64,000 nt of DNA, taken from the NCBI GenBank assembly GCA_026874595.1, contig CM049306.1, positions 65,106,019 through 65,170,018 on the forward strand, read 5' to 3'. This document shows, piece by piece, positions 1 through 64,000 of the stretch. A program made the translations under genes and the position numbers. The first letter of the stretch is position 1. Every line of letters starts with the position of its first letter. The stretch comes from Sipunculus nudus (taxonomy: Eukaryota > Annelida > Sipuncula > Golfingiida > Sipunculidae). The notes under the pieces are model-generated. The model had not been told where the DNA came from, searched no databases, and was given only the letters and a program-made list of their open reading frames with translations.

Positions 1-484
1 CCAGTTACAGATCGAGTTCGCGTTTCGTCCCGGTTGACCTACTTTTGACCGTTTTACGGCTCCTAAACTTAGAAAATTTCATGAAAAATAGAAATTTTCA
101 TGACAAATACACATGTACGGAATTATTTTCACAATGCCTGCAGATATTGGCCTGATTTTTGGTGTGTGGGCAGATAATGACCAGTTACAGATCAAGTTCG
201 CATTTGGTCCTGGTTGACCCACTTTTGACCGTTTTACGGCTCCTAAACTTAGAAAATTTCATGAAAAATAGAAATTTTATTGACAAATACACATGTACGG
301 ACTTTTTTTCGCAATGCCTGCAGATATTGGCCTGATTTTTGGTGTGTGGGCAGATAATGACCAGTTACAGATCGAGTTCGCGTTTCGTCCCGGTTGACCT
401 ACTTTTGACCGTTTTACAGCTCCTAAACTTAGAAAAATTCATGAAAAATAGAAATTTTCATGACAAATACACATGTACAGCCGT
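1..484 (+). repeat. 180-bp tandem repeat, 2.7 copies
   Basis: Copies begin at 1, 181 and 361 with an exact 180-bp period and only scattered substitutions, for example the CGTTTCGTCC versus CATTTGGTCC variants. Each unit holds the phrases AGATCGAGTTCGCGTTTCG and TGCCTGCAGATATTGGCC. Diverged copies of the same unit recur at about 1150-1500 inside the next element, so this looks like the internal tandem core of a family A element whose 5' part lies left of the window. No coding potential is seen. Confidence 0.9.
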
Positions 485-487
485 TTT

Positions 488-1550
488 TAGCCCTCAGCTC
501 ATAGGCTGAGGTCTACTGTTGTCACCCAAGCTGTCCGTCTGTCCATCTGTCTGTCCGGTGTCTGTCCGTCCGTCTGTCCGTTCCGCGTCTGTTAACTTTT
601 ACCTTGTGAGCGGGATATCTCTAAAAGGATTCACCGTTGGAATTTTATTTCATCAGTGAAGATGTATATTGATAAAATCTCGGTCAAGTTCGAAGATGGG
701 TGACCTTGACCCATTTTTCTACATTTTAGAGCTGATTATAGAAAAACACTCAGAAGTTTATATCTCAGGAACCATTGTGTGGAATTTCACAAAACTTACT
801 ATGATCATTGGGACTGATGGTCTCTATGTGCTGCACAATTTTGGTGGCGCCACCTGCAATTTCTGATTTTTTAATGAAATTTTATCGGATTTTTTCAATT
901 TTGGCCTTTTGTGCAGGATATCTCTAAAGGTATTCAACACAGGAACTTCATTTCTTCAGTGCTATTGCATTATATTTACAAAATCTTGGTCAAGTTCAAA
1001 GATGGGTGATCTTGACCTACTTTTCAATATCACAGAGCTTAGTATAGAAAAAAACTTAGGAGCTTATTTCTCAGGAAGCATTTGGTGGATTGTTATGAAA
1101 CATGGTATATACCTCTCCAATTTAAATTTATAAATGATTATCAACTTTTGCTAATATTCTAGTTTCGCAATACAATGCTTACAGATACTGGCCTAATGTT
1201 TGGTCCGTGGGCGCATAATGACCACTTACAGATCGAGTTCGCGTTTCGTCCCAGTTAACCTATTTTTCACCATATGACAGATCCTGAACATAGAAAATTT
1301 CATGAAAGACAGTAATTTTCATGAAAAATGCGCATATATGGACTTTTTTTCACAATGCCTGCAGATACTGGCCTGATTTTTGGTGTGTTGCTTGATAATG
1401 ACCCTTTACAGATCGAGTTTGCATTTTGCCCTTGTTGACCAGCTTTTGACCATACAACACTTCCTGAAATTAAAAAATTTTACAAAATTTAACAAATGTT
1501 TCTAATTTGCCCCAGGCGGGGGCATTCGTGTCGTTCCGACACATCTAGTT
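488..1550 (+). mobile_element. Family A Helentron-like non-autonomous element (inferred)
   Basis: The 5' end carries a hairpin, CCTCAGC at 492-498 pairing with GCTGAGG at 505-511. A GTCC/GTCTG microsatellite follows (about 530-590), then a body with the palindrome GGTGGCGCCACC near 844 and degenerate 180-bp units from about 1150. The 3' end is a hairpin, GTGTCG (1528-1533) and CGACAC (1537-1542), followed by ATCTAGTT. Hairpin plus CTAGTT is shared with family C and, on the minus strand, family E. The right flank resumes family B sequence, so the element appears inserted in an older B copy. Assignment to Helentron/HINE-type elements is inference from architecture; no Rep/helicase ORF is present. 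I saw no clear inverse copy of the 5' end before the 3' hairpin. Confidence 0.6.
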
Positions 1551-3246
1551 CCATTAAAAACCCATTGTTACACTTTAAGACTGCCTAATATCAAAACCAC
1601 TGATCTGATTCTGATCATATATAATATACATATTTTTCTATACATTTGTTATGCACATGCCAGAAATGATGTCAGTATTGCTTAATTGTTTTAAGTTATG
1701 GGCCCAAACATAATGCACTTATAAAAAAATCAAGAAATATATTTAATCCCTTAACAAGAGGATTGCTAAAGCTATAGATTTTTTGTCAGGGGTGTAACAT
1801 TATTTAATCAAGATTTGATTGAATACCCAAAATTAGTTCTGAATTTTTCAAATTTTATAAGTTATTAGTATAAATATAAAATTAGTACCTTAAATTTTGC
1901 CCAACTTTGACCATGGCACGTTTGTTTCCTGAGAGCACTGTAGATATAATGTTCATATCATGCACATATAAGGATTTCAGCTTTGTACTTTAGAAAGCTG
2001 AATGAAATTGGACAAAAATTGTAGCTTTTATTAATGTTTTTATGAGACCATGTAAGACCGAGGCTCTTCCCAGCGCCTCTTCAGTCACCTGTATGTTGAC
2101 CTTGTTGAACTTTCAGCAGATTATGCACGCTTGAGGCGAGGCATACACGTGGGCAGCCAGGTAGCTTATGGCCAGCCACAGTTGATCCAGTTGTCAAACC
2201 CAACTCATCTAGTAGTTGATTTGAAAAACAACATAACAATAAACAATAAATTAATAAATTTTTATTGGTTTTTAATAATAAATTAAAGAAAAATTAATAG
2301 AAAAGGAATTTGTTAGTTGATGAGTAACAGGAAATTAACTTGCAGTTACTGATGATGTAAGAATCTTGTATGGATGGATTGAATGTCAATGTCAATGTTA
2401 TTCCAAATAACACCATGCAGTCTCCTATGGTATTTTTCAGTTCAATTTTAATGATAAAAAAAATAAATCATACTATTCATTACTAATCATTAGGGATCAT
2501 ATGAAGGAAATTAATGATAGACAAAGATGCAGTTTATAATATTAATCTAGATTCCTACTGTGTCTAGTGTGTAGATTGATGTGAAAGTAGTCCAAGGCGA
2601 ATATATTACATTTATTTTTTTCAATATAAATAAAAGCCATAAAACCAGGTACTTATGATCATTTTTTAAATTTGTGAATTTTGTATATTATGAATTGTCA
2701 ACATCATTATTTGGCTAACACTGAATAAATACTAGACATGGTGGGAATGCTTTGCAAATGTATTTGAATACGAATATGAATATGCACTGCATTAAAAAAT
2801 TTCTTGCATAAGAATGGGAATTCAGGTAAAAATGAAAGTATTTGAATACCAATGCAGATACTTTCAAAATGTATTCATGAATGAATGCATGAATATATTC
2901 TATAATATTATTTTAATAATCATTTCAGTTATATTTTATTTTTAAAAATCATGATTTTCTTCTTATTATTTTTTTTAAAATTATATTAGCACAATATTTG
3001 TTATTAAAATTTAATAAGTAGTTAAACTCTTTTATTATATGTGCTGCTTATAAGTTATATGGCCAAGTCAAAATCTGTGAGACAATAGCACTCCATTTGT
3101 TAATAAAAAAAATGAAATCAATCCTCTTCCCTGTCTCCAAAGATACTATCAAAATTATACATAAGCTAAACACCAACAACTCATAATACAACTTATATTT
3201 ATTAACACACAAAACCAGCATGAGCCTCATTCCCAAATCATATTTT
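1551..3246 (+). mobile_element. Family B element remnant, paralogue of 7246-8915
   Basis: Phrase by phrase this interval matches 7246-8915 in the same orientation, from the 'aaacccattgttacac' stretch to the 'aaaaccagcat' stretch near 3220. Small indels suggest an old duplication or two insertions of one family. The 5' end was interrupted by the family A element and the 3' terminus is missing where family D begins. The minus-strand reading frame at 3048-3362 is not supported as a gene because the paralogous copy does not keep the same full frame. Confidence 0.75.
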
Positions 3247-4616
3247 ATCGAACCTGTGAGCTTATGTGATAGTGCTGCGGCGTCCATTGTGTGTGGTCTG
3301 TTGTGCGTCATCTGTACGTTAACCATAGCTATCACAAAAACGGCAGAAGCTTGCATCACCAAATTTTTTGCAAATATTCAGTCATCTGAAAAACTTTTGT
3401 TTATTTTTTTCTAACCACTTGCATTTTCTTTGATTTTATAGGGAAAAGGTTAAAAAAGCTTTAAAAATCTTCTTCTCCAAAACTGTCCAGCAATATTGTC
3501 CAATATTTCACATAAATGTTCCTTGGAACAATCTGTCTCAAGTTTGTTCGAATGGTTCCAGTTCAGAGATTTTTGGCAAAGTTATAGGAAGTTGAACTTA
3601 GTCATCTGTCCAAAAAAGCAAACTAAAATTAAAATCTCAGAAATGGCTGGAACTATCATCACCAAATTTGATGCAAATGTTTGTCACATAAATCATATCT
3701 GAAATTTAGGTATTGGTGGCGCCACCTACTTTGATCTGTTTTTTACAAGCAAAAATGTAATTTAAGACTCTTCTAGCTTATACACTGATTTATGATGAAA
3801 CTGTTAAGCTGATTGGTTTAAACTTTACAAGAATTATTCTATGGTAGGGTTCTGCCAGTTTTATAAGAATGAATTGGGTAAATGTAGCCTTAAAAAGCAG
3901 TGTAGCCAATTGAAAAAGGCTTTCAGTGTTTGAAAACAGATTTGACAACAATCCAAATTCCAAAATGCCAAGTCCAGAGGTCACTCAGTTAAACAAGGTG
4001 AGGTCCAGACTTCACCATGGCAACTGACCTGGCTCTGTCTGGTGTCTAGACGATGTGTCTAGACGTCTAGATGCATAATGCCCAGTTTAGAACTATTGGA
4101 AGTATATCTCTCAACTGTTTGAAAAAACTTGGTTTGCATTTTTAGTGAATCTGTGAGCTAATGCGATGGTGTGGTGTCTTCCGTCGTCTGTCTTGTGTCA
4201 TAGCTATTTCAAAATGGGCAGGAGCTAGTATCACCAAAATTTTTTTAAAAATTAGTCATTTAAAATATTCTATCGGATTGTGCTTATTTCTTGGCTAACT
4301 GCATTTTCATAGATTTTATAGGGAAGAAGCTAAAAACATTTAAAAATGTTCTACTCAGAAACCATGCTGCCAAATTGTCTGTCCATCTGTCCCAATATTC
4401 CTGCCTGGCAAAAAGAATGTATCTGAAATATCTTGACTGATACATCCTAGTTTTAAAATGCCCTAGCCTGAATTGTAGAGGCCCAAAATGTCCGTTTTGC
4501 TGAAATCATAATGACTAAGGTAGATACACAGGACAAAAGAAGATCAATATTAAATTTTAAAAATAAACCTCCATTCATACTCTGCACAGGTTCGAATTAG
4601 GCCTGCAGGCCTTGTT
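3247..4616 (+). mobile_element. Family D Helentron-like element (inferred), possibly two nested copies
   Basis: The 5' sub-terminal motif CGAACCTGTG (3249-3258) has its exact reverse complement CACAGGTTCG at 4585-4594. Just downstream is the perfect palindrome GGCCTGCAGGCC (4600-4611), followed by TTGTT. A second 5'-like start (AATCTGTGAGCTAATGCGATG) lies near 4146, so two elements may be nested and share one visible 3' end. A GGTGGCGCCACC palindrome occurs near 3714. ORFs inside are short and unsupported. Confidence 0.6.
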
Positions 4617-5230
4617 ATTGATTCCAGTGGATTTCTTGACCGTAAATACCTAGTATTAGATACCAAAATTACAAATCTGTGATGAAACTATATGATTTAT
4701 TGCCATCTGAGGGGCCTGGTGGCCATCTTGGAAGCTATCTTGAAAATAACGACTTTCCCAGAGTCAAGTTTTTGTAAACTTATGATATGTTATTCAGCTG
4801 GTCCTCGCTCCCCAAACTGAAACTCTGTCTCTATGGTAACGAATCATTTCCTGTATCACATACAAGTTGGCTCTTGTCCAGTACCCCTGCAAGCCATGCT
4901 TGTATTCATGCGGTCAGAAATTCAACAAACATGCAGAGGGGTTTACCAGTATGCCCAGTTAAAACAGAACTTTTCTCGCTCATGTTAGGTGATGTTAGAA
5001 AGTTCACTAAAAATGCAAACGTTAGGTCTGGTGTGTACTTGTTGACCATGAGGTGTTGTCAGAAATGACAAAAATATTTGCATCCTCACAGAGCCTTAAA
5101 GTGTGTTCCATGCTGAAGGATGTAACGGCACTCTGTCAGCCAGTGCGCGGTTGTAGACTCTCTAATGTCAGAGGGCCGAAATGGCACTAGAACTTGACTA
5201 CTTTACTGAGGCCATCTTCTTCTTTCACAG
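4617..5230 (+). other. Intronic sequence upstream of the RING exon
   Basis: No element terminus, tandem repeat or convincing exon was recognised. The interval ends in a polypyrimidine-rich tract (cttcttctttcacag) that forms the splice acceptor at 5230. The frame at 4787-5068 shows no recognisable domain. Confidence 0.55.
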
Positions 5231-5841
5231 GTGCAGCAGATATGAATGCTCAAAGAGCTGGAGGTCCTAATTTGATGGTTGCCTTGCCACCTCGAAGAAA
5301 TCCTTCATCTTCATCATTGACTGGGGTGTCCGGTAGTCCAGCACCTCCGCCTCGCCCTCCCCCTATCAGGACAACAGGATCAGTACACCATGATCCACCT
5401 GGAGCTGTAGGCATGGAAAAACCCCCTGCCCTTCCTCCAAAACCACAGCGGCCACCAGTGCCAAAGCCAGGAACTATCTTGACACCCACACCAGTTCACT
5501 CCACACCAGCTCCCCCTCCCCGCTCACTAATAGACCTGGATGGAGCACAAGGTGTCTCTCAGATCAACTGGTTTAAACCTAAGGACAACAAGCCAGCTGC
5601 TCCAGAACCAGAACCTGTTGAGCCTTCTACAAGTCAGGTGATGACCACACCTGAGGCAGCAGACAATGCAGCCAATGAGTGCTCAGTATGTCTAGAGAAG
5701 GCTTGTGATTGCTGTTTGTACACTTGTGGACACATGTGCCTGTGTTTTGAATGTGCTAATGATATTTATACAAATGGTGACAAATTGTGCCCAATCTGTA
5801 GGCAAGAGATTAAAGACATTATCAAAATATTCAGGTCCTAA
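5231..5841 (+). CDS. Terminal exon of a Neuralized-like RING E3 ubiquitin ligase
   Basis: This is the 3' coding exon of a protein likely to transfer ubiquitin to substrates; Neuralized proteins ubiquitinate Notch ligands at the membrane and in endosomes. The exon starts after a pyrimidine-rich acceptor ending CAG at 5230. Its first two bases complete a codon, and full codons run from 5233 to the stop at 5839-5841, giving 202 residues. Residues 1-145 are low-complexity and proline-rich, with SH3-ligand-like PALPPKPQRPPVPKP. Residues 149-202 form a C3HC4 RING with ligands C150, C153, C165, H167, C171, C174, C186 and C189, then the tail KDIIKIFRS. The H-x3-C spacing and a KDIIK-type tail are typical of Neuralized-family RINGs. 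Upstream exons, including any NHR domains, are outside the window, so the paralogue is uncertain; another RING-HC ligase is possible. No canonical AATAAA lies between the stop and the transposon starting at 5894. Confidence 0.8.
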
Positions 5842-5893
5842 CATTATGATAACCTGTATAGTGAGATATGTTGTACATTTTCTAAATAAGATA

Positions 5894-8800
5894 TACCGTA
5901 AAATCTCCACTTAAAACCGCACTTCCGATTAAAACCGCACCCAGACTTCACCGAAATTCCAGGCGAGACACCGCGAGGGGCTCAAATACTAAGAACCCCC
6001 CTTTAAAACCGCACCAACTTTCGCTACGGAATGATTTGACAAAAGACAATCAAGCAATCATCTAGAAATGAACACGCGTAGGTTGCGACTCGGCCATTCC
6101 TGTCCACTTTAAAAATTCCTTGGGCATTTTATTTAAACACATCATAACACTTTTTTGCAGGGTCACTCAAGCATGAAGTTTGGGAAGACGTATGGGCCGG
6201 TGAACCTCTGCCTGTTTATACAGATTTTATATTCCATGCCATATTCTCATTTGCTACTGATTAGTCATTATATTTTGGAAAAAATATTCTGCTGATCCAT
6301 TTCAAGTCACTGTATATTTAGCTCAGCTGACTATAAGTCATCTGAGCTATAGTCGTGGTCCATTGTCCGTCTGTCCGTCCGTCCGTCCGTCCGTCTGTCC
6401 GTCCGTCCGTCCGTCCGTAGATGTGGCACGTTTTGAAACCGTAAGACCTAGGAATCCAAAATTCGGCATAATGTTAGATGTCCCCAAGATGTCCTACCAA
6501 GCCAAAAACTGGGTCTTTACGACTTCGTTCCTTTGAGAAATTAAGGAAAAACCTTAATTTTTTATTAAAAACCTATTTTCACACTTCAGGACTGCCTAAT
6601 ATCAAAACCACTCATCGGTTTTTCCTCATATTTACCATAAATATTCCTCTTTATAGTTCCTATGTACATTCAAGAAATTATGTCTGTATTATATAATTTA
6701 AAAAAGTTATGGACCCAAACATAATGCATTTTGTAAAAAATCAGGAAAGATATTTGATCACTTAACACAAAACATGTTAAAGCTATGGACCTTTTTTCCA
6801 GGAATATAACTTTAATTAATCAAAATTAAATTGTATACCCAAAATTAGATGAAAATCTTTTAAATTTTTTAAAATATTAAAAAAATTAAAAAAATTGGTA
6901 CCTTAAATTTTTGCCAACTTTGACCATGGCACGTTTTTTTCCTGTAAGTACTGTGGATTTAATTTTCACAGCATGTTTTTGTTAGCTTTTCAACTGTTAA
7001 CACCAAAAATTTGAAACCAGTTGATCAAATACTGTAGATTTTATTCAAGTTTTCAAGCACCATGTAACATTGTTTACATCAAGCTAGTGTTATGCAGTTT
7101 GCAAGAGCTCAGCTCCCCAGCTTCAGCTCTTAGTTCCTTAAATTTGGCATACAGTCAGATGTCTCCAAAATCCCCTACCATGCCAAGAATTTGGTCACTA
7201 AGACTTAATACCTTCAAGATATTAATGAAAAACTTCATTTTTCATTAAAAACCCATTGTTACACTTCAAGACTGCCTAATATCAAAACCACTGATCTGAC
7301 TTTAGTCATAAATAATATACATATTTTTCATTCTCTATGCACATGCCAGAATGATGTCAGTATTGCGTAATTGTTTTAAGTTATGGGCCCAAACATAATG
7401 CACTTTGTAAAAAATCAAGAAATATATTTACTCCCTTAACAAGGGGATTGCTGAAGCTAGAGATTTTTTGTCAGGGATGTAACATTATTTAATCAAGATT
7501 CAATTGAATACCCAAAATTAGTTATGAATTTTTCAAATTTTATAAGTTATTAGTATTAATGTAAAATTAGTAACTTAAATTTTGGCCAATTTTGACCATG
7601 GCACGTTTGTTTCCTGTGAGCACTGTTGATATAATTTTCATATCATGCAAACATAAGGATTTCAGCTTTTAAGTTTAGAAAGCTGAAAGAAATTGGCCAA
7701 AAATTGTAGCTTTTATTAATGTTTTTATGAGACCCTGTCAGACTTTGGCTCTCTCCAGCCCCTCTTGAGTCACCTGTATATTGACCTTGTTGAACTTTCA
7801 GCAAATTATGCACGCTTGAGGCGAGGCATACACCAGAATCCAGGCAGCTTATGGCCAGCCACAGTTGATCCAGGTGTCCAACCCAACTCATCTAGTAGTT
7901 TTAACCAACTACATAACAATAAACAATAAATTAATAAATTTTTATTGGTTTTTAATAAAAAATTAAAGAAAAATTGAAAAGGAATTTGTTAGTTTATAAT
8001 AACAGGAAATTAACTTGCAGTTACTGATGATATAAGAATCTTGTATCGATGGATAGAATGTCACGTATTCCAAATAAAACCATGCAGTCACCTATGGTAT
8101 TTTTCAGTTCAATTTTAATGATAAAGAAGTAAATCATATCATTCATTACTAATCATTAGGGATCATATGTTGGAAATTAATGATAGACAAAGATGCAGTT
8201 GATAATATTAATCTAGATTCCTACTGTGTCTAGTGTGTACATTGATGTGAAATTAGTCCAAAATGAATTTATTACAGTTATTTTTTAATATAAATAAAAG
8301 CCATAAAACCAGGTACTTATGATCATTATTTAAATGTGTGAATTTTGTATATTCTGGATTCTCAACATCATTGTTTAGTGAAAACTGAATAAACACCAGA
8401 CATGGTGCGAATACTTTGTAATTGTATTTAAATATGAATATGATTATGTACTCCATTATAAAATTTCTTGCATAAAGAATGGGAATTCAGGTAAAATGAA
8501 AGTATATGAATACCAGTGCAAATACTTTCAAAATGTATTCATGAATGCATTCATGAATATATTCTTTAATATTATTTTAATAATCATTTCAGTTATATTT
8601 CATTTTAAAAAATCACATGATTCTCTTATTATTTTTAATAAAAATTATATTTGGGACAATATTGGTAATTTTTTTTTAATTAATAGTTAAACCCTTATAT
8701 TATATATTCTGCTTATAAGTTATATGGCCAAGTCAAAATCTGTGTGACAATAGTACTCCATTTGTTAATAATATAAATGAAATCAATCCTCTTCCCTGTC

Positions 8801-9931
8801 TCCAACGGTACTATCAAAATCATACATAAGCTAAACAACAACAACTCATAATACAGCTTATATTTATTACCACACAAAACCAGCATGTGCCTCATTTCTA
8901 AATAATATTTTTTTATCATATATAACAGCTGAGCGTTGTGACCCATAGGTCCCTTGTTTAATTCTAAAAGTAATATTTTGAAATCTTAATTTTTGAAAAA
9001 ATTCCATTTTCTGGAATTACTCGGAAGATTCAAATCATTTTCATACCGGTTACTTCGGTATTATCTTCGTCACATCGAACGTTGACTTCGCTCCATGTCA
9101 CAATTTGCTGGTGCGTTTGAAAACATCGCTGTCAACTTAACTAAATATCAAAGTAACTGAAGTTACCTTTTCGAGATACGCACGTATAGGAAACATGACG
9201 CTTGAAAACGAGTGATTTTAAGGTAAAATTAAAGTGGCCAGTCCGGGTTATTAAGTTTTTTTCCTGAAGAAAGTTTCCGTGTGGAGAGCCATTTTGTCAA
9301 GTCAGTGTTCGCGCAAGGCACGCTGGGACAAAATAGGTGGCTGTTCTATTTACCACCCACCGCGTACAGCCGTTCAAAATATTCTTAGCAGAATACCGGG
9401 GTGTTTCAGCACATGGCGGCACTCAAACTTTATTTTAAAACGATCGTCTGCCATTGTGTGACTCTTTACGATGTCAGCTTTTTATTCATTTTACGTTTTA
9501 AACAAATAATCATTGCTAAATAATGCCGCAAATGGGTTTAAAGTGGGCTTTTATTTCAATTTTGCTTGGCCATGCCCAACGAAGTGGACCGCTGTGTGTA
9601 ACAGCAGGGTTGTAAACGTATTATTTGGTGACAATTACCAAGATTTTATAACAAGTTATATATCACACGAAAACTTATCACCAATATTTTATTTATAAAT
9701 AACAAATAATCGTAAATAATACATTTACACACGGCTCCCATGCATGCTAAGAACAGCCTTCGAAAGTTGCAATATTATCGCCCACGCGCCAGCCCAAAAA
9801 CGATGTCTGTCAGGAAGATATTCAGGAAACCCTTCTAGTATAAACCGCACAGTGCTTTTAGGAAATCAACCTGATTTCAAGATTTTGAATCTCTTGATTA
9901 AACCGCAGTTTTAAGTGGAGATTTTACGGTA
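5894..9931 (+). mobile_element. TIR DNA transposon, non-autonomous, split by a family B insertion
   Basis: The left end reads TACCGTAAAATCTCCACTTA and the right end (about 9907-9931) is its reverse complement, giving an inverted repeat of about 24 bp ending in CGGTAT. Both termini also carry several sub-terminal AAACCGCA motifs (5' near 5925, 5945 and 6005; 3' near 9842 and 9898). Without the insert at 6318-8958 the element would be about 1.4 kb. No transposase ORF is visible. Flanks are TA-rich, so the target duplication (TA or longer) cannot be fixed. It begins 53 bp after the RING stop codon and probably lies in the 3' UTR or just downstream. The superfamily is not assigned. Confidence 0.75.
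6318..8958 (+). mobile_element. Family B Helentron-like element nested in the TIR transposon
   Basis: The 5' end has GCTCAGCTGA (6321-6330) within a hairpin of the form AGCTCAG...CTGAGCT, then a GTCC microsatellite at 6363-6418. The 3' end has the inverse copy CAGCTGAGC (8927-8935), an imperfect hairpin GACCCATAGGTC and CCTTGTT. The body includes AT-rich sequence repeated at 1551-3246 and, on the minus strand, at 63340-64000. No protein-coding ORF is supported. Confidence 0.7.
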
Positions 9932-9955
9932 TATATATATTTATATATATAGATT

Positions 9956-10016
<61 letters not shown>
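9931..10016. repeat. (AT)n microsatellite
   Basis: About 85 bp of nearly pure AT dinucleotide directly at the right end of the TIR transposon. It is probably target-site sequence expanded after insertion. Confidence 0.95.
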
Positions 10017-10019
<3 letters not shown>

Positions 10020-10360
10020 AAGAGGAGAGATACTGTAAGTATATATGTGCAGGCACATGAACTTTATGATATGTTGTATAAAATGCTCCTGTTATTGAGA
10101 TTTTGTTAGGGATATTACAGTAGATATTACAATGCAACTCCAGTACTTGGAGTTGACCTAATAGCCATTGAGTGGTTATATGATACCTAATTTAATCATT
10201 TGTATCACCAGATAATTTGATATATTTAAATTTACTCATCAAATGTGTATGCCCTACCTTGTATTGCTATATGGTCTGTATGCTTATCCCTTTTTATGTT
10301 GGTCTTTGTAAAGGCATGGAAGCCCTAAAACCAGCTATTCACCTTCCTGTCTGTAGAATT
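10017..10360 (+). other. Unassigned sequence downstream of the RING gene
   Basis: No repeat family was recognised here. It could be the continuing 3' UTR of the RING gene, since the transposon separates it from the stop codon. No canonical AATAAA is seen in this stretch, so this is only a possibility. Confidence 0.35.
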
Positions 10361-10767
10361 TTTAGCTCAGCTGACTGTAAGTCAACTGAGGTATAGGAAT
10401 GGCGCTTTGTCTGTCGTCCGTGTGGGCATCCGGACAACCGGGGTCTGGGTGTCGGGGCGTCCGGCCTACCGTTAGCAGGGAACCAATCGTAACTGCTGGT
10501 CCTAGAAACTTTTTAATGAATATCCAGGGAGGTCAATAAAAAATCTCATTGGAAACCTGAAATTTGGTCACTGCAACCTATATTCTCTGAGCTATGGGGC
10601 TTGAAAATACCCCCCAGAATAATAAAAAAATAGATACAAATCCTCCAATATCTTGGTAATTAATGCATGGATTGTCATGAATCTTGCCTTGAATTTTTTT
10701 GTCAGTTCCCGAAAAAGTGGTGGCACCACCTGTATTTTTTGTTATTTTAACAAATATTTTTCTATAA
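10361..10767 (+). mobile_element. Family B 5' fragment
   Basis: It starts with TTTAGCTCAGCTGACTGTAA, followed by GTCC/GTCTG-rich sequence and 'aactgctggtcctagaaac', the same body type as the 11533-13209 element. It contains GGTGGCACCACC (near 10720), a one-base variant of the recurring palindrome. It is interrupted by another family B start at 10768, and its own 3' end is not seen adjacent. Confidence 0.65.
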
Positions 10768-11532
10768 TTAGCTCAGCTCTCTATAAGTCATCTGAGCTAT
10801 AGTCATGGTCCATTGTCCGTCCGGCCGTCAAATTTTTTTGGAGGCTCTTGTTGTATTCCCTTGCATTGTCGAGCATTCCACTTTGGTCACTGTAGGTCAT
10901 TCAGTGCAGCTCTGTATGCTCCTCAGGCTGTTGTTGTGTAATCCCATCACTAGGGCAAGCCCTTTCTCCACTGAGTTTAGCTTGATCAGGCTGTCTGCAG
11001 TTAATACCACAGGGAGCCTTTTTCTCCCCCCCCCCCTCCACCCCCACCCCCAACCCATTCTGTTGACAGACCTGTACTATGAACTAGATGAAACTTATAA
11101 TTAACATTTTTTTCAGCAACGAGCAGTAACAACTGAGACCCCTCCCCCCACCCACCCCTTCCATACACAGGACTAAAAACATGATGAATCTTATAATTTT
11201 AATGTTAAATAAATTCTTTTTGTTGAGACTTGGACAATTTTGATTTTTAGCTCAGCTGAATGTAAGTAATCTGAGCTATAGTTGTGGTTACAGTTACTAG
11301 GGGAGATCCCCTGCTGTGACAGGTGTACAGTTATTCTCATATCACCACCCCAAACTGTTCCCCCCATCCAATGGCAAACCCAACCAACCAAGTGTTATGC
11401 AGTAATTGTTATTGTTTTCACTGTATCTCCTTAATTGTAATACTGTTTCCACTCCAATATACAAAACTTTCCTTGAAAAAGTAATTCAAGGTGTAATATA
11501 GAAGATGCAATGTTGTGTTAATGTAGCATTTT

Positions 11533-13209
11533 TTAGCTCAGCTGAGTCATCTGAGCTTTAGCAATCATTCTTTGTCTGTCAGCCGTCCGTTCGTCTGTCC
11601 GTTAACAGGGCACAAATTGTAACCACTGAACCTGGAATCTTCTGACTTTATATCCAGAGAGGTCCATGAAAAATCTCCTTTTACACCTGGAATTAAGTCT
11701 CTGTTACTCATAATCTTCGAGCTATGGGGCTCCAAAGAACCCCCCAGAAAATGGAAAATTTTATGCAAAAGCTCAAGTATCTGAACAACTAATGCATTGA
11801 TCACCATGATTCTTTGCATAGATATTGATCATGGAGTGTTTCATCAGTTTCTGCAGACTGGTGGCGCCACCAATATTTATTTATAACAGGGCACAAAACT
11901 GGACCGAGAATCTTCTATCTTGACATGTAGGGAGGCCCGTGAAAAGTCTCCTTAGAAATCTAAAATTATGTCTCTGTTACCAAAAACCTCAGAGCTATGT
12001 GGCTCTGAAGTATCCCCCAGAATAATGGAAAATTTGATACAAAGCTCAAGTATCTCAACAACTAATGCATTGATCACCCTGAATCTTTGCATGGATTTTG
12101 ATCATGGAGCGTTTCATCAGTTTCTGCAGACTGGTAGCGCCACCTTGAGATGTGGTCAACTGATTACAGGGCACAAATCATAACTTCTGGACCTAGAATC
12201 TTCTTTCTTGACATGCAGGGAGGCCCGTGAAAAGTCTCCTTGGAAACCTAAAATTATGTCTCTGTTACCCAAAACCTCAGAGCTATGTAGCTCTGAAGTA
12301 TCCCCCAGAATAATGGAAAATTTGATACAAAAGCTGAAGTATCTGAACAACTAAGGCATTGATCACTATGGATCTTTGCATTGATTTTGATCATGGAGCG
12401 TTTCATCAGTTTCTGCAGACTGGTGGCGCCACCTGTATTTTTTTCAATTTTTTTACAATTTTTTTTTCTCTATTTTTGATACCTTAACAGATGCGGTCAA
12501 CTGATTACAGGGCACAAATCATAACGACTTGACCTAGAATCTTCTTTCTTGCAGGGAGGCCCATGAAAAGTGTCCTTGGAGACAACTAATGCATTGATCA
12601 CCATGATTCTTTGCATAGATATTGATCATGGAGTGTTTCATCAGTTTCTGCAGACTGGTGGCGCCACCAGTATTTATTCGATATTTTACAATTTTCTTTC
12701 TCAATTTTTGATTCCTTTAAAGATGTGGTCATCCTTTAACAGTGCACAAATCATAACCATTGGTCCTAGATTCTTCTTACTTGACAGGCAGGGAGGTCCA
12801 TGAAAAATCTTCTTGGAAACCTGAAATTAGGTCTCTGTTACCCATATTTTCCAAGCTATGGGGCTTATAAGAACCCCCCCAGAGTAATTGAAAATTTTAT
12901 ACCAAAGCAGGGCACAACTCAAAAGTTCTTCTCAGAAACTTGGATTGAGGTCACTGTGACCTATATTATCTGAGTTACAGGCCATGTTTGAGTACCCCGG
13001 AAATAATGCAAAATACACACAAATTGCCAGATTCCTCAGGAGCAGCTGGATGGATTGTCATCAGATTTGATGTGCTTATGGGTGTTGATGAACTTCAGCT
13101 AATATGCATTAACTATGATGCCGCCTACATGATCTTAATTTGTTGCTGTGCAAGGACATATTGTCAACATGCCAGTTGGCTGAGCGTCATGACCCATGGG
13201 TCACTTGTT
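11533..13209 (+). mobile_element. Family B element with internal tandem repeats, boundaries supported by an empty site
   Basis: 5' sub-terminal GCTCAGCTGA lies at 11536-11545, and a GTCC/GTCTG tract at about 11573-11602. Inside are four units of about 235-290 bp, each ending in 'ctgcagactggtggcgccacc' or a variant (near 11861, 12133, 12422 and 12657). The 3' end has GGCTGAGC, the perfect palindrome GACCCATGGGTC (13191-13202) and ACTTGTT. The uninterrupted paralogue at about 26270-26300 reads GTAGCATTTTTAAAGAAAT, placing the insertion in a T run. Confidence 0.8.
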
Positions 13210-13984
13210 AAGAAATAAATTTTCTTTTAAATGTTTTTAACAAATAAAGATATAATTTAACCCAAATAGTATGCATAAATCTATAAAATATGAAGAAAAT
13301 TATGGATAAATAAAGGCCCAATTTAAAATTGTAAAATCTTAATCAAGTATTGTGTTTTCAAGTATCAAGTTTTTTATATATTTATTGTTTTGCAAACATA
13401 AAAGATATTTTTGTTGTAAAAAATAAATATACATTTGTATGCTTGATGTGGTGTTATCTGATTGAGATTTATTGATGATGCAATTTAGAATTATGAATAA
13501 ACTTTTATATTGATATTTAGATTATATTGGAAATGTATATAAATATAAACTTAAAATAAAAAAATGATTTGATAATAAAACAAGGATCTAATACAAACAT
13601 TTGTTCATTATTTTCCTGCCACAGCAGAATTGAAGATCAGGCTTTGTTTGCCCTGTATGTATATGCAGAAGTGTTGTTAATCCAACCACCCCCCCCCCCC
13701 CCCCCACCCCCAGCTGCCATTGATTCCTTTGCACCTGTGCACTGGGACATTAATTTTAATTGAAAATGTGTAAAATCTGTTGAAAAAAAAATAATTGGAT
13801 TAGAAAAAATTAAGATCTGATTGAAACATATTCTTTCCCTAGGCAATGGAACATAAAGTGATCAGCTCTGTCTGTCCATGAAATTTTTCCTATAAGCACT
13901 GTTGAAATAACTTTCATATGCTGTATTTGTATGGATTTAAGCTATTAAAGTCTGAAATTTGAAAGCAGAAAAACATATTTAATG

Positions 13985-13989
13985 ATATA

Positions 13990-14035
<46 letters not shown>
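13985..14035. repeat. (AT)n microsatellite
   Basis: About 50 bp of AT dinucleotide. The paralogous position near 26760-26800 is AT-rich but not a long pure run. Confidence 0.9.
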
Positions 14036-14038
<3 letters not shown>

Positions 14039-14400
14039 AAACTACAGAACTGTCAACAGTTTATCAAAAAGCCAACCAGTGATCATGATATTAATATTCA
14101 TCTTATGGTCACAAACTACTCACATGCTTCAATTTTAACATTAGGAAATGCATGATATGGTCACAAAATATTATTTGAAACAATTTCTTACTGATCAATA
14201 TAAACCAATCATGTCAACCAGCCATGGCCTATATTCCCTATATTCCTCCTTGACTTTATCTCCAAATGATATTATTTTAGATGTTTTACCTTCAAGTATT
14301 TTATATAATACTTGCCATAGGCCCATTTTTTCCCTTGGTGCATCACTAAATGGTTTAGCTCATGTTCATTATTCTATAACTTACAGAGTTTAAGTTTAGC

Positions 14401-14619
14401 AGGGCCATTTTCTCAAAGCTTTTCAAATGATAATACACATGAAAAACCAAAAGAAACAAGTGCAAGATGTAATCCTGACATAGTCGCCCGCGTTTGCCAA
14501 GAACATTTTCTCTTTCAATTTGGTGCATGCATTTCGAGGTATAACTAAATAAAAAGCTGCAGCGCCATCTGGTATTTATTTTCCAAAATGATACAAGTAG
14601 TCTTTGAGATATTTTATGT

Positions 14620-14668
<49 letters not shown>

Positions 14669-14689
14669 GTATAATTTATATATAACCCT
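14401..14689. other. Junction between family B DNA and the family E array
   Basis: No gene is seen. The interval holds an (AT)n tract at about 14624-14665 and a 'gcagcgccatct' motif near 14560. That motif recurs at 21070, 33944, 34537, 34750, 34960 and 35155 inside the array, so family E-related sequence probably begins here. Confidence 0.5.
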
Positions 14690-16498
14690 TACCCCCAACT
14701 GCAAACCGGATATCCGTCCCTGATTTGACACACCCAACTGGCAAATCTGGGATCCGTCCCTGGTATAATAGCTGTGATAGTGTTTGCCATGAACACAATC
14801 ACTGCATTTAGAAACATTTCAGGGGAGCCTCTTTGTTTCAAGGGATTACCCTTTAGAACAGGTTATTAAACTGTCAATGCATGGAAATCCTCAAAGAGCG
14901 TCCATAGAGGATGAAAAGATGCCACGACCAAAAACACAGGTGGAATCACTCCCAATTGTGCCACGTCTGGGACCATCGCACACCAATGGAACATTGCTCC
15001 ATGTCAAATGTAATGCCCCTGGCGACATTTACTGTCACACACTGCTGCCATTTACGATCAAGGGAATGGGATGTACTTTCATTATTTGAGAAAAAAGATG
15101 CAAGTTTTGATGAAACCTACAATATAATCACATAATGTGAAAGAGGGTGTCAAGCGCTATCAAATGCTGTAAACTATAGGTCTATAGGTTAAAAGTGACA
15201 GAATTATAGGCGTTTCTTTGTATGGTCCCATGTTCTCGTTTGACAATAAATGGTGTGAGATATGACGAGATATACACTTATGTCACTTAAAACTAGTCAA
15301 ATGATTCTTGAACGGTATAAAAAAAAGAAACTGTAGCATTTTAATGACCGCGATATAGACATTTGTTCAAAATCTCGAATATCCTCGTTTGGCGGGAGAT
15401 GATGCGAGATTTGGTGGAATTTGTGATTTTACCATGTTAAGCTTCCGAGATGCAACCAAATGCTGAAAACTACTCCTCTTTAGCATTAACCATGATCAAG
15501 TTATAAGTATTTCTGTGAAATCTCGTAATTTCTCGTTTGACGGTAAACTGAGAGATATTTGACAAGACTGGCAATTGATTTACTTAGAACAAAGGGAATG
15601 CTACTTCAGTCCAAAAACTGGACTTTTGTAGCATAAATATTAACAGAGATAGAAGCCAAAAACTCCATATTTTCAGAATGTCAAGTTTTACCCCAAAATT
15701 AGGTAACCATGGTAACAGAAGAAGAGAGCTACATGTGCGCAGGAATAAGCCAATGATCCTAGCTTTAGATAGGACTATAAATATTGTGACATGTTAAATA
15801 TTTTTTTTAGATATTGCAGAAAAAGGATATGTTACAGTGTTTCAGGTACCATGTCCCCTGGTGGCTATTTCCAAAAAATGAAAAAAAAAATGTCGAGATA
15901 TTTATAAATAACACAAGTTAAATATTTTTTTAGATATTGCAGAAAAAGGATATGTTACAGTGTTACTTTCAAAGCCATTGTTAAAAAATTGCGACCTCTA
16001 GGTCATATTATATGAAATCTCGGAAAATCTCGTTTGACGAGAAATGGTGCGAGATTTTACGAGACTTGCAATTGTATGATAAACACCTCATTAAATACTA
16101 CCTATTGAAAAAAAACAGACCTCTGTAGCTTTAAAAATCACAAAATTAGAAAAAAAAATCAAATTTCATGATTTTTTCCCCAAAAATTAGCAACAGACTT
16201 ATATAACAGAATATTTACAACAGACTGGGACAGTTAGGTCACTGGAGGAAAGGCTGAGGGATGACAAGCAAAATGAACTGCAGTTTATGTGGCTACGATA
16301 AATTTTGACGAAGATATGAAGGAAAAACGGTTTTAATGTTTTTTTGGTGACCTTGACCTTGGACCGATCATGGCCCAAAACAATAGGCTTGGAGAGGTAC
16401 CGATTTTACACTTTTCCTGTAAGTTTCAGATCAATTGCTGCAAAACTGCGACCTGTAGAGTGCGGACAAACAGACCGACAAACAAACACACAAACAAA

Positions 16499-16530
16499 CT
16501 AGACGACCAGAGGTCGAGCGCTTGCCGGAA
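16499..16530 (-). other. Family E 3' terminus, minus strand
   Basis: The plus strand reads CTAGA, then CGACC aga GGTCG (16504-16516), then GCTTGCCGGAA (16520-16530). On the minus strand this is inverse sub-terminal repeat, hairpin, TCTAGTT. It abuts an ACAAAC microsatellite. Confidence 0.75.
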
Positions 16531-16779
16531 GTTGAAATGACAGACAGACGGACAGACAGAACATATTGTGGGTTTTCTATTATTTGAATGACCTTCAGCG
16601 TTTGCTGAGAAGTTGTGGCCTGTAAAATGACATATCAGACAAAGCAACGAGGAAGCAGACAAAGCTGACAACAAAAGACGAACAGACAGACTTACTGACA
16701 CATCTGTGATAACAGATTACAGACAAAAGCGCCGAAGGTGAAGAAGAGCAAAATTAGCGATAGTTTATGAAGGTAAGGT

Positions 16780-19030
16780 TTATAATTTTGGAGAGATAGC
16801 CAAAATATGATATGTTGGGGAGGTGAAAGTGCAGCGCCCCCTAGTGGCTATATCCGGAAAATGAAAAATCTGTTTTGAGATATTAGTGTAACACATAAGA
16901 TGTACCAGTTTTAAAAGGATTCCTGAAAAAAACTGTGGCCTTTAGAATGCTATATATGAGACGCAAGAACCAGCAAGTAGGCGGATTTTAGGACAACTGA
17001 CAAACAGACACACTGACAAAGTGACACAAGATTGAGACCAGATGACATTATCAGTTTATGGAGAAGACTCAGAGGAAAAAAATAAGCTATAGTTTATGTA
17101 ATTGAAGCTTTGGGTTTTAGAGATATGGCCAATGTAATGATATGTGTGTGAGGGTCGTTTACAGCGCCCCCTAGCAGTCATATTCAAAAAATGAAAAAAC
17201 AATTTCTAGATACTAGTGTAGGACTTATGATATGTCAGTTTCAAAAAGATTCCTGCAATAATGTGGCCTTTGGCGCAAGATGAATGAAATCTCGAAATAT
17301 CTCTATTTTTCCCCAGAAATTTGTAACCATGGTTACGGCAAATTTGAGTAAGCTATACACCAGATGACAGGCCTTGGAATGACGATTAAAATGAGCTATT
17401 GTTGAAGTAGATACGACTAATAGTCACAAAGATATGAAGAAAAAACCCTTTTCAGAAGTTTTGACGACCTTGACCTTGACCTTTGACCTATTTTAACCAA
17501 AAACAATAGGGCACCTAGAAATTATATTTTCGAACATACCTGTAAGTTTCAAGGTTATTGTGGCAAAATTGTGGCCAGGAGAGTGGTGACAAACAAACAA
17601 ACTAGACGACCATAGGTCGAACGCTTGCCGGAATTCGGAAGTGAAACACAGACGGACAGACAGAACATATTGTCGGTTTTCTATTAATGGAATGACTCTC
17701 AGGGACATTGCTGAGAATATGTGGCCCGTAGAATGACATATGAGACAAAAGAACAGGCAAGCAGACAAAGCTGACAACAAAAGACAAACATACAGACATA
17801 CTGACTTTGTGAGACAAGATTGACACCAGATGACATAAGCTAGTTATTGAGAAGATTCAAAGGAAGAAAATGAGTTATAATTTATGTAATTTAGATTTAT
17901 AGTTTACGAGGTATGGCGAATTAATGATATACTTGGGAGGCTCGACTGTATCGCCTCTAGCAGACATATTCCGAAGACGACAAATGCGTTTCGTATTATT
18001 AGTGTATGACATGAGATGTCTCAGTTTCAAAAGGATTCCGTCAAAGTTGTGGCCTGTAGAATGCTATATGTAAGGCGTAAGAACCAGCAAGCAGGTGACT
18101 TTGAGGATAACGGACAAACAGATGGACACACTGACAAAGTGACAGAAGATTGAAACCAGATGCCTTAATCAGGTTATGGAGAAGACTCAAAGGAAGAAAA
18201 TAAGCTATAGCTTATGTAACTGAGGCTTTGGGTGTAGAGATATGGCCAATACAATGGTATGTGTGTGAGAGTCATGTGCAGCGCCCACTAGTGGCCATAT
18301 CCGGAAAATGAAAAATTTATTTCTAGATATTAGTGTAAGACATAAGATGTAATAGTTTCAAAAGGATTCCGTCAAAACTGTGGCCTACAGAATGCTATAT
18401 GTGAGACGCAAGAGCCAACAAGCAGACGATTTTGAGGACAACTGACAAACAGACGAAAACACTGACAAAGTGACTCAAAATTGAGTCCAGATGACTTCTC
18501 CAGGTTATGGAGAAGACTCAAAGGAAGAAAAAAGCTAGAGTTTATGTAACTGAGGCTTATAGTTTTGGAGATATTGCCAAAGCATGATATGTTGGGAGAG
18601 GTTCGAGTTCAGCGCCCCCTAGCGGCCATATCCGGAAAATGAAAAATTGGTTTCGAGATATTAGTGTAAGACTTAAGATGTAATAGTTTCAAAAGGATTC
18701 TTTCAAAACTGTGGCCTGTAGAATGCTATTTGTGAGACGCAAGAGCAAGCAGGCGAATTTGGGGACAACTGACAAACAGACAGACACACTGACAAAGTGT
18801 CACAAAATTGTGACCAGATGACTACACTAGGTTATGGAGAAGACTCAGAGGAAGAAAATAAGCTATAGTTTATGTAATTGAGGCTTATAATTTTGGAGAT
18901 ATGGCCAAAATATGATATGTTCGGGAGGTTCGCATCCAGCGCCCCCTAGCGGCCCTATTCAAAAAGTAAAAAAACGATTTCGAGATACTAGTGTAGGACT
19001 TATAATATGTCAGTTTCAAAAAGATTCCTG
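16780..19030. repeat. ~330-bp tandem repeat block with GCGCCCCCTAG motif
   Basis: The GCGCCCCCTAG-type motif recurs at about 16832, 17161, (17951), 18279, 18610 and 18937, with adjacent spacings of 327-331 bp. Each unit also has 'ttttggagatatggcc', 'aaaaggattc', 'gtggcctgtagaatgctat', 'gacaaagtgac' and 'gaagactcaaaggaag'. Later related blocks lie at 30545-33320, 37230-38000 and 38030-40800. Confidence 0.85.
17602..17633 (-). other. Family E 3' terminus, minus strand
   Basis: CTAGA, hairpin CGACC ata GGTCG and GCTTGCCGGAA on the plus strand, abutting ACAAACAAA. Near-identical to the terminus at 36933-36964, consistent with the longer duplication around both. Confidence 0.75.
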
Positions 19031-19500
19031 CAATAATGTGGCCTTTGGCGCAAGATGAATGAAATCTCGAAATATCTCTATTCATGAGATATTTTACGAG
19101 ATACTGCAAGACTTGTAATAAAATCTTGTAGTACTAGTTGAATGCTACCTGAAGCAAAAAATTAGATCACTCTAGCTTTAAAACTGAAAAACTTATAAAA
19201 ATAAGACCCCTTTTTTCAAATATTATGACTTCCCCCAAAACTTGTAACCATGGTTACGGCAAATTTGAGTCAGCTACACACCAGATGACAGGCCTTGGAA
19301 TGACGATTAAAATGAGCTATTGTTGAAGTAGATACGGCTAATAGTCACAAAGATATGAAGAAAAAACGGTTTTGGGAAGATTTGACGACCTTGACCTTGA
19401 CCTTTGACCTATTTTAACCAAAAACAATAGGGCACCTAGAAATTATGTTTTCGAACATCCCTGTAAGTTTCAAGGATATTGTGGCAAAATTGTGGCCAGG

Positions 19501-19600
19501 AGAGTGGTGACAAACAAACAAACAGACAGACAAACAGACAAACAGACATACACAACTGACCAATATGCTTGCCGAAATCTTTGATTCCGGCAAGCAACAA

Positions 19601-19631
<31 letters not shown>

Positions 19632-19770
19632 TACGCAACTGCCCAATATGCTTGCCGAAATCTTTGATTCCGGCAAGCAACAAACAAACAGACAAAGAGA
19701 CATACAGACATACGCAACTGACGAACATGCTTGCGGAAATCGAAGATTTCCGGCAAGCAATAAAGTTGTG
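19501..19770 (-). repeat. Cluster of three family E 5' hairpins in a CAGA microsatellite
   Basis: GCTTGCCG...CCGGCAAGC hairpins lie at 19567-19595, 19650-19678 and 19729-19758, separated by ACAG/ACAAAC tracts. Each is the presumed 5' end of a minus-strand family E element. The roughly 80-bp period suggests successive insertion into, or slippage of, the element's own 5' microsatellite. Confidence 0.75.
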
Positions 19771-20608
19771 ACTTTGCCTCCAACATGTATGATAATAGAC
19801 GGGGCCCGGAGAGGCCGTCACGCACCGCTGCACACGCCGGCCGCCCACCAAAAATTTGGTAACCATGGTAACGGCAGCACAAAGCTACATGTGCGGAGGA
19901 ATAAGCCAATGTTCCTAGTTTCAGATACGACCAAAAAAATGGTGTCACGTTTAATATTTTTTGAGATATTGCAGAAAAATGATATATTACAGTGTTTCAT
20001 GTACCACGCCCCCTGGTGGGTATTTCCAAAAAATGAAAAACTGATTTCGAGATATTTATAAATAACACAAAATATATCAATTTCAAAGCCATTGTTAAAA
20101 AAATGCAACCTGTAGGTCATATTTAATAAAATCTCGAAGACTCTCGTTTGACGAGAAATGGTGCGAGATTTGGCGAGACTTTCAGTTTTATCATGTCAAG
20201 CTGCCTATAAGGTACATAATGACCAAAACCAGACGTCTGTAGCTTAAAAATTGACAAAGGTACAAAAAATGGTCGTGTTATTTCCAATTTCCATGATTTT
20301 TGCCCAAAAAATGTAACCATGGTGACGGCAAATTTAAGTAAGCTACATGTCAAAAGAAAGGCCACGTGATGACGAAAAAAATGAGAAAATGAGCTATTGC
20401 AGAAGTGGATAAGCCTATTTATGGCGAAGTTATAGTGCAAAAACCGTTAACCATACCTGTCGTGACCTTGACCCTTGACCTTGGAGCAATGTTGACCAAA
20501 AACAATAGGGCACCTAGAAATCGGTTTGTCAATCAAGCCTGTAAGTTTCAAATTGATTGATGCAAAAGTGTGACCTGGAGAGTCGTGACAAACAAACAGA
20601 CAAAGAGA

Positions 20609-20640
20609 CTAGACGACCAGAGGTCGAACACTTGCCGGAA
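20609..20640 (-). other. Family E 3' terminus, minus strand
   Basis: CTAGA, hairpin CGACC aga GGTCG and the slightly altered ACTTGCCGGAA, next to ACAGACAAAGAGA. Confidence 0.7.
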
Positions 20641-20939
20641 GCGGAAATAAGAAAGTCAGACTAGGAGAAACATTCAGCAGGCAGGCAGTTTACATTTGGA
20701 ACTAGTCAAATGAAGTACCCGAATAATGGCGTAAACAGAAGCACAATTTTGTGTGGTTATGCTGATTTTTTTAAAAGTCGCAAAAGAGTAGACAGACAAA
20801 CAGACAGACAGACGGGAAAAAAAACTCCATGTGAAGGCCATGTACTCCTGTCATGGAGAATGGAAAACAGTCTATTAGAATAAAACTCCATATTTTGAAT
20901 TTCAAGAATAAGAAGAATTTAATTGTAACGTATATTAGG

Positions 20940-22350
20940 TCACCATGGTAATGGAAGAATATGACAGAGTCCCCACGAGAGTAATCGTATTAAATCTAGC
21001 TTCAGATGCTGCAATCAATGTTGTGACACCGTCTATAGTTTTGGAGATATGGCACAATAATGATTGCTGCAGCGCCATCTGGGGGCTATTTTCTAAACGG
21101 AAAAAAATAAGTTTCCAGATATTTTATTTTAATATATATATTTGATGTATAATTAAAACTTTACTCCTGCCCCCAACTGCTAATCCAGGGATCAGCCCAT
21201 ATTTTGACACACCCAACTACAAAATCGGGGATCCGTCCCTGGTTTCAAAGATTTGCAAGTGGTTCCTGGCAACACAAGTGGCCGCACAAGGGGACACAAT
21301 AAAAATCACAGGTGTGTTCCCTCCACATTTAGCGGCTTTTGTCCTCTATTCAATGCTGCTTTGTGAGATTCATGCATGACCGCTCACGCCAACATGCAAC
21401 TGTAATAGCCTTGCCGGCACTTACCGGTCAACCCTGAAGCCACTTGTGCTCACGGCAATTGGATGTATTTTCATCATTTGATGAAAAACGAGGCAAGATT
21501 TGACGAGAATTGCAATAAAATCACATGATGTGACTGAGAGTGTCAGACGCTGTCAAATGCTGAAAACTATAAGTCTGTAGGGTGTAAAATGACAGCATAA
21601 TAGGCATTTGTTTAAATGGCCCACTGTTCTCGTTTGACGACAAATGGTGCGAGATATAACGAGATATTCACTTATATCACTTAACACTAATCAAATGATT
21701 GTTGAACAGTAGAAAAATGAAATCTCTAGCATAAAATTGAAAGAGATATAGACATTTGTTGAAAATTTTGTTCAAAATATCGAATATTCTCGTTTGGCGG
21801 GAGATGATGCGAGATTTGGCGAGATATGCAGTTTTATCATGTTAAGCTTCCGAAAGGCTAACAGAGGCTGAAACCGTATACTCTTTAACCTAAAACGTGA
21901 TCGAGTTATCAGCATTTCTGCGAAATCTCGTAATTTCTCGTTTGACGGAAAAACAGATCGAGATTCTACGAGACTTCTAATTGACTGGATTAGAGCCAAA
22001 GTAATGCTACCTCATGCAGAAAACTAGACCCTTGTAGTATAAATATCAACAGAGATAGAAGCAAAAAACTAATTATTTTCAGATTGTCAAGTTTTACCCC
22101 AAAATTTAGTTACCATGGTAACAGCAGCACAAAGCTACATGTACGCAGGAATAAGCCAATGATCCTAGTTTCAGATAAGACAATAAACATTGTGTCACGT
22201 TTAATATTTTTTGAGATATTGCAGAAAAAGATATGTTACAGTGTTTCAGGTACCACGCCCCCTAGTGGCTATTTCCAAAAAATGAAAAATTGATTTCGAG
22301 ATTTATAAATAACACAAAATATGTCATTTTCAAGGCCATAGTTAAAAAAA
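20940..22350. repeat. Segment duplicated at 35080-36450
   Basis: Long direct duplication in the same orientation. It includes the 'gcagcgccatctgggggctatt' module, the 'ggggatccgtccctggtttcaaag' module and the 'ctcgtttggcgg' modules. Differences are sparse substitutions, so it is younger than most of the array. The matching short ORFs (21772-21999 and 35856-36083, minus) reflect this duplication, not a conserved gene. Confidence 0.8.
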
Positions 22351-22866
22351 ATGGCGACCGACCTCAAGGTCATATTTAATGAAATCTCGAAAAATCTCGT
22401 TCGACGAGAAATGGCACGAGATTCTACGAGACTTGGTACTTTATGATGAACACCTGATTGAAAACTTCCTGATGCAAAAAAACAGACGTCTCTAGCTCTA
22501 AAAATGGAAAAATTAGAAAAAAAATCAAATTTTGTGACGTTTTCCCCCAAAATACGTTACCATGGTAATCATTGATCGGGACAATTTGCTGGCATATGAA
22601 AAGGCAACAAAATGAGGAATAAAATGAGCTAAAGATTAAGCCGCTACGATAATTATTGACACAGATATGAAGGAAAAACCGTTTTAAGGTTTTTCAGTGA
22701 CCCTGACCTTGACCTTGAACCGACCATGGCCAAAAACAATAGGCTCCGAGAAGAACCGATTATACACTCTATCTATAAGTTTCAGGACGATAGATGCAAA
22801 ATTGTGGCCTGTAGAGCGGGGACATACAGACAGACAGACAAACAAACATACGCAGGTGATCAACAT

Positions 22867-22950
22867 GCTTGCCGAATCTTTGATTCCGGCAAGCAACAAA
22901 CATACGCGGGTGATCAACATGCTTGCGAAAATCGAAGATTTCCGGCAAGC
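22867..22950 (-). repeat. Two family E 5' hairpins in tandem
   Basis: GCTTGCCG...CCGGCAAGC at 22867-22894 and GCTTGCGA...TTCCGGCAAGC at 22921-22950, each preceded by 'tacgc(a/g)ggtgatcaacat'. They directly precede a family E 3' terminus at 22953. Confidence 0.7.
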
Positions 22951-22952
22951 AA

Positions 22953-22984
22953 CAAGATGACCAGAGGTCACGCGCTTGCCGGAA
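22953..22984 (-). other. Family E 3' terminus, degenerate CTAG
   Basis: Hairpin TGACC aga GGTCA plus GCTTGCCGGAA, but the usual CTAGA is ACAAGA. It sits immediately against a 5' hairpin, so two element ends touch. Confidence 0.6.
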
Positions 22985-23930
22985 ATGGAAATAATACAGA
23001 CAGATAGACAGAGAGTGCATGTTGAAACAGCCATATGAATGAGCAACATTGTGGGGGCAGCAGAAACGAATAATATGTTTATGTATGCATGCTGACCTTG
23101 AATAGCTGCATACCTTTCTAGTGTAAAAGGGACCAAGTTCAAACATTTCCATGAAATCCCGTTAATCTCGTTTGACAAGAAGCAGTGAGAAGTTTTCAGA
23201 ATTGTCATGTCAAGCTGACCAAATGTTATGAAATGCCGAAACTAGACCTGTCTAGCTGTAAAAGTCGCCGAGTTATTAGCATTTCTGTGAAATCTCGTTT
23301 TTAGCTCAGCTGACTATAAGTCATCTGAGCTATAGTCATGGTCCATTGTCCGTCGTCCGTCTGTCTGTCTGTCCGTCCGTCCGTCCGTAGATGTGGCACG
23401 TTTTGAAACCGTAAGACCTAGGAATCCAAAATTCAGCATAATGTTAGATGTCCCCAAGATCTCCTACCAAGCCGAAAACTGGGTCTTTGCGACTTCGTTC
23501 CTTTGAGAAATTAAGGAAAAACCTCAATTTTTTATTAAAATTCTATTTTCACACTTCAGGACTGCCTCATTTCAAAACCACTCATCTGTTTTTCCTCATA
23601 TTTACCATAAATATTCCTCTATATAGTTCCTATGTACATGCCAGAAATTAAGTCTGTAAAGTATAAATTCTTTAAGTTGTGGGCCCAAACATATTGGACT
23701 TTGTAATAATCAGGAAAAATAATAACTCACTTAACATGAAAAATTTTTAAACTAGAGTCTATTTTTTCAAGTATATTACTATGTTTAATTAAGATTCAAT
23801 TGTTTACCCAAAATTAGATCTGAATTTTGTAAATTTTTTAAGTTATTAGCATAAAAAAAATCAGTACCTTAAATTTTGCCCAACTTTGACCATGGCACGT
23901 TTTTTTCCTGTAAGCATATTTGATTTAATT

Positions 23931-25868
23931 GTATCGCCAGACATAGTCTGGAGATACTATGGTTTAGGCACGGTCGCGCGGCCGCCGCCGCCACCGCCGC
24001 CGCCGCAGAGATTTCTTTTGGACACAATATCTCAAAAAATATTTCACGGATCTTTACCAAACTTGGTATATGTATAGATATGGGTGAGAGGACTACGCCT
24101 ATTTAAAATGAGGTCATGACCTCAACTAGGAGAGTGACCTTGACCTTGAATAGGTTCAATTTTGGGGAAAATCACACAAATTCTTAAATATCTCAAGAAA
24201 ACTTGCATGGATTGATCCCAAAATCAAGTTGATCGAAGATCATGGATAGGGTTGTCATGTTCCAGAAACTGGTGGCGCCACCTATTATTCTTTACTTGTT
24301 TTCATGCCGTTTAATATCCCCAAAATTGCTACTTGACAGTACTGTGAGCATTATAAGTCAAAAACTAATGGACAGATTTCTTTGATATTATGCAAATACA
24401 TAGATATGGGTTATGGGATGATGTTTATTTAAATTGGGGTCATGACCTTTCCTATGAGAGTGGCCTTGACCTTGAATATTGCCATATATGGTGAAAATCA
24501 CACAAAATCATTAATTTCTCAATAAGGGATGCACGCATTGGTCCAAAAATCAACTTGACCGAAGATCTTGGATAGTAATGTCATGTTCCAGAAACAGGTG
24601 GCGCCACCTGTTATTCTTTTACTTGTTTTCGTGCCGTTTAATACCCCATCATTGCCACTTAACAGTACATTTATAACCTGTGAGCATTATAAGTCAAAAA
24701 CTAATGGACAGATTTCTTTCATATTATGCATATACATAGACATGGGTTATGGGATGATGTATATATAAATTGGGGTCATGACCTTTCCTATGAGAGTGGC
24801 CTTGACCTTGAATATTGCCATATATGGTGAAAATTACACAAAATCATTAATATCTCAATAAGGGATGCTTGCATTGGTCCAAAAATCAACATGTTCGAAG
24901 ATCTTGGAAATTATTGTCATGTACCGGAAACAGGTGGCGCCACCTGTTATTCTTTTACTTGTTTTGTGCCGTTTAATACCCCATCATTGCCATTTATCAG
25001 TACTGTGAGCATTATAAGTCAAAAACTAATGGACAAATTTCTTTCATATTATGCATATACATGGATATGGGTTATAGGATAATGTTTATTTGAATAGGGG
25101 TCATGACCTTTCCAATGAGTGGCCTTGACCTTGAATATTGCCATATATGGTGAAAATCACACAAAATCATTAATTTCTCAATAAGGGATGGATTGATTGG
25201 TCCAAAAATCAACTTGAACGAAGATCTTGGATAGTGTTGTCATGTACGGGAAACAGGTGGTGCCACCTGTTATTCTTTTACTTGTTTTCGTGCCGTTTAA
25301 TACCCCATCATTGCCACTTAACAGTACATTTATAACCTGTGAGCATTATAAGTCAAAAACTAATGGACAGATTTCTTTCATATTATGCATATACATGGGT
25401 TATGGGATAATGTATATATAAATTGGGGTCATGACCTTTCCTATTAGAGTGGCCTTGACCTTGAATATTGCCATATATGGTGAAAATTACACAAAATCAT
25501 TAATATCTCAATAAGGGTTGCATGCATTGGTCCAAAAATCAACATGTTCCAAGATCTTGGAAACTATTGTCATGTACCGGAAACAGGTGGCGCCACCTGT
25601 TATTCTTTTACTTGTTTTGTGCCGTTTAATACCCCATCATTGCCATATATCAGTACTGTGAGCATTATAAGTCAAAAACTAATGGACAGATTTCTTGCAT
25701 ATACATAGACATGGGTTAGGGGATGATGTATATTGAAATTTGGATCATGACCTTTTCTATGAGAATGACCTTTTCTATGAGTGTGGTCTGATATTAATTG
25801 TTGCTGAAGATGGGGGGCCTTAATTGTCTGGCGATACTATGGCACCTGCGGTGCCAAGAAATATCTAG
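23931..25868 (+). mobile_element. Family C Helentron-like element (inferred)
   Basis: The 5' end GTATCGCCAGACA (23931-23943), part of hairpin CCAGAC ata GTCTGG, has an exact inverse TGTCTGGCGATAC at 25825-25837. The 3' hairpin is GGCACC tgc GGTGCC (25841-25855), followed by AAGAAATATCTAG and TT. A GCC/GCCGCC tract follows near 23980-24005. The family B host around 6960 reads GATTTAATTTTCACAGCATG without the insertion, again placing it between T residues. Its core is a tandem repeat. No ORF is supported. Confidence 0.8.
24090..25800 (+). repeat. ~330-bp tandem repeat, five units, dimeric order
   Basis: GGTGGCGCCACCT (one copy GGTGGTGCCACCT) occurs at 24271, 24597, 24933, 25256 and 25586, spacings 323-336 bp. 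Units 2 and 4 resemble each other, as do units 3 and 5 ('aacatgttc'), giving a dimer period of about 655 bp. It forms the core of the family C element and is not related at the motif level to the ~330-bp GCGCCCCCTAG repeat. Confidence 0.85.
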
Positions 25869-27126
25869 TTTATACAGCATGTAAACATAAATATTTAGTT
25901 TGTCTAAATCTGAAATTTGGAAATAAAAGCTTGAAAATTAAGCTAGTTATTGATTTTTTTTCTGTAGTCACTTGCTTTGATTACAGATGCAGGGTCCCAC
26001 TCCAGGTCACTGGAAGTCAGCTATGCCAGGGTTTCTGATTTGTTACAGTCACTGGGGGAGATCCCCTGCTGTGACAGGTATACAGTTATTCTCATATTAC
26101 CACCCCAATCCCCCCCCCCCCACAAACCCAACCCACCAAGTGTTATGCAGTAATTGTTATTGTTTTCACTGTATCTCCTTAATTGTAATGCTGTTTCCAC
26201 TCCGATATGCAAAAACTTTCCTTGAAAAAATAATTCAAGGTGTAATCCAGAAGATGCAATGTTGCGTAATGTAGCATTTTTAAAGAAATCAATTTTCTTT
26301 TAAATAATTTTAACAAATATAAAGGAACCCATCAGTATGCTTAAATTATTATAAAATATGAAGCACATTATGGATAAATAAAGACACAATTAAAAATTGT
26401 GAAATCTAAATCAAGTATTATTTTTAGATATTTATTGTTTTGCAGATTTAAAAGATATATTTTTGTGGTAAAAAATAAATAAACATTTGTATGAATGATG
26501 TGGTGTTATCTGACAAGATTGAGATTTATGATGATGCAATTGAGAATTATGAATCAACTTTTATATTCAGATATATATGTTAAATTGGAAATGTATAGAA
26601 ATATAAACTTAAATTAGAAAATAATTGATGTGATAAAAAATCAGGATTTAATACAAACATTTCTTCATTATTTTCCTGCCTCAGCAGAATTTGAGATCAG
26701 GCTTTGTTTGCCCTGTTTTATGTTGTTAATTAGCTATATTTCAACTGTATACATTTCATAAATAAAATACATATATATTCAATAATATATATTATACAAA
26801 AAAAATAGATTCAATTGAACAAATGTGTAAACTACTGAAATGTCAACAGTTAATCGAAAAACCAACTAATGATCATGGTAATAGTACAGATCATTTGTTC
26901 ACAAACTGCTCACATGCTTTAGTTTCAACATTAGGAAACACATGGTCAGGTCACAAAATATTTTTTGCAACAATTTCTTGCTCATCAATACAAACCAATC
27001 ATATAAACCAACCATGGCCTTTATTACCTCTTCCTCTTACACTTTATCTCCATTAGATATTATTTGAGATTTTCACCTTCAAGGTTAACGTCAGCTGAGC
27101 ACAGTGACCCATAGGTCCCTTGTTTA

Positions 27127-28190
27127 TCGTTTGACGAGATATGGTGCGAGATTTGGCCAGTCTTGCAGGTTTGTCATGTCAAGCCGTCCAAATGTTATGA
27201 AATGCCAAAAACTAGACCTGTGTAGCCGTAAAAGTCACCTAGTTATAAGCATTTCCATGATATTTCGTTTTTTTCTCGCTTGACGAGATATGGTGCAAGA
27301 TTTGGCCTGATTTCTTTTCTGGCGTATCAAGCTGGTCATATATTATGAAATGCCGAAACCTAGACCTGTGTAGCTGTAAAAGTCGCCTAGTTATTGGCAT
27401 TTCTGTGAAATCTTATTTTTTATCGTTTGACGAGATATGGTGCGAGATTTGACCAGTCTTGCAGGTTTGTCATGTCAAGCCATCCAAATGTTATGAAATG
27501 CCAAAAACAAGACCTGTCAAGCCGTAAAAGTCGCCGACTTATATGCATTTCTGTGAAATCTCGTTTTTCCACATTTGACCAGATATAGTGCGAGATTTGG
27601 CCAGTCTCGCAGTTTTACTATGTCAAGTTGGCCGATTGTTACCAAATGTCGAAAACTAGACCTGAGTAGCTGTAAAAGTCGCCTAGTTATTGGCATTTCT
27701 GTGAAATCTCGTTTTTTATCGTTTGACGAGATATGGTGCGAGATTTGGCCAGTCTTCAGGTTTGTCATGTCAAGCCATCCAAATGTTACGAAATGCCAAA
27801 AACTAGACCTGACTAGCCGTAAAAGTCGCTGACATGTATGCATTACTGTGAAATCTCGTTTTTTCACATTTGACCAGATATAGTGCGAGATTTGGCCAGT
27901 CTTGCAGTTTTACTATGTCAAGTTGGACAAATGTTACCAAATGCCGAAAACTAGACCTGAGTAGCTGTAAAAGTCGCCTAGTTATAAGCATTTCCATGAT
28001 ATTTCTTTTTTTCTCGCTTGACGAGATATGGTGCAAGTTTTGGCCTGATTTCTTTTCTGGCGTATCAAGCTGGTCATATATTATGAAATGCCGAAAACTA
28101 GACCTGTCTAGCTGTAAAAGTCGCCGAATTATAAGCATTTCCTTGAAATCTCGTTTTTTTCTCGTTTGACGATAAACCGAGCGAAATTTG
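27127..28190. repeat. 147/148-bp tandem array with variant monomers
   Basis: The phrase 'ttctgtgaaatctcg' or its variants recurs at 27255, 27403, 27551, 27699, 27846, 27994 and 28141, all spacings 147 or 148 bp. Monomers fall into types by the segment after it: TTATCGTTTGACGAG, CACATTTGACCAG and CTCGCTTGACGAG, in the approximate order A-C-A-B-A-B-C. One more monomer lies left of the family B insertion (about 23150-23300). Confidence 0.85.
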
Positions 28191-29106
28191 ACGAGACTTG
28201 CAATTGAATGACTTAGAACCAAGTGGAAGCAGCCTTATGCAAAAAACTAGACCCTTGAAACATAAATATTAACTGAGATAGAAGCCAAAAACTGCATATT
28301 TTCAGATCGTCAAGTTTAACCCAAAAATTTGGTAACCATGGTAACGGCAGCACAAAGCTACATGTGCGGAGGAATAAGCCAATGTTCCTAGTTTAAGATA
28401 CGACAATGAAAATTGTGCCATGTTTAAAATTATTTTAGATATTGCAGAAAAATGATATGTTACAGTGTTTCAGGTACCACGCCCCCTGGTGGCTATTTAA
28501 AAAAAAATGAAAAATTGATTTCGAGATATTTATAAATAAAACAAAATATATCAATTTCAAAGCCATTGTTAAAAAATGCAACCTGTAGGTCATATTTAAT
28601 GAAATCTCGAAGACTCTCGTTTGACGAGAAATGGTGCGAGATTTGGCGAGACTTTCAGTTTTATCATGTCAAGCTTCCTATAAGCTACATAATGAACAAA
28701 ACCAGATGTCTGTAGCTTAAAAATTGACAAAGCTAGAAAATGTAGCATGACTATTTTCAAATCATCAAGTTTTAACCCAAAAATGCATAACCATGGTAAC
28801 GGCAGATTTGAGTCATCCCATCATATTAAAGGCCATGGAATGACGAATAAAACAAGCTATGGTTTAAGTGGCTACGACCATTTGTTACAAAGTTATGGAG
28901 CAAAAACTGTATTGCATACTTTCAATGACCTTGACCTTCACCATGATGCTTTGTTGACCAAAAACAATAGGGTTGTCTTTGGGTTGTCAATCATCCCTGT
29001 AAGTTTCAAGTCGATTGCTATAAAATTGTGGCCAGGAGAGTGGAGACAAACAGACAAAAAAACAGACAGACAGACAGACAAATAGACATACGCAACTGAC
29101 GAATAT

Positions 29107-29135
29107 GCTCCGGAAATCGAAGATTTCCGGCAAGC
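29107..29135 (-). other. Family E 5' hairpin
   Basis: GCTCCGGAAATCGAAGATTTCCGGCAAGC-type fold: arms CCGGAAATC and GATTTCCGG pair perfectly. It is followed by 'aataaagtttggactgtgcc', also seen at about 19760. Confidence 0.65.
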
Positions 29136-30333
29136 AATAAAGTTTGGACTGTGCCTCCAACATGTATGATCACAGATAGGGCCCAAAAAGGCCGTCAGGG
29201 ACCGCTGCACACGCCGGCCGCCCACCGTAAGGACCCTGCCGCCACTTGCGGCGACGGCACGTGACTTCGTGGTTTGGTGAAAAACGGTGCGAGATTTGAC
29301 GAGACTTACAATGTGACCCCTGAATGTGACTGCGAGTGATAGACGCTAACCACCGCTGAAAACCATGTGTCTGTAGCGTAAAAAATGACAGAATTATAGG
29401 CATTTCTTTGAATGGTCCCGTGTTCTTGTTTCACGAGAAACGGTGCGAGATCTGACGAGACTTGCTATTGAATGACTTAGATCTAAAGGAATGCTATCTA
29501 ACGCCCAAAACCAGACCTTTCTATGGCAAATATCAACAGAGATAGAAGCAGGTGAACTTCGTATTTTCAAGTTTTACCCCAAATTTGGTAATAATGGTAA
29601 CGGCAGCACAAGGATGTATGTGCACAGGAATAAGCCAATGATCCTAGTTTTAGATGAGAGAATAAAAATTGTGACATGTGTAATATTTTTTTAGATATTG
29701 CAGAAAAATGATATGTTACAGTGTTTCATGTACCACGCCACCTGGTAGCTATTTCCAAAAAATGAAACATTGATTTCGAGATATTTATAAATGACACAAA
29801 ATATATCAATTTCAAAGCCACTGTTAAAAAAATGCGACCTGTAGGTCATATTTTATGAAATCTCGGAAACTCTCGTTTGGCGAGAAATGGTGCGAGATTT
29901 TACGAGACTTTCACTTATATGATAAAAAGCTTATTTAGTACTATCTGGTGCAAAAAACTAGAATTCTCTAGCTATAAAAATGACAAAGTTAGAAAAAATA
30001 GTACATTTATTTTCGATTTTTATCAATTTTACCCGAAAATACGTAACCATGGTGACAACAAACTTGAGTCAGCTACACCTTAGATGAAAGGCCTTGGAAT
30101 GACAATTAAAATGAGCGACAGTTGAAGTAGATACGCTTTATAGAAAAAAAGATATGAAGAAAAAACCGTTTTGAGAACTTTTGATGTCCTTGACCTTGAC
30201 CTTTGACCGATCATGGCCAAAAACAATAGGCTCAGAGGAAAACCGATTTTACACTTAATGTAAAAGTCTCAGAGCGATTGCTTTAAAATTGTGGCCTGTA
30301 GCGCTCGGACATACAGACAGACAAACAAACAAA

Positions 30334-30364
30334 CTAGATGACCTGAGGTCACGCGCTTGCCGGA
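30334..30364 (-). other. Family E 3' terminus, minus strand
   Basis: CTAGA, TGACC tga GGTCA and GCTTGCCGGAA, preceded by ACAAACAAACAAA. Confidence 0.75.
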
Positions 30365-30544
30365 AATGATGTAAAGTTAGTCAGATGAACGAGCAGTGTC
30401 AAAGTGAAAGAAAATAATCCATAGTTTGTGAAGAAAGAACCAATATTAACAAAGTTCTAAAGAAAATAAGATTTTGATATATTTTGATTACCTTGACCTT
30501 GACCTTTGACTTATTTGAATAATAAACATACGACTTCCAGATAT

Positions 30545-33320
30545 CATCACAATATATGACAAGTGTAATTTATAAAACGATTCCTGCAAAACTGTGGCCA
30601 GTAGAATGCTACATTTGAGACGCAAGAACCAGGAAGCAGGCGAAATTGAAGAAAACTGACAAACAGACAAACATACTGACAAACTGACCCAAGATTGAGA
30701 CAAGTTGACTTAATCATGTGATGGAGAAACCTCAGAGAAAGAGATAAGAAGCTATAGTTTATGTAAATGAGGTTTATACTTTTGGAGATATGGGCAAAAA
30801 ATGATATGTTGTGGAAGTTTGAGTGCACCGCCCCCTAGCGGCCATATCTGGAAAATGAAAAATTCGTTTCGAGATATTAGTGTAAGACATAAGATGTAAT
30901 AGTTTTAAAAGGATTCTTTCAAAAATGTGGCCTGTAGAATGCTACATGTGAGATGCAAGAACCGGCAAGCAGGCGAATTTGAGGACAACTGAGAAACAGA
31001 CCGACACACAGACAAAGTGACTTAAGATTAAGACCAAATGAATACATCAGGTTTTTGGAAAGACCCAGAGGAAGAAAATAAGCTATAGTTTATGTAAATG
31101 AGGTTTATAGTTTTGGAGATATGGCCAAAAAATGATATGTTGTGCAAGTTTGAGTGCACCGCCCCCTAGCGGCCAATTCTGGAAAATGAAAAATCTGTTT
31201 CGAGATATTAGTGTAAGACATAAGATGTAATAGTTTTAAAAGGATTCTTTCAAAACTGTGGATTGTAGAATGCTATATGTGAGACGCAAGAACCGGTAAG
31301 CAGGCGAATTTGAACACAACTGAGAAACAGACGGACACACTGACAAAGTGACTCAAGATTGGGAAGAAATGACTCCACCAGGACTTTGAAAAGACTCACA
31401 AGAAGAAAATAAGCTATAGTTTATGTAATTGAGGCTTACAGTTTTGGAGATATGACCAAAACATGACATGTTGGGGAGGTTTGCATACAGCGCCACCTAG
31501 CGGCCGCATTCAAAAAATGGAAAAACAATTTCGAGATAATAGTGTAGGACTTACGATATGTCAGTTTCCAAAAGATTCCTGCAAAACTGTGACCTCCAGG
31601 GCAAGATTACTGAAATCTCGAAATATCTCGTTTGACGAGATTTTATAGGAGATATCGCGAAACTTTTAATTAAATCTTGCAGTACTTGTTAAATGCTACC
31701 TGATGCAAAAAACTAGACCTCTCTAGCTTTAAAACTGACAAAGTTAGAAAAATAAGACCCCTTATTTCAGAATATCATGACTTTTCCCCCCAAATGCGTA
31801 ACCATGGTTACGGCAAATTTGAAAGAGCTACACACCAGAAGAAAGGCCTGGGAATGACGTTTAAAATGAGCTATGTTTGAAGAAGATACCCCTAATAGTA
31901 ACAAAGATATGAAGAAAAATCCGTTTTGTATACTTTTGATGGCCTTGACCTTGTCCTTTGACCTATATTGTCCAAAAACAATAGGCTTCTTGCATTTTTG
32001 ATTATCTATAAAGTGTGTAAGTTTGAAAGTGATTGGTGCAAAATTGAGACCTGTAGAGAGATGACAGACAAACAGACTAGATGACCTGAGGTCACGCGCT
32101 TGCCGGAAATGATGTAAAGTTAGTCAAATGAACGAGCAGTATAAAAGTGAAAGAAAATAATCCATAGTTTGTGAAGAAAGAACCAATATTAACAAAGTTC
32201 TAAAGAAAATAAGATTTTGATATATTTTGATCACCTTGTCCTTGACCTTTGACTTATTTGAATAATAAACATAGGACTTCCAGATATCATCATGATATAT
32301 GACAAGTGTAATTTACAAAACGATTCCTTCAAAACTGTCCAGTAGAATGCTACATGTGAGACGCAAGCACCTGGAAGCAGGCGAAATTGAGGACAACTGA
32401 CAAACAGACAAACATACTGACAAACTGACCCAAGATTGAGACCAGTTGACTTAATCATGTGATGGAGAAACCTCAGAGGAAGATAATAAGCTATAGTTTA
32501 TGTAAATCAGGTTTATACTTTTGGAGATATGGCCAAAAAATGATATGTTGTGCAAGTTTGAGTGCACCGCCCCCTAGCGGCCTTATCTGGAAAATGAAAA
32601 ATTCGTTTCGAGATTTTAGTGTAAGACATAAGATGTAATAGTTTTAAAAGGATTCTTTCAAAACTGTGGCCTGTAGAATGCTATATGTGAGACGCAAGAA
32701 CCGGCAAGTAGGCGAATTTGGGGACAACTGAGAAACAGACGGACACACAGACAACGTGACTCAAGATTGAGACCAAATGAATACACCAGGTTTTTGGAAA
32801 GACCCAGAGAAAAAAAATAAGCTATAGTTTATGTAAATGATGTTTATAGTTTTGGAGATATGGCCAAAAAATGATATGTTGTGCAAGTTTGAGTGCACCG
32901 CCCCCTAGCGGCCAATTCTGGAAAATGCAAAATCGGTTTCGAGATATTAGTGTGAGACATAAGATGTAATAGTTTTAAAAAGATTCTTTCAAAACTGTGT
33001 CCTGTAGAATGCTATATGTGAGACGAAAGAACCGGCAAGCAAGCGGATTTGAGGACAACTGAGAAACAGACGGACACACAGACAAAGTGACACAAGATTG
33101 AGACCAGATGACTAAACGAGTTCATGAAGAAGACTTAGAGGAAAAAAATAAACTACAGTTTTTGTAATTGAGGCTTATAATTTTGGAGATATTGCCAAAA
33201 CATGATATGTTGGAGAGGTTTGCACCCACCGCCCCCTAGCGGCCGAATTAAAAAAATGAAAAATTGATTTCGAGATAATAGTGTAGGACTTAAGATATCT
33301 CAGTTTCAAAAAGATTCCTG
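30545..33320. repeat. 331-bp tandem repeat blocks (two runs of three)
   Basis: The CGCCCCCTAGCGGCC-type motif lies at about 30826, 31157 and 31488, and again at 32565, 32896 and 33227; spacings within each run are 331 bp. The two runs, with flanks, are themselves a ~1740-bp direct duplication: the family E termini at 30334 and 32077 precede them at matching distances. Confidence 0.85.
32077..32108 (-). other. Family E 3' terminus, minus strand
   Basis: CTAGA, TGACC tga GGTCA and GCTTGCCGGAA. A paralogue of 30334-30364 within the larger direct duplication. Confidence 0.75.
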
Positions 33321-33802
33321 CAAAACTGTGGCCTCCAGGGCAAGATTACTGAAATCTCGAAATATCTGGTTTGACGAGATATTATACGAGATATTGCGAG
33401 ACTGTTAATAGAATCTGGTAGTACTAGGTGAATGGTACCTGAAGCAAAAAACTAGACCTCTGTAGCTTTAAAACTGACAAATTTAGAAAAATATCAGCAC
33501 TTTTCCCGAAAAATGCGTTACCATGGTTACCGCAAATTGAGTCAGCTACACACCAGAAAACAGGCCTTGGAATGACGATTAAAATGAGCTACTGTTGAAG
33601 TAGATACGACCAATATTAACACAGATATGAACAAAAAACCGTTTTGTATACTTTTGATGACCTTGACCTTGACATTTGACCTATAATGCCCAAAAACAAT
33701 AGGCCTCCAGGACTTTTGCTTGTCTACCAGCTGTATAAGTTTGAAAGCAATTGCTGGAAAATTGTGGCCTGTAGAGAGTACACAGACAGACAAACAAACA
33801 AA

Positions 33803-33834
33803 CTAGACGACCAGAGGTCGAACACTTGCCGGAA
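33803..33834 (-). other. Family E 3' terminus, minus strand
   Basis: CTAGA, CGACC aga GGTCG and ACTTGCCGGAA, next to an ACAGACAAACAAA tract. Confidence 0.7.
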
Positions 33835-33879
33835 ATGGCCGGTAATAAGACAGCGAAACAGACAGACAGTTACTAGGCA

Positions 33880-35240
33880 GACAGACAGGGAACGTATAAC
33901 ACTGTCTATAGTTTTGGAGATATGGCACAATGATGATTGCTGCAGCGCCATCTGGCGGCTATTTCTAAAAGGGCAAAAAATGTTTCGAGACATTTTATTT
34001 TTTTATTATATATATTTGATGTATAATTAAAATTTAACCCCCGCAGAATACGACAGAGTCCCCACGAGGTTAAAGGCATTAAATCTAGTTCCGGAAATGG
34101 CTGGAAATAAGACAGCAAAACAGACGGACAGTTACTAGTCAGGCAGACAGGGAACGTTTGGATTTGATCAAATGAACAACCGCTTTCATGGTTAAAATGG
34201 AAGTACATTTTTATGTGATTTCGCTGATTTTCAATAGCCACAAATGAGTAGACAGACAGACGGAAAATAACTCCATGTGTAGGCAATGTACTCCTGTCAT
34301 GGAGAATGGAAAGCATGAATAAAATAAGCGTCAGTCAATTAGAATAAATCTTCATATTTTGAATTTCAGGAAAAAGAAGAATTTAATTGTAACCTATATT
34401 AGGCCCCCATGGTAACGGAAGAATATGACAGAGTCTTCACGAGGATAAACCCATTAAATCTAGTTTCAGATGCTGCAATCAATGTTGTGACACTATCTCT
34501 AGTTTTATAGATATGGCAAAAAAATGATTGCTGCAGTGCCATCTGGCGGCTATTATTAAAAGGACAAAAAGTAAGTTTCGAGATATTTTATTTTTTTTAA
34601 TAAATATTTGATGTATGATTAAATTTAAACTTCTGCTGAATATGACAATGTCCCCACGAGGAAAACGCATTAAATCTAGGTTCAGAAGCTGCAATCAATG
34701 TTGTGACACCGTCTATAGTTTTGGAGATATGGCACAATAATGATTACTGCAGCGCCATCTGAAAGGAAAAAAAATAGTTTCGAGATATTTTATTTTTAAT
34801 TATATATATTTTATGTATAATCAAACTTTAACCCCCGCGGAATACGACAGTCCCCACGAGGTTAAACGCTTTAAATCTAGTTTCAGAAGCTGCAATCAAT
34901 GTTGTGATACTGTCTATAGTTTTGGAGATATGGCACAATAATGATTGCTGCAGCGCCATCTGAAAGGGAAAAAAATAGTTTCGCGATATTTTAATTTTTA
35001 TTATATATATTTTATGTATAATTAAAATTTAACCCCCACAGAATACGACAGAGTCCCAACGAGGTTAAACGCATTAAATATAGTTTCAGAAGCTGCAATC
35101 AATGTTGTGACACTGTCTATAGTTTTGGAGATATGGCACAATAATGATTGCTGCAGCGCCATCTGGGGGCTATTTTCTAAAAAGAAAAAAATAAATTTCC
35201 AGATATTTTATTTTAATATATATATTTGATGTATAATTAA
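33880..35240. repeat. Tandem units with 'gcagcgccatct' module
   Basis: The phrases 'gtctatagttttggagatatggcac' and 'tgattgctgcagcgccatct' recur near 33905, 34495, 34710, 34915 and 35115. The later units are about 205 bp apart and share 'gaatacgacagagtcccc'. This is a short local expansion leading into the segment duplicated from 20940-22350. Confidence 0.75.
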
Positions 35241-36450
35241 AATTTTACTCCTGCCCCCAACTGCTTAACCAGGGATCAGCCCATATTTTGACACCCCCAA
35301 CTACAAAATCGGGGATCCGTCCCTGGTTTCAAAGATTTGCCAGTGGTTCCTGGCAACACAAGTGGCCGCACAAGGGGACACAATAAAAATCACAGGTGTG
35401 TTCCCTCCACATTTAGCGGCTTTTGTCCTCTATTCAATGCTGCTTTGTGAGGTTCATGGACGACCGCGCACGCCAACATGCAACTGTAATAGCCTTGCCG
35501 GCACTTACCGGTCAACCCTGAAGCCACTTGTGCTCACGGCAGTTGGATGTATTTTCATCATTTGATGAAAAACGAGGCAAGATTTGACGAGAATTGCAAT
35601 AAAATCACATGATGTGAATGAGAGTGTCAGACGCTGTCAAATGCTAAAAACTATATGTCTGTAGGGTATAAAATGACAGCATAATAGGCATTTGTATAAA
35701 TGGTCCACTGTTCTCGTTTGACGACAAATGGTGCGAGATATAACGAGATATTCATTTATATCACTTAACACTAATCAAATGATTGTTGAACAGTAGAAAA
35801 ATAAAATCTCTAGCATAAAATTGAAAGAGATAAAGACATTTGTTGAATATTTTGTTCAAAATATCGAATATTCTCGTTTGGCGGTAGATGATGCGAGATT
35901 TGGCGAGATTTGCAGTTTTATCATGTTAAGCTTCCGAAAGGCTACCAGAGGCTGAAACCGTATACTCTTTAACCTAAAACGTGATCGAGTTATCAGCATT
36001 TCTGCGAAATCTCGTAATTTCTCGTTTGACGGAAAAACAGATCGAGATTCTACGAGACTTCCAATTGACTGGATTGGAGCCAAAGGAATGCTACCTCATG
36101 CAGAAAACTAGACCCTTGAAGTATAAATATCAACAGAGATAGAAGCAAAAAACTAATTATTTTCAGATTGTCAAGTTTTACCCCAAAATTTGGTTACCAT
36201 GGTAACGGCAGCACAAAGCTACATGTACCCAGGAATAAGCCAATGATCCTAGTCTTAGATGCGACAAAAGAAATTGTTATATGCTTCATATTTTTTAAGA
36301 TGTTGTGCAAAAATGATAAGTTGTAGTGTTACCAGTACCACGCCCCCTGGTGGCTTTTTAAAAAAAATGAAAAAACAATTTCGAGATATTTATAAATAAC
36401 ACAAAATACATTAATTTCAAAGCCATTGTTAATAAAATGCAACCTGCAGG
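35080..36450. repeat. Segment duplicated from 20940-22350
   Basis: Direct copy of the left-array segment with sparse differences. It contains a perfect GTTACCATGGTAAC palindrome at 36193-36206, matching the one at 22109-22122. Confidence 0.8.
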
Positions 36451-36889
36451 TCATATTTAATGAAATCTCGAAAACTCTCGTTTGACGAGAAATAGTGCGA
36501 GGTTTTGCGGGATTAACAATTCTATCATAAACAGCTCATGAAATACTACCTGATGCAGAAAACTAGAACTCTCTAGCTTTAAAAATGAAAAATTTAGAAA
36601 GAAAATATCGAATTCTATCATTTCTTCCCAAAAATACGTTACTATGGTAACGAATGATCAGAGATATTTGCTAGCATGTGGAAAGGTAACATGATGAGGA
36701 ATAAAATGAGCTAAAGATTAAGCCGCTACGATTATTTTTTACAAAGATATGAAGGAAAATCCGTTTTAAGGTTTTTCAGGGACCCTGACCTTGACCTTGA
36801 ACCGTTCAAGGCCAAAAACAATAGGCACCCAGGGTTTTCGATTTTACACTTTTTCTATAAGTTTCAGGGCGATTGCTTCAGAATTGTGG

Positions 36890-37980
36890 CCTGTAGAGCA
36901 CCGACAAACAAACAGACAGACAGACAAACAAACTAGACGACCATAGGTCGAACGCTTGCCGGAAATCGGAAGTGAAACTTAGACGGACAGACAGAACATA
37001 TTGTCGGTTTTCTATTAATGGAATGACTCTCAGGGACATTGCTGAGAATATCTGGGCCGTAGAATGACATATGAGACAAAAGAACAGGCAAGCAGACAAA
37101 GCTGACAACAAAAGACGAACAGACAGACATACTGACTTTGTGAGACAAGATTGACACCAGATGACATAACCTAGTTATTTAGAAGATTCAAAGGAAGAAA
37201 ATGAGTTAAAGTTTATGTAATTTAGATTTATAGTTTTGGAGGTATGGCGAATTAATGATATACTTGGGAGGCTCGACTGTAGCGCCCTCTAGCAGACATA
37301 TTCCAAAGACGACAAATGGGTTTCGTATTATTAGTGTATGACATGAGATGTCCCAGTTTCAAAAGGATTCCGTCAAAGCTGTGGCCTGTAGAATGCTAGA
37401 TGTAAGGTGTAAGAACCAGCAAGCAGGCGACATTGAGGATAACGGACAAACAGATGGACACACTGACAAAGTGCAAAAGATTGAAACCAGATGCCTTAAT
37501 CAGGTTATTAAGAAGACTCAAAGGTAGAAAATAAGCTATAGTTTATGTAACTGAGGCTTTGGGTGTAGAGATATGGCCAATACAATGGTATGTATGTGAG
37601 GGTCGTGTGCAGCGCCCACCAGTGGCCACATCAGGAAAATGAAAAATTCATTTCTAGATATTAGTGTAAGATATAAGATGTAATAGTTTCAAAAGGATTC
37701 CGTCAAAACTGTGGCATATAGAATGCTATATGTGATATGCAAGAGCCAACAAGCAGGCGAATTTTAGGACAACTGACAAACAGACGAAAACACTGACAAA
37801 GTAACTCAAGATTGAGTCCAGATAACTTCTCCAGGTTATGGAGAAGACTCAAAGGAAGGAAAAAGCTACAGTTTATGTAACTGAGGTTTATAGTTTTGGA
37901 GATATTGCCAAAGCATGATATGTTGGGAGAGGTCCGAGTTCAGCACCCCCTAGCGGCCATATCCGGAAAATGAATTTTTC
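36890..37980. repeat. Segment duplicated from 17560-18640
   Basis: Both copies start at the CGACCATAGGTCG terminus and continue through 'gacagacagaacatattgtcgg' and three ~330-bp units in the same order. The right copy is diverged mainly by substitutions and ends abruptly near 37975. Confidence 0.8.
36933..36964 (-). other. Family E 3' terminus, minus strand
   Basis: CTAGA, CGACC ata GGTCG and GCTTGCCGGAA, next to CAGACAGACAAACAAA. Confidence 0.75.
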
Positions 37981-38029
37981 ATCATCCCTGTAAGTTTCAA
38001 AGTTATTGTGGCAAAATTGTGGCCAGCAG

Positions 38030-40800
38030 AGTGATGACAAACAAACAAACAGACAAACAGACAAGACCTCGGCGCCGTCTAGCGGTCATATTGAAGCAAA
38101 CAAAACAATGCTCTAAATAATAATGGAAGACATATTTTATATCAGTTTCAAAAGAATGTATGTAAAACTGTGGCTTGTTGGTTGATACATGTAAGATAGA
38201 AGCACCAGGGAGCAAGCGAAAATGAGATCAGCGAAAAAAGACATACACTGACAAAGTGATAACGGATATGACCAGATGACTTGATCAATTTATGTCAAAG
38301 ACTAAGACGAAGAAGATTAGCTATAATGGGTGTAATTAAGACTAATATTTTTAGAGATATGGCCGAAATATGACGTAAGTGTGGGTAGACTGCAGCTCTC
38401 CCAAGCGGCCACAGCCAGAAAAATAAAAAAAAGTGTCTAGATATTAGTGCAGAAGGAAAACTGTACGTGTCTCGAAAGTATTCATGCAAAATTGGGGAAT
38501 TGGGGCTTGTAGACAGCTAACGTAAGATGCACACACCGAAAAGCTGGTAAAAATTAGCTCAGTGGAAAAAGAGATAGACATACTGCCAACGCATGACACA
38601 AGATGGAGACCAGATATGAACCAACCAGATTATAATGAAGATTCATGGCAAGATAATAAGCTATAACTGATGTAATAAAGATCAATAGTTTTGAAGATAT
38701 CACCAACAGTATGAAACGTCATATTAAGAAGATTGTAGCGCCCCCTAACGGCATTGGTAAGAAATTGAAAAAAATGGATTTATAGATTTGATTACAAGAG
38801 GTAAGATGTACCAGTATCAAAGGATTCATGCTAAACTGTGGTTTGTGAATTCATATATGTAAGATGCAAGCACTGGCCAGCTAGTAAAACTGGGCACATC
38901 GGACAAAGACACGGACATACACACAAAGTGACACATATGAGACAAACGCTGTCAAACAAAAGTTGTGTATGAAACCAAGAGAAAAAAGTTAGTGAAGATG
39001 CGACTAAAATTGACAAAGTCATGGCCGAAAACATGATAAGTCAGATTGAATCCACTGCAGCGCCACCTAGTGACTACAGCCACAGCATGAAAATTGAGTT
39101 TCTAGATATGAGTACAATACAATGGATGTTTCAGTTTGAAAAGGATTCGTGGAAAACTGTGGCTTGCAGATTACAATTTGAATGATTGAAGCACTGGCAA
39201 ACAAGCAAAACCGAGGACAGCGGACAAAGGCACGGACATACTGATTCGTGAAGATCTCTGGCTTGCAGATAACAATATGTAAGATGCAAATACCGTCAAA
39301 CAAGCAAAAATGAGGACAGCGGACAAAGACACGGACATATTGACCAAGTTACATATCTGAGAGAAAAATGGTCCAAACAAAAGGTGTGGGGAGGACCAAG
39401 AGGAAGAAAATGAACCTAAGATTGTGACGATACGACCAAAACTGACAAAGTAATGAAGAAAATGAAATTTCAAGGTATTTCGATGACCTTGACCTTTGAC
39501 CTCTATTGACCAATAGCAATAGGGTTCTTGCATTTTTGATTGTCCACCAAATGTATAAGTTTGAAAGCGATTGAAGCAATATTGTGTCCTGTAGAGACTG
39601 GACAGACAAAAGAACAAACATACAGACAAGTTTATACATCAAATATTTTTGGAATTATCGCCAAGAGAAAAAGGATGAGCCTAAGTTTGTGAAGATACGA
39701 CTAAACTTGACAGAGTTCTGTCTGAAAACATGATACGTCAGCTTGGGTTGACTGCAGCGCCTCCTAGCGGGCACAGCCAGAAAATAAAAAACCCATTTCT
39801 CGATATTAGTGCAAGACATAATACGTACCAGTTTCAAATAGATTTGTGCAAAACTATGGCTTGTGCATTGCTATAGGTAACATGTTACACAAACGAGCGG
39901 GCGTGATTGTGGACAACTGGCAAACAGAGAGACATACTGAGACAATGACACGAGATTGTGACCAGATGATATCACTATTTGATGAGAAGACTCAGGGCAA
40001 GAAAATAAGCTCTAATTTATGTACATACTACTTATATTTTTGGAGATATGGTCAAAAGACGATATGCTAGGGTGGGTTGACTGCTGCGCCCCCTAGCGGC
40101 CATATTCACAAAATGAAAAACAAATTTCTAGATATTAGTACAAGACAGAAGATGTACCAGTTTCAAAAGGATTCGTGCAAAAATGTGGCCTGTACATTGC
40201 TATATGTAAGATACAAGCACCGGCAAGCAAGCGAAACTGAAGACACCGGACAAACAGACGGCCATACTGACAAAGTGACAAATGATTCAGGCCAGATGAC
40301 CCATCGATAACATCCAGAAGACTCAAGGCAAGAATATAAGCTATAATATATGTAATTACGACTAACATTTTTGGAGATATGGCCGAAAGACGACATGTTC
40401 GAGCGGGGTTGACTGCAGCGCCCCCTAGCGGCCACAGCCAGAAAATGAAATACCTGTTTCTAGATATTAGTCTCAGAAATAAGATGTACTAGTTTCAAAA
40501 AGATTCGTTAAAAACTATGGCTTGTACTTTGCTATATGTAACATGTTACACCAACCAGCGGGCGTGGTTGTGGACAGCAGACAAACAGACAGACACACTG
40601 ACAAAGTGACACAAGATTGAGACCAGATGACCCAACCAGAATATAGGGAAGACTCAGGACAAGAAAATAAGCTATAATTTATGTAAGTAAGATCAATTGT
40701 TTTGGAGATATGGTCAAAACAAGATATGTCACTGTGTATTCGCTGCAGCGCCCCCTGGCGGTCAAATTCAAAAAATGGAAAAATAATTTCGAGATATTGC
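38030..40800. repeat. Diverged ~330-bp repeat block
   Basis: Degenerate units with 'gatatggcc', 'gcgcc(c/a)cctag' and 'gacaaagtgaca'. The GCGCC motif lies at about 38070, 38730, 39058, 39755, 40085, 40418 and 40746, with spacings of 328-333 bp in the last four. It is older than the blocks to its left. Confidence 0.75.
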
Positions 40801-41366
40801 TGTTGGATATAAAATATATCAGTTTCATAACAAATACTTCAAATTTGTGGCATCTAGGGTATCATTAATGATATCACGAAATATCTCGTATGGCGAGATT
40901 TCATGCTAGAATTGGCGAGACTTGGATCGTCGAGAACTCTTGACGGGCTACATTATGCAAAAAACCAGACCTCTCTAGCTATAAAACTGACAAAGTTACA
41001 AAAATTAGGCCTTTTATTTTCGAAAACCATGAGTTTTCCCCAAAAATGTGTAACCATAGAAACAGCAGATTTCAGCAACATATATATATCAGAAGAAAGG
41101 CCTTGGAATGCCGATTAAAATGAGCCATGTTTGAAGTGGCTATGACAAATAGTAATGGAGATATGAAGAAAAGAGCACTTTAGGAACTTTTGATGACCTT
41201 GACCTTGACCTTTGACCTATATTGCCCAAAAACAATAGGCTTCTTGCATTTTTGATTTTACACAAACTGTGAAAGTTTGAAAGCGATGGGATCAAAATTG
41301 GGACCTGTAGAGACTGGACAGACAAACAAACAAACAGACAAACAGACATCCGCGACTGACCAACCA

Positions 41367-41447
41367 GCTTGCGAAAATCGAAGATTTCCGGCAAGAAACA
41401 AACGGAACTGATCAACATACTTGTCGAAATCTCTGATTCCGGCAAGC
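41367..41447 (-). repeat. Two family E 5' hairpins
   Basis: GCTTGCGA...TTCCGGCAAG at 41367-41395 and CTTGTCG...CCGGCAAGC ending at 41447. The second is the start of the 1274-bp tandem unit. Confidence 0.7.
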
Positions 41448-44400
41448 AATAAACTATAACGCGACAGAAATGGCAAACCGGCCCGCAAAGAGTGCCTGTG
41501 GCCACTTATTTTATACGGCGAACGCTATAATTTTTGCAGTCACGTGAAAGCGTGTCTGTCTTTCATACTAAAACGCGTGCATGCATGCGTGATGGCATAT
41601 GTATTTGTGCATGCGGGTTTTAATTTTTACAAAGTTGCTAAAATTGGCGGGGACCATGTATGATTAAACAAAAGAGGTCATGGGCAGAAAGGCCATGAAA
41701 GGCCAATTCATATGGTGTACAGTTTATGTACCTAAAATGTGTAGTTGTGGAGATATGGTTAAACAATGATAGTAGGTACGGGGTTGCAGTGCAGCGCCCC
41801 CTAGCGGTAATTTTCCAAAAACTGAACAATTGCTCTCGAGATATTAGTGTATGACGTAACATGTATCAGTTTCAAAAGGATGCCTGCATATCTGTGGCCT
41901 ATAGGGCATGTCACCGTGAAATCGCGAAATCTCATTCGACGAGAAACGGTGCGAGATTTTGCAAGATTTTTGGTTGGATCACCGAGAACTCACAAGGGCT
42001 ACAAGATGCAAAAATTTCGACCTCTCTAGCATAAAAACTGACAGAGTTAGAAGCTGAAAACTGCATATTTTCAAAATTCAAAGGTTTTACCCCAAAAATA
42101 GAGAAATCTGGCAATAGCGCACTTTGGCACCTATGCGCAAAAATAAGCCCATGGACCCTAGTTTAAGGTGCTGTGATGGAAATGGCCCAATGTTTAATAG
42201 TTCTGGAGGTATAGCACCAAAACAAATTTTCATGTTTTTTCATCTGCAACGCCCCCTGGCGGCCATTTCCAAAATCTGAAAAACCCGTTTCGAGATATTC
42301 TTATGTTACATAAAATATCTCAGAATCAGTAAAATTGCTGCAAATTTGAAAAATATCACGAAATTCCATGATTTCTCCCCAAAATTGCGTAACCATGGTA
42401 ACAGCGAAATGAGGCAATTTGGCAGTGTTGGAAGTGGCCATGCAGTGGCAAATAAAACGGGCTACAGATTAGGTGCCTACGGCTATTTTTGACGCAGGTA
42501 TAAAGAAAAAACCGTTTTTGAGCTTTTTGGTGACCCTGACCTTGACCCTTGACCGATCATGACCAAAAACAACAGGCTCCGAGAAGAACCGATTATACAC
42601 TCTATCTATAAGTTTCAGGACGATTGGTGCAAAATTGTGGCCTGTAGAGCGGGGACATACAGACAAACAAACAAACGGAACTGATCAACATACTTGTCGA
42701 AATCTCTGATTCCAGCAAGCAATAAACTATAACGCGACAGAAATGGCAAACCGGCCCGCAAAGAGTGCCTGTGCTCACTTATTTTATACGGCGAACGCTA
42801 TAATTTTTGCAGTCACGGGAAAGCGTGTCTGTCTTTCATACTAAAACGCGTGCATGCATGCGTGATGGCATATGTATTTGTGCATGCGGGTTTTAATTTT
42901 TACAAAGTTGCTAAAATTTGTGGGGACCGTGTATGATTAAACAAAAGAGGTCATGGGCAGAAAGGCCATGAAACGCCAATTCATATGGTGTACAGTTTAT
43001 GTACCAAAAATGTGTAGTTTTGGAGATATGGTTAAACAATGATAGTAGGTACGGGGTTGCAGTGCAGCGCCCCCTAGCGGTAATTTTCCAAAAACTGAAC
43101 AATTGCTCTCGAGATATTAGTGTATGACGTAACATGTATCAGTTTCAAAAGGATGCCTGCATATCTGTGGCCTATAGGGCATGTCACCGTGAAATCGCGA
43201 AATCTCATTCGACGAGAAACGGTGCGAGATTTTGCAAGATTTTTGGTTGGATCACCGAGAACTCACCAAGGGCTACAAGATGCAAAAATTTCGACCTCTC
43301 TAGCATAAAAACTGACAGAGTTAGAAGCTGAAAACTGCATATTTTCAAAATTCAAAGGTTTTACCCCAAAAATAGAGAAATCTGGCAATAGCGCACTTTG
43401 GCACCTATGCGCAAAAATAAGCCCATGGACCCTAGTTTAAGGTGCTGTGATGGAAATGGCCCAATGTTTAATAGTTCTGGAGGTATAGCACCAAAACAAA
43501 TTTTCATGTTTTTTCATCTGCAACGCCCCCTGGCGGCCATTTCCAAAATCTGAAAAACCCGTTTCGAGATATTCTTATGTTACATAAAATATCTCAGAAT
43601 CAGTAAAATTGCTGCAAATTTGAAAAATATCACGAAATTCCATGATTTCTCCCCAAAATTGCGTAACCATGGTAACAGCGAAATGAGGCAATTTGGCAGT
43701 GTTGGAAGTGGCCATGCAGTGGCAAATAAAACGGGCTACAGATTAGGTGCCTACGGCTATTTTTGACGAAGGTATAAAGAAAAAACCGTTTTTGAGCTTT
43801 TTGGTGACCCTGACCTTGACCCTTGACCGATCATGACCAAAAACAATAGGCTCCGAGAAGAACCGATTATACACTCTATCTATAAGTTTCAGGACGATTG
43901 GTGCAAAATTGTGGCCTGTAGAGCGGGGACATACAGACAAACAAACAAACGGAACTGATCAACATACTTGTCGAAATCTCTGATTCCGGCAAGCAATAAA
44001 CTATAACGCGACAGAAATGGCAAACCGGCCCGCAAAGAGTGCCTGTGCTCACTTATTTTATACGGCGAACGCTATAATTTTTGCAGTCACGGGAAAGCGT
44101 GTCTGTCTTTCATACTAAAACGCGTGCATGCATGCGTGATGGCATATGTATTTGTGCATGCGGGTTTTAATTTTTACAAAATTGCTAAAATTTGTGGGGA
44201 CCGTGTATGATTAAACAAAAGAGGTCATGGGCAGAAAGGCCATGAAATGCCAATTCATATGGTGTACAGTTTATGTACCAAAAATGTGTAGTTTTGGAGA
44301 TATGGTTAAACAATGATAGTAGGTACGGGGTTGCAGTGCAGCGCCCCCTAGCGGTAATTTTCCAAAAACTGAACAATTGCTCTCGAGATATTAGTGTATG

Positions 44401-45221
44401 ACGTAACATGTATCAGTTTCAAAAGGATGCCTGCATATCTGTGGCCTATAGGGCATGTCACCGTGAAATCGCGAAATCTCATTCGACGAGAAACGGTGCG
44501 AGATTTTGCAAGATTTTTGGTTGGATCACCGAGAACTCACCAAGGGCTACAAGATGCAAAAATTTCGACCTCTCTAGCATAAAAACTGACAGAGTTAGAA
44601 GCTGAAAACTGCATATTTTCAAAATTCAAAGGTTTTACCCCAAAAATAGAGAAATCTGGCAATAGCGCACTTTGGCACCTATGCGCAAAAATAAGCCCAT
44701 GGACCCTAGTTTAAGGTGCTGTGATGGAAATGGCCCAATGTTTAATAGTTCTGGAGGTATAGCACCAAAACAAATTTTCATGTTTTTTCATCTGCAACGC
44801 CCCCTGGCGGCCATTTCCAAAATCTGAAAAACCCGTTTCGAGATATTCTTATGTTACATAAAATATCTCAGAATCAGTAAAATTGCTGCAAATTTGAAAA
44901 ATATCACGAAATTCCATGATTTCTCCCCAAAATTGCGTAACCATGGTAACAGCGAAATGAGGCAATTTGGCAGTGTTGGAAGTGGCCATGCAGTGGCAAA
45001 TAAAACGGGCTACAGATTAGGTGCCTACGGCTATTTTTGACGAAGGTATGAAGAAAAAACCGTTTTTGAGCTTTTTGGTGACCCTGACCTTGACCCTTGA
45101 CCGATCATGACCAAAAACAATAGGCTCCGAGAAGAACCGATTATACACTCTATCTATAAGTTTCAGGACGATTGGTGCAAAATTGTTGCCTGTAGAGCGG
45201 GGACATACAGACAAACAAACA
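41401..45221. repeat. 1274-bp tandem triplication
   Basis: The phrase 'aacggaactgatcaa' begins units at 41401, 42674 and 43948 and a fourth partial unit at 45222, spacings 1273, 1274 and 1274 bp. Units 2 and 3 appear almost identical; unit 1 differs by a few bases (for example gtggccacttatt versus gtgctcacttatt). Each unit has a 5' hairpin, two GCGCCCCCTAG/ACGCCCCCTGG motifs, one GTAACCATGGTAAC and a TGACCCTGACCTTGACC tract. The repeated short ORFs follow the unit and are not supported as genes. Confidence 0.95.
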
Positions 45222-45238
45222 AACGGAACTGATCAATA

Positions 45239-45410
45239 TACTTGTCGAAATCACTGATTCCGGCAAGCAACAAACAAACAAACAGACAAACAGACATCCG
45301 CGACTGACCAACCTGCTTGCAGAAATCGAAGATTTCCGGCAAGCAACAAACAGACAGACATCCGCGACTGACCAACCAGCTTGCGAAAATCGAAGATTTC
45401 CGGCAAGCAA
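45239..45410 (-). repeat. Three family E 5' hairpins
   Basis: CTTGTCG...CCGGCAAG near 45241-45269, then GCTTGCAG...CCGGCAAGC and GCTTGCGA...CCGGCAAGC near 45314-45345 and 45379-45409. They are separated by 'acagacatccgcgactgacc' and ACAAAC tracts. Confidence 0.7.
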
Positions 45411-45442
45411 CTAGACAACCTGAGGTTGAACGCTTGCCGGAA
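45411..45442 (-). other. Family E 3' terminus, minus strand
   Basis: CTAGA, CAACC tga GGTTG and GCTTGCCGGAA, directly abutting a 5' hairpin without intervening microsatellite. The hairpin stem changed on both arms (CAACC/GGTTG), so base pairing is kept. Confidence 0.75.
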
Positions 45443-45752
45443 GGCAAAATGTGGAAATGAAGAGGTTAAAGGGACATAGTATTTGAGGTGGAAATCATCC
45501 CATGTTCTTATGGAATACGAGAGGTTGCGGCAATATTTGCTGAGAATGATGACAAAAGAGAGATAGAGTTTATGTGATAGATTTAATATGACTGTGATCC
45601 TTTTGACAAATATATGAGGGAAACACCTTTGTTTTTCTAGGTGATTTCATAACCTTGACCTTTGATTTATTTAATTAATACACCTAGTGCTTCAAGAAAT
45701 CATTCTGATCTACAAAATGTTGAAGTTACAAAATGATTGCTGGTAAACTATG

Positions 45753-45955
45753 GCCTGTAGAATGCTATATGTAATTAAGACGCAAGAACTAGCAAGAGGG
45801 CAAACTTGAGGACAACTGACACACAGATATACTGACAAAGAGATATAAAGTGCCTGTAGAATGCTATATGTAATTAAGACACAAGAACTAGCAAGAGGGC
45901 AAACTTGAGGACAACTGACACACAAATATACTGACAAAGAGATATAAAGTGCAGG
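45753..45955. repeat. ~100-bp tandem duplication
   Basis: The stretch starting 'cctgtagaatgctatatg' at about 45753 is repeated at about 45853 with one or two substitutions. It is a local duplication in the last recognisable array module. Confidence 0.85.
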
Positions 45956-46220
45956 AAAGTTGACTAGACCAGGCTATGGAGAATTCCCAGGTAAAGAAAT
46001 TGAGCAAAAATTTGTGAAGATAGGATTAAGATTGCCGAAGTTATGACAAAAATATTTTCTTTTATGTTTTTAGTCCTTGACCTATATTTACAAAAACAAT
46101 AGGCTCCTCAAATGTATGAATTTTTAAAGCAATTCCTGCAAATTTGCGATCTTTAGAGTGGAGACAGGCTGACAGACAACCATCTAAACAGAGAGACAAA
46201 CAGAGATACGGAACTGACAT

Positions 46221-46222
<2 letters not shown>

Positions 46223-46260
<38 letters not shown>
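46223..46260. repeat. (AT)n microsatellite
   Basis: About 38 bp of AT dinucleotide at the right margin of the family E array. Confidence 0.9.
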
Positions 46261-46263
<3 letters not shown>

Positions 46264-46329
46264 TACACATACATATACAAAAACTCAACACACGCACAAA
46301 TATACACACATACAGACACAGGGCTGTGA

Positions 46330-48668
46330 CGCAGGGCGTCCAAATTACGTGGCCTCATGCCAATAGCAGCCAACCCAATTTTGGAGCGAACATTCTCATC
46401 ACAAATACAAACAAAACTGTGTGTATATATGTTCATGTTTATTGCTCATAAAGGTACTACTGACACTGTTCCTATTTTGAATCCCCTTCCAAAAATACAC
46501 ACAGCCTCACGTTATAGAAAGAATCCTAATTTTACTGAGATCAGAATTGAGACCGCGCCAACTCGTTTCAGGAGCCCCGCCCAAATCCACCAAAAAATTA
46601 AGGTCAACTGACCTCAAGGTTTTAAGTATCAGCTAATAAGTGTCAACAAAAGCTCCTTGTTCTGACTAATTAAGACAGTTTTATTAGGTATAAACCAGTA
46701 AATTCACCTGCAGCGGCATGTAAAGTTGTGGTTATGTTCCATAAACGTATGCAAATTCAGCACGGAGAAGACTCATGGATGTTTATGAATACCATGGCAA
46801 ACACTGTCACCTCAAAACGGCAAACCCTTCGTCACAAATCAATCCGCAACTCGAAAAAATAATTTCAAGCATGCTCAAGCCGTAGTTTGTTTATTGAAGA
46901 AGGAATCTCTCGACGCAGACACAACAACACATTACATTCGATCTGGTTACTAAAAAAATACCAGTGTTTCCATCACTATCTGCGCTATCGCGGCTTCATG
47001 GTCTATGTAAATTGGAGAGAAATAGGGTGTTTACGTTTTTCGATGGTCTATTCTTAAACGATTTAGATTTTAATCTTGAGTAATTGTAGATTTTACCAGA
47101 AACCTGGTGTTTCTATGTTAGATTACTGCCAAAGACCCGTCATTGTCTCTATAATTTTGTTGCATGTGCGGGTTAAAAATCGTTATTGTTCTGCGGGTAG
47201 GCCCCATTTGAAACGTGCAGGTGCAAGTATTGAAGCGTGCAGGTGCGGAGATCCTCGCGCGCAAAGCCAACAGTGCAGGTGTCCGGCTCACTTGGAAGGA
47301 GGCAGTTGGTAAAACAAGGATTCAGAGGAAGTCTAACGTAATGATCGGCAGACCCCGAAAGAACAGCTTATAGATATATTGTATGGATTGTTGTTTAATA
47401 ACAATTTTACAAGTGTTAGAAGCTTAATGTTTCTGCTGTTGCTGCTGTTTTATGGTGCGATGATTATTACTGTGGGGCCCTAGTCATGAGTCACAGTCCG
47501 GGTTTTACTAAGTAGCGGTAACATGACGTTTGGGCGTTTGGGCTTGAATGAGATCCAGAATATCAGCATTCTTTATTTTTTCAATGTGTTTAATTCAGAT
47601 TTAGGTGTTTTAAATTAGATTAAAAAAAATCCTGCTAATAACAGATATTTTTGTTTGACTGGCCTGTAATGTGCGACTTTTAATAACATGTGGAATCTTA
47701 TAACTTTAACCTACCAAGGATTTTCCCGAGCTAGGGCCACCTCAGGACTGGCAAACCAGAAGCTTCCTTTCGCTCCGCAAGATGCCAGAAACAAGTAAGT
47801 ATTCCGAAAATTTTCCGAAAATGTGAAGTTGAAGGACAAGGTTTGTTATTTTGCAAATGCATTTTATGGGGAAAAGTAAATACGAAGTAATTGTACGTGT
47901 GAAGATTTATGGCGAAAGACCAGGTAGGTTGTCTATTTTTTAGAATATGGCTAATAAGGAAAGAGAAGATTAATATGGCGGTCTAAAAGCCCTTCGCTAG
48001 GAAAATATGGACAAGTAGACGGGAAAAGACAACCGTGCGAAGCCAAAGCAGAGTAAGTATGCTATTTAAAATTGATACACAGAAGGTGGGTTATGAGGAG
48101 ATAATCTTAGACTGAAAGCATACATTGGGAGAGCAGTGGTTTTCTGAGTGTTTTATTTGATAATTCAAAGACATAAATAACAGGTTAAACTCGGTGTATG
48201 TTTTAACAGGGATTTATACTTTTTAAATATTAGTCGGAGAGGGAACTATTTGAGGCTACTCCACTGACAGTGCACTAAGTGTGAAGAAGAGAAGAAAAAT
48301 TATTTCCCCAAAAGTTTGTGTTATGAAATCGGGTGTTACAAAAGACTTGGGGATGTATCAGGATTATGCTTATTTTGGGAATAAAAGGAAGATTCGCAGT
48401 GACATCTGCAAATAAATAATGTTGTTATTTATTTTTACCATATGTTATATGAAAAGGGTAAAATTGGTTGAGGGTTTAGTTAAACGGCCTGATTGCTTAA
48501 CAGTTTGGGGCAGCCATGTTCGCAACTTTGATGTCACAAGCTGGTGAAGGATACCAGGAAGTCGAAGAGCAATTATGGAATAATCTTGTTAATATAAATG
48601 TGAAATGTTTATTTATGATATAGCATGAATAGAAAAAAAATATCGAGAAGTGTTTTTTTATTTTGCGT

Positions 48669-48718
<50 letters not shown>

Positions 48719-49560
48719 TTGGTTTGAAGAGATTATTTGGTAGGTTTTTGATACGAGTATATCCTTGAAAACAGTATTTTTTTTAATTGCGTTTTTAATC
48801 TACGAATGTATATACAAGTTAGTCGTCTATTATTTATTTAGATATATACAGTTAAAAATAAAATAATTAAATAAAAGGTATTTGGATTATGATAGTTAAA
48901 AATTAATCTTGGCGAGAAATTTTTTTGAAGATTGCTCCATTGAGTGTTTTGTTCTAAACTTTTTATCAATTGTATATCAGGCTTTCAGGAGTCATAATTT
49001 TTTAATCATTTGGAAATCGGGCATTCCTTGTTACAACATGTTTAATGAATTAATGGATTTATACTGTACATTGAGATTATCCCGAATATAGATTGGGTAC
49101 AGAGAGTAAAACATGATAAAATTATTCCACGTTTACATATTAGAGTGGGTTCCAATTCTTATGTCAATTCAAATCTCGGTGCTGGGATTATTCGAATCGG
49201 TGCCCAATACACTTTCAGTGTTTCAATAAAATCAGTAAAATCTATTTAAAATGCACGTGGTAGTAGTTAGATATTAATTTTTTTCCTCGATGTACATATC
49301 TTCCCTTGTATTCGTATATAGGCTCACATGTTGTTACATGAACGTGATTATTGGTATGTAGCCTTGCAGGTTGTTTTCGGGTGAGCTTGATGATTCAGTA
49401 ATATTTTATTTTTGAATTGATACTGATTATGAATGATGGGCGGCCAGCTGTAGTTGTTAATTGTATTGATATATAGTTCGATAAAGATGAGTCTAAAATT
49501 GTCACATATTTGATCTATATACCCAACAGACTTTGCAATTGTGCACTGATAGGGCCAGGG
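46330..49560. other. Lower-copy AT-rich sequence with splice-donor-like sites
   Basis: No coding domain or element terminus was recognised. Strong donor-like sequences occur at about 47794 (ACAAGTAAGTATT), 47922 (CCAGGTAGGTT) and 48052 (AGAGTAAGTATG). They could belong to 5' non-coding exons of a transcript running right. An (AT)n tract is at about 48673-48714. The CpG content around 47170-47300 is higher than in its surroundings. All of this is weak evidence. Confidence 0.3.
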
Positions 49561-51110
49561 GATAGGAACAATGAGTGGAGTGTATATTTTGTCGAATGAT
49601 TAAAATACCTGGACTGTACGAATAAAGTAGCAGTATCTTGTAGGATTGAATAAACGTTGAGGATGAGGTATCTATTTTAATTTTACACGGAAGTGCATAA
49701 TTTTTATTAAAAATAAATATCGCAAGCGGTTGGTTTCAAGCTCTCACTTGATGTGCGGATTTAGGCTCCAAAGTTTTATCCAGATCAGAATTGTGATGCA
49801 TTGTATATACATTAAATTTAGCCTTGGTGCTGTTGATTTGTTGTGAAGTAGTTTAATACGAGAATATGTTGTTTGCCACTCTTCCATAGTTGCATACTTT
49901 CAAAAATTGCAAAGTCTATCATATGTCAGGTATTTTTTAGTAATGTTATTTCAGGTTCATCGACTTGCGGTGGTTTGTGCGGAAGAACTGTGTGTAGTGT
50001 GTCGCTGTATATTGCATATAATAATTGAAATATCTGTACGAATAAAGTTTGAATATTTTGTTATCTTGAACACATGGCAAGTACGACATCTTCGGACTCA
50101 TCCTGCCAAATTTTAATAAAAATAAGTTTTTATGCATTGTACATACATTGTTTAGCGTTGTTGCTGATGATTCGTTGTGGAGTGTATGAGGAGAGCACTC
50201 TAGTAACTTATTCTAATTGATAGCTTTATAAAAAAAATATGAAAAGTCTAATATTTGTAAGATATTTTTTAGTAATTTTATTATAGATTCATAGACTGGC
50301 TATTGTTTTCTGACATTGTTTGGGCGAAAGAACAGTATGTACAGTGTCGCTGTATATTGCATTGTATAATTGAAATAACTGTGCAAATAAAGTATGAATA
50401 TGTTGTGGATATGCAAGTATATCTTTATCAGAAAGGTTTGGTTTAAAGTTATCACTTAATGTTCGGACTTATCTTGCAATGCTATTGTCAGGTGAGCATT
50501 TTGATGGATTGTATATACATTAATTTTAGCCTTGATGCTGATAGTTCCTTATGACCAGAGTACTGTAGTTGCTTATTCTAATTGATATTTAAAAAATATG
50601 TAGATATTTTTTAAAAAATATGTAAAGTCTAACATTTGTCAGATATATTTTTATTAATTCTATTTTAGATTCGTAGATTTGTGTTGTATTCTGACACTGC
50701 TTGGGCCGGAGAACAATGTCTACGAGTGTCGCTGCATATAATAATTGAAATAAGTGTACGAATAAAATATGAATATCTTGTCTTGTTTTCATGATCAAAC
50801 GGTAAGTACGACAGTTATTAAAATTAATTACAAAAGCGGAATAAAATTGTATTAAATCTTAAGTAGGCCTTAGAAAACGTGGATATGTAAGATGTTTATC
50901 GAAACGGTCGGGTTTCAAGTCGAAATTGATGTTCGTATTTAGGCTGCCAGGTTTTCTCAGATGAGAGAGTTGATGTATTGTGTATCATTAAGTTAAACCT
51001 TGATGCTGGTATTATGTTGTGAAGTAGTTTAAGGCGACAGTACTGTATTTGCTTATTCTATTTGATGAAAAAAATAGAATTTGGATGCAAGATGTTTTGT
51101 TTCTGGTTAG
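49560..51110. repeat. Ancient diverged tandem repeat, ~345-420 bp units
   Basis: The phrase 'tgtacgaataaag' or variants recurs at about 49616, 50036, 50380 and 50756. Between them are 'aaagtctaacatttgtcag', 'gtgtcgctgtatattgcat', 'attgtatatacattaa' and 'ttgcttattctaattgat' in the same order. Units are strongly diverged by indels. No relation to families A-F was recognised. Confidence 0.75.
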
Positions 51111-51650
51111 TGGCATACAAAAAAGGATTTAAAGGCAAGTACTTAATTTCAACTGGAATGCGGTCTAGCAAAGAGATTTAAGTAAAATTTGAAGTTTATA
51201 AAAATTGACCTACATTTAATGTGACGGACCTATTTGTATAAAAAAAATACATCAGGAACTAGTGGGTCGTTTGATATAAATATGATTGTCAGTAATTTCT
51301 GCATAAACGGAACATGAATGTGGTATTATGTATACTTGTGTTTTTAATCGCTTATCATAGGCGTTTATGTACTTGATAAATTTAACTGTAGACTTGTGAG
51401 CAGCGTTGTCTTTATACTGTCAGTGTACCTATATACATATTTAAAATATCGTTAACGTTATATAATATGTAATAAAAGAACGTGGGACAGGCAGCGGGAC
51501 AAGTGAGCGAGTTTCGAATTGATGCAAGTTTTTCTTTTGTTTCTGGTAAGTGGGCTATATTTAAAGTATTTAAAGCTAGGTAGTTAATTTCATTTGTGAA
51601 AAATGTATAGCAAGGAGATTTTTGGCAAAATTCATCAAGGGCATCTGGTA
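51110..51650. repeat. Diverged pair of ~110-bp segments
   Basis: Segments at about 51110-51210 and 51525-51625 share 'tttgtttctggt(t/a)agtgg', 'atttaaag', 'gtacttaatttca' and 'agcaa(a/g)gagattt'. They may be one more level of the neighbouring ancient array. The minus-strand frame at 51412-51732 crosses the second segment and has no recognisable domain. Confidence 0.6.
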
Positions 51651-52237
51651 GCGAGTCCGGTAAGTGAGAGCTTTGTAAATGGTGTTTTGTAACAGATGAC
51701 CTTTCGACTTCCTCGTATATACAACTTGCCACCTTAGGTTACATGTTTTTCCCCGTTTGTCAACATTGTGTTTACAAGGACATTGTTGATAAGTTCATAC
51801 ATCCTGCACGGAGGCATGAAAAGAACTTTTCATAACCAGAATACCCTTAGGTCATTACTATATACACAGAAGAAGTCAGAAATCACAAATTCTGTTTCAA
51901 AAGGTAGGTGAATGGGCACCTTTAAGATACCTTATTTATACTTTTCTTGAAATGAGTGAGATTCTGAATGCCTACTCATTCATATGATTAGTTATGACTA
52001 GTTATAAATGTTTGTGTGCATGTGTTCAGAACTTGGACTAAAATGATATTTCACGATTTCATTAAGCTCTTTCTTAATACTGTTATACTTAAAATTTCAT
52101 AAATTTTCATAGTGTAACTACATTTTACAGATCGTCAGGGGTTTAATTGTAATTGCTGTTCAAAGAAGTTGGTAGATGATTGTTTTAATACTTCTTCTGA
52201 AATGTGAAATTTCTAATGCAAGTATTTTTGTTGCAGG

Positions 52238-52620
52238 TGCTGCTTTCATGTTCCTGGTTCGTCTCATTTTCATTCATCCACACATCTCCCATTTCATCTG
52301 TGGAAACTTAACCTCATTAAAAACAAGTCTCATACCATCATCTCACCGAGGAAGCACCTCGTTAAAAAACGCACAAGTGCAAACACGCTCTTTAGCATTG
52401 TCACTTACAAATAAGCAATCTAATCAAGAACTGGTCAAGAAATAGTCCAGAACTGAAAAAGAACTGAAAAAAAAAACTTTGTACTGTGTTGTCATTGTTC
52501 ATGTGTAACCGTGTTGTCATTGTTTAAGTGTAACATTTTTGGACTCAAAGAGGAAGGTTTGTATCATATATAACTTAAAATTATTGTTAATTGCCTGCAA
52601 TAAAATCCAGTATAATAACT
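52238..52620 (+). other. Candidate terminal exon of an unknown or non-coding transcript
   Basis: An acceptor-like 'tatttttgttgcag' ends at 52237, followed by about 380 bp ending near a canonical AATAAA at about 52600. A second 'aataaaatccagta' lies at about 52860 in a related segment. The ORF through it (52176-52445) resembles no family I know. The upstream donors at 47794-48052 and 51905 (AAAGGTAGGTG) would be compatible partners, but this is a guess. Confidence 0.25.
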
Positions 52621-53152
52621 GATTTAGTATTTGGTAATATTTGTATTTTCTCTTCAGAAGTTCGTTAAATATAGATATTATAAATTATTTGTACATATAA
52701 GAGACGGTTTCCTCAAAGTGAACAATAATGGTAGATTTTATTAAGGTCTGTTGTGGTCAAAACTTATCAGTGTCTCTATTTAACAATTTTTTAGTCCAAG
52801 GCGGTCTGTACAATATTATTTGGTATTATATATAGAACTTGAGTGTATATTGTTGAAAATAAAATCCAGTAAAACAAGTAATATTGTCTTTCAATTCATT
52901 TTCCTCCTTCACAAGTCGCATTAATTTTCTGATAAATTATTTCAAGATATAAATATATCTGAATAATTCGATAATAAAATATATTAAATAATAATTTGAA
53001 TTCTAAAAGGGAATTTAAACATATATATTATAATGTTTACCTGTTTCTACAATAGCGTTTATATAGTTCGGTATTTCAGCAAAGTAAATATTTTTAGCAC
53101 GTAAGATTTGTGGAATACAGGTGTTTTACATTCGCTTTTATCATATATAATA

Positions 53153-54381
53153 ATGCCGAGAACAAAACGGAAGAGTTACAAACAAAAAAAGAAAGCAGAT
53201 CAGTTGAACAAAAGAGATCAAAGATCAGCAGAAACTGAAAAAGAAAAAAAAGACTCTGGTTACAAAAAAAAAAAAAACGACAGAGTGAATAACGTGATCA
53301 TGAAACCGCTGAGGAAAAGCAAGCCAGAGTCAGCTCACAAAGGAAGAGGCAGAGTGAATTACGTGATTGTGAAATCCCTGAGAAAAAGCAAGAGAGACTG
53401 TACAAAGATCAGGAAAGGCACTTATGGAACGTGAACTTGAAACCTCTGAGAAAAGGGAAAAAAGACTCCAGTCACAAAGGAAGAGACAGAGTGAATTACG
53501 TGATCATGAAACCGCTGAGGAAAAGCAAGCCAGAGTCAGCTCACAAAGGAAGAGGCAGAGTGAATTACGTGATTGTGAAATCCCTGAGAAAAAGCAAGAG
53601 AGACTGTACAAAGATCAGGAAAGACACTTTATGGAACGTGAACTTGAAACCTCTGAGAAAAGGGAAAAAAGACTCCAGTCACAAAGGAAGAGACAGAGTG
53701 AATTACGTTTTTGTGAAATCCCTGAGAAAAAGCAAGAGAGACTGTCCAAAGATCAGGAAAGACACTTTATGGAACGTGAACTTGAAACCTCTGAGAAAAG
53801 GCAAAAAAGACTCCAGTCACAAAGGAAGAGACAGAGTGAATTACGTTTTTGTGAAATCCCTGAGAAAAAGCAAGAGAGACTCTCCAAAAATCGGAAAAGA
53901 CATTGAACGTGAACTTGAAACCCCTGAGAAAAAGCAAAAAAGAGTCCACTTACAAAGGAAGCGACAGAATACATTGCGTCAATCCGAAACAAGTGATGAA
54001 AAAAGAGAAAGACTTTATTTAGACTCAAGGCGTAAAAGCGAATTAAGGGCGAAAGAAACCGAAAAAGAAACTCAACGAAGATTGAGCAAAGCAGCATGTT
54101 ATACCAGAAAGCACCGACATCAGTGTCGTAATATTGTTCCTGATAATGAGATTGTTATCTCGGAATTCTTAGAAAAGGTACGTGATTCTGCAAATTACGT
54201 CTGCTGTTGTTGTCATCGCTTGATGTTTAGGACGTCAGTTGTGCATCTGAAAGAGGAGAAGTACAACAAAGTATCACAGTCTCTGTTGCAAAATGTACTT
54301 GCATTTCGTCAAACCTCTTACAACAATGAAGAATGGATATGTAGAACATGCCACTTCCCTGCAAACAATAATGCGTTCTAA
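53153..54381 (+). pseudogene. Broken N-terminal fragment of a Helitron/Pif1-type transposon protein
   Basis: Helitron proteins carry Rep and Pif1-like helicase domains and move DNA by rolling-circle replication; only the region before those domains is seen here. A plausible start is ATG 53153 (MPRTKRKSYKQKKKA). Next comes a highly charged repeat of 23 residues (69 bp), mostly as 46-residue pairs (GAACGTG at 53427, 53634, 53772 and 53905). It ends in a cysteine-rich stretch, VCCCCHRLMF...WICRTCHFP, like that preceding Helitron-like N domains in many animal copies. Reading needs three frame changes: in the poly-A run near 53265, a missing T near 53423, and a 5-bp deletion near 53903. The ORF stops at 54381, so Rep and helicase are absent. 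Homopolymer sequencing error could explain only the first two. It may be a relic of an autonomous relative of families A-F (inference). Confidence 0.7.
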
Positions 54382-54409
54382 AAACGTCCTCACAACATTT
54401 TAGTTAGGT

Positions 54410-56290
54410 TCGGAAAACATTATTTTGAAACGTTCTGTGCACGCAAAAATGTATGGTTTTATGTACGGACTGTGAACATAAAATCAGACGTTCGTTGCCG
54501 TTGTTTTTATTACGTGTTTGCAACGTTTTATCAAGTCGTTGTAGTTATGTTAAGAATACGTCTCATAAACGTTTGCTCCTAGTACAATGCTAACGTGTAA
54601 GCAACATTTCTGTTAAAACGTTCTGTGCACGCAAAAATGTATGGTTTTATGTACGGTCTGTGAACGTAAAATCAAACGTTCGTTGTCGTAGTTTTTATTA
54701 CGTGTTTGCAACGGTCATCAAGTCGTTGTGGTAATGTTAAGAATACGCCTTATAAACGTTTGCTATTAGTATAATGCTAACGTGTAAGCAACATTTCTGT
54801 TAAAACGTACTGTGCACGCAAAAATGTATGGTTTTATGTACAGACTATGAACGTAAAATCAAACGTTCGTTGTCGTAGCTTTTATTACGTGTTTGCAACG
54901 GTCATCAAGTCGTTGTGGTAATGTTAGGAAAACGTCTGATAAACGTTAGCTATTAGTATAATGCTTACGTGTAAGCAACATTTCTGTTAAAACGTTTTGT
55001 GCACGCAAAAATGTATGGTTTTATTTACGGACTGTGAACGTAAAATCAAACGTTCGTTGTCATTGTTTTAATTACGTGTTTGCGACGTTCATCAAGTCGT
55101 TGTAGTAATGTTAGGAAAACGTCTCATAAACGTTTGCTATTAGTATAATGCTAACGTGTAAGCAACATTTCTGTTAAAACGTTCTGTGCACGCAAAAATG
55201 TATGGTTTTGTGTACGGACTTTGAACATAAAATCAAACGTTCGTTGTCGTTGTTTTCATTACGTGTTTGCAACGGTCATCAAGTCGTTGTATTTATGTTA
55301 AGAATACGCCTCATGAACGTTTGCTATTAGTATAATGCTAACGTGTAAGCAACATTTCCGTTAAAAAGTTTTGTGCACGCAAAAATGTATGGTTTTATTT
55401 ACGGACTGTGAACGTAAAATCAAACGTTCGTTGTCATTGTTTTAATTACGTGTTTGCGACGTTCATCAAGTCCTTGTTGTAATGTTAAGAATACGTCTTA
55501 TAAACGTGTGTTATTAGTAAAATGCTAACGTGTAAGCAACATTTTTGTTAAAACGTTCTGTGCACGTAAAAATGTATGGTTTTGTGTACGGACTTTGAAC
55601 ATAAAATAAAACGTTTGTTGTCGTTTTTATTACGTTTTTGCAACGTTTCATCAAGTCGTTGTAGTTACGTTAAGAATACGTGTCATAAACGTTTGGTCTT
55701 AGTATAATGCTAACGTGAAGGAAACATTTCCGTTAAAACGTTCTGTGCACGCAAAAATGTATGGTTTTATGTACGGACTTTGAACGCGAAGCCAAACGTT
55801 CCTTGTTGCGTTTTTATAACGTGTCCGCAATGTTTCATATAATCGTTGCAGTAATGTTGGGAATACGTCTCACCGACGTTTGTTCTTAGGTATAATGATA
55901 ACATGTTAGAAACGTTTCTGTTAGAAATTTCTTAGCACATACTAATGTATGGTTTTATGTACGGACTTTGATCGTAAACCCTAACGTTCTTCATAGTTTT
56001 TATTACTTGTATGAAAAGTTTCACGTTGTAGATACGCTGGGAATGTCTCATACATATTTGCTCTTAGTTTAATAAAGTGTTAGCGACATTTTTGTTAACG
56101 TTCTTTGGTCACATAAATGTGGTTTTATCTAAGGAATATTTAACGTAAGATAACACCTTCTCTGTCGACGATTTTCTCATGAATCTACAACGTTTCACAA
56201 TGTTGTTGCAGTTACGTTGGGAATACATCTCATCAATGTTTGCTCCTAAGTATAATGATAACATATTAACGATATTCTTAAAACATAAAA
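54410..56290. repeat. ~187-bp satellite, about 10 copies, decaying rightward
   Basis: TGTGCACGCAAAAATGTATGG lies at 54436, 54624, 54811, 54998, 55185, 55372, 55559 and 55744, spacings 185-188 bp. Further degenerate copies run to about 56290. Units are rich in AACGTT and ACGTG, unusually CpG-dense for this AT-rich window. It starts about 30 bp after the Helitron relic's stop. The copies nearest the relic are most uniform and the right-hand ones most diverged. Confidence 0.9.
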
Positions 56291-57019
56291 AAATGTATTG
56301 CTAAGGTACAAAAATACCGGAAAAGGGGAAAGTGCTCAATGCCTGTATACTCGATATATCGTAATATTTGTTCACTCGGAGTAAGTCCATTGAAAAATTG
56401 TCTATATCAAGTTAACATTAATTCTGTTAAACAGTTTCGAGTATTTAAACAATATCTTGATGATTCAACAAGTTATCAATATGTTGACAATTCTTATGAT
56501 CTGTCACCGACCGTGTGAACCGGCATGATTAATCCACATACATTAATACATTTTAAAAGATAGTACATTGTACTTTATTTATACAGCACAGAGTAGGCTT
56601 TCATATAACTGGCAATACTTCAGCTTCTGATTAGACCGCAGGTGTATTTTCCATTTCAGTCTGTGGAAGACATTTTCAATGAAGTGTTAAAATTGATGAG
56701 TGCATGTGCATAGCTTTAATCATAAATCTGACCATGACAGTGGTTTCCAGTCATATCTATTGTTTGCCGGCAAAAAATAGGAGATCATCCATTTGTCAAA
56801 TCCATTTACCAACAGAAAGGTACCAACCAAACGTTCTCTTCATGTATTCAACAAAATACTAAAAGACATTAAAATTATTTATTTATTTTACAACAGAGTC
56901 AGAGTACTTGTAGTACTCTCAGAGTTCAAGTATTTCTGTGTGATACCACTCTTGATCCCTCTCAGCCTTTCTTCTTTCAGGTTTTACACAGCCTGTAAAA
57001 GAAAAGTAAGTTAATTGTA

Positions 57020-57090
<71 letters not shown>

Positions 57091-57774
57091 CAATTACTTT
57101 AAATCGACTTCATCCATTTTGTATTCAGTAATTTCATAGGAGCATTGTTAAAGTTGCTCGTACTCTTCAAGTATTGGGAACAATACAAATCCTATTTTTA
57201 TATATATTTATTAATATATATTTATAGTCCAATACTTATTTAATGACAGGAAAACATAGCATTCCTGCAAACTGTCTTACAGGACCCCTTCCCCTTCATT
57301 CATGCATAACAACATACAGCGAACAACTATAGGTGTTTCTACACTGAAAGAAGTCACCCAGGCATCATTCCAGCTGACTGATATATTTGTACTGGCTACA
57401 ATATTTTTCGTACTGGTTGTCTTGAGGAACACTACAAATTCTGTAAAATAAGCCAAAAAGGCCATAGTGACCTAATCACCCATGTGGTGATCCAATGATT
57501 ACAATTAGTGCCCTGCAATACATCCAAATTCCACAGGTTGAGTGAATGAAAATTTGTAACAGAAATTTAAACGCATGGATCTCAATTAGTTAATACTATT
57601 CTGTCCAAAAAGTGTGAAATGGGCAAAATGATAATTTAAAAAAAAATTGATATGGTCAATCTCTACCCAGGTCTGAAAAAAAGAATGTCCGAGGTTAAAA
57701 CCCATTGATTAACCATTAAGTACTATATAATATACGCTGAAACTTCAATTGCTTTTTCCGTTTGTGTTTTTTTA
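56291..57774. other. Unassigned AT-rich sequence
   Basis: No gene or element ends were recognised. An (AT)n tract occupies about 57018-57088. The short frames at 56793-57014 (+) and 57277-57465 (-) have no recognisable domains. Confidence 0.5.
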
Positions 57775-57777
57775 CAA

Positions 57778-58180
57778 AACAAATGACGCTCATGGTTCAT
57801 GACACTCAGCATGGTGACATGCTGACAGTATGTCCATGCACAGGCAACAAATTAAGATAATATAGGTGGTATCATCATTCATGCATATTAGCATAAGTTC
57901 ATCAAGACTCATTATCACACCAAATTTGATGAAAATCCACCCAGCCATTTATGAGGAATCCGGCAATTTGTGTGTATTTTGCATTATTTCTGGGTGCTCA
58001 AACATGCTCCGCAACTCTTCACAGTGACCTGATATTAGCATGACGCTACATCCCCATTAAAAATCTTGGACAAAATTCTGGGGTCCTCCCACCCTACTGG
58101 TACTTAATAGGCCATCATTGAGGTAATCAGTTGATACAGACCTGATCAGCAGTGTGATGATGATCCGGAACTACTTTTTT
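57778..58180 (-). mobile_element. Family B 3' fragment, minus strand
   Basis: The reverse complement of this stretch matches 12950-13209: 'aaatacacacaaattgcc', 'ccatttatgaggaatcc' and the degraded end AACAAATGACGCTCATGG. The terminal hairpin has decayed compared with GACCCATGGGTC. Orientation is opposite to the copies left of 27 kb. A poly-G tract follows at about 58185-58203. Confidence 0.65.
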
Positions 58181-58649
58181 TGGTTGGGGGGGGGGGGGGG
58201 GGGTTAAAGGGACGGGGAGAAAAGCTTATCAATTTTGCTTCATAAAGTTTTACGGAATACAAATGGGGGAAAATATTTTTGATCAAGACATGCTCAGGAG
58301 TCACTGAGTTTATTGTTTAGAGCAAGGGAAAATGGAATGTGTTCCAAAAAAAAAAAAACAAGTGTGGGTATCTAGATAGTGTAGAAAAACATGACTACAT
58401 GGGACAATTATGATTGCACAAACTGGTCCCACAAATCATGCCAAACAGTGACAACTTTTGGAAAGAGGAAATACTGTGCACAATGCCTGAAATGACTTGG
58501 ATCATTTTTACGACATGTGGTTGCATTTTTAAATCAATGTCAACCCAATATGCATGGTATAGGTAGACTACAATGAGACCTAAATTATTTAGGTATGTTC
58601 AGTATAGAGACAATTTGGATCTATAATGTCCTTAGTCAGCTTTATTTCC

Positions 58650-58856
58650 CAGGAGCGGATCAATGGTGAAGGTCCAGGGGGGCCCGGGCCCCCCCCCCTC
58701 CCTTTTTCAGCCATCACAACTTTTTTTTAAGGGTTTCCGACCTATTTTTGCGGCCTGGACCCCCCTTTTCCGAACCTGGGGATTTTTTTTTTAGCTTTTG
58801 TCATTTGTCCTCTTGTGTTAGACCCCTCCTTTTCCTAAATCCTGGATCCGCCCCTG
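58650..58856. mobile_element. Small MITE with CAGGxGCGGATC-type ends
   Basis: The left end CAGGAGCGGATC and right end GGATCCGCCCCTG are imperfect inverted repeats around about 207 bp. Inside are 'ggcccgggcccccc', 'ggacccccctttt' and 'gacccctcc'. Ends of this CAGGGGCGGATCC type are common in animal hAT-like MITEs (recalled knowledge). An exact 8-bp target duplication is not evident, so the superfamily stays tentative. Confidence 0.65.
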
Positions 58857-59640
58857 TTTCTTAGGTAAGAAGGAGGAGGTTATGATACAGGCAGGACCAT
58901 AATAGATAATAGGGAGTTTATGTTGATATGGCATCAGATGAAGTATTAATAGTAAAACTATAGTGTTTTGTAGTTGTATTTTTGTATGTTTGTGTTTGAA
59001 TTATGAGAATGAAAGAGGTAGTTAATGTTTAAGTTAGTACTTTGCAATGATGCAACAAATATATTCTAATTATGAGTTGCCTCAATGATATTAACTGATT
59101 ATGTGTGTAAGCTGACACTGTATAAATGAATTTATAATAATAGTCAACGCAAAGTGCTGTGTTAATTCAAACAACTATGTTGTTCTTTATTTCTTTTAAA
59201 CTATATTTATCACAATTTTAGAAGTTTTCATCCTATATCCCTGATTTCAAAAGTGCTAGAATATAGTACATAATGTTTTACTGTATAATAATTTTAGGTT
59301 TACACTTTACAAATGTACTTAGCTTATCAATTTCATATAGTATTGATTTTTTATGAGCCAATGTTTATCAGCTGAATAATTATATGCACAAGATACATAC
59401 TTATTTATTAAAGGGTGTGCTATCATGATTCTTTAGGTCTTTAGTGAAAAGTGATGCTCTTATGTATTCAAATATTTTAAAGTAAATTTATAACAATTCT
59501 GTAAGTTCTAGATCTTTGCAAATGCTTGAATATTATATCTATGACAGAGCTTCAATGTAACTATTTTTCTGTGAGATTTATGTATATTTATGTATTAATG
59601 TGTGTCTGCCTCATGATTGTGAATTATGACTATTAAAATG
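58857..59640. other. AT-rich sequence, nothing recognised
   Basis: No ORF of interest, element end or tandem repeat was seen. Confidence 0.5.
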
Positions 59641-59849
59641 GTTTTGTTCAGTGTTAAGGGTGCCCAATCACCTTTAAATCTTGTTGAATTAACATGAAAA
59701 ATAGCTTCCTCCCTTTAAAATAAATGTATTACATGTTCCCCCTGCCCTGAAACCATTTGCCTAAAAACGGTGGACTGGGCGCGATCAAAGGTGTCAACAA
59801 AATCATAGTGCGTTGAACTCTGTGCATCGCTGAGCCACGGCTTTCTCAG

Positions 59850-60600
59850 AACTTTTGAGAAACCCTCAGAATGTCAAGTAAGAAGATTCTATGTCCAATG
59901 GTTATGAATTGTGCCCTGCTTTGGTATCAAATTTTCAATTAATCTTGGTTGAGCTTATAAGCCCCATAGCAAGGAGAATATATGTAACTGGGACCTAATT
60001 TCTGATTGGCAAGGAGAATTTTTCATCAACCTCCCTGGATGTCAAGTAAGAAGATTCTAGGACCAACGGTTATGATTTGTGCCCTGTTAACGGATGACCA
60101 CATATTTAAAGGTGTCAAAATTGAGAAAAATATGTGTTAAAATTAGAAAAAAGTACAAGTGGCGCCACCAGTCTGCAGGAACTGATGAAACACTCCATGT
60201 TCAATATGCATGCAAAGAATCATGGTGATCAATGCATTAGTTGTTCAGATACTGGTGCTTTTGTATCAAATTTTTAATATTCTGGGGGTACTTCTGACCT
60301 GGGCATAGCTCATAGGATATGGACAACAGTGACCTAGTTTCAGGTTTCCAAGGAGACTTTTCATGGACTTCCCAGGATGTCGAGTAAAAGTAGTTACGAT
60401 TTGTGCCCTGTTGACAGATGACTGCATCTTTAAATAAACCGTTGAAACACTCCATAATGAAGATGCATGCACAGAATCATGGTGATCAATGCATTAGTTG
60501 TTCAGATACTGGAGCTTTTGTATTGTATTTTTTTTATTATTCTGGGGGGGGGGGGGGTTATCATTATTCCTCATGACCTCAGATTCAATAAAGTTCTTAC
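59850..60600 (-). mobile_element. Family B internal tandem units, minus strand
   Basis: The reverse complement matches the internal units of 11533-13209: GTGGCGCCACCAGTCTGCAG near 60159, 'catggtgatcaatgcattag' near 60223 and 60478, and 'ttgtgccctgttaac'. About 2.5 units are present, followed by a poly-G tract near 60544. The frames at 60237-60472 are translations of these units. The ends were not identified. Confidence 0.7.
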
Positions 60601-60844
60601 ATAAGTAAGTAAAGTATAAAATCCAAATGTCAACCCAAACTGGAGTTACCATCTAGAAACAAATTTGTGGAAGGACAAACATGGTGATTACAGTAGGGCA
60701 GCCAGATGAAACCAAAGTTAGTGTAATTATTGACCTGATCGTGTCAATAATTTTTTTTTATTTTCAAAATAATAGAAATGCATTAAAAACATAAAAAAAA
60801 TACAGGTGGCAACACCTGTCCTCAGTAGAGGAAGAAACAGTCAA

Positions 60845-61152
60845 GATAAACATCTCTCAGCTGAGTTTTGGAAAATTATTTCTTTGGGTTTTTTTTTTCA
60901 TATATATTAGCATTTGTAAAGCTAAGGGGAAAAAGGCCCTGCTAAGATGAAACCTTATAAATTATAGAATATGGACATGAGCCAAGTATAATAATAGACA
61001 TTAATTTATCAACTGAGATAAAATGCTGTAAACATTTGGTATAAATTTCATATGCACTGTTAAATAAATGAAACTTGAGGCTTGAAACCATTTAATGATG
61101 CAACAAGGAATAAATAGGCTTAAGTGTTATATGAAAGGATACAGTCCATAGA
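60845..61152 (-). mobile_element. Family B 3' fragment, minus strand
   Basis: It begins with CTCAGCTGAGTTTTGGAAAA and repeats the content of 61178-61500 ('ggccctgctaa', 'ttaat(t/a)tatcaactgagataaa', 'aaaccatttaatgatgcaa'). The terminal hairpin itself is missing here. Confidence 0.6.
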
Positions 61153-61973
61153 CAAACAATTAAGGGACCCATGGGTCACATCACTCAGCTGAATTTTGGA
61201 AAATTTTACCAAATGCAAAATTCGTTTTGGTTTTTGATATATATTAGCAGTTGATAAGCCATGAGTAAATGGCCCTGCTAAAATGAAACCCTAAACATTA
61301 CAAAATAATTGACATGAGCCAAGGTTTTAATAATAAACATTAATATATCAACTGAGATAAATTGCTGTAAAATTTAAATGAGCATAAACAAAATTTTTGT
61401 ATGTTTAAAAAAGCCAATTAGATATATATAAATCGCATTTGCACTGTGTTATAAACAAAACTTTTAGCCTAAAACCATTTAATGATGCAATAAGGCAAAC
61501 ATGAGCCTAAATGTTATATGAAAGGATACATTTCATAAACGAAAGAAGTGTGAATTTTATTTAATTTTATTTATCTTATTAAGGTTTAAATAGTTAAATA
61601 AATGGCAATATGAGCTAAAAATTAATACCACGAATATTTGCCCAATATTTCTGATTTACAGTGTTATTCATATCAAAGCCCAGGGGCAACTTAATATATT
61701 AGAGCTATGAATGAAGTGCTACAAAGTATTTATATCTTATTTAATCTTATCAATGAGCACTTACACTAGATCCAAATATTTTATCACATTTGAATGTTAG
61801 GATTCAAATCCTGAATTTTTTTTTAAATTCAAAATTGGTAAAGTTTCAACAAAAAATTAAATTTAGCATTGAAATTATGAGTCATCTTCTTTATAATCCT
61901 GCTGGTTGCTAAAAAAAAGGTGATATTATAAGATTTGTCTTGTTTATTGAACAGGCATGTCAACAGGATAGGG

Positions 61974-62019
<46 letters not shown>

Positions 62020-62118
62020 AAAGGCTCTTTGTGGTAGTTACTCCAGACAGCCTGATCCAGACAGAGGAGCTGGCCAGGAGTGAAGCAGTCACATAACACT
62101 GCATACCACTGGCTTGAT
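61153..62118 (-). mobile_element. Family B element 3' part, minus strand
   Basis: The minus-strand 3' end has TCAGCTGAGT (61183-61192 region), palindrome GACCCATGGGTC at 61166-61177 and the end AATTGTT near 61155. The body on the minus strand matches plus-strand 10870-11240, including the segment around the (GA)n tract at 61976-62015. The 5' end is not visible before the next element end at 62122. Confidence 0.65.
61976..62015. repeat. (GA)n microsatellite
   Basis: About 40 bp of GA dinucleotide. The paralogous plus-strand position near 11030 has a poly-C run instead. The 'SLSLSLSL' frames here are translations of it. Confidence 0.95.
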
Positions 62119-62121
62119 GTA

Positions 62122-63728
62122 AACAAATGACCCATGGGTCATGGCACTCAGCTTTAATTTATGATCATAAAATATGATTTGGAAGAAGGATAGGACAAAT
62201 GTTAGTTTTGTGTTGTAATGAATGATAATTTATAAGGATGATGGCATTTAACTGAAGATATGTAAAGATCTTGATAAAAAATCTTGGAGAGGGAAGTGGG
62301 CTGGTGTCATTTATATTTTTTACATTTGGAAAAAGAACGCTATTGTCACAAAGGTTTTGACTTTATCTACATTGCAGCAGAAGTATTTGAAAAAAAAAAT
62401 GTCCACTATAAGTCATGTTAATTATCATGCTTTTAATGACGGAGTTTACAGTTATTCAATAATTACAGGTTACCTATGCCCAAGAGTAGCACTAGCACAA
62501 ATGATATAAGAGTTTAACTATTTATTAAAAACTAGAATACGGGTAGTCGACAGTTTTTTTCCCTGATTGGTTGAACGAATCTGGAGATATAAGCATGGAT
62601 GTCTACAATGTGAACATGAATTTATGTGGCGCCACCTGTCAAAAAATCAAGAAAGCTATCTTGGATGTATACGCATGACGAATTTTAGGTTATTGGTCAA
62701 ACCACTGCAGAGATATGGGTGATTTTAACCCAAGGCAGACAAACAGATGGACACTGTGCAAATAAGGCTGCAGGTGGCGCCACCATTTTTGTGTACTTTA
62801 TAAAGCTATCCAAGGGCTACATTTGTATAAATTTTTTTTTCCTGATTGCTCAAACGGTTCCCGAGATATGAGCTTGGATGTCTGCAGCGTGAACGTGAAT
62901 GTAGGTGGCGCCACCTGTCAAAAAATCAAGAAAGCTATCTAGAATGTATACGCATGCCGAATTTCAGGTGAATTAGTCAAACCACTGCAGAGATATGAGT
63001 GATTTAACCCAAGCCAGATGAACAGATGGACACTGTGCAAATATGGTTGCAGGTGGCCCCACCATTTTTTGTGTATGTTATAAAGCTATCCAAGGGCTAC
63101 ATTTGTACAAAGTTTTTTTCTTGATTGGTCAAACGGTTCCTGAGATATGTGGGTTTATGTGTGGAAAAAGATGCACAAACAGTTGCTGGGCAGAGAGGAA
63201 AGGTCAGAGGTCAAGGCCAATAGGTAAGGCCCCAATTTTACATGTGACCCGACAATTAGTGCAAGTTTCGAAAAAATCCGTCCAGTAGTCTCAGAGGAGT
63301 TCTCTGGAAACAAATGCGGCGGCAGCAGAACCCGGTCAAAAACATAGTATCAACAAAACTTTGTTTTGGCGGATACAGTTATATAATAAAGACCTAATTT
63401 CTGGCATGTACATAGGATCTATATAGAGGAATATATATGGTAAATATGAGGAAAAACAGATTCAGTGGTTTTGATATTAGGCAGACCTGAAGTGTGAAAA
63501 TAGGTCTGTAATAAAAAATTTAGGTTTTTCCTTAATTTCTCAAAGGAACAAAGTTGCAAAGACCCAGTTTTCAGCTTGGTAGGAGATCTTGTGGACGTCT
63601 AGTATTATGCAGAATTTTGGATTCCTAGGTCTTACGGTTTCAAAACGTGCCACATCTATGGACGGATGGACAGACAGACAATGGACAACGACTACAGCTC
63701 AGATGACTAACAGTCAGCTGAGGTAAAA
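62122..63728 (-). mobile_element. Family B element, minus strand, with nested family F
   Basis: The minus-strand 5' end lies near 63728: the reverse complement begins ACCTCAGCTGACTGTTAGTC, then the hairpin arm and a GTCTGTC tract. The region 63400-63660 is the inverse of 6420-6650 and 23390-23640. The 3' end is ACTCAGC, GACCCATGGGTC (62129-62140) and ATTTGTT. It is interrupted by family F. Pairing these two ends into one element is inference. Confidence 0.6.
62531..63340 (-). mobile_element. Family F element with 279-bp tandem units, minus strand
   Basis: The minus-strand 3' end is ...ATTCTAGTT (plus AACTAGAAT near 62531). The core repeats with a period of 278-279 bp: GTGGCGCCACCTGTCAAAAA at 62627 and 62906, and GGTGGCGCCACC / GGTGGCCCCACC at 62773 and 63051. 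Each unit therefore holds two palindromes. The 5' boundary near 63340 is approximate; sequence there is CGGCGGCAGCAGAACCC. Confidence 0.6.
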
Positions 63729-64000
63729 AAAAAAACATTCCATGGCCAAGGTTGATTTTTATATTTATGCAAATAAATTAAAAATATTGCAAATTCAGTT
63801 TTTAATAAAGTCATATCCTTGAAAAAAAGTCTCTAGCTTCAGCAATTTTCATGGTCAGTGAGTAAATATATTTCCTGATTTTTTTACAAAGTGCATTATG
63901 TGTGGGCCCATGACTAAAAAAAATAAAGCAATACTGACATAATATCTGGTATGATTAGAGGAAATATATAGAGGAACATGTACATATGAAAAATGATCAA
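63729..64000 (-). mobile_element. Family B sequence running off the right edge, minus strand
   Basis: The reverse complement matches 7380-7500: 'gggcccaaacataatgcac', the lysine-rich-looking AT tract and 'aatatattta ctccctta'. It continues beyond the window. Confidence 0.65.

Follow-up and report, generated by a model that had tools for sequence, protein, structure and literature searches.

We found that a dozen or so copies, possibly more, of one small element lie in a single orientation over a 31-kb stretch of the window, the 64,000 nucleotides of Sipunculus nudus DNA analysed here. The sequence-only reading had listed nine 3' termini and at least ten 5' hairpins, all pointing the same way. 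All nine 3' termini were recovered on the minus strand at the expected places (plus-strand starts 16499, 17602, 20609, 22953, 30334, 32077, 33803, 36933, and 45411), with none on the plus strand, and we counted 13 intact 5' modules, every one on the minus strand, thus upholding the count and the shared orientation. Profile E values for the intact 5' modules ranged from 8e-12 to 9e-16 (n=13), values that are generous because the profiles were built from copies within the same window. A 14th 5' module persists as a remnant near 46.23 kb, where the hairpin is gone and an (AT)18 tract adjoins. Profile searches detected no significant family match in the window beyond about 15 to 46.3 kb, and the best match to the 3'-end profile elsewhere in the window was no better than E 0.05. 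We defined strong body starts as the 15 profile matches of >90 bits; matches below 90 bits, at 46158 (35.3), 45761 (57.6), 38031 (45.0), 32346 (78.5), and 30605 (87.0) along with many in the central repeats, were judged by reading. The body-profile matches at 32346 and 30605 each fall on the last repeat ahead of a 3' end. In the order of the minus strand, the features are as follows.

45411..46235, minus: decayed element E0, with a remnant 5' module by (AT)18 and a body start near 46158
45411-45442, minus: 3' end of E0, adjoining the next 5' terminus
45363..45410, minus: 5' module (subTIR and inverted repeat), bodiless head, outermost in block I (profile E 1.1e-13)
45299..45346, minus: 5' module, bodiless head, inside the microsatellite of 45409 (profile)
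45223..45270, minus: 5' module with its own microsatellite and body start 45197 (profile)
41451..45271, minus: tandem triplication of a 1,274-bp unit (5' module and truncated body); copies differ at 7, 13, and 19 positions
43995 and 42721, minus: further 5' modules within the triplication
41402..41449, minus: 5' module, bodiless head, broken at the microsatellite start by the 41395 element (profile)
36933..41395, minus: element R, with 5' module 41395, body start 41312, 331-bp repeats, and 3' end 36933-36964
39596 and (weaker) 38031, minus: headless body starts in element R, joined without a 3' end
33803..36932, minus: headless body, with microsatellite, body start 36898, 201-bp repeats, and 3' end 33803-33834
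32077..33802, minus: headless body, with body start 33776, 331-bp repeats, and 3' end 32077-32108
30334..32076, minus: headless body, with body start 32058, 331-bp repeats, and 3' end 30334-30365
29227..30333, minus: headless body, truncated, body start 30303, no matching head found
22953..29137, minus: large element, read as single, with 5' module 29136, body start 29040, and 148-bp and 336-bp repeats
22953-22984, minus: 3' end of the large element, adjoining the next 5' terminus
22904..22952, minus: 5' module, bodiless head (profile)
20609..22896, minus: element inside the microsatellite of 22951, with 5' module 22895, body start 22816, and 3' end 20609-20640
19848..20608, minus: headless body, truncated, body start 20582
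19712..19760, minus: 5' module, bodiless head; the 90-bp segment ahead of it also lies ahead of 29136
19633..19680, minus: 5' module, bodiless head, inside the microsatellite of 19759 (profile)
17602..19597, minus: complete element, with 5' module 19596, microsatellite, body start 19504, 331-bp repeats, and 3' end 17602-17633
16499..17601, minus: headless body, with body start 17583 and 3' end 16499-16530
15000..16498, minus: headless body, body start 16460, no 3' end; near 15000, homology to other bodies stops

Each element begins with a 5' subTIR and inverted repeat, followed by a microsatellite that is T-rich (TTTG/TCTG) on the sense strand and then by the body, in which tandem repeats precede a 3' subTIR, a hairpin, and TCTAG. 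By its sequence hallmarks, this architecture is that of HINEs, which are non-autonomous Helentrons. HINEs carry a 5' subTIR beside an inverted repeat; here it reads CTTGC(C/T)GG and lies within 2-3 nt of TTG, the presumed terminus, in 13/13 intact 5' modules (the G of TTG is missing at 41395), and the two 5' modules that were folded both formed hairpins (z of -3.4 and -5.9). The TTTG/TCTG tracts behind the 5' modules represent the GTCY-type microsatellite of the HINE 5' block, and arrays of 331, 336, 148, and 201 bp represent the variable central tandem repeats. At all nine 3' ends, a HINE-type 3' subTIR complements the 5' subTIR, with a palindrome near the end. The 3' subTIR starts about 32 nt from the element end, slightly nearer than reported for mite HINEs (38-60), and the three 3' hairpins that were folded showed a modest gain over shuffles (z of -1.2 to -1.75). 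The terminal letters are TCTAG at eight of the nine 3' ends and TCTTG at 22953; the next base is T in 9/9, with TT in 7/9. Stop-to-stop frames within the array reach 186 amino acids among the listed frames of at least 130. Between 28.2 and 23.0 kb, the array consists largely of other repeats (the 148-bp and 336-bp arrays and a repeat recurring at 6.3 kb), which we read as sitting inside one large element. Scans of the 3'-end pattern against a viral-contig and a genome-contig collection and a search of Rfam each returned 0 matches, and Pfam and NCBIfam gave nothing over cut-off for a frame at 53.3-54.4 kb.

Most 3' ends had been described as abutting GTTTGTTTGTCTG, the microsatellite just inside the family's own 5' hairpin. 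The exact sequence lies at or within 4 nt of just three of the nine (36933, 33803, and 30334), but the description stands for the looser TTTG/TCTG sequence: at seven 3' ends, the terminal base is joined directly to such a microsatellite, which is followed by a family body start. The remaining two (45411 and 22953) adjoin TTGCTTGCCGG, the 5' terminus of another copy. Six 5' modules are interrupted within their own microsatellite by another 5' module, and seven headless bodies begin in microsatellite immediately behind a 3' end. A last-in-first-out reading paired 6/6 heads and 6/7 bodies, leaving over no head and only body 30303. The 5' junction at 41395 is out of phase with the other five.

These observations are best accounted for by repeated insertion into the 5' microsatellite of the element's own kind, as had been suggested, with respect to both the stacked 5' modules and the exact joins of 3' terminus, microsatellite, and body. 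We consider it probable that a HINE-type cluster was nested by repeated landing in its own 5' microsatellite and later reshuffled by recombination. Helentron rolling-circle machinery would join a copy into T-rich DNA, with the T-rich strand setting orientation. Because each copy carries a T-rich target just inside its 5' end, new copies would land in an own-family 5' microsatellite in the orientation of the host. Each landing would separate the host copy's 5' head from its body, leaving the latter headless, and repeated landings would produce stacked 5' modules and then, in the opposite order, bodies and 3' ends. Every landing would also supply a fresh target, and the nest would therefore feed itself. 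Unequal exchange, conversion, and microsatellite-mediated joins may afterwards have reshuffled the nest and created the 1,274-bp triplication. Only tentatively do we propose that the sense-strand T-rich microsatellite is a landing pad for its own kind that builds autocatalytic, inward, same-orientation nests without concatemers or unequal exchange, as a first step to satellite DNA.

Any preference for own-kind microsatellites is slight once TTTGT sites are taken as the background. Of the 4101 TT sites on the minus strand, 118 (2.9%) lie in own 5' microsatellites; on the plus strand, 0 of 2822 do. On a list of independent insertions compiled after data inspection, six of ten inferred insertions fell inside own 5' microsatellites (p of 1.1e-7) when 29136 and 19759 were taken as one event, and six of 11 (p of 2.3e-7) when they were taken as two. 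In these counts, the tandem copies 43995, 42721, and 41448 were a single event, decayed E0 was omitted, and the microsatellites ahead of 39596 and 38031 were outside the microsatellite set. Against a null of TTTGT sites on one strand, however, the enrichment was weak (p of 0.03-0.07), and a plain TTTGT preference explains most of it. The minus strand carries all 17 (TYTG)4+ tracts found in the window.

The pairing of heads and bodies adds no significant support for the nesting order. The order of heads and bodies alone is expected in 429 of 1716 random orders (0.25) and is uninformative. When heads and bodies were paired by subfamily, 720 permutations were compared in each of three versions, and the nesting order came 79th, 126th, and 121st. 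The versions dropped 30303, 32058, or 33776 in turn, and all of them omitted 5' modules 43995 and 42721 and bodies 46158, 43923, 42649, and 39596; this test is low-powered because even the five directly linked head-body pairs gave a subfamily correlation of just r = 0.20. In the 19-16 kb block, a swapped head/body pairing fit better in all three versions.

The array is also reshuffled by recombination. The three copies of the 1,274-bp unit (41.4-45.3 kb) are 98.5-99.5% identical, for which unequal exchange is the best reading. Three blocks of 0.9-1.1 kb recur at 93-99% identity over separations of about 1.7, 14, and 19 kb, and identity along the copies is mosaic. Bodies 39596 and 38031 start behind microsatellite with no 3' end preceding them, and microsatellite recombination therefore also produces headless bodies; it could likewise have swapped bodies behind 3' ends. 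The triplication and the three dispersed blocks favor segmental tandem duplication, in which a single insertion into a relative's microsatellite was followed by multiplication of the junction and 5' modules by unequal crossing-over. We regard this as unlikely, since none of the 21 pairs drawn from seven junctions was ≥85% alike on both sides (45411 and 22953 were omitted because both join a 5' terminus). Pairs with left sides of ≥85% identity had divergent right sides (97 versus 65 for 36933/17602, 98 versus 75 for 32077/30334, and 86 versus 63 for 17602/16499), and in the first two of these pairs, the last kilobase is 93-98% identical up to the 3' terminus and no further. An old duplicate is conceivable for 36933/16499 (84% and 75%), the possible exception, and microsatellite recombination could also yield such left/right discordance, but duplication of headless units would not yield six bodiless heads.

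Stacked 5' modules, the two exact 3'/5' head-to-tail joins (45411 and 22953), and 1,274-bp units that start at a 5' terminus would also fit rolling-circle concatemers, in which the 3' terminator is lost or read through and arrays with several 5' ends for each 3' end enter in a single event (a model of Xiong et al. relayed in PMC12628747). This origin is quite improbable: headless bodies right behind exact 3' termini are not among its predictions, yet seven occur, and the two hairpin types are mixed in each of the four 5' stacks. Composite transposition, in which a nested pair with two 5' ends moves as a unit and 5' stacks are imported, is a published model for Helitrons of Fusarium, in which short 5' ends are duplicated, as far as the accessible text of PMC5148889 shows. 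We judge it very unlikely here, given that no 5' stack was seen recurring at two places among the 13 modules and that bodies possibly belonging to the heads are present downstream. Repeated insertion into own-kind microsatellites thus remains our preferred reading, but of a recombined array. The further idea of a satellite-like array did not hold for the whole: neighboring 3' ends are about 1.1 to 8.5 kb apart, and the sole element-sized tandem block is the 1,274-bp unit in three copies. We rejected satellite DNA, a near-uniform long tandem array, because this spacing is irregular.

Concatemers and unequal crossing-over are the usual explanations of how dispersed rolling-circle elements become arrays. 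Another route, open to testing, is offered by a nest that can still be read by matching its heads, bodies, and exact ends: the target is carried by the element itself. The array shows how a scattered jumping element could start building a repeat array. If true, this would explain one-directional nests and, more speculatively, offer a possible reason why HINE/DINE families retain a 5' microsatellite.

Helitron self-insertion is known; what is new is an oriented nest in the element's own microsatellite. A literature search, mostly of papers open without subscription, found no HINE self-nesting in its own microsatellite. In the accessible text of the published work, the closest known systems are described as follows. 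Cg_HINE of Crassostrea gigas (Vojvoda Zeljko et al. 2020, PMC7492417) shares the 5' subTIR, complementary inverted repeat, microsatellite, central tandem repeats, 3' subTIR, palindrome, and T-rich target without target-site duplication, but is reported as dispersed and in both orientations, with no oriented self-nested array described there. HINE/DINE-1 elements and Helentrons (Thomas et al. 2014, PMC4067079; Yang and Barbash 2008, PMC2374699) share subTIRs, inverted repeat, GTCY microsatellite, central repeats, 3' stem loop, and TT target; the accessible parts of these papers note directly adjoining Helitrons and ascribe tandem arrays to a bypassed termination signal rather than to insertion into an own microsatellite. 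Fusarium FoHeli (PMC5148889) resembles our array in self-insertion and multiple 5' termini, but is Helitron2-type and, in the text available, has neither a microsatellite target nor a comparably deep nest. The title of Coates et al. 2010 has lepidopteran helitron-like elements disrupting (GAAA)n microsatellites, likewise an insertion into microsatellites, but is silent on whether the microsatellite is the element's own. As summarized in PMC12628747, plant centromeric Helitron arrays (Xiong et al. 2016) have many 5' ends, as here, but single 3' ends, whereas our array has headless bodies behind exact 3' ends. The same source relates that transposable element dimers form by insertion-site preference (McGurk and Barbash), in which arrays arise through site preference, as here.

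All nine 3' ends listed by the sequence-only reading are present, each on the minus strand and none on the plus strand. A profile search of the window, with profiles built from copies inside it, found 13 intact 5' modules (subTIR plus inverted repeat), again all on the minus strand, where at least ten 5' hairpins pointing in one direction had been reported. No significant match to a 3' end or 5' module was obtained in the window outside the array. The earlier observation holds overall, with the corrections described below.

Read 5' to 3' on the minus strand, a unit opens with a TTGCTTGCCGG... hairpin, which has two loop types among copies, followed by a GTTGGTCAGTYGCG-like tail and a TTTG/TCTG microsatellite. 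The body start, CTCTACAGGCCACAATTTTG..., comes next; bodies contain tandem repeats of 331, 336, 148 or 201 bp, and the unit ends with TTCCGGCAAG, a short hairpin and TCTAG. When folded as single-stranded DNA, both 5' hairpins examined (n = 2) folded well and the 3' hairpins (n = 3) only modestly. These features agree with those given for HINEs, non-autonomous Helentrons, in passages of PMC7492417, PMC4067079 and PMC2374699 (5' subTIR, complementary inverted repeat, microsatellite, central repeats, 3' subTIR, palindrome and T-rich target), and family E, judged by structure alone, is a predicted HINE family.

In seven of the nine 3' ends, the terminal TCTAG leads directly into a microsatellite (opening with TTTG or TCTG in six and TCTC in one), which runs on to a family body start with no intervening 5' module; the other two (45411 and 22953) adjoin the 5' terminus of another copy. 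The 5' modules are preceded by another module's microsatellite in 6 of 13 cases (45345, 45269, 41395, 22895, 19679 and 19596), by a 3' end in two (45409 and 22951) and by TTTAT sequence in five (29136, 19759 and the tandem copies 43995, 42721 and 41448). These neighbors therefore define six heads without bodies and seven headless bodies behind 3' ends, with the break in the same microsatellite in every case. Insertion into the 5' microsatellite of an element's own kind, as had been proposed, is quite probably the best explanation for most of these junctions. A last-in-first-out reading matches all six heads to six of the seven bodies, leaving over the body starting at 30303; 429 of 1716 random head/body orders do equally well, and this order is by itself weak evidence for nesting.

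Independent insertions were weighed against duplicated copies by comparing 120 bp before and 240 bp of body after the seven microsatellite junctions in all 21 pairs, none of which reached 85% on both sides. Three pairs were at least 85% identical on the left and unlike on the right (left/right: 36933/17602, 97/65%; 32077/30334, 98/75%; 17602/16499, 86/63%), and two were at least 80% on the right and unlike on the left (33803/32077, 50/83%; 33803/17602, 62/80%). The 36933/16499 pair (84% left, 75% right) might stem from an old duplication. The two closest pairs are 93-98% identical over their last kilobase, and this identity stops at the 3' terminus, as transposition would predict, though it does not reach back to the 5' end.

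Within 14,690-46,200, 118 of the 4101 TT sites on the minus strand fall in own 5' microsatellites, as do 0 of the 2822 on the plus strand. These microsatellites received 6 of 10 inferred independent insertions, listed after the data had been seen (one-strand TT null, p = 1.1e-7; 6 of 11 by an alternative event count, p = 2.3e-7). Stricter nulls for 6 of 10 gave p = 2.2e-7 (TTT), 3.1e-4 (TTTG) and 0.028 (TTTGT). Because p rises from the TT to the TTTGT null, a TTTGT-like preference accounts for most of the enrichment; the elements bear TTTGT-like DNA on their own sense strand, and there is no need to invoke a specific recognition of self. All 17 (TYTG)4+ tracts found in the window are on the minus strand, which would set the orientation of each insertion into such tracts. 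Helitron-like elements reportedly insert into (GAAA)n microsatellites, going by the title of a study.

Other results complicate simple nesting. Identity changes stepwise along copies: 33800-32077 and 32076-30334 are 76-94% identical over the first 0.8 kb and 93-100% beyond, and 22850-20609 and 36932-33803 are 76-89% identical for 0.7 kb and 95-99% for the next 1.1 kb, after which identity drops. Since body start 39596 and the weaker 38031 sit in 331-bp arrays with no preceding 3' end, headless bodies also arise by microsatellite recombination, and at some 3' ends the body that follows may have been exchanged in this way. Subfamily matching of nested heads and bodies was not significant (ranks 79, 126 and 121 of 720), and in the 19-16 kb block an alternative head/body pairing fits the subfamilies better than the nesting pairing. 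The 5' modules 29136 and 19759 are 96% identical, and directly before them lies a GC-rich 90-bp segment (29137-29226 and 19760-19849, 87% alike); given this common module and upstream sequence, one may descend from the other. The segment meets the bodies at different points in its two copies and may be captured flank travelling with the 5' end.

One part of the array is a tandem block:

45,271-41,451, minus strand: 1,274-bp unit in three copies, each a 5' module plus a truncated body

The three copies show 7, 13 and 19 differences among them, and the fourth 5' module, 41448, is broken by element R (36933..41395, minus strand). The body at 36898, assigned to 41448 by nesting order, is only about 71% like the unit body, a difference that counts against a single continuing concatemer. 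We infer from it that the triplication arose by unequal exchange between the 5' modules of two elements. The proposed route from dispersed element to satellite-like array is premature.

Passages of PMC5148889 record self-insertion and several 5' termini per element in fungal Helitrons, and ascribe a triple copy to repeated 5'-end insertion or rolling circle. Parts of a review (PMC12628747) describe plant Helitron arrays with many 5' ends and single 3' ends, dimers arising via insertion-site preference and shuffled Helitron loci of oyster; complex oyster loci likewise appear in portions of PMC11136912. No HINE repeatedly nested within its own 5' microsatellite was found in the literature searched.

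Elsewhere in the window, a 362-aa open frame (53293-54381, plus strand) has RKRQSELR... motifs in several repeats, together with a Cys-rich stretch, CCCCHRLMFR...WICRTCHF, reminiscent of the N-terminal region of Helitron/Helentron proteins; the frame had no match over the cut-off in Pfam or NCBIfam. Directly after it lies a 187-bp tandem repeat of 8.5 copies (54428-56010). A frame at 5191-5841 (plus strand), which we take to be neuralized-like, ends in a RING finger (Pfam zf-C3HC4_3, E = 2.9e-11) that also matches solved RING domains, Mdm2 among them, at E = 6e-7 and weaker; the frame would fit an animal gene's exon. AT dinucleotide tracts lie close to both array ends (14625-14684 and 46225-46260), and a further dispersed repeat occurs in both orientations (6317-6964, 23300-23930 and 63379-63729), its first two copies containing a GTCC microsatellite.
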